Shown: positions 1 to 64,000 of the stretch, one piece after another
Numbering within the stretch: position 1 is the stretch's first letter
Layout: each line of letters begins with the position of its first letter
Source: Cinnamomum chago
Lineage: Eukaryota > Streptophyta > Magnoliopsida > Laurales > Lauraceae
Length of the DNA stretch: 64,000 bases
Direction of reading: 5' to 3'
Assembly (NCBI GenBank): GCA_038049695.1
Contig: CP142451.1
Coordinates: 123,849,501-123,913,500 of the forward strand
The notes under the pieces: model-generated
Told to the model about the DNA's origin: nothing
The model's input: the letters and a program-made list of their open reading frames with translations, nothing else
The model's database searches: none
Program-made: the position numbers and the translations under genes

Positions 1-475
1 CTTAACACCAACTTCTTCCCAACAGACTGGGGTCTTGCATCTCCTCCCGTACAGAGCCTCGAACGGTGCCATCTTGATGCTCGCATGGTAGCTGTTGTTG
101 TAGGCAAACTCGCAAAGCGGCAAGGAATCCTCCTAATTCTCCTTGAAGTCCAGGACACAGGCTCTCAACATGTCCTCTAGTGTTTGGTTGGTACGCTCGG
201 TCTGCCCGTCTGTCTGAGGATGATAAGCTGTGCTGAAACTCAACTTAGTGCCCAAGGCCTGCTGTAGACTCTCCCAGAAATGAGAAGTAAAACGCGGGTC
301 TCTGTCCGAAACAATCGAAGCTGGAACTCCGTGCAATGAGACGATCTTGTCCACATACAACTTAGCAAGGACGTCGAGTCCTGCCTTCATCAAAACTGGC
401 AAAAAGTGGGGTGACTTAGTCAGCCGATCCACAATCACCCAAATGCCATCGTGCCGTCTCCTGGTAGCTGGGAAT
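1..475 (-). mobile_element. Ty3/Gypsy chromovirus (Tekay/Del-like) integrase fragment, runs off left edge
   Basis: The minus strand encodes the C-terminal half of a chromovirus integrase core. Recognisable landmarks are [32 protein letters not shown], the [20 protein letters not shown] block, and, nearer the edge, a [11 protein letters not shown]-like stretch followed by [12 protein letters not shown]. These match the Tekay/Del lineage closely in character. The fragment starts abruptly where a different Gypsy integrase stops (next entry), so this is a chimera or an insertion boundary. It is a decayed fossil with at least one break. The rest of the element lies outside the window. Confidence 0.85.
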
Positions 476-1020
476 TGGGTCCCGTTGTCCGAGACCAAAG
501 CTCTTGGAATACCGAACCTCGTGATGATATTCTTCCACATGAAATTCTTGGAATCTTGTTCTGTGATGGAAGACAACGGTTCCACCTTGATCCATTTGGT
601 GAAATAGTTGGTGGCTACAATCAACCACCTCCTATTCCTTAGAGCTCAGTGAAGTGGTCCCACAATCTCCAGTCCCCATTGGGCGAATGGCCAAGGGCTG
701 GAGAATGGACTTAGATCTTGTGCTGGCTGATGAGGGAATGAGAGAATTTTTGACACTTCTCATATTTCTAACGTATACCTGCGCGTCCTTTTGCATATAT
801 GGCCACCAGTAGCCTTGACTGATAGCTTGGTATGCCAGTGATCTACCTCCAATATGGCTTCCGCAGATCCCTTCGTGTATTTCATAGAGGAAGTCCTTGA
901 CCCTGCTTGGATGAACACACTGGAGGTATGGGCCTCTGAATGACTTTCTGTATAGCCTGCCTTCGGGAGATAACCAGAACCGGGCTGCTTTGAGTCTGAT
1001 TCGGTGAGCCTCACTTCTGT
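476..1020 (-). pseudogene. Tat-lineage integrase: zinc-binding region and first part of catalytic core
   Basis: The minus strand near 480-630 encodes [10 protein letters not shown], then [16 protein letters not shown], which is the catalytic-core signature of Tat/Athila-type integrases. Farther upstream, around 760-1020, the minus strand shows remnants of the HHCC zinc-binding region. The core stops where the chromovirus-type integrase begins, so only part of the domain is of Tat origin. It is a fossil. Confidence 0.7.
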
Positions 1021-1399
1021 CCTCGGGAAGCTAGTCGTCCTTCAAGTAAGATATGATCGGGTCCATCCAGCTCGGGCCGAGATTGAGGCATAGGACTTCC
1101 CGAGGTGGATGGAGCTCTATACCGGGCATCGCCAACGATCCTACTTCAATGTTTCTTCTCCTTCCTGCTTCGACAGCAGAGGCTAAGTTAGCAAGGGCGT
1201 CGGCGTGAGAATTTCACTCTCTCCCTATCTGCCTGATCTCGGTTGTCTGGAACTGAAAGAGCATCTTTTTTGCAAGGGCTAGATAGGTGGTCATCCTGTC
1301 GTCGCGAGCTTGGTAGTCTCCAGTTAGCTGGTTCGCCACCAGCTGTGAATCACTGAAGACCACTAGTTGTTGAGCTCCGAGGATCTTGGCGCTGTTTAG

Positions 1400-1830
1400 T
1401 CATGCTAGTAGGGCTTCATACTCAACTTCATAGTTTGACGCCTTAAAATCCAGGGTCAGAGCCTGCTCGATGACCAGTCCTTCTGGTGACTGGAAGACAA
1501 CTCCGGTGCTAGCTCTTCTTGAAGTTGAGGATCCGTCAACAAAGACTCTCCAGGCCGAGGCAAGGCATTGATTCTGAGATGAGCCATCAGTCTCCGTGAC
1601 TGCTTCCTCATGCCCTATGCCCCCCAGTTCAGTGCTGAGCTGGGTTAGCGCCGAACTCGAAGAGAACTCCACAATGAAATCTGCTAATACTTGGGCCTTG
1701 ATCACTGTCCTGGGCTGATACTGAATATCATATTGTCTCAGTTCGACGGCCCACCTGGAGATTCTTCCTGAAAAGTCAGCATTTTTGAAAACAGATTTAA
1801 GTGGGTGTTCCGTAAAAACCACTATAGTGT
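1400..1830 (-). pseudogene. Tat-lineage RNase H and additional archaeal-type RNase H domains
   Basis: The minus strand encodes the end of the first RNase H/connection region (TEHPLKSVF, then ISRWAVELRQYDIQY and ADFIVEF). A second RNase H-like start follows (WRVFVDGSSTSRRASTGVV, then EYEALLA). The presence of this second domain is a known hallmark of the Tat clade and is the main reason for the lineage call. It is a fossil fragment. Confidence 0.8.
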
Positions 1831-3082
1831 GAGTTTGAAAATAGTGGGAGAGCTTGCGCGAGGCTTCTCTAAAGGTAAATATCTGGTCTCGGCATTAAAG
1901 AGGGTTTTGCTCGTATAATAAATTGGATTTTGCATCTTGTCTTCCTCTCTGACGAGGACCGAGCTCACTGCATGATCTGAGACCGCTAAATACAAGTACA
2001 ATGTTTCTCCATGTTTTGGAGTTGAGAGTAGGGGTGAAGAGAGATAGGCCTTGAGCTCCTATAAGGCCCGGTCACATTCCAGAGTCCATTGAAATTTTAA
2101 GTTTTTTCTAAGAAGCTGAAAGAAAGGCCGGTACTTATCTGAGGATCTGCTGATAAAGCGATTCAGTGCGGCAGTCATGCCAGTAAGCTTCTAGACTTCT
2201 TTCGCAGTGGTTGAACTCTACACTCTGAGGATAGCTGATATCTGATCTGGATTCGCCTCAATCCCTTTGCGCGTAACCAAGTTTCGGAACCGACACCGAA
2301 GGCTTACTTAGAAGCATTGAGTTTGAGCTTGAACCTCTTCAGGGTGTCGAAAACTTGAGCCAAGTCTTTCAAATGATCATGTGCCTATTTGGGCTTGACG
2401 ACCATGTCGTCGATGTAGACTTCGATGGTCTTGCCGAGCTGTGCCTAGAACATCTTGGTGACGAGCCGTTGATAAGTCGCTCCCGCGTTCTTCAACCCAA
2501 ACGGCATTACTTTATAGCAGTAGGTGCCTCTGAGTGTTATGAATGCGGTCTTCTCTTCATCTGGCCCATACATTGGTATCGATGATAGCCGCAGTAGGCG
2601 TCGGGGAAGCTCATTCTGTCATGTCCAGTGGTGGCGTCGATTATCTAATCAATCTTCGGGAGAGGGAAGCTGTCCTTGGGGTAGGCTTTGTTGAGGTTAG
2701 TGAAGTCGACGCATACTCTCCATTTGCCCGTTTTCTTCTTGACCACCACCATGTTAGCTAGCCAGACCGGGTACTGAACTTCTCAGATCACCTCGGCTTC
2801 CAGCAGCTTGTCCACCTCCTTGATCACGACCTCTGTCTGTGGTACCCCAGCTCAGTGAGCTCTTTGCATTATTGGCTTGTGGCTAGGGTCCACATTCAAC
2901 TTGTGGCATATGACCTCGGGGTCGACGCCAGGCATCTCGTAGGGCATCCAGGTGAAGACTTCTCTGTTCTGCATCAAGAAATCGACCAATCCTAACCTAT
3001 ATGGCTCAGTAAACTGGCTTCCGAGCAGAAAGAATTGTTCCGGATCGTTTGGGTCGATTCTGATCTCGATCAAATCTTTCAC
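1831..3082 (-). pseudogene. Tat-lineage reverse transcriptase (decayed)
   Basis: The minus strand at about 2394-2421 reads through a YIDDMVVK catalytic motif, the YxDD box of retroelement reverse transcriptases. The segment at 2852-3082 encodes the usual lead-in to the domain (FLMQNREVFTWMPYEMPGVD, then VICHKLNVDP). The region contains multiple breaks and is a fossil. Confidence 0.82.
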
Positions 3083-3130
3083 GCTCTTCGTCTCCGGGTC
3101 TCAGCCGCCCTCATCCAACTCCTTCTCCAT

Positions 3131-3607
3131 CTAGGCCATGTTGACCTGCTTGGGCTCTCTCTCCCCGAACACTACAGCCATCAGGCACCGCTTGGCCGTC
3201 TGCTGGTCTCCTTTGACCGTAACTATCTCTTCCTTGCCATTTCTTCCTTCCAATGAGATTACTTCCATGCTATGGAGCCATGTCCTGCCCATTATAGCGT
3301 TGTAGGGCAATGGCGCGTCAACCACCAAAAAATCTGCCATCACGGAAGTTCCACCAACTTGGACTCTGAGGATCACTCTCCCTTTGGGGTACACCAACTT
3401 GGCGCTAAAGCCTATCAGAGGAGCCCGAGCCTCTTGTAGGTCCTTTTCTGAAAGGCCCATCCTCTTGAAGCAATCAAAATAGAGGACCTCGGATGAACTG
3501 CCAGGGTCGACGAGGATCCTCTGTACTGTGCAATCCTTCAGCTTCAGGGTGACAATGAGCGGGTCGTTATGAGGGAGCTGGACCCCTTCTAAATCTTTAT
3601 CTAACAA
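3131..3607 (-). pseudogene. Tat-lineage aspartic protease region
   Basis: The minus strand holds an open stretch with LVDPGSSSEVLYFDCFKRMG, a variant of the retropepsin D-T/S-G active site, and then YNAIMGRTWLH, the usual second conserved block. The active-site neighbourhood differs from the classical DTGSS. It lies between gag and reverse transcriptase, as expected for this lineage. It is part of a broken element. Confidence 0.82.
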
Positions 3608-5309
3608 CCAGATCTTGGACCGCTCTCACTTGGCCCTTTGGGGGCCGATTCGAGTTCGGCCGCCATCACTCTTCGGTTCTGCTTGTGATATGCACAGAAC
3701 CTGCTCTGATCTCGGGCAGACGGGTCTCCCCTCATGGGTTGTGGCCAGCTGAAGAACGGCTTCGACTTGATCTTATTCATGATCTTGTAAATGGGCACCT
3801 TGAAAATGGTGTTGACAACTCTGTAGGGGTCGGCGGACAGCCTAGGCTTCTTGCTGCCTGTCGAGGTGGATGCTGGGGCCTTCGCCGAACTGGCGGGCAC
3901 CCAGCGTTTGTCCGGCTCGTCCCTTCGGAACGATCCCTTGTCCTTCTTCGAGGATTTTCCATCTTGGTCTCTCTCCGCGACTTCGAAGCTTTCCCGAGCT
4001 CGGATCTGGTCGTCCTCCTAGGCAATGTAGCGGTTCACTTTGGCCATCAGTGCTGCCATGGATGTCACAAGGTTTTTGGCCAGGTCTTTGCTAAGATCAT
4101 TGTCTGGCAGCAAAGCATTCTGAAAGGCGAAGATTGCTACTTCGTCTTTGGAGTTTTCAATCTCGCTGTAGATTGTCCAGAATCTCTTGGAGAACCGGGT
4201 GATGTTCTCCTCTCGCTTCATCTTCAGGGCCATTATGCCTGCATCTGTCTTTGGCATGACTCTGTAGGCCTGAAACTTCTTCATGAAGGACTACTGGAGT
4301 TGTTGCCAACTTGAGATAGACCCCTCTGGGAGTGAACAGAACCACTTTAGGGGGAGGTCAACCAAACTGGAGGAGAAGACTCAACAGCTCAAATGACCTT
4401 CGTCCCCCCAAACAGACATCCTTTGGGAGTAGTGTCGAAGGTGCGCGGCTGGATCTGAGGTCCCGTCGTTAGTAACGAACCTCGGAATAGTGAACTTCCT
4501 TGGAAGGGGATAACTCCTGATGTCGTCAGAAAAAGGGGACGCGCCGAGATCAACAGACTCGCAGGCATCCCGCTGGTCTCGGGTGAGACCGGCCACCTCC
4601 AAGTTATGCTGGACTGTCTGCCCGATGCACTCGTCGAGCCACTTAGGGTTGTCATATCTGTCCTCTGGAATGGTTTTTGACGCCCTCCTTGAATGGCCAC
4701 GACTGGTGCTTGAGCCTTCATCGCGAGCTCAATCAAGCCTCTTCTCGTTCAGATGAGTTCTCAGATCCCTCTCGGGAGGAGCAGTCTGCCTGCTACGAGA
4801 AACCTTCTCCTCGCCGCGTCGCCGTGAGTGCTAACTGGACGAACCCACTGCTCTCTCCAGTTGCTGCTGGAGCTGAAAGATCAAAGCGCCTTTCTCCCGG
4901 ATGGTGTCATTCTGTGCTCGAATCCCCTCAAGGGTAGGATCAAAGTCTTTATCAAGGTTATGATCTTCACTTCCATTGTCCTCATGATGATCGGAGAGAA
5001 CTGGCATGTAAACTACTGGGGAGTTACTCCGTGGTGGAACTTGATCCAGCAGAGGAGCCTGGTCCAGCAGAGGATCTCTCTAGACTGCTGTCGAGGGTCT
5101 CCTCGCCGGAGAGACGCTGTTATTACCCTCGAAATTGACTCCGAGCGAAGATTATACTCCTGGACGTTGATTAGGATGAAACGACATTCATCGTAGTCGT
5201 CTGCAACATTTTTCTTCTCAACCCTCTTCTTGGCAGGAAGGATGACAGAGGACGGTCCTGTTCGTCGCGTTTTGGATGTTTCTTCGCCTTTCGTGGCTCT
5301 CTTAGTCAT
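3601..5309 (-). pseudogene. Tat-lineage gag region (decayed)
   Basis: Minus-strand segments resemble Tat gag. One is PLPRKFTIPRFVTNDGTSDP followed by HLRHYSQRMSVWG; another is the MALKMKREENITRFSKRFW block about 100 codons later. The N-terminal part (5013-5309) is basic and begins close to the primer-binding site, as expected. The region has several breaks and is a fossil. Confidence 0.75.
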
Positions 5310-5340
5310 GGTGTCAGGAAAGGCTTTGATCTTCGCTTTC

Positions 5341-5356
5341 CCACAGACGGCGCCAA
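5341..5356 (-). other. Primer-binding site of the Tat element
   Basis: On the minus strand this reads TTGGCGCCGTCTGTGG, a primer-binding sequence commonly found directly after the 5' LTR of plant Tat/Athila-type Gypsy elements. It abuts the inferred LTR edge at 5358. Confidence 0.75.
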
Positions 5357-5357
5357 T

Positions 5358-6169
5358 TGTAAATGCAGAAAATATAACTCACAAGATTAAGGGGAGCCTT
5401 TGAGGACTTATCCAATCGACTATGGAGAACTATCCGCTTCAAAGACCTGAAAGGGAAGAAAGAACAGTCAAAGGACCCTGGCTGTGGGCAGTGCAGGGCT
5501 CTCCGATGCCTAAGTTAGTGCAGGGACAAAGGTCGGAGAAGAAGAAAGGCAGAGTAACGACTAGGAAATTGCATGCAAGTGTGCGTACCTAGTTTTTTGG
5601 TGGTATACCCTCTTATAAGAGAAAAGTCCTAGATGCCTGTTAGTAAGCCTAATGATTTGACTGCTAGGGTCTCATTAACCCATAGAGTAATTAATGAGGA
5701 TCCATCATAGTCCACATTGAATTAAATGATGGTCCGATCAACCCATACTGCATTAAATGCTAGTCACATTGGGCCTGATCTCGCCTTGACCTGTTGGCAG
5801 CTAAGGTCCCATCGAATCCTTACTTGGGCCCTGTCCTGATATGGCTGCAGCCACTGGATGTGGCTATTAAAGATTTGATGATGATGGACGGCTAGATGGT
5901 GTCGCTGTCCCATCAGCGCGTGCCTGCATCCTACCACGTGTCCTTAGATGAGACGTGGCTGTTAGTGCCTGTCTGGTTAGCAGCCTGCCACCTCGGCCGC
6001 AGCAGAGATGCGTGACTCGACGAGGCACGTGGCCGAGATCGTGACGATCAGTGCTGGTCTCAGCAAGCGTACCAGTATTCGTACCGAGACGCGCATAACC
6101 GAGATGGAGCACATGAGCTGGCGTTGTTGCTGGCCTTAGCGTAACTTGCACATTAAGGATTGCCCCACA
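5358..6169 (-). repeat. LTR of the Tat-lineage element (5' LTR in element orientation)
   Basis: The inner edge is fixed by the adjacent primer-binding site and a terminal TG (plus strand) reading CA on the element strand. The outer edge at CCCCACA gives a TG start on the element strand. The outer edge is supported independently, because homology between the two copies of the anonymous segment (6170 onward versus 29158 onward) starts immediately beyond it. Length is about 812 bp. The partner LTR is not in the window, so divergence cannot be measured. Confidence 0.65.
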
Positions 6170-8869
6170 CACTATGTGTATATACTTTTGTTTTGACAAA
6201 ATGATTGTACAAGGTTATCATATTATGTCATCAAATAAGGTTGAATCAAATCTAAACGTGGGGTTCCACCTTTCAAACATTAATTCCCAAAGTTTTGGCC
6301 CCACCATATTTATCTAAGGCACACTCTAGCTCTTCCCAAAGCCAAATTAATCATTGGATATGGAAAAAATGTTCATAAAACTTATTATTATTATTATATT
6401 ATTATTATTATTTTGCTAGGTTGGCCTACTGGAAAGGAGCCGGGAATACTATTAATTTGAAGGCTCGGGGATCAAGCCCTTGGCATGTGTGTGATACTAA
6501 GCTGCCAATACCACTCAATCATGATCTTGACAATACAAATTAAATTTTGTGTACACAACAGGACTCTTCTTTTAGTAATCTATATTATCCATTACATGTG
6601 CACTTTCCTTCCCCAAAGCCTTTGAGATTTGAGTCTATAAGAATTATATTCACAGATTGGTTCTAAAATAAAAACAAGATTTAGTGATGCTTTTCACATC
6701 TGTGCAATTCAATGGTTAATATTATTCCCAATGACATATATTTTGGTCAGATAACATGGATCCAAACCATTAGTTATGAATAAACTGACGGACTGAATCC
6801 ATGTTATGTTGACTCTCTTATATAATGAATAGGGCTGAACAGAACCGGACCGCAGACCGGACCGGACCACAAAACCAGACCGGACCGGACCGGATTTGTG
6901 CTCCGGACCGGATTTGTGGTCTTTCCAGCACAAATCCGGTCCGGTCCGGACCAGATTTGAAAAACCGGTTAAATCCGGTCCGGTCCGGTCCAGACCTTTT
7001 AAAAACCAGTCCAGACCGGACCGGACCGGATTAATAATAATTTCTTTTTCTAATTTTTTTAATACAAAACTTTAAGTATATAAAATTCCTAAGTCAAATA
7101 CCCTAGTGAAATCAAAGATCTAGCTTCTTACATCTATAAAAAGAGGTAGGAAATGGGCTGAAAATGAAAAAATAAAATAAAAAGTTAGGGAAAAAAAAAA
7201 CAAACGAAACCGGTCCGGACCACTTAAGTGGTCCAGACCGGACCGTTTTGGACCGGTCCGGTCCTCTCATTTAAGCCAGACCGGAAATCCGGTCCGACCG
7301 GAAATCCGGTCCGACCGGATATGCGGTTGTGCAGCCCTAATAATGAAGATTTTGCTAAATATGTGGTTGAGCCATATTTTTTTTTTTTGAAAAAGTCGAA
7401 ACAAAACGATACTTGATGCCGTGAATCATGAACCCACAATGGCAAACACTGGTGGACACATATTTTCAATGGTTTGGATCCTCACAAAGTGGACCAAACA
7501 TGAAAGAATTTGATTGATGTATAAGATTGCGCCAACAATGTCATCTGTCATGTGATCACTTTTATGTTGGGACCAACTCTTATTGAAATATATTTGAGGA
7601 TATGTAATTGGAGTGGAGACATTCATTTTTTATGGTTCAAATCATGAATAGATGGTCCCATGGTGGAGTTCCACACATTCCACCGAGGACAAGCGTGTGG
7701 GAGACGCTCATGGGATTTGGACTCAACCGAAGGTCATTCCCGCATAGTGCGGATCTTGCCATCTTACGCACTGAACTTTGAGTCGAATGAGTGAAACTCC
7801 ACATTGGAGCCTACCTAGTGAGAATCTAAGTTGGTCAAAATGAGTGAGCCCATACATTTTATAGAAAATTCCCAAATTATACATAAACATGAGTTAGACC
7901 AGCCATAAGATTAATCACATCATTGTACGTGTGGTCAATCCTACGGTGGAACCAATTCTTATTGGAGTAACATCCAGAAACATCCCATTTACATTACGGA
8001 TGATCATTTTAGCAAATTTAGATTTTCGATAGGAGAGTGCCATTGTAGAGTTGCACTCCTTTAACTCAGGAATTCTTAAGTTGTGGACTGTGAGGAATCC
8101 TCTCAAGGCCGTTTGTATCACCGCCTTTTTGTGGAAACATCACAAAAATCGTGCTTTTTTAAAAAAGTTTTTCATAATTTGGAGTCAATGCTTTCCCATG
8201 AGGTAAAACATAAAAACCAATGTAATTTTTCTTGATGCAATGAAAATCAAATAGTCAATCTTACAGTGAGACTAACTCTTATTGCAATAAAATTAATTTG
8301 TAAATAAACCATATAGCGTGAAGGCCTTTCTGTCGAGCAATTTGAATTTCCAATAAGTTGGTCCTACAATGGAGTTCCACTCCTTTAACTCGCAATTTCA
8401 ATTTGAGCACTTCAATTTTTTTTTCCAACCATAACATGGGGTTGCCCAATTAGTTGGCAACCTTGGGCGTCACCTATCTACCCAGTGACCAATCCTTGGG
8501 TGTGTCATTCTTCTCACATTTATTGGCTCCTCTTCCTACATGTTTGGCCTACCTCCACTCATGTGAGCTCATCTTCCCACGTGTGTGGGCCTCCTTGAGT
8601 CCCAGCACCGGTGCATACCAGTTGTTGGTTCCAAATGGGACCCAACAGATCATGGGACATGGAGGATAGAAGATCCAAGAAGCTAGGCCATTCAAGATAT
8701 AAGATTTTACGTCAATCTATTTTCTTTAATCTCTTCGTCTGTAGTTGACAAGTTTTAACAGTTTGATATAAAAAAATAAAAATTAAGCCTCAAATTCCCA
8801 TAGTTTTGCGGCTTCTGCTTGTGCTATCAGCAACACTGATACGGCAAATGCATATCGAGTTTTAAGAAT
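6170..8869 (+). repeat. Anonymous duplicated segment, copy 1 (main part)
   Basis: This stretch aligns colinearly with 29158-34800 once private insertions are removed from each side. Matching anchors include AGGTTATCA at 6202 with its partner near 29200, GTAATTGGAGTGG near 7600 and 31350, and CATGTTTGGCCTACC near 8540 with its partner near 34355. Identity is moderate with many substitutions, so the duplication is old. No gene is recognised within it. It may be a dispersed repeat or a segmental duplication. It continues at 15308 after the nested LTR insertion. Confidence 0.8.
6830..7339. mobile_element. hAT-type MITE, 510 bp, with 8-bp target site duplication
   Basis: The element begins TAGGGCTGAACA and its other end, reverse complemented, begins TAGGGCTGCACA. 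It is flanked on both sides by the 8-bp direct repeat ATAATGAA (6822-6829 and 7340-7347). The paralogous segment at about 30055-30070 has the empty site with a single copy of the target. An 8-bp duplication plus TAGGG-type ends is diagnostic of the hAT superfamily. The interior is packed with CCGGACCGG/CCGGTCCGG blocks near both ends and an AT-rich centre, and it encodes no transposase. Confidence 0.93.
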
Positions 8870-11800
8870 TGTCATATCCCGGTCATACGGCAAATGCCTA
8901 GGGTAATCCTCGAGGTGTGGCACACATACTTCAGAATGTTGTACCTGTTTCTAGCCAAATACAACACACGAAGGAGAGAAAAATCGACTATTCCACATGC
9001 GAGTCTAGCTCACTAACACAAACGAATGACATTTAAATATAGCGGAAGTCGTAATTCATTTATAGAAGGTATCATTTCCCATTCAGTTCAGTGAAACATT
9101 TAAGTTTGATACAAAAGAAGTATAAACATTAGGTTACAAAAGAGGGATCAATGAAAGAACCCTATACATCTACAACAAAAGTATATTCAAAAGAATTACG
9201 TATGACCACACAAAAAGGAGCTAGTCACACGGACTATGATATCTTCAAAATGTAGCACGCACTCCGAGGGAGTAGAATCTAAGATTGCCCTTGTTCTAGC
9301 CACTCTTCTAATCCTATAGGTACCTCCTTGGTAACCTCCTTTCTCTCCGGGACATCTTTAGGACCGAGAGCTGCATCTGCGTCTGTGACACCAAATGTAG
9401 TATCTCAATACGACGATTTAGCAAGTGTAAGCAAAATAAGAGATCACATAATGTTACAAATTGAATTTAAGACAATTGAATCAGTAGATATCAATGATAA
9501 GTATCAACTACGCAAATTGTGCAAAAATTGAATAATTATGCTGGTGAAACAATTAATAAGAAAACATACTAATTTGGCTACTATTTTAAGCTCATCCTCT
9601 CAAAGAGAGCAAATCTAGTTGGGATGTCATCAGCTGCCTGCCAAAGGCTAACTGGCTACCTGATTTTGGAGTTACAATACTCCAGACGACTTACTGCAGT
9701 AGTCTCTAATAAATTAAACCAAGTTCAAACCCCATCGGGTATCACAAGGTTGAAGTTAAGTAGTGCCGACTCAATCGAATCAAAATAATAGAAATAATAA
9801 GTGGATTCGAGTGAGTTTGTATTTCAAACTGTCTATGATCAAAATCAATGCAATTCATATATCACAGTATACTTACTCAATCCACATTTTCAATAAATAC
9901 TGAATCGATATACAATACTTGAAGAATTATGGAAGAAATGGAGTAATTAGACCTCGAAGGATATTGATGATACAATAAATCTATTAATTATGATTGATAT
10001 ACAAAATGAAAGTGTAATTCAATATGAAGTGCAATAATTTAAGGAATCAAGGAATTTACTAGCCAATCTAGTCTAATCCTCTATTGTTTCCTCACCATCC
10101 AATTCGACGTACATTTAAGGAACTTTTACTTAGTGTCACATTTTAATAAAAGGTTCATTAAATTAATATCCATGGCATGGTGATAAAAACCTGACTTTTA
10201 GGGCTACTCAAGTTCCTAGGGTTTCAATTTGGCAACTAAGAGGTTAGGGTATCAATTCATGGCTCTAAGAGGGCTTTTGAAATAAATAAAAAAAATTAGA
10301 AATTTTGGGAGGCCGGTCAGCTGGCGGTGGCCTGGCAGTTAGCCGACTGTTCTGGTAACCGCCTGGTGACCACAGTTTCCTGACAGAAATGTCAGTTACT
10401 GGAAATGCAACCGTGGAGTTCGGCTAGCCGCCAGGGGTCAAGCGGCTAACCGCCTGGTGACCGCTTGTCCTGCGGCACTGCTTCTGAATTGTGCATTTTG
10501 CCAAATCTGAAGCTCTCTCTCTCTCTCTTCCCTCCATTTCCACACTTCTTCTCACATTAAACCTATAAAAATTGGGCCTCCTTGCTCCCATTTCCAACAT
10601 ATAATCATTCCATAAATTTAAATACATAAGGAGAGCCCAACCTTACATTTGTTAAACACTAAGAGTAATGGAGTAAAAGTTTCATTGAATCAATGGAAAT
10701 AATAAGATGTAAACCCATATTATGCTTATACTTGCCTCAATGTAGCTTTCCAACACCTCTTCTACACTCTTTGCTTAAGAACCCTAAACTCCTAAATATT
10801 CAAACCCTAGACACAAATACCCATCAAAACACTAATCAATGTCCATACATGTTTATAAGATGGTCTTTTGACTCTAATGCAACTAAAAAATTCAAAGGAA
10901 AAAGTGTTGACTCATACCTCAACAAGGAAATCCGAATTGAAGAAAATGGAAGATGATGGGGGTATTTCCTTGCTAACAAAAAAGAGAGGAAGATGAAGAA
11001 GATGAAGTTGAGTCCTTTCCAAGCCTCCAATGCAAATGCCAAGATCTCTTGATGATTAAAGGAAGGAAGAGAAGAAATGGAGAAGAAGAATAATAATAGA
11101 GAAAAGAGAGTGAATGAATGAAAAGAAAAGGGTAAAGTAACTTATTAAGGGTTAAGGATGTCCCTTTTTGCAAGAAAACCCACTAAAATTTCATATTTCT
11201 AATTTGAGTCAAATGGAGGTCCACTAGTTCAATGGTTGGTCAGTGTAACGCCCCAATTCCGGATACCGATAAAATCGTTCGGATACCCGAAGTTGGCGTG
11301 CTACTTCCCGGAAAATCCGAGAACTTCCAAGATCGTAGGCCCGCAGTGAGGTCCAATTTAAAACTTTTTGAACAATATACTATCAATGGTTAAGTTTGCG
11401 GAAGCATGACAATTAAAGCGGAAGCAATTGGTATCAATATATGTATTAAGTAAGAGTGGAACAGTGGTCAAGTTAAATGTATCAGTTGTTAATTAAAAGT
11501 TAATACATATTGGTTAGCTACCCGGCTCACCTACAAAATTTCTCTCAAAACCCAAAATAAAGAGAACTCTCAAAACCTTGGTAACTTGTCTCCGCCCTCC
11601 GGCTCGACATCTGGGTCGGCCGGGCCCCATCCGTAATCTCCAACGGTCGGCGCCTCTACCAGCGCTACTGCATCCTCAGGGATCTCTGGGTCAAAGCCTA
11701 AGCACCAAAGAAAGGTCAGATCTAAAAGATCTGGCAAGTCACAGCATACTACTAACATAGAACATATATATCAAATGAATAGAGACAAGTAAATAAATTA

Positions 11801-14800
11801 AAGAATGACAAGGTAAAGAACTAGGCAGTTGAGCAGTATAATCATAAGGAATCAGGATAAAATAAAACATCTAACTTACAACAAAATGACACATTCACAC
11901 GAGCTGGAATACCGCGGGATATTATGCCGCGGCCCTCCCATACTGAACACAGTTGCGGCGGGGAAATCTCACCAGTGCTGGGAATAACTAATCCCGCAAA
12001 TCACTCATCATCTCATCACACTCATCACTCAAGACCGGACACGGTAATACACCATCCGTCTTAACCACACAGCTCATCATGATAGCTTCTCAACACTCAA
12101 CTAGCTCCTACCGGGGATGATCAGTCCACAGGCTGAGCTTAAATCAACCAAGTGAATGTTTATGCCGACTCGAGAATACTTCTAAGGGTCTGTGTCTGTC
12201 TAGGCTTTGCCTTGCTTGAACAAGGTCCTATCCAAGTCTCTAAGAAGTCTGTACATCAATCAGTCTATGGATTATATTCTAAGTCCAAGCCCACTCGTTG
12301 GATCCATACCAAGGCCCATCAAATCCGTAGCCTGGTCTAAAACCATCCAAACGAGGCATCAAATCCATTTACTACTGATAAACAGTTCATTCTAATCCAT
12401 TATGATTTAAAAGCCCAATATAAACTACCGCTTCTAACTAAAAGTACACTTCCCACACTTAGGCCCAATAAGGGCCCGCTTAGACACAAACACGGGTCAG
12501 CGATCTCCAAATCATACTAACGGGTCACCTCTAAGATATCCTACGTTCAGGTCCTCCATTTATATTTAATTAACAGTTAACAGCTATATTGAGGATATAA
12601 GAGTGGCAGTAAGTAATAGCAGTGAAGCATGAACTTCAATAAGAGAATCAACAGGGAAATACAACAGTCCAATCCTAGGTAATAGGTCACGTTTAGGTTC
12701 AGGTCTATCTCTGGTAATTTGATCTCTAAACGAAGTCATTGATGCCATATGATATTGTGTTTGGTGCTTAGGAAATTACGGGCAGCATTGACAACTCTTA
12801 GGGGTCAAATCATCTTAGATTAAACGACCAAAAACCCTAATCGGTGGCCCCCACGAGTCAAGGTCGAGCCACACCATTGACTCGTGCTTGGCACATTGAT
12901 GGAAATTCATTTGGATGGTCAATGGGCCCCACAATCGATCAATCATAAAACAAATGCTAAACTCACATCTTAGTGTTCACAGTGTGGCAGGTCGACCTGG
13001 CAAGGGTCGAGTCGATCTGCTCCACTAGAATCAAAGTTGGGACTTGGTTTGGATTCTGAAATTTTCAGTGTACCCGATTGACCAGGTGGCCAGCCGGTCG
13101 ATCTGGTACACAGGTGTACCTGAGTCAACAGATTTCAGGCCAAATTTCAACTTTTACACTAAAGTCTGGGTCTGATGGAAAAATCCAAGTCATATACAAA
13201 CTATTCAAATTGGGTTCATAAAATACTCAGGGTTAACCAAATTATAAAATCTAATGAAATTTCTAAAAGTATAAATCTAAAGGGTCCAAACTAATTTAAA
13301 TTAATTAAAGACTAAGGGGTCTTTTATTTCTAATTCCTAAAATTAATAGGGTTTCATAAAGGCTAAGGGTCCTACTTTTCTAATTTTCTAAAACTAATGG
13401 GTCCCATTGTACACATTAGAAACTAAATATTTTATTTAATTAATAAAACTAATGGGTTATGGATTAGTGGGCCCCACTGGGCCCAGCTCCAATTTGGTTC
13501 AATAAAACTGAAGGGGTTTATATTTCCAATTTATGAAAATTAATGGTGCTAATAAAAAACTAAAGAATTAATTTTAATTAATATAACTAATGGCTATTGG
13601 ATCAGTGGGCCCCACTGGGCCCAGGAGAAAATCCTTCCATCCAAGACCTATCAGGCCACCCCCTTTTTAATATTTCCATTCATGTAGGCTCCCAGGTCAT
13701 CATAGTTTTTAATTAGCACAATTAATGGTTATTGGATCAGTGGGCCCCCAGGTCATCAAGACTTTAATTTTTCTCCCATGAGTCTTCTTATTCCCATGCA
13801 CCTGTGGACTACCCTTTTCCCCACTCATCACTTACCTCACTCAAAACGCAACAGGTTCTGCAACATTCTGTTGCAGAACGTTGCAGTAGAAAAGAGCTTC
13901 CCCTGGTGCATAAAGAGAGCAACGATCGTGGGCCCCACTGATCAAGGGCCCATGATAAGACCTCATCATCTGGGTCGCTCAAGGTGGCCCTACACGATGT
14001 GGGGTCCGGATCTCCAAAGGTGGCCCACCTGGGCCCACTGATCTCAATGCCAAAAACCAAAAAAACTCACTGTTCTGTTTACAGGGACCTGCAACAGTCA
14101 CCCTCTTCCATCCAATTTCTAATCAATTGTTTCTATACAATTCCACAAATCATAGCATATAAAAAAATAGATTTCTCTCATCCATCAAAGGCCAATAGTC
14201 CATCTATTCTAAGCTCAAAGGTAAATCTACAGATCCACATTAACTGAATGGAAATGACTGAATCAATGAAAACAGAAATATACATTCTATGTTAAGAGTT
14301 TAGTGCACTTGCCTTAGCTTGGAAGAGAAGGTAGAGAGAGGTAGAGAAAAATAGAAGAGAGAATCAGAATCCCAGCCCAAAGGAGAAGAAGAAGAAGATA
14401 CAGCAATTGCAACTCCTAGAGGAAATCCCAGCAGTAACAGTAGCTTGGAAAGAGAGAGAAATGAGAGAGAAAGAGGATGAAGTAGTAACAACTGCAGCTC
14501 TATGAGGAAATCCCAGCACCACAGTAACAATAGCTGTAGCTTGGAAAGAGAGGAATGAGGGAGGAAGAAGAGAGGAAATGGGAAGGGAATAGTAGCTTAG
14601 GGTTTTTCTTGGGATTAGTGTAGTATTTATAGATTTGGGGAAATGGTTGATGACTGGAATGCCCTTTTGGGTTACATATAATTAGGGTTAGGGTTAGGGG
14701 TATTCTAGTCTTTAGGTAGGAAGGTTCTAGAGAAGCACCTTTTTAAAAAAAAAAAAACCCTATAGTATACTAGAAACCAGCTAAGGACCTCCTAGCACTA

Positions 14801-15307
14801 TTAAACCCTAGGATTAACAAAAACACCATACTAACCACAATACTAACTCAACTAAGCTAGTCTACTATAACTTAGAAAAATTTAACTAATCACCCTGATT
14901 AACCCCTAATTAGCACAATTAACTAATAATTAGCAATAATTAGTAATAATTAGTAATAATTAGTATTTAAAATAGCAATTAGAGGGCCCACAAAAGGTGG
15001 GGCCTCACAGTCAGAGGTAGAGTTCAATACAGAAATTAACGTGGTCGTCAAAATACACGCGTTAACACTAAAATGACGTGAAAATGATGCAAAATGTGAA
15101 AAATCTATAATTACAAAAAAGTCCTTGACTCTACCTAAGCGAGTCAATTCGGTTCTAACTCACCTATCCAAGGCTCAAGACTCAACTAACTCAATCTACA
15201 AAGACTAATGAGTACTAATTTCGATGATTAACAACTACGCACAATTATTTAAACTAAATCCTCATTAATTAGCACTAATTAAGATTAACTTGAGTTTGGG
15301 TGTAACA
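8870..15307 (-). mobile_element. Solo LTR (long, Gypsy-type) interrupted by a younger solo LTR
   Basis: The outer element runs from TGTCATATCCC to GGGTGTAACA and is flanked by the 5-bp target duplication AGAAT (8865-8869 and 15308-15312). The paralogous locus near 34805 lacks it. On the minus strand it starts TGTTACACCC and ends GGGATATGACA, typical of the long LTRs of Tekay/Del chromoviruses. Without the nested insertion it is about 2.67 kb. No coding domain or internal region is seen, so I read it as a solo LTR. It is a fossil. Confidence 0.82.
11244..15009 (-). mobile_element. Nested solo LTR, about 3.77 kb, inside the outer solo LTR
   Basis: It is bounded by TGTAACGCCCC at the left and GGCCTCACA at the right (TGTGAGGCC on the element strand), with the 5-bp target duplication GTCAG at 11239-11243 and 15010-15014. 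The ends on the element strand (TGTGAGGCCCC and GGGGCGTTACA) fit long chromovirus LTRs. There is no gag or pol. Interior features are GA-rich tracts near 14320-14580 and a short TTAGGG-like run at 14686. The nesting order proves it is younger than the outer LTR. Confidence 0.85.
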
Positions 15308-15433
15308 AGAATCGACGTACGATAGCCGTACAAATACATTTCTTAAAGCCCTGGTAGTGATTCCCTATCATATTTGTATTTGAATGTTGGAAACTATGAA
15401 GGACAAAATAACTTTAAAATCATTTTAATTAAA
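15308..15433 (+). repeat. Anonymous duplicated segment, copy 1 (continuation)
   Basis: Homology to the second copy resumes exactly at the target duplication of the nested LTRs. The stretch around TGATTCCCTATCATATTTG (15359) matches 34858, and the match runs through AAATCATTTTAATTAAA. The second copy stops matching at about 34931, where virus-related sequence begins, so how far the duplication originally extended is unknown. Confidence 0.8.
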
Positions 15434-16150
15434 ACTATTTACTAAAGTTCAATGTCAGTTTTTCTATAACCAAACATCCCCCATTAGTTAAAGAGAAAAA
15501 TTAGATCAAAATAGGCTAATGTAATCCAACAAGGCACATTTGTGTAAGGAAAGCGATCCATAATCGAAAAGAAAATTGCTCCATTTTCCAATAGGCTCAC
15601 TTTTTGAAATGTTTTGTGGAACACTTTTCTTCCCTTGAAAAATTATCTAAGATCCAATGACCTATGGTCCCTAGGCTCCATAATCCATTTTGGCATGCTC
15701 ATGAATAGACAGGCCTATACTCACTTATCCATCAAGCCCCACTCTAATATCCATGTCTTGAACCACATGGGATATCATACCCACATGATGTCTTATGATT
15801 TTCATGAGTTCATGCTCATCAAATTTAACTCCATGTCTAATTTCTACAAGCTTAATCATTTGTCAGGTTCGGAACTGGTCTGGTTAGAACCTTTTTAAAG
15901 GTTTTATTTCATTTCGAAGTCTACTAAGCCTAAGTAGTAATTAACTTGTGTGTGAAGCCTAAATATGTAAATGCTTGTACGCCTAAAATAATGAAAATAA
16001 CTTGATTACTAACCTGTGCTTGGATTTTGAGCATAGCTACAGCAGAACTTATTCACTCGTTTAGGCCAGATAATTCACTAAAATATGTGAAGTCTATCCT
16101 AGGCTTGAAATTGGGCATCCAAACTTGACGCGAATTGGCCTACAACAAGG
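15434..16150. other. Intergenic stretch, nothing recognised
   Basis: This is AT-rich sequence with no convincing gene, terminal repeats or RNA gene. A 94-residue open frame at 15614-15898 lacks any recognisable motif and has no support from context. Confidence 0.5.
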
Positions 16151-16830
16151 TTGTTACTTGTTACACCTGGTCATAGGAAGAATAAATGGAGACGCAAAAG
16201 AACGGTCAAAGGAGCTGTACGACTTTAGAAGCAGCTTGTAATTTGGGTAGTGATTTCGAGGTATTGCACTTGACTTGAAGTCTCGTGCGTTTCGAGGAAG
16301 CTTCTCTTTATATCTTCGTCGGTGGACACCTGCCATAATTAAAAGAAATTTTGGGACATTATTAAAAGAAGACAATTATTTCCGATAATAATCATCAAAA
16401 CAATATATGGATACATAAATTTTTTTTTCTCCATTTTAATATATCTCAAGTCAGGTATTAAGAAAAGTTACACTTCTTTAAATCAATTTTACTATATCTA
16501 ATAGTTTGGATTGTGGCAACATTTTACGCTGACTTTCAACCTACGTCGTGCAACTCTCCTCCTTTGTCTTAGATGAAGACCAATAGTAAAATTGATGAAA
16601 TTAATTAGTTTCTAGTATATATATTAAATTGTAATACCTTTAGAACTTCAGCCAAGGATCTTTAATTTCTGCTTTCTTTCTTGGTAGAGCATCCAAATTA
16701 ATTTTAAGTGGTAATGTGGTTTATCCGGTTGTGTTTTCAACTCACCACTTTCAAGCTTTCCTGCATTGCCATTTGGGCAAAGTCTCTCAACGTTGATATG
16801 CTAGTGAAAATGAAGAGATGGATGATCATT
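16150..16830 (-). other. Possible exon remnants of an unrecognised host gene (weak)
   Basis: On the minus strand there is a pyrimidine-rich tract ending in CACTAG near 16800. It is followed by a short open stretch (ISTLRDFAQMAMQESLKV) ending at a GTGAGT donor-like site. Farther on, near 16330, an ATTATGGCAG acceptor-like site precedes an open stretch of about 58 codons (RRRYKEKLPRNARDF and onward). These could be exons, but the protein is not recognised and no frame continuity can be shown. It could equally be chance. Confidence 0.15.
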
Positions 16831-17667
16831 GGGTTGGTGAGCTTTTATCACGTGCAAGACTCCTGAACTTGTGTGGTTCAATATTTATTTTATTTTATTT
16901 TATTTTCTTTATCATTGTGCAATTAAATTTGTGAGCATGAAAGGTGAAGATTGAAAAATCCACTCACCATCCACATAGGAAAGAAACTCCGGACTAGTGT
17001 GCCCCCAAGTGGAATGCCATGTGGTGGTTCACATGGCATGTTAGCATATTTTTATTTTAGAAATAGGCCACTATGTTTTAGTATTTAGTGATATGTCATG
17101 CTTTTGCGTTTTAATATATTCTATATCTCAAAATCAGTAATCTTATGCTATTTAAGCATTGTCGAAAAAAAATAAATTGAGCAAGTGCATGAGGTTCACG
17201 CGCCTAAATCCAGAGTTTGGATGAGATGGTTGTGATTGCGTCGGTTGACAGGTGGGCCCTTTATTAGTAGGGGATCTGCTGTCAAAATGTTTATAGAGAA
17301 GCAGCAAAGCCAAGAATGAGTGGAACTATTCATTTTTTCTTAGACTTTTAATAGATGGCTATAGGGTCAAAATTTCACTCCTCCAATTTAACGCTTGGTT
17401 GCTAATAATAATAGGTGAGAAATATACAGCTTCCTAGATTCTCATTATCCTTTGACATCGGCTGCTAGGAAGTCACAATTCTCAAACATCGATTTTCCAC
17501 GGGGTGAGTGTTTTTAGCCGAACGTAACACTCCGAACCAAAACCGAATTCCTTGCAGAAAAACAGGGAGAACGGATGCAGCAACCTTAGTCGACGGTCGC
17601 CGCCCCCGCTACCTCACCAACGCCCGGTTCCAGCGAGTTCCTGGTGGAGGCTCCACCAAAACAGGTG
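16831..17667. other. Intergenic stretch, nothing firmly recognised
   Basis: Mostly AT-rich. Around 17560-17665 there is a GC-richer stretch with a 17-codon open run (AATSPTPGSSEFLVEAP) that looks protein-like, but it has no start codon or partner exons that I can support. Confidence 0.35.
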
Positions 17668-17760
17668 GCTCTAGGTAATTGGATATTTAGCAATCAGAAC
17701 TCATATGAGATTCCATTCCCGTTCTCTTGCAAGTTCTATGCTCTAGGTAATTGGATATTT
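17668..17760 (+). repeat. Pair of 21-bp perfect direct repeats, 72 bp apart
   Basis: GCTCTAGGTAATTGGATATT plus one further T occurs at 17668-17688 and again at 17740-17760. The copies are identical. The sequence right after the second copy (GGGTGCCCGTTTG) resembles the start of a MITE. A local tandem duplication or an insertion footprint are both possible. Confidence 0.8.
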
Positions 17761-18394
17761 GGGTGCCCGTTTGTAATCCTATTTACAATGATTGTATGTA
17801 TATGGGAGAACTCTCAAAGGAGCCATCTCGTGGGCTCTATCGGTTGGCACCCATTTTTTCCAAGCACATGAGTGGCCATTCATTGGAGTTAGTGAATTTG
17901 GGGGAATTGGATTGATCCTGAAGGGTCCCATCTGATAGTAAAAATGTAGTCTCTCATGATAGACCTCACATGGCCACTCTCTTTCACATCTTGTGGAACA
18001 AAAAATTCTAAGGCCATTGTAGGCACTTGGATGCATGTCAATCATGTGTTTGAGCTTTGTTCTGGTGTGAACAATTTGCATAACTTGCTGTTGGGCCCCA
18101 CTTGGGCTAATGTCAATTATAAGAACCAGTTGTATAGGCTTTCCTTTTCTTTTCTTTTTTTTTTGTGTGTGTGAGGGGAGGGTGGGTTTTAAAAAACCGA
18201 TGGTATCTTTTTCTTTTTTTTTTGTAACCTAGCCAAGGGGGTTGGGACCCAAGTTAGTGTTAGTCCGAGTACAACTACTTCATCATTTTAGGAGAGCAAT
18301 TTATATTAAAATGAAATAAAACAGTACTCTGTTTGAATGTAAAATGAACTTACTGTTTGAAGGCAGAAAAACAGTACTCTGTTGTTGTAGTTAG
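17761..18394. other. Intergenic stretch with low-complexity T tracts
   Basis: No gene is recognised. Poly-T/pyrimidine tracts occur near 18140-18170 and 18208-18222. A 100-residue open frame on the minus strand (17779-18081) has no motif and lies in what looks like MITE-type sequence. Confidence 0.4.
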
Positions 18395-18689
18395 TAGATC
18401 AGAGATTCGTAGTTGATCAAGGCTAGTGTTTAACACTATGTCCTTAAGACAAAATTCGCCCCCGCAACGGTGCTAACGGGCTTCAATGGCGTTTGTCTCC
18501 CAAGATACAATGATCGATCCACACAGTAGCAGCACTACAAACTGAGTGACAGGCGAACCAACAGTGCAGCAGACTCTCTCTAGACACAGATGATGACTTG
18601 AAATGCAATGCAGCAGTAGTGATTGAATGATCCAAAAGTCATGGACAAGATGCATATTTATAGCCCACTTCATGTCTATTCATGGGGTT

Positions 18690-18855
18690 GCACCTCTTAG
18701 GCTAGGGACATACCCTTTCATATATGAAAGGGCACACACCTCTTAGGACTAGGGACACATCCTTTCATATATGAATGGACACACACCTCTTGGAACACAC
18801 ATCTTGGGACTAGGGACACACCCTTTCATATATGAAAGGGCACACACCTCTTGAG
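18690..18855 (+). repeat. Tandem repeat carrying a palindrome, three copies
   Basis: CCCTTTCATATATGAAAGGG is a perfect 20-bp palindrome at 18713-18732 and 18821-18840, with a variant near 18760-18777. Each copy is embedded in a repeated block with CACACACCTCTT and ACTAGGGACACA. The block lies inside the U3-like part of the probable Copia LTR, so it could act as a repeated promoter element there. Confidence 0.85.
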
Positions 18856-18886
18856 TAGTGGACCAAGCCAAGCCCAATTCAAGTGA

Positions 18887-18921
18887 AGCCCAAGCCCAAG
18901 CCCAAGCCCAAACCCAAGCCC
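18887..18921 (+). repeat. GCCCAA hexanucleotide microsatellite
   Basis: About five and a half copies of GCCCAA with one variant unit. It is a simple repeat within the probable Copia LTR. Confidence 0.9.
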
Positions 18922-19125
18922 GGTTTAGTTCGAGGTGTTTAGAAGGCAATTTCTCATTCACTCCTAAATGGATTAGAGCAACTCAATATATGCCCATAAT
19001 CTACTCATGGAGTAGATTACATTCCCATGTATTCCCACCCAAAATGATAAGTGGGTCACACTTAGTTTTTGGCTCAAAGTTGACAAAAAACTAGTGTAGC
19101 TCTTAGCCATTTTTCCAACAGTTAG

Positions 19126-20740
19126 AACCTACACACATACCAGAAGACAACCCATCAAAGTGAGAAAAGAGTCTATTCACATGGGAAGAAAGCCCACACA
19201 AGTAGAAAGGGTGCCTGCATACCCAGGAAGATGTGGCATACTCAGTGTTCAAACCCTTGACAGCGAGGTAATAATTGTCACTCTTTACCACTCTGGTAAG
19301 GAGCCATTCTCTCGGATTGTATAGTTATCTTCATTGAAATGACTTGGATTTAATGGATTTTTCCCTTAATTTCATCCAAATGAAGCAAGATCTAAAGTAA
19401 TACTGCTTAGTTACGAGAAAATACAGTGGATGGTTGACCAATCAAAACAGTTGATTGACTGGGTTTTCTTAGTACCGAAGGGTTAATATACACGGTCACA
19501 GCTAGTCTCATGTTTATGGGAGATTGGGAGTGCATTTGTTTGCACCGAGAGGAAGCCCTTCTTTCGGTTGTCTAGTGCGACACATTTCTTCTGTGGAAAG
19601 GCGAGCAAATGAGTAGAATTTTCTTGATGGAGAGGATTTTGATTTCCTATAAAAAGAGTAGGAATGTAAGATTCTTTTTTATTGCAGAAATTAGGATTTA
19701 CACCTAACTAGAATAACCACGAAAGAAGAATTACATGTACACATAAAGAAACAACAGAGGCAATAGAACCGATTTCAGAGACTAACTAAAATCACATAAT
19801 GCCTACCAACATAAGATAGCATGTAAAAAGAAGCTAGCATATAGCATGTAAAGAATTGAATGTCCTCCAAGCCAAATTTTACTTAATAAGTGGAGTTCTC
19901 ATAATTGTATCGGATCACTGTAACAGTGAGCCTAATTGAAATGAAATTTGTTGGGCCTACCTAAGAGAGATATTTGCACTGGTCTACATATGCTCTTTGT
20001 AGATTGTTTGTATTCATTTTGAAATCTTTTTTTACTCATCCCCCATCCCAAAAAAGTGGGTGAAATGGACATTTATGCTGTGGTTTCAATTTTTGATCAT
20101 AGGGTCTGCCCAGAAGCCTCACAAATTTCTTCGGACTCCAAGCGTCAAAGAGTCAAGGATTCGCCTTTATGCTGATAATTCCAATTTCCAAAACGATTGC
20201 TCGATTTTTGTGGTTACAAAACAACTGTTCTTTGTAATGAAAGGTTAAAAACAGAGGTCCTCTGTTTCTGTTTCTGTGAGGACTCGATCTATCTTTACCT
20301 TTCATAAATTAAAAATAAAAGCTAAAATAAAAAAAATTAATTCTAAAACACATCTATCTATTATACATCGTTATGGCTCGATTGATCCACTGCAAAAGAG
20401 AAATCATTGGGGAGCCCACTTTTGAAATTAAATAACTCAAACATTAGGGTCCATGCGCATAGAACTGGCAGCATATAATTTTCTCTGTCCTCTGATAGTG
20501 TAGGAAGTGAACTCACATACTAGAAATAGATCATCACGGAAGGGCAATTCAAACTCACAGGTGGCAAAATGTTTAAAACAAAAAATAAAAATAAAAACAT
20601 CAACATGACAATTAACCAACTCAGAGACCAATTAAACTCACTTGATTATTAAAAAAAAAAAGACCTCACATGACGACAAAGTAACAACATATATCCAGGC
20701 ACGCGCGCCCACTGAGAGAGAGAGAGAGAATAGCATAATC
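19126..20740. other. Intergenic stretch, nothing recognised
   Basis: AT-rich sequence with no supported gene. A GA microsatellite sits at about 20713-20727, just past the 3' end of the host gene on the minus strand. An A-rich run lies near 20310-20340. Confidence 0.5.
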
Positions 20741-20741
20741 T

Positions 20742-21257
20742 TTAAGCATCGGCATTCCCCATGACCTCTTCCGAGTTCGAATTTTCTTGTGCCGGCTGCG
20801 TAGTAGCCATGTTATTGGGCCTGAAGTATTGGATGAATTGGTGGGCCCTTAGTTTGAATTGACTCTGGACGAATTCCCAGACTGGGTGTAAGGGCAGGTG
20901 AGGGCAGGAGAGATACAAGTGTCGCAGTAAATCAAAGAGCGGACGAATACACGAGAGATAAGGCACCCACCATAGTTTGGAAGGAACAGCTGCAGAGAAG
21001 GGTGCAGCAACGGCCAAGATAGCAAAGCCAAGGGAGATTTTGTGGGATTTGTGAGTGGGGAGGGGCTCACAACTTGTAAGTGTGATGAGGGACATGGATG
21101 CATACAGAGACACTGTTTTTTTCAGCCAATCGAAGTGAGATTCTACACTTCCACCTTGGTATATGAGTTGAAGGATGCTCAAAATGGCACCTAGGATTAC
21201 CCCGTACCAGGTTGGATCAATTGGATTCGGATCCATTGGTTGCATCACGAGCGGCAT
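20742..21257 (-). CDS. Hypothetical plant membrane protein, 171 residues
   Basis: A single uninterrupted frame runs from ATG at 21257 to a stop at 20742. Three hydrophobic stretches look like membrane helices: residues about 17-35 (YGVILGAILSILQLIY), 47-62 (around SLYASMSLITLTS) and 74-92 (ISLGFAILAVAAPFSAAV). The C-terminal 25 residues are polar and acidic (NSNSEEVMGNADA), probably a soluble tail. A TATA box lies 45 bp upstream of the ATG, and composition is GC-richer than its surroundings, which favours a real intronless gene. I do not recognise the family. A 233-bp hairpin element begins about 68 bp upstream of the ATG, so regulation may have been affected. It could also be a surviving gene fragment. 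Confidence 0.6.
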   Translation of the reverse strand: MPLVMQPMDPNPIDPTWYGVILGAILSILQLIYQGGSVESHFDWLKKTVSLYASMSLITLTSCEPLPTHKSHKISLGFAILAVAAPFSAAVPSKLWWVPYLSCIRPLFDLLRHLYLSCPHLPLHPVWEFVQSQFKLRAHQFIQYFRPNNMATTQPAQENSNSEEVMGNADA

Positions 21258-21300
21258 CTTGAGTCTTCAATCTCTAGTAAATGGCAGACTTCCCATTTCC

Positions 21301-21307
21301 ATTTATA
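21301..21307 (-). promoter_or_regulatory. TATA box of the 171-residue gene
   Basis: The minus strand reads GTATAAAT about 45 bp upstream of the ATG at 21257. This implies a very short 5' leader if used. Confidence 0.45.
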
Positions 21308-21324
21308 CAGAATTTTGGGCTGGG

Positions 21325-21557
21325 ATATCTGCCTGGAAGTGACGGCAGCTGTTTGGCAATGGAGAATCCCAATCAGTCCAATCAGCTGAATCAGCTCCTG
21401 ATCAGTTGACTGATTGGGACTCTCCATTCCTGATCAGTTGACTGATTGGGACTCTCCATTCCTGATCAGTTGACTGATTGGGACTCTCCATTCCTGATCA
21501 GTTGACTGATTGGGACTCTCCATTCCCAAACAGCTGCCGTCACTTCCAGGCAGATAT
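21325..21557. repeat. 233-bp hairpin (MITE-like) with a four-copy 32-bp tandem repeat
   Basis: The left arm starts ATATCTGCCTGGAAGTGACG, and the right arm is its reverse complement ending at 21557. The arms pair over about 54 bp with roughly three mismatches. Between them a 32-bp unit beginning GATCAGTTGACTGATTGGGA is repeated four times with exact 32-bp spacing (starts at 21400, 21432, 21464 and 21496). The unit itself contains the small palindrome-like TGATCA and CAGTTGACTG. No target duplication was found. It is probably a foldback or MITE element expanded by slippage. Confidence 0.85.
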
Positions 21558-21999
21558 ATTTGACCTTTGCCGCAACAATTTCTCAATTGAGAGCCTATTT
21601 GGACGAATCCCTGCACACCACATGGCACACCACATGGCAAGTTGGCCACCTCAGCTATGACCTTGTCATTGAATGAATAAAAATAAAATAACAGGATTTT
21701 CCTGCAAATAAAAGAAATTTATACGAAACAACAAACCCATTTGTCTCCTCCATCCCTCTTTTGGCAAGCACCTCCTCCATACAACTAGTCTGCCAAACAG
21801 CCCAACAATGTCGAAAGAAATCCTAAAATTTGTACAATAGTTCATCAATTACATGGATACTATTTATCGGTTAAGATTTCATTGGATACTAATTCAATTG
21901 ATTTGTGTTGGTCTCACGTCCTCTTAAACAAACCAAGGAGCCAAGTTCACCAGAAGATGCATCGGCTACCCACCAACCCCTGCCAATGAATTAAACTCA

Positions 22000-22744
22000 T
22001 GTTGGAGATTATCACTTTGCAGAGATTGCTAGGATGTTAGTGATATTAGTAGGTTATCTTTATCTTCAGGATCATATTAGTTAGTATTTGTTTATAAAAG
22101 TAAGTACTTTCATTTAATGAAAGTTACGGTAAAATTATGGAAAAGAAGTGATTCTCGAAACTCTTTATGGTATCAGAGCTGGGCTCAATGATGATCTTAC
22201 GATCAAGCTAGGGCATGATCCTATCTTCCGCAATAATCACCGTCAATTTGTCTATTTCAATCAAGAAATGATCATCTTCTCCTACCCACCCATTCATTTA
22301 AGCCCTACGATCTCATCATTTTCATAATTTCAAAGCTTCTGGAAGAAATCGCGACAGATCGGATCCAGTGGGCCACCAGCACCGACGGACTCAGAAATGA
22401 GTGGGTTGTAACAATAATAGATCCACAGACAAACAGTGATCGCCAAGAAAACATAAAGATCGTTTCTATTAAAACATTTTATCATCTATTTTTAGAGATT
22501 AAAGGGTTCTCTTTTTTTTTTTTCATGTTTACAAATACAGATACTTTCTTTGAAATTACCATGTGATTGAAGGGGAATGTTGGAGATTATCACTTTGCAG
22601 AGTTTTTTAGGATGTTAGTGATATTAGTAGGTTATCATTATCATCAGGATAAGACTAGTTAGTATTTGTTTATAAATGTAGTATTTTCATTTAATGAAAG
22701 TTACGGGGAAATTATGGAAAATAAGTGATTCTCGAAACTCTTTA
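22000..22744 (+). mobile_element. Complete TRIM (miniature LTR retrotransposon), 745 bp
   Basis: The two LTRs (22000-22167 and 22578-22744, 168 and 167 bp) both begin TGTTGGAGATTATC and end CTCGAAACTCTTTA. A Met-tRNA primer-binding site (TGGTATCAGAGC) follows the first LTR directly, and a purine tract (GATTGAAGGGGAA) precedes the second. The 5-bp target duplication ACTCA lies at 21995-21999 and 22745-22749. The interior is about 410 bp and non-coding, as TRIMs are. The LTRs differ at roughly a dozen sites by eye, so the insertion is several million years old. It sits inside the Mutator-like element. Confidence 0.93.
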
Positions 22745-23012
22745 ACTCAAAACTTGGCAATGGCAGTTATTGGTAACCATCAGCATCATTTTTGTTCTAG
22801 CAAATCTGTTGGTACTCTTCTTTGAGATTCTACTTTTACAAAGGTGGACCAGCAAATGGGTGGCAACACTAGTCCAATCTGCAGCCCAACAACCTTCCTT
22901 GACCACCCTTTCCTTCATCTACATCTTCATTGGATTGGCAGTTTTTGGTGCCAGCATTATGTACTCATATGGGCTTTTGTACCCACCTGTCTCAACCTAT
23001 TCAAAATTTTAA
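22745..23012 (+). pseudogene. Captured fragment of a host membrane-protein gene (candidate)
   Basis: A frame of about 80 codons ends at 23012. It is strongly hydrophobic with two apparent membrane segments (IIFVLANLLVLFFEILLLQ and FIYIFIGLAVFGASIMYSYG) separated by a polar loop with RWTSKWVATLVQ. It has no ATG at its start. A TGGCAG acceptor-like site at about 22766 precedes it, so it looks like a last exon lifted from a spliced gene. The part upstream of the TRIM (about 21940-21999) may be the preceding exon or intron. It lies inside the long-TIR element, which suggests transduplication. The family is not recognised. Confidence 0.4.
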
Positions 23013-23200
23013 TTTAGGGTTTCTCGTTTGAAGCAAGGTGTTGGTGTATATGGTGGTGGCGGTGGAGGCGAAGGTGCCTAGATAAGGTCGCATTGCCTCT
23101 TGCAGCAGAGGTAGTTAGGGCAGAGAGTTCCCCCTACATCCATTCCACGCTACTGTCTAGAGGACGTGCTATGGTGTTGTCCAGGAGGATAGAAGTGGAT
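23013..23200. other. GC-richer filler between the gene fragment and the right terminus
   Basis: It contains a GGTGGTGGCGGTGGAGG purine-rich run near 23050 and no supported gene. It is probably also part of the captured host sequence. Confidence 0.3.
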
Positions 23201-23540
23201 GCGGGGGAGGTGCTGGTCGGAGGAGGAGAGGGTTGAGGACGAGGCGGAGGAGGTGCTGGCCAAAGAGGAGAGGAATGGTTCTTCTTTTATTTACGGTTTC
23301 TTGTTTGATATAAAATTTTCATATTTGCAAGAAAAACCCTGTCCATTTAATTTATTCATTCAAAAAGATAATCATAGCTGAGGTGGCAAACTTGCCACGT
23401 GGCGAGCAGGAATTCGTGCAAACAGGCCCCCCCTGTTCCAACGAAACAGGGGATCCGGACTACTGGCAATTATATTTGATAGTAAGCAGCGAAGGTATTG
23501 GATCAACAATGTCCCAATTAGCTATAGTTACCTCCTGACA

Positions 23541-24345
23541 AATATATATATTTGATTGTGATTCGGATAATAACAGTACAATAGGTCTTAAATCCGAAAA
23601 TTGTCCTAGAACTGCTGGAAAAAATGAAATGCGTGCAGAGCTATACGTACTCAATTCGATGAAAGTGGTCATTTTACCCTTATTCGTGACCCTAGGATAT
23701 CGCTACGTGCGATATCCTACGATCATAGGATATCACATTTTGCACCTGAGTTTAAATCTCTGGATTTAAGTTATGCCTGAGAACCTCCCATTGCCCGAAC
23801 ACACAAGCAATGTTGTCAAGGCTTTAGAGAATGTGGAATCAGACAATGGGACAACTTCATCACCCGTTGTAATTGTAGACTATGGTCAGATAATAGAGGA
23901 CTGATATCATGAAATGCTGGATATTGTAATCAAAGCACTGAAGTGGAGAGGGTTATTATTAATGTAAACTTATGTAACAAGAGAATTATTAATGTACACT
24001 TATGTAAGATCCCATAACAGCCCACAAAAGGTTGAAATGAAGAAGGTAAAATAGAGTTTTGAATTCATGGTGAAAATGTGCTTTGCATTTGGGCGGGGAG
24101 GGGTAATCATGCAATATCCTATAGTCAAGGGATATCACATAATTTGATATCCAACATCCCTACGATATCGCAATGTGAGATATCCTACAACCATAGGTTA
24201 TCATACAATTAAGGGTAAAATCGTCACTTTTACACCATCCTTTTCTGTACAAATAGTTTTGCGGTAATTAGAATTATTTTGACAATTCTGCGGCGATTGT
24301 CAACTTTAAGACCTGTTGTACGGTCATTATCCCTATTTGATTTCC
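23541..24345. mobile_element. Long inverted-repeat element (non-autonomous DNA transposon candidate)
   Basis: The left arm (about 23541-23770) and the reverse complement of the right arm (about 24100-24345) share ordered blocks: GGATAAT, GTACAA, AGGTCTTAAA, ATTTTACCCTTA and several AGGATATC words. The arms are about 200 bp and well diverged. Inside the left arm, 23694-23718 forms a perfect hairpin with 10-bp arms AGGATATCGC/GCGATATCCT and a 5-base loop. An imperfect direct repeat of about 34 bp (AACAATGTCYCAATTAGCTA at its core) lies just outside both arms, with the right copy split by the Copia insertion. No transposase is present. Confidence 0.55.
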
Positions 24346-24364
24346 TTTGCCACAACAATGTCTC

Positions 24365-25259
24365 TGTTAGTATTTTATTGGCTAATTCATGGGTTGGACA
24401 AAACTCTGGGTCCATTGAGTTGTATTTTTTAATTTATTTTAGAATGGACTGTGGTTGTGTCGCGGAAGAGCTGGAGAGAAAAAAAAAAGAGAAGACGACG
24501 AACACTGCCAGGCCCGATCGATCAGAGCCTCAGACCGATCGATCGGTCAGAAAAAACATCCAGTTATTTGGATGGTCCGATCGATCGGATGCACAGTCCG
24601 ATCGATCGAACAAGGTGCGCCAATTTCGAGAAAGTCTCTAGTTTCTATACGAACTTGTTTCCTTTTGAGACACTGTTTCCCAGTTTGAGTCCTACTTGTG
24701 CACTAAGTCTAAGGCACTAATTTGGGGCTATTTATAGGGTGTTACTTTCAACCCTAAAGGTAGGTGTGCATATTGAAGAACACACACACAACTCTCATTA
24801 ATCTGAGTCAGAGATATCTTTGAGAGAGTTTATTCTCTAGAGCAATTAAGAGACTATTCTGAAGGGCTGCTCTAGAAGGTTGTTGCTGTTTCTACTTTTC
24901 TTGTAGAAGATTGATCATCTTGGTTGACAAGGTGCGAGGAGATCAAGTAAGGAGAACGGGGCGAGGTGGATGTCGTGTCAGTGGATTCTTTGCAAGAATA
25001 ACTACAGTCCTTAGGTCGAGGTACAGACTGAGGTAAATGAACTTGTGAGTATATCTTGTAATTGTTCGTGAACTCTTGATTTCTGGTTCGTGATTTTTCT
25101 CCCTGGAAAGGGTTTCCACGCTAATTATTGTGTCTACCTTCTTGTGGTGTGTGATTGGTAGATAGCTAGTTCTATATTGTCTGATTGGTTTATTTTCGTT
25201 GCATTGATTGGTTAAATTAGAACTAGTAATCCATTCTGGTAGCCCCTCATAAAATTTCA
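24365..25259 (+). repeat. 5' LTR of the Copia element
   Basis: It runs from TGTTAGTATTTTATTGG to ATAAAATTTCA and is repeated at 27453-28346. It contains three copies of a 12-bp palindrome or near-palindrome CCGATCGATCGG (24535, 24577 and 24598). Confidence 0.92.
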
Positions 25260-25261
25260 AT

Positions 25262-25273
25262 TGGTATCAGAGC
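25262..25273 (+). other. Met-tRNA primer-binding site of the Copia element
   Basis: TGGTATCAGAGC begins three bases after the LTR end. It is the standard initiator-Met tRNA primer site of plant Copia elements. Confidence 0.92.
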
Positions 25274-25314
25274 AGGTTGCACTATTTTATTATGTAGATC
25301 CAAATATTGCTAGA

Positions 25315-27000
25315 ATGGATGTCTACCGAGAAGGCACTTCAACCAATAAGCCTCCTCTGCTGGATGGTTCTAATTATGCTTATTGGAAAGCCAGAATGGT
25401 TGCCTTTGTAAAAGCCATAGATCTGAAAGTATGTAAATCTATTGAGAAAGGCTATTCCTTGCCCACTGTCACTACTAATGGGATAACCAGTTTTAAATCT
25501 AAAGAACAGTGGACAAAGGATGAAGGATTGGCAGCCACTTGCAACTCTAGTGCTTTGAATGCTATTTATAATGGAGTTAGCATATCTGAGTTTCGTAGTA
25601 TTTCTACATGCACTACTGCAAAAGAAGTTTGGGATATTCTGCAGACTGTGCATGAAGGGACTGACACCGTCAAACAGTCGAAACTTCAGAAATTGTATAC
25701 AGCCTTTGAAACCATAAAGATAGAAGATGATGAAACTTTTGATGAGTTTAATTCAAAGCTGAATACAATTGTGAATGATACATTTACTTTGGGAGAGCCA
25801 ATTCATGAAAATAGAATTGTGAAAAAGATTCTGCAGTCTCTTCTAGTAATGTTTGATGCAAAGGTTGTGGCCATATAAGAGAATAAAAATCTGAATATTC
25901 TCAAAGCTGAGGAATTAGTTGGCAACCTTCAGACTTTTGAAGCAAACCTAAGGACCAATGGAAAATCAAAATCCAAAGGTATTGCTTTGAGAGCCTCCAA
26001 AGAATTAATCATTCAAGAAAATTGCTAGTGATTCTGATTCTGATTATGAGGAGATTGATCCCCAAGTTGCTGTTGAGTTTATGAAACAATTTCAAGCTTT
26101 TATGAAGGGGAAGAAAAGTGATTTGAAAGTCCCTAAAAATTTTGTAAAGAAGAAATTTTCTAAAGGGATTCAATGTTTTGAGTGTCATGGTTATGGATAC
26201 ATTGCTAGTGATGTGCTAACAAAAAGTAAAAAAAGAAGGCTTTCAATCTGACTTGGGATGATGATACTTCTGAGGAAGATGATAAAAAATCTGAGTCTGA
26301 GAAGCCTAATGCTACCAAAGAAAAATTCATGGCATTGATGGCAACTTCTGTTTCTGCTACTCCATTAGTTTCTGATGAAGGGACTGGTCAAGGTGCTGGT
26401 GAGTTAGAGACAGAACATGATTGGCAAGCTGAATATCATATATTGTTTGCAAAGACCATGAAGATGCTTAAGATGAATGAAAAAGTGGCTACAAGCTGGA
26501 AAGAATCTGAAGAACAGAATACTTCTTTACAAGTTGAATTGTCTGAAGCTCTTACAAAAGTGAGTCACTTAGAGGCTGAAAATAACAAATTGGCAGATAT
26601 ATTGACTACTGAAGCACAAAAGTGTGTTTTGATTAATCATGATATGGAGACCTTGAAAGCTAAAAATACCGACTTGCAAGGAAGACTCAAGATTGTTATT
26701 TATGAGTTGGATATAAGCAAGGCTTCACTAAACAGGATGAATGTTGGGTCTACAAAACTTGATGACATCCTGAGCAGTCAAAAGGCAAAGAATAACATGC
26801 ATGACATTGACTACACTGACAGGGCATCTACATCAAAAGCCAAAGGTATTAACTGTTTTGTTCAAAATTCAGCTGTTACTAATCATGTTGTTCATGTTAC
26901 AGCTGCCAAGAAGAAGAATGTGTCACGTCCTGAACGTATACCCACTTGTCATCACTGTGAAATTAAAGAACACATTCGACCCCATTGCAATAAGCTGTGA
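25315..27000 (+). pseudogene. Copia gag region (decayed)
   Basis: The frame starting at 25315 contains the UBN2-type gag core: PPLLDGSNYAYWKARMVAF, then AKEVWDILQTVHEGTD, KLQKLYTAFETIKIEDDE and FNSKLNTIVND. Downstream are an acidic linker, a CFECHGYGYIASD knuckle-like motif, a heptad-rich segment (LEAENNKLADIL) and a second Cys/His cluster (CHHCEIKEHIRPHC). Copia gag proteins assemble virus-like particles in the cytoplasm. The region holds a few breaks and is a fossil. Confidence 0.82.
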
Positions 27001-27440
27001 AAGTCTCCAAACCAAAAGCAATGGAAAAGGCAGAAGGAAGAGTCACATTTGAAAACCAAAGCTGTTTGGGTCAAGAAAGAAGACATTCCATCTGTCTTGG
27101 TACACACTATGCTGAACTATCTGAAAATGCAAGTGTGTGTGTCAAAACTTCATCACCCCTGATCTACAAGATCAAGCCCCCACCCCAGTGTTGATATGAA
27201 GATCATCTTGAGGGGGAGTCTATTTAGGGGGAGCTGCAGGATCCAGATTGACAGAAGCGGCTTGAACAAAATTGTTTGTCAATTGTGGACAAAAAGGGGG
27301 AGAATATTGAAGCCAGGGGGAGAAACAAGCAAAGATCTATAGATGCTGATTTTTTTTTGGTTGAAAACTCAATGTATTTTGAGTTTTTCTCTTGGGTAGA
27401 TCATTTGTATTGTTCTAGGGAGTTTTGTCCATGAGTTTCC

Positions 27441-27452
27441 AAAGGGGGAGAT
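27441..27452 (+). other. Polypurine tract of the Copia element
   Basis: AAAGGGGGAGAT lies immediately before the TG of the 3' LTR. A second GGGGGAG run occurs near 27297, as is common in SIRE-like Copia elements. Confidence 0.85.
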
Positions 27453-28346
27453 TGTTAGTATTTTATTGGCTAATTCATGGGTTGGACAAAACTCTGGGTC
27501 CATTGAGTTGTATTTTCTAATTTATTTTATAATGGACTGTGGTTGTGTGGCGGAAGAGCTGAAAAGAAACAAAAAGAGAAGATAGCGAACATTGCAAGGC
27601 CTGATCAATTGGAGCCTCAGACCGATCGATCAGTCAGAAAAAGCATACAGTTATTTGGATGGTCCGATCGATCGGATGCACAGTCCGATCGATCGGACAA
27701 GGTGCGCAGATTTCGGGAAAGTCTTCAGTTTCTATACGAACTTGTTTCCTTTTGAGACATTGTTTCCCAGTTTGAGTCCTACTTGTGCACTAAGTCTAAG
27801 GCACGAATTTGGGGCTATTTATTGGGTGTTACTCTCAACCCTAAAGGTAGGTGTGCATATTGAAGAACACACACACAACTCTCATTAATATGAGTCAGAG
27901 ATATCTTTGAGAGAGTTTATTCTCTAGAGCCATTGAAAGACTATTCTGAAGGGCTGCTCTAGAAGGTTGTTGCTGCTTTTACTTTTCTTGTAAAAGATTG
28001 ATCATCTTGGTTGACAAGGTGCGCGGAGATCAAGTAAGGAGAACGAGGCGCGGTGGATGTCGTGTCAGTGGATTCTTTGCAAGAATAACTACAGTCCTTG
28101 GGTCGAGGTACAGACTAAGGTAAAGGAGCTTGTGAGTATATCTTGTAACTGTTCGTGAACTCTTGATTTCTGGTTCGTGGTTTTTCTACCTGGAAAGGGT
28201 TTCCACGCTAATTATTGTGTCTGCCTTCTTGTGGTGTGTGATTGGTAGATAGCTAGTTCTATATTGTCTAATTGGTTTATTTTCGCTACATTGATTGGTT
28301 AAATTAGAACTAGTAATCTATTATGGTAGCCCCTCATAAAATTTCA
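27453..28346 (+). repeat. 3' LTR of the Copia element
   Basis: It repeats the 5' LTR over its whole length (894 versus 895 bp) with a few percent mismatches. It is followed by the target duplication GTCTC. Confidence 0.92.
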
Positions 28347-28351
28347 GTCTC

Positions 28352-29157
28352 AATTAGCTAGAGTCATTTCCTAGCAACAATCCCAGCCCAAGAATTCTAA
28401 ATACCGAAAGCAAAGCACCGAGGTAAAAGGTTGTCATGAATCATGGTTCAACGAAGATTATAGCCCAAAAAAATAGATTGCAAAAATAAATCATTTCTAT
28501 TTAATAAATTACTTTTCAAAGCAAAAAGTCAGTTTATGCACATGTTCTCAATAAGATAACAAATTTAATGGCCCAGCTTAGTTAGAGACCAAATTACTAT
28601 AAATACTTATAAAAACAAAAAGTGATCTTATGCGTATATTGTCTAGTAAAGGACACAAGATAAGGAAATTCCATCCCTACTCTTTTCCGCCTTTGTTTTA
28701 CCTTTTTTTTCTTTTTTTTTGTTTTCCCTGCAATTCACTTCTTTTCCTCTTTCTCAATTTCGTCTTGTTAAATAAAAGTGCACCCACGATTATAAGTGGT
28801 GATTATAAGTGGTGCTCATCAATTATGAGCAATTGCCCTTAGTTTACATGCCCACTTTGATTAATTTATCTTTTTAGGCAAATTGTTCTACACACTAATC
28901 AGTAATCCCGCTTGAATTGGCACCATTTCTAATTTCATACTATATCAAACATTAGTGATTGTTAGATTTTATCCCAACCAATCGGTACAATGTATATGCA
29001 ATAAACTTTGTAGACCAAAAACTAAGTGCTAGGATTATTCCATATACCTACTATCTTGCGTTTCTGTAATCTATATATGTCTAGTTTTTTTCATCCATGA
29101 ATTCAAGTAAATGACACCTTTTAAGATAAAATACCTACGTGTTTTTTTAGGATCCCT
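28352..29157. other. Intergenic stretch, nothing recognised
   Basis: The first about 30 bases continue the sequence interrupted by the Copia element (AATTAGCTAGAGTCATTTCC). The rest is AT-rich with T-rich runs near 28700-28720 and a short repeated GATTATAAGTGGT at 28788 and 28801. No gene is supported. Confidence 0.5.
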
Positions 29158-29298
29158 AGTATGTGTATACTCTTGGTTTGAGGGAATGATTGTACAAGGT
29201 TATCAAATTATGTCGTTAAATAAAGTTGAATCAAATCTAAACAAAGGGCTACCCCTTTCAAAGATCAATACCCAAAGTCTTGGCCCCACCATATTCAT

Positions 29299-29597
29299 AA
29301 GAGAAGTCCCATAAAAGAGAAGATTCTATGTTGGAAACCTCCACCGGCAGGAGTCTTAAAGCTTATTGTGGATGGTGCAATGTTGTTAAAAAAGCTTTAA
29401 AAAGCGGCAGTTATGGTATTCTTAGATATAAGAAGGGCAATGTGGTTATGGGCCTTGTGGCGATATGGTGGTGTGGTGGCACTCAACTCTAGACCTAGTA
29501 AAGCAATATGTATTTGTTGATGTTATAGTGGCCTCTTTATAATATTCAAATTAATTTTTTCTATGTATAGATATATAAAAAAAAAAAAAAAAAAACA
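29299..29597 (+). mobile_element. Poly(A)-tailed insertion, about 0.3 kb (SINE or retrocopy candidate)
   Basis: Copy 1 of the duplicated segment passes directly from CCACCATAT to the CTCTAGCTCTTC region, whereas here about 300 bp intervene. They end in a run of about 20 A residues (29578-29596). A 3' poly(A) tail indicates retroposition. No clear RNA polymerase III boxes or target duplication were found, so SINE versus processed retrocopy is open. Confidence 0.5.
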
Positions 29598-30337
29598 TAC
29601 TCCAGCTCTTCTCAAAGTGGGATTAATCATTGAATATGAAAAAAATGGTCATAAAGCTTAATATTATTATTATTATTTTGCTAGGTTGGCATACTAGCTG
29701 GGAGCTAGGGATACTCTATATCAACCTGAAGGCTCAGGGATCCAACCCCGGCATCTGCGTAATATTGAGGTGACAACACCACATTATCATGATTTTGGTC
29801 TTTTATGTACATAGTAGTTGTTGAAATTTGAGCATATGAGAATTATATTCATAGATTGGTTCTAAAACAAAACAAAGATTTAGAGACACTTTTCACATCA
29901 ACGTAATTCAATGGTTAATTCAATGGTCAATATTATTCCCATTAACATATAGTTTGGGTCATATAATAATGCATATCCGTTTCAAAAAAATATATATAAC
30001 AATGCATGGAATTATGAATAAATTGACGGTTTGGATCCATGTTATGTTGACCCTATTATAAATGAAACTTTTGATAAATATGTGATTGAACCATAATTTT
30101 TTTGAAAATTTCGAAACAAAACGATGCTTGCGGGCTTGAATCGCGTGGACTTATAGTGGCAAACATGGGTGGACACATAGTTTGAACAATCTGGATCCTC
30201 ACAAAATGGACCAAACATGTAAGAATTTGATTGATGTATAAGATTGTGCACTTGATTGATGTATAAGAGTACGCATGATGTCATCTGTCATGTGATCACT
30301 CTTATATTGGGACCAACTCTTATTCAAATAAATCTAA

Positions 30338-31344
30338 GCCCCATTTGGCATCACTAATTTTTGCCTCTATTTCTCTAAATCTCTAAAGCGAATAAAGATT
30401 TTGAGAATAGAGGCGTTTGACAACGTATTTCACCCACTAAATAGTGTAGAGAAGTAGAGGGAATGCCTCTTTTTTCCATAGCCCACCATTGGTTGCATGT
30501 AGAAAGTATAAGGAAAAAAATAAAAGCAGGTGAACAATGAATCTAGCCTAACAACGCCCAGTCCGATTTTTTTATTTTTTCCAAAATCTAAGAGTGTAAA
30601 TCAAGATCCAAACCATTGGAGATGTTCACAAGATCAAAGACGGCCATGACACCAAATTCCAGTCGTTAGATCATCATCAATATCAAGATATGTTCAAAAA
30701 AATGTGATCCATTGGACGCAATTTTCTGGAGTCTGGGCGTCAAACACAAGATCCAAACCGTTAGATATCTTTGGATGGATGAAAACAACTATGCAGTCAA
30801 TTTTCAAGGCTTGAAACCTTGTGGATCTCGAGATATTTGCAAGGAAATATCAACCAAGAAAATATCAACCATTGATGTATCATGCTCCATGTTCGATTTA
30901 TCCATGAGTGGTAACGTTTTTCTAATCTTTTTTATTATATATGAGATAGTAAATCAAGATCTAAACCGTTAAAATTGTTCTTAAGATCAAGCCCAACAAT
31001 GAGACCAAATTTTAGCTGTTGGACAATTGTCAATCTCGAGATATGAGCAAAAAAAGTAAGTCATTTGATAGCATTTTATGGATTATGTGGGCCTCAAACA
31101 TAAGACCCAAACCGTTAGATCTCTTTGGAAGGCTGAAAACGGCCATGGGGTCAATTTTCAAAGCATGATACCTTGTGGATGTTGAGAAATTTGTGAAAAA
31201 CTTTCAACTATTAATATAAAAAAGTCTACTAAACATATATCCTAGCATTACCAAACACTCCTCTTGATTTTAGCCTTGTTTTCTGATGGCTCTTTTTTTC
31301 TTAATGGGTATATCCAGAATAGAGTAGAGATACCAAAGAAGCAA
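30338..31344. mobile_element. PIF/Harbinger-like element, about 1.0 kb, with TAA duplication
   Basis: It is absent from copy 1 and bounded by TAA on both sides (30335-30337 and 31345-31347). The ends pair imperfectly (GCCCCATTTGGCATC against TGCTTCTTTGGTATC after reverse complement). A 3-bp TAA duplication with GGC/TTTGG-type ends suits PIF/Harbinger. The interior contains a tandem duplication of about 345-355 bp (about 30596-30900 and 30950-31225), each unit with a CCAAACCGTTAGAT word. No transposase frame is seen. Confidence 0.55.
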
Positions 31345-31913
31345 TAAGGATATGTAATTGGAGTGGTGATATTCATTTTGGACGGTTCAAATCATGAATA
31401 GATGGTCCATGGTGATATTCATTTTTATGGGATTTGGACCGGACATTCCCACATAGTGCGGATCTTGCCATCTTACATCTGAGTCTTTGAGTCAAAGGAG
31501 TTGAACTCTGCATTGGGGCCTACCTATTGAGAATCTCAGCTAGTCAAAATGAGAGCCCTTACATCTTACGGCTACAACATGTTTTAGACCTGCCATAAGA
31601 TCATGTTGATGACATCATCCTTCAAATGGTCAATCCCATGATGAAACCAATTCTTATTAGAGTAGCATTCGGGAACATCCCATTTACAATGAGGGATGAT
31701 CATTTTAAGCAGCTTATATTTTAAATAGATTAGTCCCATTGTAGAGTTTCACTCCTTCAATTTATGAATTCTTAAGTCATAGACTTCTAGGAATCCTCTT
31801 GGGGCTATTTGTATCACTGCCTTTTATGTGGAAACGTCACAAAAATCTTGCTTTTTATGAAAACGTTTTTGATAATTTGGTGTCAACACTTTTCCATGAA
31901 ATAAGACATTAAG

Positions 31914-32442
31914 GGCACGTTTGTGTACACACCCTTTTCGCGGAAAGAGGAAATTACTACGTCAGCAAATTCCATAGAAATGAAAACCTCGGAAAATGAT
32001 TTCCATAGAATTTAAAAATTCATGTTTGGTGTAAAAAGAGTTTCCTCATTGAATTGGTGCAGATGTTGTTTGGTGCGACTGTGGATTCCTTATAGAAAAT
32101 CAAAATTTCCTATTTGGTGATATAATTTTTTGAAGAAAATAACATAACATGTATATTATTTATTTAACATTAAATAATAATTTATATAAAGAAATAAAAA
32201 ATGAAAGAGTTATAGGGTTTTTGGGTTGAAATGGACAAGAGTGAGAAAAAAAGGGAGAAGTTTTTCGAGGAAAACCATTTCCCATACCCCCATGGGAAAC
32301 TCATTTCCACAATTATCAAGGAAAATGCTGACCAGCCAGGAAAACATTTCCGCGGAATTGTTCGGCACCAAACGCCGGAAAAATGGGTTTTCCGCTGAAA
32401 ATCGTAAACTTTTCCACAGAAAAGTGTGACACAAACATGCCC
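31914..32442. mobile_element. PIF/Harbinger MITE, 529 bp, with TAA duplication
   Basis: The ends are GGGCACGTTTGTGT and, reverse complemented, GGGCATGTTTGTGT. It is flanked by TAA at 31911-31913 and 32443-32445. Copy 1 of the duplicated segment has the empty site near 8213. The terminal pattern and 3-bp TAA duplication are typical of PIF/Harbinger (Tourist-type) MITEs. Open frames inside it are not genes. Confidence 0.88.
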
Positions 32443-32639
32443 TAAAACCAATGCAATCTTCCATGATTCTATGAAAATCAAATGGTCAATCTTATAGTAG
32501 GACTAACTCTTATTACAATAAATTTAATTTGAAAATAAACCATATAGTGTGAAGGCCTTTTATTTCAAGCATCTTGAATTTTCAATAAGTAGATGCTACT
32601 ATGGAGCTCTACACCTTCAACTCAGATCAGGATTTCTCT

Positions 32640-34235
32640 AAACCAAATATGTAGATGATCCAGTCACAATTTTATCAAATACCACATAAAATCAAAAGTC
32701 AGTGCCACATATAAGTAGCACACATCTTTGTCAAAAATTATCAACTATTGAAAATGGTTATGAAAGACAAGTTAATCTTCAAATCGCAAAGATAAATTAT
32801 GGATACAAATGATCCTATACAGAAGGTATGTACCTTCTTAAGGTACTACCACGTAGTGGGGCCACCTAGTGGTCCATCTAAATGGACCACACACACACCA
32901 TCTGATAGCCACCGATCCCATGGATTTGAATGGGTCCAGATGGACTGAACCATTGGTTAAAGGCTTTAAAATAAGCTGTTCAAAGACAGAATATATGGTT
33001 TATAACTTTAATGGGCATATAGAAAGGGTTGAATTGTAAGAATTGAAGACCATGAAATACCACAAATTATTCTTTATGCTACCTGGGTTTTATAATTAGT
33101 GAGGATGGAGGGATTGATGAAGATGTTGAACATAAGATTAAAGCGAGATGGTTGAAATAGAGACTTACTTCGGGAGTGGTTTGTGACCAACGAATGCCAA
33201 CAAGATTGAAGGAAAAATTTTATAGGACAACGATTAGACCAGGTATGACCTATGGAGAAGAATATTGACCAATTAAGGAGCAGCATATTCACAAAATGGA
33301 TGTAGTAGAACTATAAATGTTGAGGCGGATGTGTGGTAAAATTAGGAATGATATAATTAGAAATGAATGCTTTCGAGAGCATTTAGGTATATCAACAATA
33401 TGAGATAAAATTAGAAAAACTCGTTTGAGATGATTTGGACATGTCCAACGTAGGCCCGTATTAACGACGTCGGTAAGGAGAAGTTTGGCAATGAGGATTG
33501 ATGGTCTACCAAGGAGAAGGGGTGGGCCAAAGAGAATGTGGATGAAGGTAATAAAAACAGATATGAAAAAACATAACTTATCTAAGGACTTTGCTCAAGA
33601 TAGATTGAAATGGAGAAACAGAATTCGTATAGCCAACCCCAACATAGTTGGGACTGGACTTTGATAATGATAATGAAATAAAATCATTAAATTTGTGGGC
33701 CATGGATAAAGGAGTTAGACCTATTAAATTGACTTTAAATTTGACATCTAGGTAATCCCACTTGGATATTTCAATTCTCCTTCCCCCTTGCCCATGATCT
33801 GTGGGGTCACAAGTGGGCCCTAATAGCTGGTATGTACTATAAAGATGTATGGTAAGTATGTACACGATCATCTCTCGCAATTGTATGTATATATATATAT
33901 ATATAAATTGTATATATTGTCAAGTTAACTGCACCGGGACAAATTTTTTCTCTAAATAGTAAAAGTAATTATATGTTGGTTATGGGACACAGGACCCCAA
34001 AATTCCACCATGACCTTTGCAAGCTTTGCCTTACCAACGCGGCCAAATTCTATCGCACTTTATTCTTTTATACCCCCACTTTCTTTTCCTCTCCCTTCTG
34101 TGCCCATCGCTTTATTTTTGCCCAGCAGCATCCTTTCCACACCCATCGCCAGCCCATCAGCATCCTTTCCATTGATCATGGTGACTTTTTATTTTTATTT
34201 TTATCCCTCTTTCACAAGCGCTTCGTAAATTTCCT
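32640..34235. other. Composite insertion in copy 2 of the duplicated segment, about 1.6 kb
   Basis: Copy 1 has only about 70 bp here. Both flanks of the internal LINE fragment carry related sequence in inverted orientation. Near 32828, ATGATCCTATACAGAAGGTATG resembles the reverse complement of 33845-33880, and words meaning a GTGGGGCC/GGCCCAC block follow in each. This suggests a TIR element that received a LINE insertion. A short (TA)n run lies at 33888-33904. Boundaries are approximate. Confidence 0.4.
33079..33678 (+). pseudogene. L1-type LINE, 5'-truncated 3' end of the reverse transcriptase ORF
   Basis: The plus strand encodes, with several in-frame stops and at least one frameshift, the C-terminal part of a plant L1 reverse transcriptase. 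Visible pieces are YLGFIISEDGGIDEDVEHKI, RMPTRLKEKFYRTTIRPGMT, MCGKIRNDIIRNECFREHLG and the closing LKWRNRIRIANPNIVGTGL. It ends in a TGATAATGATAATGA tail, the TGA-type simple-repeat 3' end of many plant L1 elements. The 5' start at about 33079 reflects truncation at insertion. It is non-coding now. Confidence 0.85.
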
Positions 34236-34614
34236 TTTTTTCCACTACAACATGGGTTGCCGAGTTGGTTGGCAACTTGGATGTCACCTAGCTATCCAAT
34301 GGCCAATTTTTGGGTGTGTGCTCTTGTCACATTTATCAGCTCTTCTTCCTACATGTTTGGAGTTTGGACCATACCTTCCCACTTGTGGGGGCTCATCTTC
34401 CCACATGTGTGGACTTCCTTGGTTCCCAGTCCCCCTATATACTAGTTGTTGAGTCCACTTAGGACCCTAGAAATCACGAGATATGGGGGAATGAAAGATC
34501 TAAGTAGACCGTCCTAGATATCAAATCTTTAAGTCAGTTTAATGCCTTTAATCCCTTCATCCGTAGTTCATAAGGTTAATGGGTTTATACAGAAAGGTGA
34601 AAATTGAGCCAGTC

Positions 34615-34775
34615 CATTCGGATTCATACAAACCCATAGATTGGTGGCTGTCAAGGGGTTCTATGTGTGGTCCATTTGGATAGATCACAAGGTAGCCCCG
34701 ACAGCTGGTATGGACCATAAGGATGTAAGGATTGTCCTTATATACTCATTTACCTTTAAAACAGATTCCCGGTGC
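34615..34775. mobile_element. Short MITE-like insertion in copy 2
   Basis: Copy 1 goes straight from AAATTAAGCC to the GCATATCGAG region, whereas here about 160 bp intervene. The text CAGCTGGTATGGACCATAAG (34716-34735) resembles TAGCTGGTATGTACTATAAA at 33823, so both are probably members of one local MITE family. Confidence 0.45.
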
Positions 34776-35038
34776 ATATCTGATACAGCCAATGCATATT
34801 GAGTTTTGCAAGAATCATATACGGTGGCCAAATATGTTTCTAAAAGCCATGGTCGTGATTCCCTATCATATTTGTATTTGAAAGCTGGAAACTATGAAGG
34901 AAAACACAATTTTAAAATCATTTTAATTAAATCCAGCGATAACTTCAGGATTATCCGCAATTGAATTGAAAGAAGGGAAAGAAAGCGGAAAATTTACAAG
35001 TGTAAGTATTTGATGATGTGAGACAAGGGCTCACAATC

Positions 35039-35300
35039 CCTATTTATAAACTTTCATACTGAATTACATTTGAAATGTATTTGAAATCCGCAATGGGATA
35101 AGATGTATACGTCATTTGTACTGTATCACTGTCGCATATAATATGCATTACTGTTGCTGCTGCATGAGTGAGATGACTTTATTGCTGACTGACGTTATTG
35201 AATTTGCTGCTGCATGCGTCTGACAGTCGGCGGAGAAATTATCGCTGTATTTGCGGCAGGGGGCAGGATATACTGTATGCTCAGCTGACGCGGCGGAGAC
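35039..35300 (-). promoter_or_regulatory. Pararetrovirus promoter, unit A
   Basis: On the minus strand TATAAATAGG lies at about 35039-35048, downstream of three TGACG-type (as-1-like, bZIP-binding) motifs, one of them TGACGTAT. This resembles other caulimovirid promoters, where such motifs drive the pregenomic RNA. Confidence 0.7.
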
Positions 35301-35757
35301 TGCAGGCACTTGAGACTGAATTGTTGACTTTAAATTACTTAATACTTTATTTGAAATAGTAGTCTATGGAATACTTTAATAAGAATAGTAATCCATAGCT
35401 CACAAATGTGGACTTTTGGAATTTTTTATACTTTTTTCAAATGAAAGTATTCGAAAGAACTTTATATGAGTGAGGCACATGAAAATGACATGTGTTGTTT
35501 ATAAAAGCATGATGGTGACAAGAATTTAAAGCTTGACTTCATGGAGGCTACGCATGGATGAATGAGATAATGAAGCTTCATTATTTGCAGGACACATGGC
35601 AGCATGGGGAGAGCTGTGCTGACTTTGGGGACTGCATTGAAAATTGCATTCGGACATCTGTATAGCTGAATTAATTCTGCATGGAGGTGGATGAAGGCTG
35701 TATTCGATGGCGAGATCTGCATTGAAATTTGCATGATATTGCTGCATGTGCTGGATT

Positions 35758-36903
35758 TTAATCATTTATGAGGTAGTAATCTGGTGGTTGTGGACTGGGG
35801 GTCCATACTCCATAATCATTTTCTCTTTGGAAGAGCTTGATAAGCTGTCTCTTTGTTCTTTCAGTAATATGAAGAGACGATGCATTTTGAAATGTTTCTA
35901 GAATTTCATCAAGAACTGTATGGCCAGCTCGAAAGGGATCATAATAAACAAATGTATCTTCTGCAAGATCTTCATCAATGCAGACGACGCGACGACCATC
36001 GCTCCAGATTCCCTTAAAAGTACGAGCAAATTCGAAATGTCTTTTGAGATTGATGAATCTTTGATTTTGATCAGCTTGAATATTGTAGAATTGTAGACGC
36101 TCCAGGCTGTAACTGAGATCTGCAGCATCTGAGGATTCAAATTGTTCTGCTTGATTCCAATTGCGATCAGGAAGATGTTCATAATCATTGATTGGAAGGC
36201 TGTATTTTTGACAGAATAAATCGCCGTCTTCATAATTCATAAGGATCCATAATTGATATGGTTGATAAAACCGGAATTCATCTCTTTCTCCAAGAGTGGA
36301 AGAGATTGTCATGAGAAGATTGCGCTTGGTGATGCCAAGGCAACTGAGAGCATATTTGACAATTGCAGGCAACTGTCGATGAATTGCTAAATTGTCTCTG
36401 TCGAGAATGAATCGATGAACTAGACCTTGTTCAATATAAGAAATATCAAATTCATCAGCGGGCAGGAACATCTTTGGAAAACCAGTGGCCCAGCTGAGAT
36501 AGGATGCTTGATTTATTAGTCGCTCCATGATCTGACAAGAGAGAGTTTCCTCTCTAATTCTTGCAGATAAATCGTCCGGAAGAAGAGTATTAACCCTTTC
36601 CAGGATTTGGTTTCTGTATTCAATTGGAGGGAGGGGTGACGATGCACATTGCTGTTCAAGCATTTGAATTTTTGATTCTAAATATTTGATATGATTTGAC
36701 AAATCAGAGAGGTGCTTTCGCATTAGAAAATTACGTTGGCCAGTAAGGCATGCACTCCAAATGTTATCAATAAGGGTTTGAGAAGCAGCAGAGGGTGCTG
36801 GATAGAAGGATGGAAAAGGTATTTGAAAGGGTAGTTCTTCATGAACAGGAACAGAGGCTTTATCTGAATCTATTGGTTGTTTGCCCTTATCTTTGGAAGA
36901 CAT
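35758..36903 (-). CDS. ORF2 protein of unknown function, unit A (381 residues)
   Basis: An open frame lies directly downstream of ORF1. The N-terminal 50 residues are polar then proline-rich (KGKQPIDSDKASVPVHEELP). Residues about 68-85 look like a short coiled coil (LSNHIKYLESKIQMLEQQ). The remainder is a compact Trp/Tyr/Asp-rich region with no motif I recognise (for example FYQPYQLWILMNYEDGDLF and GIWSDGRRVVCIDEDLAED). Florendoviruses are known to have a second ORF of unknown function after ORF1; homology is not shown here. It is preserved with near identity in four complete copies, which differ by a Tyr/Cys change that groups units A and C against E and G. Confidence 0.88.
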   Translation of the reverse strand: MSSKDKGKQPIDSDKASVPVHEELPFQIPFPSFYPAPSAASQTLIDNIWSACLTGQRNFLMRKHLSDLSNHIKYLESKIQMLEQQCASSPLPPIEYRNQILERVNTLLPDDLSARIREETLSCQIMERLINQASYLSWATGFPKMFLPADEFDISYIEQGLVHRFILDRDNLAIHRQLPAIVKYALSCLGITKRNLLMTISSTLGERDEFRFYQPYQLWILMNYEDGDLFCQKYSLPINDYEHLPDRNWNQAEQFESSDAADLSYSLERLQFYNIQADQNQRFINLKRHFEFARTFKGIWSDGRRVVCIDEDLAEDTFVYYDPFRAGHTVLDEILETFQNASSLHITERTKRQLIKLFQRENDYGVWTPSPQPPDYYLIND

Positions 36904-36913
36904 GATTGGTTTC

Positions 36914-36941
36914 CTATGGGGAGAGGAAATGAAATTAGTAA
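36914..36941 (-). promoter_or_regulatory. Candidate 3' splice site before ORF2, unit A
   Basis: On the minus strand TTACTAAT, a perfect branch-point-like word, is followed by a pyrimidine tract and CCCCATAG, ending 10 bases before the ORF2 ATG. Splicing to reach downstream ORFs is known in Caulimoviridae. It is the same in units C, E and G. Confidence 0.6.
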
Positions 36942-36999
36942 TAAAAATTCTTTATTGATGCAATAAAACTGTATTTTGGAAATATGAAGATGTATGCAA

Positions 37000-39900
37000 T
37001 TAAATATTAATTCCATTTATTCTACCAAGCCTTGGGCTTTCTATGAATTCAAATTTGATAGGCTTATCATCAATTGATGTATGAATTCCATCGGTATTTA
37101 CAGAAAATGGCTGAATTTTTAATAAGAAGGGTGTTCCTAAGATGACATCATTTGTTAATGTTTTTGTTACAGCAAAGGAAGTTTGAATGCATTTTCCATT
37201 TTTACATATATGAGCATTTGGAATCTTATAATTGACTATTATATTCTTTCCATTTGCTGTGCCAATGGTGTAATTTTTTATTTTCTCAAAATACTTTGTT
37301 GGAATTAATCCTTCACGGATGCAATTTACATCTGCTCCACTGTCAATTAAACAGTCAACAGATAAATTAAATTCTTTGATTTTTAGAGTGACAGTTGTAT
37401 ACCATTTATGGTAATGATATTTGGTAATGGAATTTACGAATTCTTGAATTTCTTCATCAAATTCTTTTTCGAGATTAGAATCTTCTTGATTATTTGAGCT
37501 GAATTCTTTACCTAATTCAAGGATTTCAATTCTTGTTTTTAATTTAGCAATTTCCTGGGTTGCTTCTTCTTTTAATTTTGCAATTTCATGTTTTGTTTCA
37601 TTAACTTCATTATGGAGATCTTGAAGGGTTAAAGGTTTTGAAGAGCTTGGTTTTTGGGAAAGAATATCTTTCATTGAAAGTGATTGAAAATCTTTATGTT
37701 TCTTAGAGGTTTTGTCAGTAGATTTATCTTCAAGCATTTTTCTATAGTATTTTCTCTTTTCTTCTTCAGAGGAAATATTTTCTATTAATTCCAGAAGTAA
37801 TTCATCTTGAGCATTTAAAACATTAATGGAGAAATAAGAAGATGAGGAGGAAGAATCATAAGAACTATCTTCGCTTTCGCAACATAGACATATATCTTTT
37901 TTATTTTCGGAATTATGAGAATGATAATCTAATTCATTGATTTTCTTTTTTGAATCTTTATTAAAACAGTTATTTGCAAAATGTCCTTCTTTGCCGCATT
38001 TATAGCATGTGTAATCAGATTTTTTGTGATTTTTATAGGATCGATATGATTTTTCATGATATCGTTTCTTTTTAGACCGATGTTTAGGTTGATAAATTCG
38101 ATTGGATGGATTTTGTAGGGGTTCATAGCCAAATTGATAGCAAAAATCCCCTAATTCTTGTTTACCAATTTTCTTTTGTTTATGTAAATCGGCTTTAATT
38201 TTCATATCACTGCAAATAGACATACCAACTCGAGAAATTTTTTGAATTAAATCACCATATGTATAGTTAGCATAATTTAATCTTCCATTATTTTGTTCTC
38301 GTAGAACATTTTTTACTTTTTCTGCAAAATGAGTTGGAAGGCCAGAAATAAATTTTTCTTTCCAGAAATCTTCATTAGAATTGAATAATTGAAAAACAAG
38401 GGATAAAAAGACATCTTTATACCATCTGAAATCAGATAAAGTTCGACATCGAAGATTGATTAATTGTTCTCTGTATTTTTCTATTTGATCACTAACATTT
38501 CCAGAGAAATTGATTAAAATATTATGAATTAGTGTTTCAACAGCATTAGAAATTGGCTGATTATTGGTATTAATAATGGGTTTACCTTCTTCAGTTAGTT
38601 TGACTGAATTTAGGATACTAGTTTTTTGGATTGAGGTTAGATAATATTCCCACCAGCCATGAAGTTGGCCAGTAAATCCAATTATTATTGATTTAATGAT
38701 TTCAGCTTGTGTATTGCCATAGATCATGCCTGCATTTGTATATAGTATCATATTGCGCAGAATATTAAGAATTCCATATTCAGTAAGTCCATCAATATTC
38801 CATTCGACTAATGAACTACCATCATATTTACAATTTGCTATATCAGGAATTTCTTCAAATTGGAGATTCATTGGAGTGGGTCTACTGTAATAATTTTTTG
38901 TTTTTGATGTATGAGTTTTAGGATTGAAAATTCTATTAATTTCAGGGATACATTGATCGTCAGGGTCATCTGTTGAAGTGTCAGTATTAGTGTCTGAAGA
39001 CATTTGAATTGATGTTCCTTCAATGACTGCATTAATTGAGGAGCCTTCATTTATTGATTTACCTTTGTCTAAAGGATTGATTCTTAAAGAAATGTCATTT
39101 TGAAAGTCAGCAGGGAGTTTTAATGGCCTTTTGTCTAAAGTCAATTTTGTAATAAATTCTGAACATAATGAAGGGACATCTCTGGATATTTTATACGGAG
39201 CTGAAGAAGTTGATTCGTGTTGAGATATAGTATTTTCAATTCTTTGAGTTTGTGAACCAATAGTCTGTAAATAGAGATTTGTAAAGTTACTTTGTTCAAC
39301 TAGATGAGATATATGTTCAACAGTAAGGAGTTTAGAAGTTGGCAGAGCATTTTTAAATGGAGTGGCAGTGATTTCTTTATGCCTTATAGTTTCTAAAGGA
39401 GGGTGAACCGATTCAACTTTACCTTTCTCGGTTTCCCATGTTTGTGTGGATTTATTAATTGTCATCATTATAGTTCCTTTTTTATTTATTTTGGACGAAA
39501 GCCAATCAAAGAAAGGGATATTTCGCCGTTCTTGATTCATTTGTTCATACCATAATTCTTTTACTTGAGATCTCTCAAATTTAGAGAATTTGGTAAAAAA
39601 CCATTTTGTCTTTGGATGTTTTAATAAATCTTGTTGAAGGAATTGTTTATCAATTTTGAAATCATGTATTACTTCATTAGATTCATGAATTAAGGAAATT
39701 GTATTAATTGATGCATTAAAATCGGATTCAGTTAATTTTACTGATTGTATATCTTCATCTTTTGCGTCTGAATAAACAGGGAAAGCTATGCCTGTAGGAT
39801 GTATTGGGGGTGATGTGGGAATAGATGTTTGATGAAAATTAGAAGAGGCTGATTTATAAGATCCAGCGTCTGAAGGGATTGATCTTTTTGTGGATGAAAA

Positions 39901-40788
39901 GTGTGATCTTGGTGTATTGGCAAAATTTATTGTTACTTTTCCAGATGGATGTTCTGTAATAGATTCAACATCTTCATTAATTAAAGGTGTGATTTGTTGA
40001 GCTTCATCAAGCTCCCATTTTCCAGAAAGATTTACATCTTCCCATGTGATGAGTTTGGGGGTGGTGACTTTATTTCGAAAATTTGTAAGGAATAAGGTGG
40101 TTACTCCTTTGATTTGAGATGAATATGCTATTTCAGGGACAATTGTATTCATTGCTTTATAATAAATTCTGTATACTATTGCAACATTTTGTGATTGGGG
40201 TTTCATATTGAATCCTTTTGTATGTATTCCGAGAGTGATGGCTTCATGAGCACCGGGATCACTGAGTGATACGGTGTAATTGGGGAAACAATTAAAAAAG
40301 GCAGGGCCGTCATGAAGACTGGCTTCTACCATCCCTATTAGGGAATCTCTGAATGAATTATGTCTTCTATCTCGAACATATGCGAGACAGGATGTATTCA
40401 AACCAAGTCTGGTTAATGGCTTTATTGCAACTTGAACAAGTGCTATATGCATGTATTTGTATTTTGATTTATGGATTTCAATTTTTTCTGCAGGAATGAC
40501 CTGTAGATTTTCTTCATTTTGCTGTATTGAGAGGGTTTCTTCAACCGTCTTTATTACATAATTTGATTTTTGTATGAAAGATCCTTCTTTATAAATTTCT
40601 TTTAAAGAGACTTTAGGTATTGTCCAATCTTGGATTGATTTTTCTAAATCATCAAAACTTATTTCTTCAAGATTTTTAATTGAAATTTTATTTATTATTG
40701 GCATGATGGATGATGATGCAGAAGAAGAAGTAGAAGCTGTGTTAGAAGATGAATTTCTTCCGAATGATCTAAAAATTCCAGACATCAT
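37000..40788 (-). CDS. ORF1 polyprotein, unit A: movement protein, capsid, zinc knuckle, aspartic protease
   Basis: The frame has 1262 codons starting at ATGATG. Residues about 60-250 form a 30K-superfamily movement protein (LGLNTSCLAYVRDRR, then FFNCFPNYTVSLSDPG and VAIVYRIYYKAMNT), which in this family moves virus through plasmodesmata. Residues about 640-910 are caulimovirid capsid (FTGQLHGWWEYYL, WKEKFISGLPTHFAEKV, YTYGDLIQKISRVGMSIC). A CCHC knuckle (CYKCGKEGHFANNC) lies at about 927-940, followed by a Ser/Asp/Glu-rich stretch, then a coiled coil at about 1055-1095. A retropepsin active site (CLIDSGADVNCIREGLIP) lies near 1148. The frame ends about 110 codons later. In typical caulimovirids, reverse transcriptase and RNase H would follow the protease; here there are none. 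Confidence 0.92.
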   Translation of the reverse strand: MMSGIFRSFGRNSSSNTASTSSSASSSIMPIINKISIKNLEEISFDDLEKSIQDWTIPKVSLKEIYKEGSFIQKSNYVIKTVEETLSIQQNEENLQVIPAEKIEIHKSKYKYMHIALVQVAIKPLTRLGLNTSCLAYVRDRRHNSFRDSLIGMVEASLHDGPAFFNCFPNYTVSLSDPGAHEAITLGIHTKGFNMKPQSQNVAIVYRIYYKAMNTIVPEIAYSSQIKGVTTLFLTNFRNKVTTPKLITWEDVNLSGKWELDEAQQITPLINEDVESITEHPSGKVTINFANTPRSHFSSTKRSIPSDAGSYKSASSNFHQTSIPTSPPIHPTGIAFPVYSDAKDEDIQSVKLTESDFNASINTISLIHESNEVIHDFKIDKQFLQQDLLKHPKTKWFFTKFSKFERSQVKELWYEQMNQERRNIPFFDWLSSKINKKGTIMMTINKSTQTWETEKGKVESVHPPLETIRHKEITATPFKNALPTSKLLTVEHISHLVEQSNFTNLYLQTIGSQTQRIENTISQHESTSSAPYKISRDVPSLCSEFITKLTLDKRPLKLPADFQNDISLRINPLDKGKSINEGSSINAVIEGTSIQMSSDTNTDTSTDDPDDQCIPEINRIFNPKTHTSKTKNYYSRPTPMNLQFEEIPDIANCKYDGSSLVEWNIDGLTEYGILNILRNMILYTNAGMIYGNTQAEIIKSIIIGFTGQLHGWWEYYLTSIQKTSILNSVKLTEEGKPIINTNNQPISNAVETLIHNILINFSGNVSDQIEKYREQLINLRCRTLSDFRWYKDVFLSLVFQLFNSNEDFWKEKFISGLPTHFAEKVKNVLREQNNGRLNYANYTYGDLIQKISRVGMSICSDMKIKADLHKQKKIGKQELGDFCYQFGYEPLQNPSNRIYQPKHRSKKKRYHEKSYRSYKNHKKSDYTCYKCGKEGHFANNCFNKDSKKKINELDYHSHNSENKKDICLCCESEDSSYDSSSSSSYFSINVLNAQDELLLELIENISSEEEKRKYYRKMLEDKSTDKTSKKHKDFQSLSMKDILSQKPSSSKPLTLQDLHNEVNETKHEIAKLKEEATQEIAKLKTRIEILELGKEFSSNNQEDSNLEKEFDEEIQEFVNSITKYHYHKWYTTVTLKIKEFNLSVDCLIDSGADVNCIREGLIPTKYFEKIKNYTIGTANGKNIIVNYKIPNAHICKNGKCIQTSFAVTKTLTNDVILGTPFLLKIQPFSVNTDGIHTSIDDKPIKFEFIESPRLGRINGINI

Positions 40789-41161
40789 TAATTAATTATA
40801 ATCACTAATCAGAATGATTGGTGGCCTGTCAACGATTTACGCCACAAAGCCCTAAACGCTCTCCTGGCTAACGGGCAACAAAGGCGACGCGACAAGGGGG
40901 CCTCGGACCCAAATCACTCCTTTTAGCAACAACAACCAATTAACTCTATCTAGTCAAGTTAGATCAAAATTCAGAAATGCAGCTACCTAACATAGATTCG
41001 ATTCTACTATGCAAACAACAAACAAATAACCAAAGAAGGAAAGAGACATGATGCATGCAAAATTTTGCAAATAAATTGAAATAATTGAAAGCTTAAAGAG
41101 CTATCAAAATGGATAAAGGAATTGATACTTCATTGATAAAATATTTCTTACAATAAGAGAA

Positions 41162-41183
41162 GACTGGGATGGCTCTGATACCA
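41162..41183 (-). other. Met-tRNA primer-binding site, unit A
   Basis: The minus strand reads TGGTATCAGAGCCATCCCAG and two more bases. It is the initiator-Met tRNA complement used by caulimovirids to prime minus-strand DNA. Confidence 0.88.
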
Positions 41184-41275
41184 ATTTGACGATGAACCCC
41201 TACAAAATCCATCCAATCGAATTTATCAACCTAAACATCGGTCTAAAAAGAAACGATATCATGAAAAATCAATTG
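41184..41275 (+). mobile_element. Short inverted pararetrovirus scrap at the A/B joint
   Basis: About 80 bp of plus-strand ORF1 capsid-end sequence (from GAACCCCTACAAAATCC through AAAAAGAAACGATATCATG) lies between minus-strand units. It is rearrangement filler made of virus sequence. Confidence 0.8.
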
Positions 41276-44200
41276 ATATATAGTATTTTCTCTTTTCTTC
41301 TTCAGAGGAAATATTTTCTATTAATTCCAGAAGTAATTCATCTTGAGCATTTAAAACATTAATGGAGAAATAAGAAGATGAGGAGGAAGAATCATAAGAA
41401 CTATCTTCGCTTTCGCAACATAGACATATATCTTTTTTATTTTCGGAATTATGAGAATGATAATCTAATTCATTGATTTTCTTTTTTGAATCTTTATTAA
41501 AACAGTTATTTGCAAAATGTCCTTCTTTGCCGCATTTATAGCATGTGTAATCAGATTTATTAGTTTTATGGTTTGGGGAAGAGCTGGATTTTCTCCTCTT
41601 TGAATTGTGTTTTTCATGTTTTCCTTTTGTATATTTTTTGTGATTTTTATAGGATCGATATGATTTTTCATGATATCGTTTCTTTTTAGACCGATGTTTA
41701 GGTTGATAAATTCGATTGGATGGATTTTGTAGGGGTTCATAGCCAAATTGATAGCAAAAATCCCCTAATTCTTGTTTACCAATTTTCTTTTGTTTATGTA
41801 AATCGGCTTTAATTTTCATATCACTGCAAATAGACATACCAACTCGAGAAATTTTTTGAATTAAATCACCATATGTATAGTTAGCATAATTTAATCTTCC
41901 ATTATTTTGTTCTCGTAGAACATTTTTTACTTTTTCTGCAAAATGAGTTGGAAGGCCAGAAATAAATTTTTCTTTCCAGAAATCTTCATTAGAATTGAAT
42001 AATTGAAAAACAAGGGATAAAAAGACATCTTTATACCATCTGAAATCAGATAAAGTTCGACATCGAAGATTGATTAATTGTTCTCTGTATTTTTCTATTT
42101 GATCACTAACATTTCCAGAGAAATTGATTAAAATATTATGAATTAGTGTTTCAACAGCATTAGAAATTGGCTGATTATTGGTATTAATAATGGGTTTACC
42201 TTCTTCAGTTAGTTTGACTGAATTTAGGATACTAGTTTTTTGGATTGAGGTTAGATAATATTCCCACCAGCCATGAAGTTGGCCAGTAAATCCAATTATT
42301 ATTGATTTAATGATTTCAGCTTGTGTATTGCCATAGATCATGCCTGCATTTGTATATAGTATCATATTGCGCAGAATATTAAGAATTCCATATTCAGTAA
42401 GTCCATCAATATTCCATTCGACTAATGAACTACCATCATATTTACAATTTGCTATATCAGGAATTTCTTCAAATTGGAGATTCATTGGAGTGGGTCTACT
42501 GTAATAATTTTTTGTTTTTGATGTATGAGTTTTAGGATTGAAAATTCTATTAATTTCAGGGATACATTGATCGTCAGGGTCATCTGTTGAAGTGTCAGTA
42601 TTAGTGTCTGAAGACATTTGAATTGATGTTCCTTCAATGACTGCATTAATTGAGGAGCCTTCATTTATTGATTTACCTTTGTCTAAAGGATTGATTCTTA
42701 AAGAAATGTCATTTTGAAAGTCAGCAGGGAGTTTTAATGGCCTTTTGTCTAAAGTCAATTTTGTAATAAATTCTGAACATAATGAAGGGACATCTCTGGA
42801 TATTTTATACGGAGCTGAAGAAGTTGATTCGTGTTGAGATATAGTATTTTCAATTCTTTGAGTTTGTGAACCAATAGTCTGTAAATAGAGATTTGTAAAG
42901 TTACTTTGTTCAACTAGATGAGATATATGTTCAACAGTAAGGAGTTTAGAAGTTGGCAGAGCATTTTTAAATGGAGTGGCAGTGATTTCTTTATGCCTTA
43001 TAGTTTCTAAAGGAGGGTGAACCGATTCAACTTTACCTTTCTCGGTTTCCCATGTTTGTGTGGATTTATTAATAGTCATCATTATAGTTCCTTTTTTATT
43101 TATTTTTGACGAAAGCCAATCAAAGAAAGGGATATTTCGCCGTTCTTGATTCATTTGTTCATACCATAATTCTTTTACTTGAGATCTCTCAAATTTAGAG
43201 AATTTGGTAAAAAACCATTTTGTCTTTGGATGTTTTAATAAATCTTGTTGAAGGAATTGTTTATCAATTTTGAAATCATGTATTACTTTATTAGATTCAT
43301 GAATTAAGGAAATTGTATTAATTGATGCATTAAAATCGGATTCAGTTAATTTTACTGATTGTATATCTTCATCTTTTGCGTCTGAATAAACAGGGAAAGC
43401 TATGCCTGTAGGATGTATTGGGGGTGATGTGGGAATAGATGTTTGATGAAAATTAGAAGAGGCTGATTTATAAGATCCAGCGTCTGAAGGGATTGATCTT
43501 TTTGTGGATGAAAAGTGTGATCTTGGTGTATTGGCAAAATTTATTGTTACTTTTCCAGATGGATGTTCTGTAATAGATTCAACATCTTCATTGATTAAAG
43601 GTGTGATTTGTTGAGCTTCATCAAGCTCCCATTTTCCAGAAAGATTTACATCTTCCCATGTGATGAGTTTGGGGGTGGTGACTTTATTTCGAAAATTTGT
43701 AAGGAATAAGGTGGTTACTCCTTTGATTTGAGATGAATATGCTATTTCAGGGACAATTGTATTCATTGCTTTATAATAAATTCTGTATACTATTGCAACA
43801 TTTTGTGATTGAGGTTTCATATTGAATCCTTTTGTATGTATTCCTAGAGTGATGGCTTCATGAGCACCGGGATCACTGAGTGATACGGTGTAATTGGGGA
43901 AACAATTAAAAAAGGCAGGGCCGTCATGAAGACTGGCTTCTACCATCCCTATTAGGGAATCTCTGAATGAATTATGTCTTCTATCTCGAACATACGCGAG
44001 ACAGGATGTATTCAAACCAAGTCTGGTTAATGGCTTTATTGCAACTTGAACAAGTGCTATATGCATGTATTTGTATTTTGATTTATGGATTTCAATTTTT
44101 TCTGCAGGAATGACCTGTAGATTTTCTTCATTTTGCTGTATTGAGAGGGTTTCTTCAACCGTCTTTATTACATAATTTGATTTTTGTATGAAAGATCCTT

Positions 44201-44797
44201 CTTTATAAATTTCTTTTAAAGAGACTTTAGGTATTGTCCAATCTTGGATTGATTTTTCTAAATCATCAAAACTTATTTCTTCAAGATTTTTAATTGAAAT
44301 TTTATTTATTATTGGCATGATGGATGATGATGCAGAAGAAGAATTAGAAGCTGTGTTAGAAGATGAATTTCTTCCGAATGAACTAAAGATTCCAGACATC
44401 ATTAATTAATTATAATCACTAATCAGAATGATTGGTGGCCTGTCAACGATTTACGCCACAAAGCCCTAAACGCTCTCCTGGCTAACGGGCAACAAAGGCG
44501 ACGCGACAAGGGGGCCTCGGACCCAAATCACTCCTTTTAGCAACAACAACCAATTAACTCTATCTAGTCAAGTTAGATCAAAATTCAGAAATGCAGCTAC
44601 CTAACATAGATTCGATTCTACTATGCAAACAACAAACAAATAACCAAAGAAGGAAAGAGACATGATGCATGCAAAATTTTGCAAATAAATTGAAATAATT
44701 GAAAGCTTAAAGAGCTATCAAAATGGATAAAGGAATTGATACTTCATTGATAAAATATTTCTTACAATAAGAGAAGACTGGGATGGCTCTGATACCA
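41276..44797 (-). mobile_element. Pararetrovirus part-unit B: primer site, leader and most of ORF1
   Basis: On the minus strand, from the primer-binding site at 44776-44797 through the leader and ORF1 from its ATG at 44402 past the zinc knuckle. It lacks the protease end, ORF2 and promoter. The open part covers the movement protein and capsid regions. At its 44797 edge it continues in register into unit C, giving a natural head-to-tail joint. Confidence 0.88.
41281..44402 (-). pseudogene. ORF1, unit B (partial: movement protein, capsid, zinc knuckle)
   Basis: Near identical to ORF1 of unit A over its length, with the movement-protein core, the capsid core and the CCHC knuckle followed by the Ser-rich stretch. 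It includes a basic segment before the knuckle (KGKHEKHNSKRRKSSSS) typical of nucleic-acid-binding capsid tails. It is an incomplete copy. Confidence 0.88.
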
Positions 44798-45636
44798 ATT
44801 GGACGAGACCGGGACCGAACCAGTAAACTCTAAGTAAGACTGAATTGAAAGAAGGGAAAGAAAGCGGAAAATTTACAAGTGTAAGTATTTGATGATGTGA
44901 GACAAGGGCTCACAATCCCTATTTATAAACTTTCATACTGAATTACATTTGAAATGTATTTGAAATCCGCAATGGGATAAGATGTATACGTCATTTGTAC
45001 TGTATCACTGTCGCATATAATATGCATTACTGTTGCTGCTGCATGAGTGAGATGACTTTATTGCTGACTGACGTTATTGAATTTGCTGCTGCATGCGTCT
45101 GACAGTCGGCGGAGAAATTATCGCTGTATTTGCTGCAGGGGGCAGGATATACTGTATGCTCAGCTGACGCGGCGGAGACTGCAGGCACTTGAGACTGAAT
45201 TGTTGACTTTAAATTACTTAATACTTTATTTGAAATAGTAGTCTATGGAATACTTTAATAAGAATAGTAATCCATAGCTCACAAATGTGGACTTTTGGAA
45301 TTTTTTATACTTTTTTCAAATGAAAGTATTCGAAAGAACTTTATATGAGTGAGGCACATGAAAATGACATGTGTTGTTTATAAAAGCATGATGGTGACAA
45401 GAATTTAAAGCTTGACTTCATGGAGGCTACGCATGGATGAATGAGATAATGAAGCTTCATTATTTGCAGGACACATGGCAGCATGGGGAGAGCTGTGCTG
45501 ACTTTGGGGACTGCATTGAAAATTGCATTCGGACATCTGTATAGCTGAATTAATTCTGCATGGAGGTGGATGAAGGCTGTATTCGATGGCGAGATCTGCA
45601 TTGAAATTTGCATGATATTGCTGCATGTGCTGGATT

Positions 45637-46782
45637 TTAATCATTTATGAGGTAGTAATCTGGTGGTTGTGGACTGGGGGTCCATACTCCATAATCATTT
45701 TCTCTTTGGAAGAGCTTGATAAGCTGTCTCTTTGTTCTTTCAGTAATATGAAGAGACGATGCATTTTGAAATGTTTCTAGAATTTCATCAAGAACTGTAT
45801 GGCCAGCTCGAAAGGGATCATAATAAACAAATGTATCTTCTGCAAGATCTTCATCAATGCAGACGACGCGACGACCATCGCTCCAGATTCCCTTAAAAGT
45901 ACGAGCAAATTCGAAATGTCTTTTGAGATTGATGAATCTTTGATTTTGATCAGCTTGAATATTGTAGAATTGTAGACGCTCCAGGCTGTAACTGAGATCT
46001 GCAGCATCTGAGGATTCAAATTGTTCTGCTTGATTCCAATTGCGATCAGGAAGATGTTCATAATCATTGATTGGAAGGCTGTATTTTTGACAGAATAAAT
46101 CGCCGTCTTCATAATTCATAAGGATCCATAATTGATATGGTTGATAAAACCGGAATTCATCTCTTTCTCCAAGAGTGGAAGAGATTGTCATGAGAAGATT
46201 GCGCTTGGTGATGCCAAGGCAACTGAGAGCATATTTGACAATTGCAGGCAACTGTCGATGAATTGCTAAATTGTCTCTGTCGAGAATGAATCGATGAACT
46301 AGACCTTGTTCAATATAAGAAATATCAAATTCATCAGCGGGCAGGAACATCTTTGGAAAACCAGTGGCCCAGCTGAGATAGGATGCTTGATTTATTAGTC
46401 GCTCCATGATCTGACAAGAGAGAGTTTCCTCTCTAATTCTTGCAGATAAATCGTCCGGAAGAAGAGTATTAACCCTTTCCAGGATTTGGTTTCTGTATTC
46501 AATTGGAGGGAGGGGTGACGATGCACATTGCTGTTCAAGCATTTGAATTTTTGATTCTAAATATTTGATATGATTTGACAAATCAGAGAGGTGCTTTCGC
46601 ATTAGAAAATTACGTTGGCCAGTAAGGCATGCACTCCAAATGTTATCAATAAGGGTTTGAGAAGCAGCAGAGGGTGCTGGATAGAAGGATGGAAAAGGTA
46701 TTTGAAAGGGTAGTTCTTCATGAACAGGAACAGAGGCTTTATCTGAATCTATTGGTTGTTTGCCCTTATCTTTGGAAGACAT
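45637..46782 (-). CDS. ORF2 protein of unknown function, unit C (381 residues)
   Basis: A full-length open copy, identical by eye in protein to unit A's ORF2. It lies in the short unit with the same splice-like region upstream (about 46793-46820), so this unit preserves the ORF2 expression arrangement even without capsid and protease. Confidence 0.88.
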   Translation of the reverse strand: MSSKDKGKQPIDSDKASVPVHEELPFQIPFPSFYPAPSAASQTLIDNIWSACLTGQRNFLMRKHLSDLSNHIKYLESKIQMLEQQCASSPLPPIEYRNQILERVNTLLPDDLSARIREETLSCQIMERLINQASYLSWATGFPKMFLPADEFDISYIEQGLVHRFILDRDNLAIHRQLPAIVKYALSCLGITKRNLLMTISSTLGERDEFRFYQPYQLWILMNYEDGDLFCQKYSLPINDYEHLPDRNWNQAEQFESSDAADLSYSLERLQFYNIQADQNQRFINLKRHFEFARTFKGIWSDGRRVVCIDEDLAEDTFVYYDPFRAGHTVLDEILETFQNASSLHITERTKRQLIKLFQRENDYGVWTPSPQPPDYYLIND

Positions 46783-46900
46783 GATTGGTTTCCTATGGGG
46801 AGAGGAAATGAAATTAGTAATAAAAATTCTTTATTGATGCAATAAAACTGTATTTTGGAAATATGAAGATGTATGCAATTAAATATTAATTCCATTTATT

Positions 46901-48757
46901 CTACCAAGCCTTGGGCTTTCTATTAATTCCATTTATCACTACAAATTTCTTATATTTTTCTTTATTAGATATAAGTAGATTTATTTGATTGATTTTTCCA
47001 ATATTTGAAAGTATAGAAACAGGTTGAAAATTAAGATTAGAAATTTTTTTAAAAGAGTTTTCTTCAATAAATTGTTTGAGAGTAATAGCATTAATGATGA
47101 ATTTGTCTTGAGCACTTAATACATTTATTGAGGAATACGAAGGATGTAATTCATTATGTTCTTCTTGATCAGAGATGTTTTCTTCGAGATGAGTTTGTAA
47201 AATTGATGTTTTCGAGGTAGAGTCTGTAGAGAAGGATTTGTTTATAGAAGTCGTATTTAATGTATTTAATGTAGTAGTTGACTCTTTAGGAACTAGATCG
47301 TGAGTAGGTTGCGGGAAACTAGTTTTTAAAGAATTATTTATTTCTTTATGTTTTATAGTTTCTAAAGGGGGTTGAACCGATTCAACTTTACCTTTCTCGG
47401 TTTCCCATGTTTGTGTGGATTTATTAATTGTCATCATTATAGTTCCTTTTTTATTTATTTTGGACGAAAGCCAATCAAAGAAAGGGATATTTCGCCGTTC
47501 TTGATTCATTTGTTCATACCATAATTCTTTTACTTGAGATCTCTCAAATTTAGAGAATTTGGTAAAAAACCATTTTGTCTTTGGATGTTTTAATAAATCT
47601 TGTTGAAGGAATTGTTTATCAATTTTGAAATCATGTATTACTTCATTAGATTCATGAATTAAGGAAATTGTATTAATTGATGCATTAAAATCGGATTCAG
47701 TTAATTTTACTGATTGTATATCTTCATCTTTTGCGTCTGAATAAACAGGGAAAGCTATGCCTGTAGGATGTATTGGGGGTGATGTGGGAATAGATGTTTG
47801 ATGAAAATTAGAAGAGGCTGATTTATAAGATCCAGCGTCTGAAGGGATTGATCTTTTTGTGGATGAAAAGTGTGATCTTGGTGTATTGGCAAAATTTATT
47901 GTTACTTTTCCAGATGGATGTTCTGTAATAGATTCAACATCTTCATTAATTAAAGGTGTGATTTGTTGAGCTTCATCAAGCTCCCATTTTCCAGAAAGAT
48001 TTACATCTTCCCATGTGATGAGTTTGGGGGTAGTGACTTTATTTCGAAAATTTGTAAGGAATAAGGTGGTTACTCCTTTGATTTGAGATGAATATGCTAT
48101 TTCAGGGACAATTGTATTCATTGCTTTATAATAAATTCTGTATACTATTGCAACATTTTGTGATTGAGGTTTCATATTGAATCCTTTTGTATGTATTCCT
48201 AGAGTGATGGCTTCATGAGCACCGGGATCACTGAGTGATACGGTGTAATTGGGGAAACAATTAAAAAAGGCAGGGCCGTCATGAAGACTGGCTTCTACCA
48301 TCCCTATTAGGGAATCTCTGAATGAATTATGTCTTCTATCTCGAACATATGCGAGACAGGATGTATTCAAACCAAGTCTGGTTAATGGCTTTATTGCAAC
48401 TTGAACAAGTGCTATATGCATGTATTTGTATTTTGATTTATGGATTTCAATTTTTTCTGCAGGAATGACCTGTAGATTTTCTTCATTTTGCTGTATTGAG
48501 AGGGTTTCTTCAACCGTCTTTATTACATAATTTGATTTTTGTATGAAAGATCCTTCTTTATAAATTTCTTTTAAAGAGACTTTAGGTATTGTCCAATCTT
48601 GGATTGATTTTTCTAAATCATCAAAACTTATTTCTTCAAGATTTTTAATTGAAATTTTATTTATTATTGGCATGATGGATGATGATGCAGAAGAAGAATT
48701 AGAAGCTGTGTTAGAAGATGAATTTCTTCCGAATGAACTAAAGATTCCAGACATCAT
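46901..48757 (-). CDS. ORF1-type protein of unit C: movement protein with a unique tail (618 residues)
   Basis: The first about 480 residues match ORF1 of the other units and include the complete 30K movement-protein core. The last about 135 residues are Ser/Thr/Asn-rich and then contain SSINVLSAQDKFIINAIT. That resembles, but is not the same as, the SYFSINVLNAQDELLLELI region following the zinc knuckle in full units. The unique tail therefore looks like the equivalent region of a related but divergent virus component. If expressed it would give a movement protein without capsid. Function of the tail is unknown. Confidence 0.75.
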   Translation of the reverse strand: MMSGIFSSFGRNSSSNTASNSSSASSSIMPIINKISIKNLEEISFDDLEKSIQDWTIPKVSLKEIYKEGSFIQKSNYVIKTVEETLSIQQNEENLQVIPAEKIEIHKSKYKYMHIALVQVAIKPLTRLGLNTSCLAYVRDRRHNSFRDSLIGMVEASLHDGPAFFNCFPNYTVSLSDPGAHEAITLGIHTKGFNMKPQSQNVAIVYRIYYKAMNTIVPEIAYSSQIKGVTTLFLTNFRNKVTTPKLITWEDVNLSGKWELDEAQQITPLINEDVESITEHPSGKVTINFANTPRSHFSSTKRSIPSDAGSYKSASSNFHQTSIPTSPPIHPTGIAFPVYSDAKDEDIQSVKLTESDFNASINTISLIHESNEVIHDFKIDKQFLQQDLLKHPKTKWFFTKFSKFERSQVKELWYEQMNQERRNIPFFDWLSSKINKKGTIMMTINKSTQTWETEKGKVESVQPPLETIKHKEINNSLKTSFPQPTHDLVPKESTTTLNTLNTTSINKSFSTDSTSKTSILQTHLEENISDQEEHNELHPSYSSINVLSAQDKFIINAITLKQFIEENSFKKISNLNFQPVSILSNIGKINQINLLISNKEKYKKFVVINGINRKPKAW

Positions 48758-49171
48758 TAATTAATTATAATCACTAATCAGAATGATTGGTGGCCTGTCA
48801 ACGATTTACGCCACAAAGCCCTAAACGCTCTCCTGGCTAACGGGCAACAAAGGCGACGCGACAAGGGGGCCTCGGACCCAAATCACTCCTTTTAGCAACA
48901 ACAACCAAGTAACTCTATCTAGTCAAGTTAGATCAAAATTCAGAAATGCAGCTACCTAACATAGATTCGATTCTACTATGCAAACAACAAACAAATAACC
49001 AAAGAAGGAAAGAGACATGATGCATGCAAAATTTTGCAAATAAATTGAAATAATTGAAAGCTTAAAGAGCTATCAAAATGGATAAAAGCTATCAAAATGG
49101 ATAAAGGAATTGATACTTCATTGATAAAATATTTCTTACAATAAGAGAAGACTGGGATGGCTCTGATACCA

Positions 49172-50169
49172 ATTGGACGAGACCGGGACCGAACCAGTAA
49201 ACTCTAAGTAAGACTGAATTGAAAGAAGGGAAAGAAAGCGGAAAATTTACAAGTGTAAGTATTTGATGATGTGAGACAAGGGCTCACAATCCCTATTTAT
49301 AAACTTTCATACTGAATTACATTTGAAATGTATTTGAAATCCGCAATGGGATAAGATGTATACGTCATTTGTACTGTATCACTGTCGCATATAATATGCA
49401 TTACTGTTGCTGCTGCATGAGTGAGATGACTTTATTGCTGACTGACGTTATTGAATTTGCTGCTGCATGCGTCTGACAGTCGGCGGAGAAATTATCGCTG
49501 TATTTGCTGCAGGGGGCAGGATATACTGTATGCTCAGCTGACGCGGCGGAGACTGCAGGCACTTGAGAATGAATTGTTGACTTTAAATTACTTAATACTT
49601 TATTTGAAATAGTAGTCTATGGAATACTTTAATAAGAATAGTAATCCATAGCTCACAAATGTGGACTTTTGGAATTTTTTATACTTTTTTCAAATGAAAG
49701 TATTCGAAAGAACTTTATATGAGTGAGGCACATGAAAATGACATGTGTTGTTTATAAAAGCATGATGGTGACAAGAATTTAAAGCTTGACTTCATGGAGG
49801 CTACGCATGGATGAATGAGATAATGAAGCTTCATTATTTGCAGGACACATGGCAGCATGGGGAGAGCTGTGCTGACTTTGGGGACTGCATTGAAAATTGC
49901 ATTCGGACATCTGTATAGCTGAATTAATTCTGCATGGAGGTGGATGAAGGCTGTATTCGATGGCGAGATCTGCATTGAAATTTGCATGATATTGCTGCAT
50001 GTGCTGGATTTTAATCATTTATGAGGTAGTAATCCGGTGGTTGTGGACTGGGGGTCCATACTCCATAATCATTTTCTCTTTGGAAGAGCTTGATAAGCTG
50101 TCTCTTTGTTCTTTCAGTAATATGAAGAGACGATGCATTTTGAAATGTTTCTAGAATTTCATCAAGAAC
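49172..50169 (-). mobile_element. Pararetrovirus part-unit D: promoter and end of ORF2
   Basis: It continues head-to-tail from unit C through the transcript-start region (GGACGAGACCGGGACCG), the promoter and the 3' end of ORF2 on the minus strand. It stops near 50169, where a mosaic of short plus-strand virus pieces begins. Confidence 0.88.
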
Positions 50170-50698
50170 TATGCAAAATTCTTTTGCAAATATTTCTTGA
50201 GTGGGTATGTCTATTTGCAGTGATATGAAAATTAAAGCCGATTTACATAAACAAAAGAAAATTGGTAAACAAGAATTAGGGGATTTTTGCTATCAATTTG
50301 GCTATGAACCCCTACAAAATCCGTCCAATTGGTATCAGAGCCATCCCAGTCTTTCATACAAAAATCAAATTATGTAATAAAGACGGTTGAAGAAACCCTC
50401 TCAATACAGCAAAATGAAGAAAATCTACAGGTCATTCCTGCAGAAAATAGTAGATGAATTTCTTCCGAATTGGCTATGAAATTCCTTTATCCAAAAATCA
50501 AAATCCGTCCAATTGGTATCAGAGCCATCCCAGTCTCGAGTGGGTGATTTAATTCAAAAAATTTCTCGAGTTGGTATGTCTATTTGCAGTGATATGAAAA
50601 TTAAAGCCGATTTACATAAACAAAAGAAAATTGGTAAACAAGAATTAGGGGATTTTTGCTATCAATTTGGCTATGAACCCCTACAAAATCCGTCCAAT
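50170..50698 (+). mobile_element. Mosaic of short pararetrovirus pieces with repeated primer-binding sites
   Basis: It contains two modules in which about 120 bp of capsid-end sequence (GGTATGTCTATTTGCAGTGA through CCCCTACAAAATCC) runs into the primer-binding site (sites at 50330-50351 and, for unit E, 50699-50720). A third primer-binding copy lies between them at 50514-50535. Small pieces of movement-protein sequence are interspersed. Such patchwork is typical of template switching or end-joining of virus DNA at integration. Confidence 0.85.
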
Positions 50699-50720
50699 TG
50701 GTATCAGAGCCATCCCAGTC
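50699..50720 (+). other. Met-tRNA primer-binding site, unit E
   Basis: TGGTATCAGAGCCATCCCAG and two more bases, complementary in type to initiator-Met tRNA. It is placed at the start of the leader. Confidence 0.9.
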
Positions 50721-51093
50721 TTCTCTTATTGTAAGAAATATTTTATCAATGAAGTATCAATTCCTTTATCCATTTTGATAGCTCTTTAAGCTTTCAATTA
50801 TTTCAATTTATTTGCAAAATTTTGCATGCATCATGTCTCTTTCCTTCTTTGGTTATTTGTTTGTTGTTTGCATAGTAGAATCGAATCTATGTTAGGTAGC
50901 TGCATTTCTGAATTTTGATCTAACTTGACTAGATAGAGTTACTTGGTTGTTGTTGCTAAAAGGAGTGATTTGGGTCCGAGGCCCCCTTGTCGCGTCGCCT
51001 TTGTTGCCCGTTAGCCAGGAGAGCGTTTAGGGCTTTGTGGCGTAAATCGTTGACAGGCCACCAATCATTCTGATTAGTGATTATAATTAATTA
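50721..51093 (+). promoter_or_regulatory. Pararetrovirus leader, unit E
   Basis: A non-coding leader of about 370 nt with splice-donor-like words (TTAGGTAGCT at about 50893, and ATTGTAAGA at about 50728). It ends in an inverted pair (ATCATTCTGATTAGTGAT) just before the ORF1 ATGATG. It recurs with the same content in the other units that have this region. Confidence 0.5.
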
Positions 51094-54000
51094 ATGATGT
51101 CTGGAATCTTTAGTTCATTCGGAAGAAATTCATCTTCTAACACAGCTTCTAATTCTTCTTCTGCATCATCATCCATCATGCCAATAATAAATAAAATTTC
51201 AATTAAAAATCTTGAAGAAATAAGTTTTGATGATTTAGAAAAATCAATCCAAGATTGGACAATACCTAAAGTCTCTTTAAAAGAAATTTATAAAGAAGGA
51301 TCTTTCATACAAAAATCAAATTATGTAATAAAGACGGTTGAAGAAACCCTCTCAATACAGCAAAATGAAGAAAATCTACAGGTCATTCCTGCAGAAAAAA
51401 TTGAAATCCATAAATCAAAATACAAATACATGCATATAGCACTTGTTCAAGTTGCAATAAAGCCATTAACCAGACTTGGTTTGAATACATCCTGTCTCGC
51501 GTATGTTCGAGATAGAAGACATAATTCATTCAGAGATTCCCTAATAGGGATGGTAGAAGCCAGTCTTCATGACGGCCCTGCCTTTTTTAATTGTTTCCCC
51601 AATTACACCGTATCACTCAGTGATCCCGGTGCTCATGAAGCCATCACTCTAGGAATACATACAAAAGGATTCAATATGAAACCTCAATCACAAAATGTTG
51701 CAATAGTATACAGAATTTATTATAAAGCAATGAATACAATTGTCCCTGAAATAGCATATTCATCTCAAATCAAAGGAGTAACCACCTTATTCCTTACAAA
51801 TTTTCGAAATAAAGTCACCACCCCCAAACTCATCACATGGGAAGATGTAAATCTTTCTGGAAAATGGGAGCTTGATGAAGCTCAACAAATCACACCTTTA
51901 ATTAATGAAGATGTTGAATCTATTACAGAACATCCATCTGGAAAAGTAACAATAAATTTTGCCAATACACCAAGATCACACTTTTCATCCACAAAAAGAT
52001 CAATCCCTTCAGACGCTGGATCTTATAAATCAGCCTCTTCTAATTTTCATCAAACATCTATTCCCACATCACCCCCAATACATCCTACAGGCATAGCTTT
52101 CCCTGTTTATTCAGACGCAAAAGATGAAGATATACAATCAGTAAAATTAACTGAATCCGATTTTAATGCATCAATTAATACAATTTCCTTAATTCATGAA
52201 TCTAATAAAGTAATACATGATTTCAAAATTGATAAACAATTCCTTCAACAAGATTTATTAAAACATCCAAAGACAAAATGGTTTTTTACCAAATTCTCTA
52301 AATTTGAGAGATCTCAAGTAAAAGAATTATGGTATGAACAAATGAATCAAGAACGGCGAAATATCCCTTTCTTTGATTGGCTTTCGTCCAAAATAAATAA
52401 AAAAGGAACTATAATGATGACAATTAATAAATCCACACAAACATGGGAAACCGAGAAAGGTAAAGTTGAATCGGTTCACCCTCCTTTAGAAACTATAAGG
52501 CATAAAGAAATCACTGCCACTCCATTTAAAAATGCTCTGCCAACTTCTAAACTCCTTACTGTTGAACATATATCTCATCTAGTTGAACAAAGTAACTTTA
52601 CAAATCTCTATTTACAGACTATTGGTTCACAAACTCAAAGAATTGAAAATACTATATCTCAACACGAATCAACTTCTTCAGCTCCGTATAAAATATCCAG
52701 AGATGTCCCTTCATTATGTTCAGAATTTATTACAAAATTGACTTTAGACAAAAGGCCATTAAAACTCCCTGCTGACTTTCAAAATGACATTTCTTTAAGA
52801 ATCAATCCTTTAGACAAAGGTAAATCAATAAATGAAGGCTCCTCAATTAATGCAGTCATTGAAGGAACATCAATTCAAATGTCTTCAGACACTAATACTG
52901 ACACTTCAACAGATGACCCTGACGATCAATGTATCCCTGAAATTAATAGAATTTTCAATCCTAAAACTCATACATCAAAAACAAAAAATTATTACAGTAG
53001 ACCCACTCCAATGAATCTCCAATTTGAAGAAATTCCTGATATAGCAAATTGTAAATATGATGGTAGTTCATTAGTCGAATGGAATATTGATGGACTTACT
53101 GAATATGGAATTCTTAATATTCTGCGCAATATGATACTATATACAAATGCAGGCATGATCTATGGCAATACACAAGCTGAAATCATTAAATCAATAATAA
53201 TTGGATTTACTGGCCAACTTCATGGCTGGTGGGAATATTATCTAACCTCAATCCAAAAAACTAGTATCCTAAATTCAGTCAAACTAACTGAAGAAGGTAA
53301 ACCCATTATTAATACCAATAATCAGCCAATTTCTAATGCTGTTGAAACACTAATTCATAATATTTTAATCAATTTCTCTGGAAATGTTAGTGATCAAATA
53401 GAAAAATACAGAGAACAATTAATCAATCTTCGATGTCGAACTTTATCTGATTTCAGATGGTATAAAGATGTCTTTTTATCCCTTGTTTTTCAATTATTCA
53501 ATTCTAATGAAGATTTCTAGAAAGAAAAATTTATTTCTGGCCTTCCAACTCATTTTGCAGAAAAAGTAAAAAATGTTCTACGAGAACAAAATAATGGAAG
53601 ATTAAATTATGCTAACTATACATATGGTGATTTAATTCAAAAAATTTCTCGAGTTGGTATGTCTATTTGCAGTGATATGAAAATTAAAGCCGATTTACAT
53701 AAACAAAAGAAAATTGGTAAACAAGAATTAGGGGATTTTTGCTATCAATTTGGCTATGAACCCCTACAAAATCCATCCAATCGAATTTATCAACCTAAAC
53801 ATCGGTCTAAAAAGAAACGATATCATGAAAAATCATATCGATCCTATAAAAATCACAAAAAATATACAAAAGGAAAACATGAAAAACACAATTCAAAGAG
53901 GAGAAAATCCAGCTCTTCCCCAAACCATAAAACTAATAAATCTGATTACACATGCTATAAATGCGGCAAAGAAGGACATTTTGCAAATAACTGTTTTAAT

Positions 54001-54960
54001 AAAGATTCAAAAAAGAAAATCAATGAATTAGATTATCATTCTCATAATTCCGAAAATAAAAAAGATATATGTCTATGTTGCGAAAGCGAAGATAGTTCTT
54101 ATGATTCTTCCTCCTCATCTTCTTATTTCTCCATTAATGTTTTAAATGCTCAAGATGAATTACTTCTGGAATTAATAGAAAATATTTCCTCTGAAGAAGA
54201 AAAGAGAAAATACTATAGAAAAATGCTTGAAGATAAATCTACTGACAAAACCTCTAAGAAACATAAAGATTTTCAATCACTTTCAATGAAAGATATTCTT
54301 TCCCAAAAACCAAGCTCTTCAAAACCTTTAACCCTTCAAGATCTCCATAATGAAGTTAATGAAACAAAACATGAAATTGCAAAATTAAAAGAAGAAGCAA
54401 CCCAGGAAATTGCTAAATTAAAAACAAGAATTGAAATCCTTGAATTAGGTAAAGAATTCAGCTCAAATAATCAAGAAGATTCTAATCTCGAAAAAGAATT
54501 TGATGAAGAAATTCAAGAATTCGTAAATTCCATTACCAAATATCATTACCATAAATGGTATACAACTGTCACTCTAAAAATCAAAGAATTTAATTTATCT
54601 GTTGACTGTTTAATTGACAGTGGAGCAGATGTAAATTGCATCCGTGAAGGATTAATTCCAACAAAGTATTTTGAGAAAATAAAAAATTACACCATTGGCA
54701 CAGCAAATGGAAAGAATATAATAGTCAATTATAAGATTCCAAATGCTCATATCTGTAAAAATGGAAAATGCATTCAAACTTCCTTTGCTGTAACAAAAAC
54801 ATTAACAAATGATGTCATCTTAGGAACACCCTTCTTATTAAAAATTCAGCCATTTTCTGTAAATACCGATGGAATTCATACATCAATTGATGATAAGCCT
54901 ATCAAATTTGAATTCATAGAAAGCCCAAGGCTTGGTAGAATAAATGGAATTAATATTTAA
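51094..54960 (+). pseudogene. ORF1 polyprotein region, unit E (about one break)
   Basis: Same architecture as unit A: movement protein, capsid, CCHC knuckle (about 53950-53993), coiled coil and aspartic protease (DSGAD at about 54617-54631). It then ends without reverse transcriptase. It has about one break and is otherwise near identical to the open copies. Confidence 0.9.
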
Positions 54961-55018
54961 TTGCATACATCTTCATATTTCCAAAATACAGTTTTATTGC
55001 ATCAATAAAGAATTTTTA

Positions 55019-55046
55019 TTACTAATTTCATTTCCTCTCCCCATAG
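55019..55046 (+). promoter_or_regulatory. Candidate 3' splice site before ORF2, unit E
   Basis: TTACTAAT (branch-point-like), then TTCATTTCCTCTCCCCATAG ending at 55046, with the ORF2 ATG at 55057. An AATAAA word lies just upstream (about 55004). The arrangement suits a spliced mRNA for ORF2, a strategy known in this family. Confidence 0.62.
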
Positions 55047-55056
55047 GAAACCAATC

Positions 55057-56202
55057 ATGTCTTCCAAAGATAAGGGCAAACAACCAATAGATTCAGATAA
55101 AGCCTCTGTTCCTGTTCATGAAGAACTACCCTTTCAAATACCTTTTCCATCCTTCTATCCAGCACCCTCTGCTGCTTCTCAAACCCTTATTGATAACATT
55201 TGGAGTGCATGCCTTACTGGCCAACGTAATTTTCTAATGCGAAAGCACCTCTCTGATTTGTCAAATCATATCAAATATTTAGAATCAAAAATTCAAATGC
55301 TTGAACAGCAATGTGCATCGTCACCCCTCCCTCCAATTGAATACAGAAACCAAATCCTGGAAAGGGTTAATACTCTTCTTCCGGACGATTTATCTGCAAG
55401 AATTAGAGAGGAAACTCTCTCTTGTCAGATCATGGAGCGACTAATAAATCAAGCATCCTATCTCAGCTGGGCCACTGGTTTTCCAAAGATGTTCCTGCCC
55501 GCTGATGAATTTGATATTTCTTATATTGAACAAGGTCTAGTTCATCGATTCATTCTCGACAGAGACAATTTAGCAATTCATCGACAGTTGCCTGCAATTG
55601 TCAAATATGCTCTCAGTTGCCTTGGCATCACCAAGCGCAATCTTCTCATGACAATCTCTTCCACTCTTGGAGAAAGAGATGAATTCCGGTTTTATCAACC
55701 ATATCAATTATGGATCCTTATGAATTATGAAGACGGCGATTTATTCTGTCAAAAATACAGCCTTCCAATCAATGATTATGAACATCTTCCTGATCGCAAT
55801 TGGAATCAAGCAGAACAATTTGAATCCTCAGATGCTGCAGATCTCAGTTACAGCCTGGAGCGTCTACAATTCTGCAATATTCAAGCTGATCAAAATCAAA
55901 GATTCATCAATCTCAAAAGACATTTCGAATTTGCTCGTACTTTTAAGGGAATCTGGAGCGATGGTCGTCGCGTCGTCTGCATTGATGAAGATCTTGCAGA
56001 AGATACATTTGTTTATTATGATCCCTTTCGAGCTGGCCATACAGTTCTTGATGAAATTCTAGAAACATTTCAAAATGCATCGTCTCTTCATATTACTGAA
56101 AGAACAAAGAGACAGCTTATCAAGCTCTTCCAAAGAGAAAATGATTATGGAGTATGGACCCCCAGTCCACAACCACCAGATTACTACCTCATAAATGATT
56201 AA
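55057..56202 (+). CDS. ORF2 protein of unknown function, unit E (381 residues)
   Basis: A full-length open copy. It differs from the unit A and C proteins at one visible position (LQFCNIQ instead of LQFYNIQ) and shares that variant with unit G. This links the two plus-strand copies as sisters for this part of the genome. Confidence 0.88.
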   Translation: MSSKDKGKQPIDSDKASVPVHEELPFQIPFPSFYPAPSAASQTLIDNIWSACLTGQRNFLMRKHLSDLSNHIKYLESKIQMLEQQCASSPLPPIEYRNQILERVNTLLPDDLSARIREETLSCQIMERLINQASYLSWATGFPKMFLPADEFDISYIEQGLVHRFILDRDNLAIHRQLPAIVKYALSCLGITKRNLLMTISSTLGERDEFRFYQPYQLWILMNYEDGDLFCQKYSLPINDYEHLPDRNWNQAEQFESSDAADLSYSLERLQFCNIQADQNQRFINLKRHFEFARTFKGIWSDGRRVVCIDEDLAEDTFVYYDPFRAGHTVLDEILETFQNASSLHITERTKRQLIKLFQRENDYGVWTPSPQPPDYYLIND

Positions 56203-56669
56203 AATCCAGCACATGCAGCAATATCATGTAAATTTCAATGCAGATCTCGCCATCGAATACAGCCTTCATCCACCTCCATGCAGAATTAATTCAGCTATAC
56301 AGATGTCCGAATGCAATTTTCAATGCAGTCCCCAAAGTCAGCACAGCTCTCCCCATGCTGCCATGTGTCCTGCAAATAATGAAGCTTCATTATCTCATTC
56401 ATCCATGCGTAGCCTCCATGAAGTCAAGCTTTAAATTCTTGTCACCATCATGCTTTTATAAACAACACATGTCATTTTCATGTGCCTCACTCATATAAAG
56501 TTCTTTCGAATACTTTCATTTGAAAAAAGTATAAAAAATTCCAAAAGTCCACATTTGTGAGCTATGGATTACTATTCTTATTAAAGTATTCCATAGACTA
56601 CTATTTCAAATAAAGTATTAAGTAATTTAAAGTCAACAATTCAGTCTCAAGTGCCTGCAGTCTCCGCCG

Positions 56670-56920
56670 CGTCAGCTGAGCATACAGTATATCCTGCCCC
56701 CTGCAGCAAATACAGCGATAATTTCTCCGCCGACTGTCAGACGCATGCAGCAGCAAATTCAATAACGTCAGTCAGCAATAAAGTCATCTCACTCATGCAG
56801 CAGCAACAGTAATGCATATTATATGCGACAGTGATACAGTACAAATGACGTATACATCTTATCCCATTGCGGATTTCAAATACATTTCAAATGTAATTCA
56901 GTATGAAAGTTTATAAATAG
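56670..56920 (+). promoter_or_regulatory. Pararetrovirus promoter, unit E
   Basis: TATAAATAG lies at 56912-56920. Upstream, TGACG-type motifs occur at 56670-56674 (as CGTCA), 56766-56770 (as CGTCA) and 56846-56851 (TGACGT). They are as-1-like sites of the kind found in caulimovirid promoters. The transcript would start about 25-35 bp past the TATA box and run into the primer-binding region of the next unit. Confidence 0.7.
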
Positions 56921-57041
56921 GGATTGTGAGCCCTTGTCTCACATCATCAAATACTTACACTTGTAAATTTTCCGCTTTCTTTCCCTTCTTTCAATTCAGT
57001 CTTACTTAGAGTTTACTGGTTCGGTCCCGGTCTCGTCCAAT

Positions 57042-58846
57042 TGGTATCAGAGCATTTTTAAATGGAGTGGCAGTGATTTCTTTATGCCTTATAGTTTCTA
57101 AAGGAGGGTGAACCGATTCAACTTTACCTTTCTCGGTTTCCCATGTTTGTGTGGATTTATTAATTGTCATCATTATAGTTCCTTTTTTATTTATTTTGGA
57201 CGAAAGCCAATCAAAGAAAGGGATATTTCGCCGTTCTTGATTCATTTGTTCATACCATAATTCTTTTACTTGAGATCTCTCAAATTTAGAGAATTTGGTA
57301 AAAAACCATTTTGTCTTTGGATGTTTTAATAAATCTTGTTGAAGGAATTGTTTATCAATTTTGAAATCATGTATTACTTTATTAGATTCATGAATTAAGG
57401 AAATTGTATTAATTGATGCATTAAAATCGGATTCAGTTAATTTTACTGATTGTATATCTTCATCTTTTGCGTCTGAATAAACAGGGAAAGCTATGCCTGT
57501 AGGATGTATTGGGGGTGATGTGGGAATAGATGTTTGATGAAAATTAGAAGAGGCTGATTTATAAGATCCAGCGTCTGAAGGGATTGATCTTTTTGTGGAT
57601 GAAAAGTGTGATCTTGGTGTATTGGCAAAATTTATTGTTACTTTTCCAGATGGATGTTCTGTAATAGATTCAACATCTTCATTGATTAAAGGTGTGATTT
57701 GTTGAGCTTCATCAAGCTCCCATTTTCCAGAAAGATTTACATCTTCCCATGTGATGAGTTTGGGGGTGGTGACTTTATTTCGAAAATTTGTAAGGAATAA
57801 GGTGGTTACTCCTTTGATTTGAGATGAATATGCTATTTCAGGGACAATTGTATTCATTGCTTTATAATAAATTCTGTATACTATTGCAACATTTTGTGAT
57901 TGAGGTTTCATATTGAATCCTTTTGTATGTATTCCTAGAGTGATGGCTTCATGAGCACCGGGATCACTGAGTGATACGGTGTAATTGGGGAAACAATTAA
58001 AAAAGGCAGGGCCGTCATGAAGACTGGCTTCTACCATCCCTATTAGGGAATCTCTGAATGAATTATGTCTTCTATCTCGAACATACGCGAGACAGGATGT
58101 ATTCAAACCAAGTCTGGTTAATGGCTTTATTGCAACTTGAACAAGTGCTATATGCATGTATTTGTATTTTGATTTATGGATTTCAATTTTTTCTGCAGGA
58201 ATGACCTGTAGATTTTCTTCATTTTGCTGTATTGAGAGGGTTTCTTCAACCGTCTTTATTACATAATTTGATTTTTGTATGAAAGATCCTTCTTTATAAA
58301 TTTCTTTTAAAGAGACTTTAGGTATTGTCCAATCTTGGATTGATTTTTCTAAATCATCAAAACTTATTTCTTCAAGATTTTTAATTGAAATTTTATTTAT
58401 TATTGGCATGATGGATGATGATGCAGAAGAAGAATTAGAAGCTGTGTTAGAAGATGAATTTCTTCCGAATGAACTAAAGATTCCAGACATCATTAATAAT
58501 TATAATCACTAATCAGAATGATTGGTGGCCTGTCAACGATTTACGCCACAAAGCCCTAAACGCTCTCCTGGCTAACGGGCAACAAAGGCGACGCGACAAG
58601 GGGGCCTCGGACCCAAATCACTCCTTTTAGCAACAACAACCAAGTAACTCTATCTAGTCAAGTTAGATCAAAATTCAGAAATGCAGCTACCTAACATAGA
58701 TTCGATTCTACTATGCAAACAACAAACAAATAACCAAAGAAGGAAAGAGACATGATGCATGCAAAATTTTGCAAATAAATTGAAATAATTGAAAGCTTAA
58801 AGAGCTATCAAAATGGATAAAAGAATTGATACTTCATTGATAAAAT
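57042..58846 (-). mobile_element. Pararetrovirus part-unit F: leader and movement-protein part of ORF1
   Basis: The minus-strand copy begins immediately after the primer-binding word that ends unit E (57042-57053). It covers ORF1 from its ATG at 58493 through the movement-protein region, plus the leader up to about 58846. Capsid, protease, ORF2 and promoter are absent. It is inverted relative to both neighbours. Confidence 0.87.
57054..58493 (-). pseudogene. ORF1, unit F (movement-protein part only)
   Basis: About 480 codons match the N-terminal part of ORF1, including the complete 30K movement-protein core. It carries the ESNKVIHDF variant shared with units B and E, whereas A, C and G have ESNEVIHDF. 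It is an incomplete copy. Confidence 0.87.
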
Positions 58847-58888
58847 CTATGTTAGGTAGCTGCATTTAATTTTGATATGTCCCCGTAA

Positions 58889-61800
58889 CTCAGTGATCCC
58901 GGTGCTCATGAAGCCATCACTCTAGGAATACATACAAAAGGATTCAATATGAAACCTCAATCACAAAATGTTGCAATAGTATACAGAATTTATTATAAAG
59001 CAATGAATACAATTGTCCCTGAAATAGCATATTCATCTCAAATCAAAGGAGTAACCACCTTATTCCTTACAAATTTTCGAAATAAAGTCACCACCCCCAA
59101 ACTCATCACATGGGAAGATGTAAATCTTTCTGGAAAATGGGAGCTTGATGAAGCTCAACAAATCACACCTTTAATCAATGAAGATGTTGAATCTATTACA
59201 GAACATCCATCTGGAAAAGTAACAATAAATTTTGCCAATACACCAAGATCACACTTTTCATCCACAAAAAGATCAATCCCTTCAGACGCTGGATCTTATA
59301 AATCAGCCTCTTCTAATTTTCATCAAACATCTATTCCCACATCACCCCCAATACATCCTACAGGCATAGCTTTCCCTGTTTATTCAGACGCAAAAGATGA
59401 AGATATACAATCAGTAAAATTAATTGAATCCGATTTTAATGCATCAATTAATACAATTTCCTTAATTCATGAATCTAATGAAGTAATACATGATTTCAAA
59501 ATTGATAAACAATTCCTTCAACAAGATTTATTAAAACATCCAAAGACAAAATGGTTTTTTACCAAATTCTCTAAATTTGAGAGATCTCAAGTAAAAGAAT
59601 TATGGTATGAACAAATGAATCAAGAACGGCGAAATATCCCTTTCTTTGATTGGCTTTCGTCCAAAATAAATAAAAAAGGAACTATAATGATGACAATTAA
59701 TAAATCCACACAAACATGGGAAACCGAGAAAGGTAAAGTTGAATCGGTTCACCCTCCTTTAGAAACTATAAGGCATAAAGAAATCATTGCCACTCCATTT
59801 AAAAATGCTCTGCCAACTTCTAAACTCCTTACTGTTGAACATATATCTCATCTAGTTGAACAAAGTAACTTTACAAATCTCTATTTACAGACTATTGGTT
59901 CACAAACTCAAAGAATTGAAAATACTATATCTCAACACGAATCAACTTCTTCAGCTCCGTATAAAATATCCAGAGATGTCCCTTCATTATGTTCAGAATT
60001 TATTACAAAATTGACTTTAGACAAAAGGCCATTAAAACTCCCTGCTGACTTTCAAAATGACATTTCTTTAAGAATCAATCCTTTAGACAAAGGTAAATCA
60101 ATAAATGAAGGCTCCTCAATTAATGCAGTCATTGAAGGAACATCAATTCAAATGTCTTCAGACACTAATACTGACACTTCAACAGATGACTCTGACGATC
60201 AATGTATCCCTGAAATTAATAGAATTTTCAATCCTAAAACTCATACATCAAAAACAAAAAATTATTACAGTAGACCCACTCCAATGAATCTCCAATTTGA
60301 AGAAATTCCTGATATAGCAAATTGTAAATATGATGGTAGTTCATTAGTCGAATGGAATATTGATGGACTTACTGAATATGGAATTCTTAATATTCTGCGC
60401 AATATGATACTATATACAAATGCAGGCATGATCTATGGCAATACACAAGCTGAAATCATTAAATCAATAATAATTGGATTTACTGGCCAACTTCATGGCT
60501 GGTGGGAATATTATCTAACCTCAATCCAAAAAACTAGTATCCTAAATTCAGTCAAACTAACTGAAGAAGGTAAACCCATTATTAATACCAATAATCAGCC
60601 AATTTCTAATGCTGTTGAAACACTAATTCATAATATTTTAATCAATTTCTCTGGAAATGTTAGTGATCAAATAGAAAAATACAGAGAACAATTAATCAAT
60701 CTTCGATGTCGAACTTTATCTGATTTCAGATGGTATAAAGATGTCTTTTTATCCCTTGTTTTTCAATTATTCAATTCTAATGAAGATTTCTGGAAAGAAA
60801 AATTTATTTCTGGCCTTCCAACTCATTTTGCAGAAAAAGTAAAAAATGTTCTACGAGAACAAAATAATGGAAGATTAAATTATGCTAACTATACATATGG
60901 TGATTTAATTCAAAAAATTTCTCGAGTTGGTATGTCTATTTGCAGTGATATGAAAATTAAAGCCGATTTACATAAACAAAAGAAAATTGGTAAACAAGAA
61001 TTAGGGGATTTTTGCTATCAATTTGGCTATGAACCCCTACAAAATCCATCCAATCGAATTTATCAACCTAAACATCGGTCTAAAAAGAAACGATATCATG
61101 AAAAATCATATCGATCCTATAAAAATCACAAAAAATATACAAAAGGAAAACATGAAAAACACAATTCAAAGAGGAGAAAATCCAGCTCTTCCCCAAACCA
61201 TAAAACTAATAAATCTGATTACACATGCTATAAATGCGGCAAAGAAGGACATTTTGCAAATAACTGTTTTAATAAAGATTCAAAAAAGAAAATCAATGAA
61301 TTAGATTATCATTCTCATAATTCCGAAAATAAAAAAGATATATGTCTATGTTGCGAAAGCGAAGATAGTTCTTATGATTCTTCCTCCTCATCTTCTTATT
61401 TCTCCATTAATGTTTTAAATGCTCAAGATGAATTACTTCTGGAATTAATAGAAAATATTTCCTCTGAAGAAGAAAAGAGAAAATACTATAGAAAAATGCT
61501 TGAAGATAAATCTACTGACAAAACCTCTAAGAAACATAAAGATTTTCAATCACTTTCAATGAAAGATATTCTTTCCCAAAAACCAAGCTCTTCAAAACCT
61601 TTAACCCTTCAAGATCTCCATAATGAAGTTAATGAAACAAAACATGAAATTGCAAAATTAAAAGAAGAAGCAACCCAGGAAATTGCTAAATTAAAAACAA
61701 GAATTGAAATCCTTGAATTAGGTAAAGAATTCAGCTCAAATAATCAAGAAGATTCTAATCTCGAAAAAGAATTTGATGAAGAAATTCAAGAATTCGTAAA

Positions 61801-62233
61801 TTCCATTACCAAATATCATTACCATAAATGGTATACAACTGTCACTCTAAAAATCAAAGAATTTAATTTATCTGTTGACTGTTTAATTGACAGTGGAGCA
61901 GATGTAAATTGCATCCGTGAAGGATTAATTCCAACAAAGTATTTTGAGAAAATAAAAAATTACACCATTGGCACAGCAAATGGAAAGAATATAATAGTCA
62001 ATTATAAGATTCCAAATGCTCATATCTGTAAAAATGGAAAATGCATTCAAACTTCCTTTGATGTAACAAAAACATTAACAAATGATGTCATCTTAGGAAC
62101 ACCCTTCTTATTAAAAATTCAGCCATTTTCTGTAAATACCGATGGAATTCATACATCAATTGATGATAAGCCTATCAAATTTGAATTCATAGAAAGCCCA
62201 AGGCTTGGTAGAATAAATGGAATTAATATTTAA
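58889..62233 (+). pseudogene. ORF1, unit G (partial, open to its end)
   Basis: It starts inside the movement-protein core and is then open through capsid, CCHC knuckle, coiled coil and protease to the same end as units A and E, near identical in sequence. As in every other unit, no reverse transcriptase follows the protease. It is an incomplete copy because the N-terminus is missing. Confidence 0.9.
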
Positions 62234-62291
62234 TTGCATACATCTTCATATTTCCAAAATACAGTTTTATTGCATCAATAAAGAATTTTTA

Positions 62292-62319
62292 TTACTAATT
62301 TCATTTCCTCTCCCCATAG
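62292..62319 (+). promoter_or_regulatory. Candidate 3' splice site before ORF2, unit G
   Basis: The same TTACTAAT plus pyrimidine tract plus CCCCATAG arrangement as in unit E, ending 10 bases before the ORF2 ATG at 62330. Confidence 0.6.
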
Positions 62320-62329
62320 GAAACCAATC

Positions 62330-63475
62330 ATGTCTTCCAAAGATAAGGGCAAACAACCAATAGATTCAGATAAAGCCTCTGTTCCTGTTCATGAAGAACT
62401 ACCCTTTCAAATACCTTTTCCATCCTTCTATCCAGCACCCTCTGCTGCTTCTCAAACCCTTATTGATAACATTTGGAGTGCATGCCTTACTGGCCAACGT
62501 AATTTTCTAATGCGAAAGCACCTCTCTGATTTGTCAAATCATATCAAATATTTAGAATCAAAAATTCAAATGCTTGAACAGCAATGTGCATCGTCACCCC
62601 TCCCTCCAATTGAATACAGAAACCAAATCCTGGAAAGGGTTAATACTCTTCTTCCGGACGATTTATCTGCAAGAATTAGAGAGGAAACTCTCTCTTGTCA
62701 GATCATGGAGCGACTAATAAATCAAGCATCCTATCTCAGCTGGGCCACTGGTTTTCCAAAGATGTTCCTGCCCGCTGATGAATTTGATATTTCTTATATT
62801 GAACAAGGTCTAGTTCATCGATTCATTCTCGACAGAGACAATTTAGCAATTCATCGACAGTTGCCTGCAATTGTCAAATATGCTCTCAGTTGCCTTGGCA
62901 TCACCAAGCGCAATCTTCTCATGACAATCTCTTCCACTCTTGGAGAAAGAGATGAATTCCGATTTTATCAACCATATCAATTATGGATCCTTATGAATTA
63001 TGAAGACGGCGATTTATTCTGTCAAAAATACAGCCTTCCAATCAATGATTATGAACATCTTCCTGATCGCAATTGGAATCAAGCAGAACAATTTGAATCC
63101 TCAGATGCTGCAGATCTCAGTTACAGCCTGGAGCGTCTACAATTCTGCAATATTCAAGCTGATCAAAATCAAAGATTCATCAATCTCAAAAGACATTTCG
63201 AATTTGCTCGTACTTTTAAGGGAATCTGGAGCGATGGTCGTCGCGTCGTCTGCATTGATGAAGATCTTGCAGAAGATACATTTGTTTATTATGATCCCTT
63301 TCGAGCTGGCCATACAGTTCTTGATGAAATTCTAGAAACATTTCAAAATGCATCGTCTCTTCATATTACTGAAAGAACAAAGAGACAGCTTATCAAGCTC
63401 TTCCAAAGAGAAAATGATTATGGAGTATGGACCCCCAGTCCACAACCACCAGATTACTACCTCATAAATGATTAA
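62330..63475 (+). CDS. ORF2 protein of unknown function, unit G (381 residues)
   Basis: A full-length open copy, identical by eye in protein to unit E's ORF2 (LQFCNIQ variant). Downstream sequence matches the ORF2-promoter interval of the other units up to the window edge. Confidence 0.88.
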   Translation: MSSKDKGKQPIDSDKASVPVHEELPFQIPFPSFYPAPSAASQTLIDNIWSACLTGQRNFLMRKHLSDLSNHIKYLESKIQMLEQQCASSPLPPIEYRNQILERVNTLLPDDLSARIREETLSCQIMERLINQASYLSWATGFPKMFLPADEFDISYIEQGLVHRFILDRDNLAIHRQLPAIVKYALSCLGITKRNLLMTISSTLGERDEFRFYQPYQLWILMNYEDGDLFCQKYSLPINDYEHLPDRNWNQAEQFESSDAADLSYSLERLQFCNIQADQNQRFINLKRHFEFARTFKGIWSDGRRVVCIDEDLAEDTFVYYDPFRAGHTVLDEILETFQNASSLHITERTKRQLIKLFQRENDYGVWTPSPQPPDYYLIND

Positions 63476-64000
63476 AATCCAGCACATGCAGCAATATCAT
63501 GCAAATTTCAATGCAGATCTCGCCATCGAATACAGCCTTCATCCACCTCCATGCAGAATTAATTCAGCTATACAGATGTCCGAATGCAATTTTCAATGCA
63601 GTCCCCAAAGTCAGCACAGCTCTCCCCATGCTGCCATGTGTCCTGCAAATAATGAAGCTTCATTATCTCATTCATCCATGCGTAGCCTCCATGAAGTCAA
63701 GCTTTAAATTCTTGTCACCATCATGCTTTTATAAACAACACATGTCATTTTCATGTGCCTCACTCATATAAAGTTCTTTCGAATACTTTCATTTGAAAAA
63801 AGTATAAAAAATTCCAAAAGTCCACATTTGTGAGCTATGGATTACTATTCTTATTAAAGTATTCCATAGACTACTATTTCAAATAAAGTATTAAGTAATT
63901 TAAAGTCAACAATTCAGTCTCAAGTGCCTGCAGTCTCCGCCGCGTCAGCTGAGCATACAGTATATCCTGCCCCCTGCAGCAAATACAGCGATAATTTCTC

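What the first reader, a model, noticed from the sequence alone, without database searches (positions are those of the whole stretch)
34962..64000. Pararetrovirus genome without any reverse transcriptase: candidate component of a multipartite pararetrovirus
Seen: unit E spans one primer-binding site to the next (6.34 kb), and unit A is equally complete. In both, ORF1 ends about 110 codons after the protease active site and is followed at once by ORF2 and the promoter. I found no YxDD motif or RNase H in any unit. Known: autonomous Caulimoviridae encode reverse transcriptase after the protease, and some florendoviruses have been reported to have bipartite genomes. Inferred: this is a capsid/movement/protease component that was replicated by a polymerase supplied in trans. 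Several copies with this same layout argue against a one-off deletion.
Basis: partly seen in the sequence, partly recalled or inferred. Interest (0 to 1): 0.92.

Follow-up and report, generated by a model that had tools for sequence, protein, structure and literature searches.

The report
Polymerase-less half of two-part virus
This stretch of a plant chromosome is packed with copies of a virus genome that carries movement, coat and protease genes but no reverse transcriptase, and a matching genome that does carry the reverse transcriptase lies in the same arrays, so the two likely replicated together as halves of one virus.

Summary
Units in 34962-64000 carry MP, coat, CCHC and protease domains; ORF1 stops just after the protease and a second ORF follows, with no RT or RNase H. 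The missing polymerase exists. In the same 1.06-Gb genome a second unit shares the leader, MP and intergenic region (97-99%; one intergenic variant 87%) but carries RT-RNase H and no coat, CCHC or protease. One such copy's RT part begins 1.1 kb past the window's right edge. Genome-wide, the RT-less junction occurs at 106 places; 78 of 85 protease sites have it at one fixed distance. 50 of 51 scored RT matches begin past the protease; the exception is a different, decayed relative. Copies show a synonymous excess in all six coding blocks, and the shared 1.8-kb block barely sorts by component. This fits published bipartite florendoviruses and complementary non-autonomous pararetroviruses (PMC4241990, PMC5491270). 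It is a well-preserved new member with a clean split: protease only with coat, polymerase only with its partner. The genus is inferred.

The parts
34962..41192 (-). Component B unit c1: leader, ORF1 (MP-CP-PR), ORF2, intergenic region
   Evidence: self-BLAST map, ORFs, Pfam
37000..40788 (-). ORF1 of c1, 1262 aa, ends just after the protease
40147..40602 (-). MP domain PF01107 in ORF1
   Evidence: E 3e-19
38542..38826 (-). DUF7746 (coat region) in ORF1; the Caulimovirus coat domain PF22909 was hit in the c7 copy
   Evidence: E 1.2e-23
37963..38010 (-). CCHC zinc knuckle in ORF1
   Evidence: E 4.7e-6
37111..37392 (-). Retropepsin (RVP) domain in ORF1; DSGAD active site
35758..36903 (-). ORF2 of component B, 381 aa, no Pfam match
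34962..35739 (-). Shared 3' block (intergenic region), also found on the RT-bearing component
39371..41192 (-). Shared 5' block (leader + MP, 1822 bp), also found on the RT-bearing component
41172..41184 (-). Primer-binding site TTGGTATCAGAGC; others in the array at 44786, 49160 (-) and 50329, 50513, 50698, 57041 (+)
   Evidence: 7 of the window's 9 matches; none of 100 shuffles reaches 9
41271..44806 (-). Unit c2, component B, lacks protease and ORF2
44807..49180 (-). Unit c3, A/B recombinant: shared 5' block, fragment of component A, last codons of component B ORF1, ORF2
46951..47339 (-). 389-bp fragment of the RT-bearing component A (linker before RT) inside c3
   Evidence: 97.9% identity
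49215..50170 (-). Fragment c4: intergenic region and 3' end of ORF2
50171..50690 (.). Shuffled short fragments with extra primer-binding sites
50691..57047 (+). Unit c5, component B, complete PBS to PBS (6343 bp); ORF1 interrupted
57048..58846 (-). Fragment c6: leader and MP, inverted relative to c5
58888..64000 (+). Unit c7, component B, 5' truncated, cut by the window edge; the array continues and the A-specific part of an RT-bearing unit starts 1.1 kb further on

Best explanation
The array at 34962-64000 consists of copies of one component (B: movement protein, coat, protease, ORF2) of an endogenous pararetrovirus, likely a florendovirus, whose other component (A: movement protein, reverse transcriptase, RNase H, an unrelated second ORF) sits in the same arrays, and the two would have replicated together by supplying proteins in trans. 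Shown: both unit types have the same primer-binding site, leader, MP and intergenic region and differ in between; each lacks what the other carries; both keep long open frames in several copies; copies of both show more synonymous differences than chance gives. Inferred: component A reverse-transcribed both pregenomic RNAs, starting at the shared primer-binding site. Component B's coat protein packaged both. Component B's protease had to cut component A's polyprotein, which has no protease of its own. Template switching or gene conversion kept the shared ends alike. Chromosomal copies arose by capture of viral DNA, probably during break repair, often with both components together, followed by local rearrangement and amplification.
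For: Shared ends with two alternative middles: each of the 35 full shared 5' blocks examined (29 after removal of duplicates: 16 A, 13 B) is followed by either A or B sequence. RT (E 1e-38 to 1e-39), RNase H and MP on component A, with no coat, CCHC or RVP match. Full A-specific segment at 98.6% from 1.1 kb past the window edge. B junction at 106 places, control 0; RT 40-mer at 207 places, control 0; protease 42-mer at 85 places, control 0. 78 of 85 protease sites show the B junction at 325-331 nt; 0 of 85 have one of the 42 listed non-satellite RT hits within 3 kb downstream; 9 of 11 clusters of those RT hits coincide with B clusters. 50 of 51 scored RT matches start 85 or more residues past the protease active site of the query. 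pN/pS 0.14-0.21 in MP, CP, PR, ORF2_B and RT; synonymous excess above the maximum of 1000 permutations in six of six coding blocks, including those found only on B and only on A (ORF2_A narrowly, 17 against 16). In the shared block mean A-B distance (1.44%) is about that within A (1.40%); the label needs 7 changes against a shuffled mean of 9.9. RT core 67.9% identical to a Vitis vinifera RT and in one clade with it.
Against: Only 40 of 286 leader candidates were scored, only 51 of 18,327 candidates, and only 100 of 207 RT places are listed, 58 of them in one satellite-like array, so the test for RT after protease is incomplete on that side. 7 of 85 protease sites lack the B junction. The component label does cluster weakly in the shared-block tree (23 of 500 shuffles as low). 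Nonsynonymous alleles outnumber synonymous ones in PR among copies at 97% or more (32 against 27), though far less than chance predicts. A relative with protease joined to RT exists in this genome (C3:21971570), so an autonomous helper is not excluded. Genus placement lacks labelled reference sequences: four viral-contig scans gave none.
Confidence: 0.87

Rival explanations
1. Both RT-less and protease-less units are defective parasites of an autonomous monopartite pararetrovirus that supplied everything; they are two kinds of helper-dependent genome, not two halves of one.
For: A relative with PR directly followed by RT-RH and an A-type second ORF is present at C3:21971001-21975600. PMC5491270 (passages) describes one such possible commensal pair in rice.
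Against: That relative is far from both components (75% nt to A in RT, 51% aa to B in PR), has 2 in-frame stops, and is 1 of 51 scored RT matches. Among the window and the loci mapped no junction joins this PR to this RT; the single B-to-A join (L027) lies before the protease. Coat/protease and RT genes alike show selection, which redundant parasites would not need.
Confidence: 0.09
2. The units are deletion derivatives made inside the chromosome and multiplied by tandem duplication; the RT loss happened once in genomic DNA.
For: Strong local amplification does occur: a 4131-bp RT-bearing monomer is repeated in a satellite-like array on C4, and arrays contain many near-identical copies.
Against: B sites fall in 43 clusters more than 100 kb apart. 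A B-type ORF1 of 1288 aa recurs in arrays on C2, C4, C6 and C12. Copies show a synonymous excess beyond 1000 permutations, which needs selection during replication.
Confidence: 0.03
3. The pair is a two-component pararetrovirus but of petuvirus or another clade, not a florendovirus.
For: No labelled petuvirus or florendovirus sequence could be put in the tree; the argument rests on one Vitis RT and on published statements about which viruses Vitis holds. A survey table (PMC9794742, passage) also names Vitis for a tungrovirus cluster.
Against: RT core identity to the Vitis RT is 67.9%, above the 55% and 62% group thresholds quoted in PMC5766536 and PMC13308828. A dedicated screen of the Vitis genome found only florendoviruses and the Vitis endovirus, the latter placed in clade A. 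The named hits among the best 120 of 1042 span many angiosperm families, as reported for florendoviruses.
Confidence: 0.1

Closest known systems
Bipartite florendoviruses, components A and B (Vitis vinifera B and D virus, Oryza sativa B virus, Sorghum bicolor virus; PMC4241990, passages read)
   Same: RT-less component with MP, CP and AP; RT-bearing component without CP; near-identical intergenic region and MP; both components in compound insertions; component sizes 5.5-6.9 kb (here 5.7-5.8 and 6.34 kb).
   Different: Here B has no RNase H remnant and ends ORF1 right after the protease; its ORF2 is a separate ORF with no detectable similarity to the second ORF of A, whereas in Vitis B carries a fused ORF2-like extension and keeps part of RNase H.
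ePVCVL and ePVCVL2, complementary non-autonomous pararetroviruses of grasses (PMC5491270, passages read)
   Same: Two defective genomes that complement each other, with IGR and MP kept alike by recombination.
   Different: There both genomes encode a protease and the RT-less one carries an SFKTE domain; here only the coat component has a protease and neither second ORF contains the SFKTE string.
Component-B-like protein P0003 (ENA contig of 4610 bp; its N-terminus is that of P0007, annotated Vitis vinifera)
   Same: MP-CP-CCHC-PR polyprotein of similar length (1253 aa), without an RT match.
   Different: By eye it runs on after the protease into an RNase H-like remnant, which the window's ORF1 does not.
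P0001, ORF2 homologue from a EukProt transcriptome
   Same: 82% identical to ORF2 over 70% of it; its first 24 residues match the window's ORF1 end and stop region, so the same B layout appears transcribed in another data set.
   Different: Organism not named to me; only 306 aa.

Membership tests
Caulimoviridae (endogenous pararetrovirus) | 30K MP, coat with CCHC, retropepsin, RT and RNase H in the genome | tested here: met
   met by A and B together; not met by B alone
Caulimoviridae (endogenous pararetrovirus) | tRNA-Met primer-binding site at the genome start | tested here: met
   TTGGTATCAGAGC, PBS to PBS 6343 bp; the tRNA assignment is recalled
Bipartite florendovirus | RT-less component with MP, CP, AP | tested here: met
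Bipartite florendovirus | RT-bearing partner without CP, sharing IGR and MP | tested here: met
Bipartite florendovirus | both components in compound insertions | tested here: met
Bipartite florendovirus | RT falls in the florendovirus clade | tested here: inconclusive
   67.9% to a Vitis RT and same clade; no labelled reference sequences
Bipartite florendovirus | ORF2-like domain homologous on both components | tested here: not met
   no similarity between the two second ORFs; the feature is reported for Vitis and as more divergent in grasses
Bipartite virus (general) | both components needed for infection, packaged and transmitted | not testable with these tools
   fossil sequences only

The most novel reading that the evidence does not exclude
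This is an obligate two-component pararetrovirus with a complete division of labour: the capsid component alone makes the protease and the polymerase component alone makes RT-RNase H, so component A's polyprotein could only have been processed by component B's protease. It was active recently enough to leave copies of both halves with long open reading frames in one plant genome.
Probability: 0.5. Interest if true: 0.72.

Novelty: new member of a known kind. Interest (0 to 1): 0.52.

Why it matters
Divided genomes are common in plant RNA viruses, but the divided reverse-transcribing viruses described in the passages I read are plant fossils known from reconstructed consensus genomes. Here individual chromosomal copies of both halves keep long open frames, lie in the same arrays, share homogenised ends, and show purifying selection on genes found only in one half. 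That makes the two-part reading testable in a living host.

Tried and rejected
Viral-contig scans (IMG/VR) with the MP piece, the protease piece, the RT piece and an RT alignment found no relatives, so no labelled caulimovirid could anchor the tree. A fold of ORF2 from three sequences was useless (mean pLDDT 35.7) and no fold search was run. Rfam and tRNA scans of the window were empty. A homology between the two second ORFs was tested and not found. An intrachromosomal deletion was rejected on selection and spread. Host species was not identified. A paper on sugar beet pararetroviruses (PMC8389469) is not held, so what is said of beet comes from passages of PMC10377300. Literature was searched; the eight papers opened were seen as passages only, and no claim of absence from print is made.

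Rows dropped: the 58 RT hits of the C4 tandem array were left out of the RT list, and the other 107 of 207 RT hits were not shown. In one search copies were de-duplicated by position (35 to 29); the window's recombinant c3 counts there as A. In some searches and 106 loci L056-L060 were left out because they lie in the window or in L075, and L073 was also left out; bases inserted in a copy relative to the reference segment were skipped, and one search counted copies with at least 200 nt of overlap. The junction counts are not de-duplicated. RT rows covering fewer than 200 of 221 core columns were dropped before the tree (122 to 106), and 38 chosen rows were used.
Full report
What is in the window. 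The right half of the window (34962-64000) is an array of pararetrovirus units in both orientations, 99.4-99.9% identical over overlaps of 350 nt or more. Two units are essentially complete: c1 at 34962-41192 (minus) and c5 at 50691-57047 (plus, 6343 bp from one primer-binding site to the next). ORF1, searched in pieces, gives MP, DUF7588, DUF7746/coat, CCHC and retropepsin, and no RT or RNase H. The DSGAD site lies about 113 codons before the ORF1 stop; ORF2 (381 aa, no Pfam match) follows 96 nt later. No YxDD-type motif occurs in six frames of the array. The other copies are rearranged: c2 lacks protease and ORF2, c3 is internally deleted, c7 lacks its 5' part, the ORF1 of c5 is interrupted, and 50171-50690 is a shuffle of short pieces.

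The missing polymerase is next door. A search of the whole genome with the 400-nt leader gave 286 candidates, of which 40 were scored, all near 100% identity. Mapping the 30 loci returned showed two recurrent breakpoints: units share positions 1-1822 (leader and MP) and 5454-6231 (intergenic region) but have one of two middles. The second middle, read from C4 (L039, L040), codes for RT (E 2e-38) and two RNase H-like domains with the MP upstream, and gives no coat, CCHC or protease match. The same was found on C5 (L041) and in the stretch that follows the window (L075). In L075 the whole A-specific segment (3105 bp, 98.6%) starts 1.1 kb past the window edge with RT at E 2.7e-39, behind a 5'-truncated shared block. 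The window itself holds 389 bp of this component inside c3 (46951-47339). I call the RT-less unit component B and the RT-bearing unit component A.

Layout of the two components. B: PBS to PBS 6343 bp, ORF1 of 1288 aa in L039, L042, L043 and L044 (1262 aa in c1, which lacks about 75 nt), ORF2 of 381 aa. A: 5739 bp between starts in L040 and 5798 bp in L041, ORF1 of 1120 aa (MP, RT, RNase H) and an overlapping ORF of 391 aa in L041. In A the stretch between MP and RT has no D[ST]G site and no retropepsin match. The two second ORFs show no similarity. In the relative L077 described below, an ORF like that of A follows RNase H (42% identity), so the A-type ORF is probably the ancestral second ORF and the B-type ORF the odd one.

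How general it is. A 37-mer across the B ORF1 stop and towards ORF2 occurs at 106 places (up to 3 mismatches; reversed control 0). Of the 30 loci returned, 23 by my count carry the protease region upstream. The other seven are c3, L060 and five loci on C1:4.33-4.40 Mb with one and the same join of A (position 1739, in RNase H) to B (position 2218); three of these five (L046, L047, L049) carry A's whole RT region. A 42-mer at the protease active site occurs at 85 places (control 0): 78 of 85 have the B junction at 325-331 nt and 0 of 85 have a listed RT hit within 3 kb downstream. A 40-mer at the RT active site occurs at 207 places (control 0). Of the 100 listed, 58 form one satellite-like array and 42 fall in 11 clusters, 9 of them shared with B. 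B and protease sites fall in 43 clusters more than 100 kb apart. A search with a protein that has protease joined to RT (P0013, DTGAD at residue 266) scored 51 of 18,327 candidates: 50 of 51 start at residue 351-387, and by my count 28 of 51 lie in open frames of 1107-1131 aa, some of them in the satellite region. The exception, C3:21971570, starts at 274, has 2 stops, and is 75% (nt) to A's RT and 51% (aa) to B's protease. It is a different, decayed relative with protease joined to RT. Among all junctions mapped one (L027) joins B to A in sense, before the protease.

Were the halves under selection? Pairwise pN/pS among copies was 0.155 (MP, 13 copies), 0.21 (CP, 7), 0.154 (PR, 21), 0.183 (ORF2_B, 16) and 0.139-0.141 (RT, 6 and 3). 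Synonymous alleles exceeded the maximum of 1000 base-matched permutations in MP, CP, PR, ORF2_B, RT-RNase H and ORF2_A, both for copies at 97% or more and for all copies; ORF2_A only narrowly (17 against 16) in the first set. In raw counts synonymous alleles were about half (for PR at 97% or more, 27 of 59). So many differences between copies probably arose while the proteins of both components were in use. Some copies carry stops (1 of 21 PR, 1 of 7 CP, 3 of 16 ORF2_B copies).

Did they live together? In 29 de-duplicated shared 5' blocks (16 A, 13 B) the mean distance between components (1.44%) is about that within A (1.40%; within B 1.10%). The component label needs 7 changes on the tree against 9.9 in shuffles (23 of 500 as low). 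Majority bases differ at 12 sites, near-fixed only in the last 30 or so bp before the breakpoint. This is what exchange of the shared ends would give. It resembles the homogenised IGR and MP reported for ePVCVL/ePVCVL2 and for florendovirus components (PMC5491270; PMC4241990; passages read). Gene conversion in the chromosome could contribute.

What it is. RT core identity to a Vitis vinifera protein is 67.9%, and both fall in one clade of 34 of 38 rows (midpoint root). Published group thresholds are 55% or 62% (passages). A dedicated screen of the Vitis genome found only florendoviruses and the Vitis endovirus, the latter placed in clade A (passages), although another survey table names Vitis for a tungrovirus cluster. 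Florendovirus membership is therefore likely but inferred. Bipartite florendoviruses are known from grape, rice, sorghum and, by review, beet (passages). The present pair is a new member. Its split differs: only B has a protease (both Oryza genomes have one; in grape, A sometimes lacks it), B has no RNase H remnant, and the second ORFs are unrelated. P0003, whose N-terminus equals a protein annotated as Vitis, is a B-like polyprotein with an RNase H-like tail (tail judged by eye). P0001, from a transcriptome, spans the same B junction (E 6.5e-10 in a single comparison).

Mechanism, marked. Shown: complementary coding, shared cis regions, selection on both, co-location. Inferred: trans replication by A's RT, trans packaging and trans processing by B, exchange at the shared ends, and capture of mixed viral DNA during break repair. 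Not shown: any particle, episome or transmission.

Noticed in passing
G000 C4:70875114-71172574 (L076 = C4:70883001-70887600): RT 40-mer hits, mostly 4131-4132 bp apart in one orientation (58 of the 100 listed): a satellite-like array whose monomer is shared 5' block 83-1822 plus component A 1-2373, without promoter or primer-binding site; in the one pair of successive periods checked, 460 of 460 bases agree. B junction hits lie on either side.
   Followed up: partly
G000 C1:4.33-4.40 Mb (L046, L047, L049, L050, L051): Five loci with one and the same join of component A (in RNase H) to the end of component B ORF1 and ORF2; pairs spaced about 5.8 kb; RT region whole in three.
   Followed up: partly
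G000 C6:13692874-13717874: Six B junction hits spaced by exactly 5000 bp; either a 5000-bp tandem duplication or an assembly artefact.
   Followed up: no
L077 (G000 C3:21971001-21975600): Decayed relative with protease joined to RT-RNase H and an A-type second ORF, and an MP fragment in the opposite orientation.
   Followed up: partly
window 24365-28346: LTR element with 895-bp repeats 94.2% identical, a TTGGTATCAGAGC primer site at 25261 and a copia-type gag ORF; no other retroelement domain in the ORFs scanned: a likely non-autonomous copia element.
   Followed up: partly
window 1-4000: Retroelement remnants on the minus strand: integrase core (133-624), YIDD motif at 2417, a weak aspartyl protease match below its cut-off (3131-3607).
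   Followed up: no
window c1 near 38019-38022 versus c2, c5, c7 and other loci: Unit c1 lacks about 75 nt that the other B copies have, giving ORF1 of 1262 rather than 1288 aa.
   Followed up: partly
L041 and several C3 loci: A variant intergenic region at about 87% identity with roughly 31 extra bp goes with some component A copies.
   Followed up: no
window 50171-50690: Patchwork of short viral pieces with extra primer-binding-site copies, as break-repair filler might leave.
   Followed up: no
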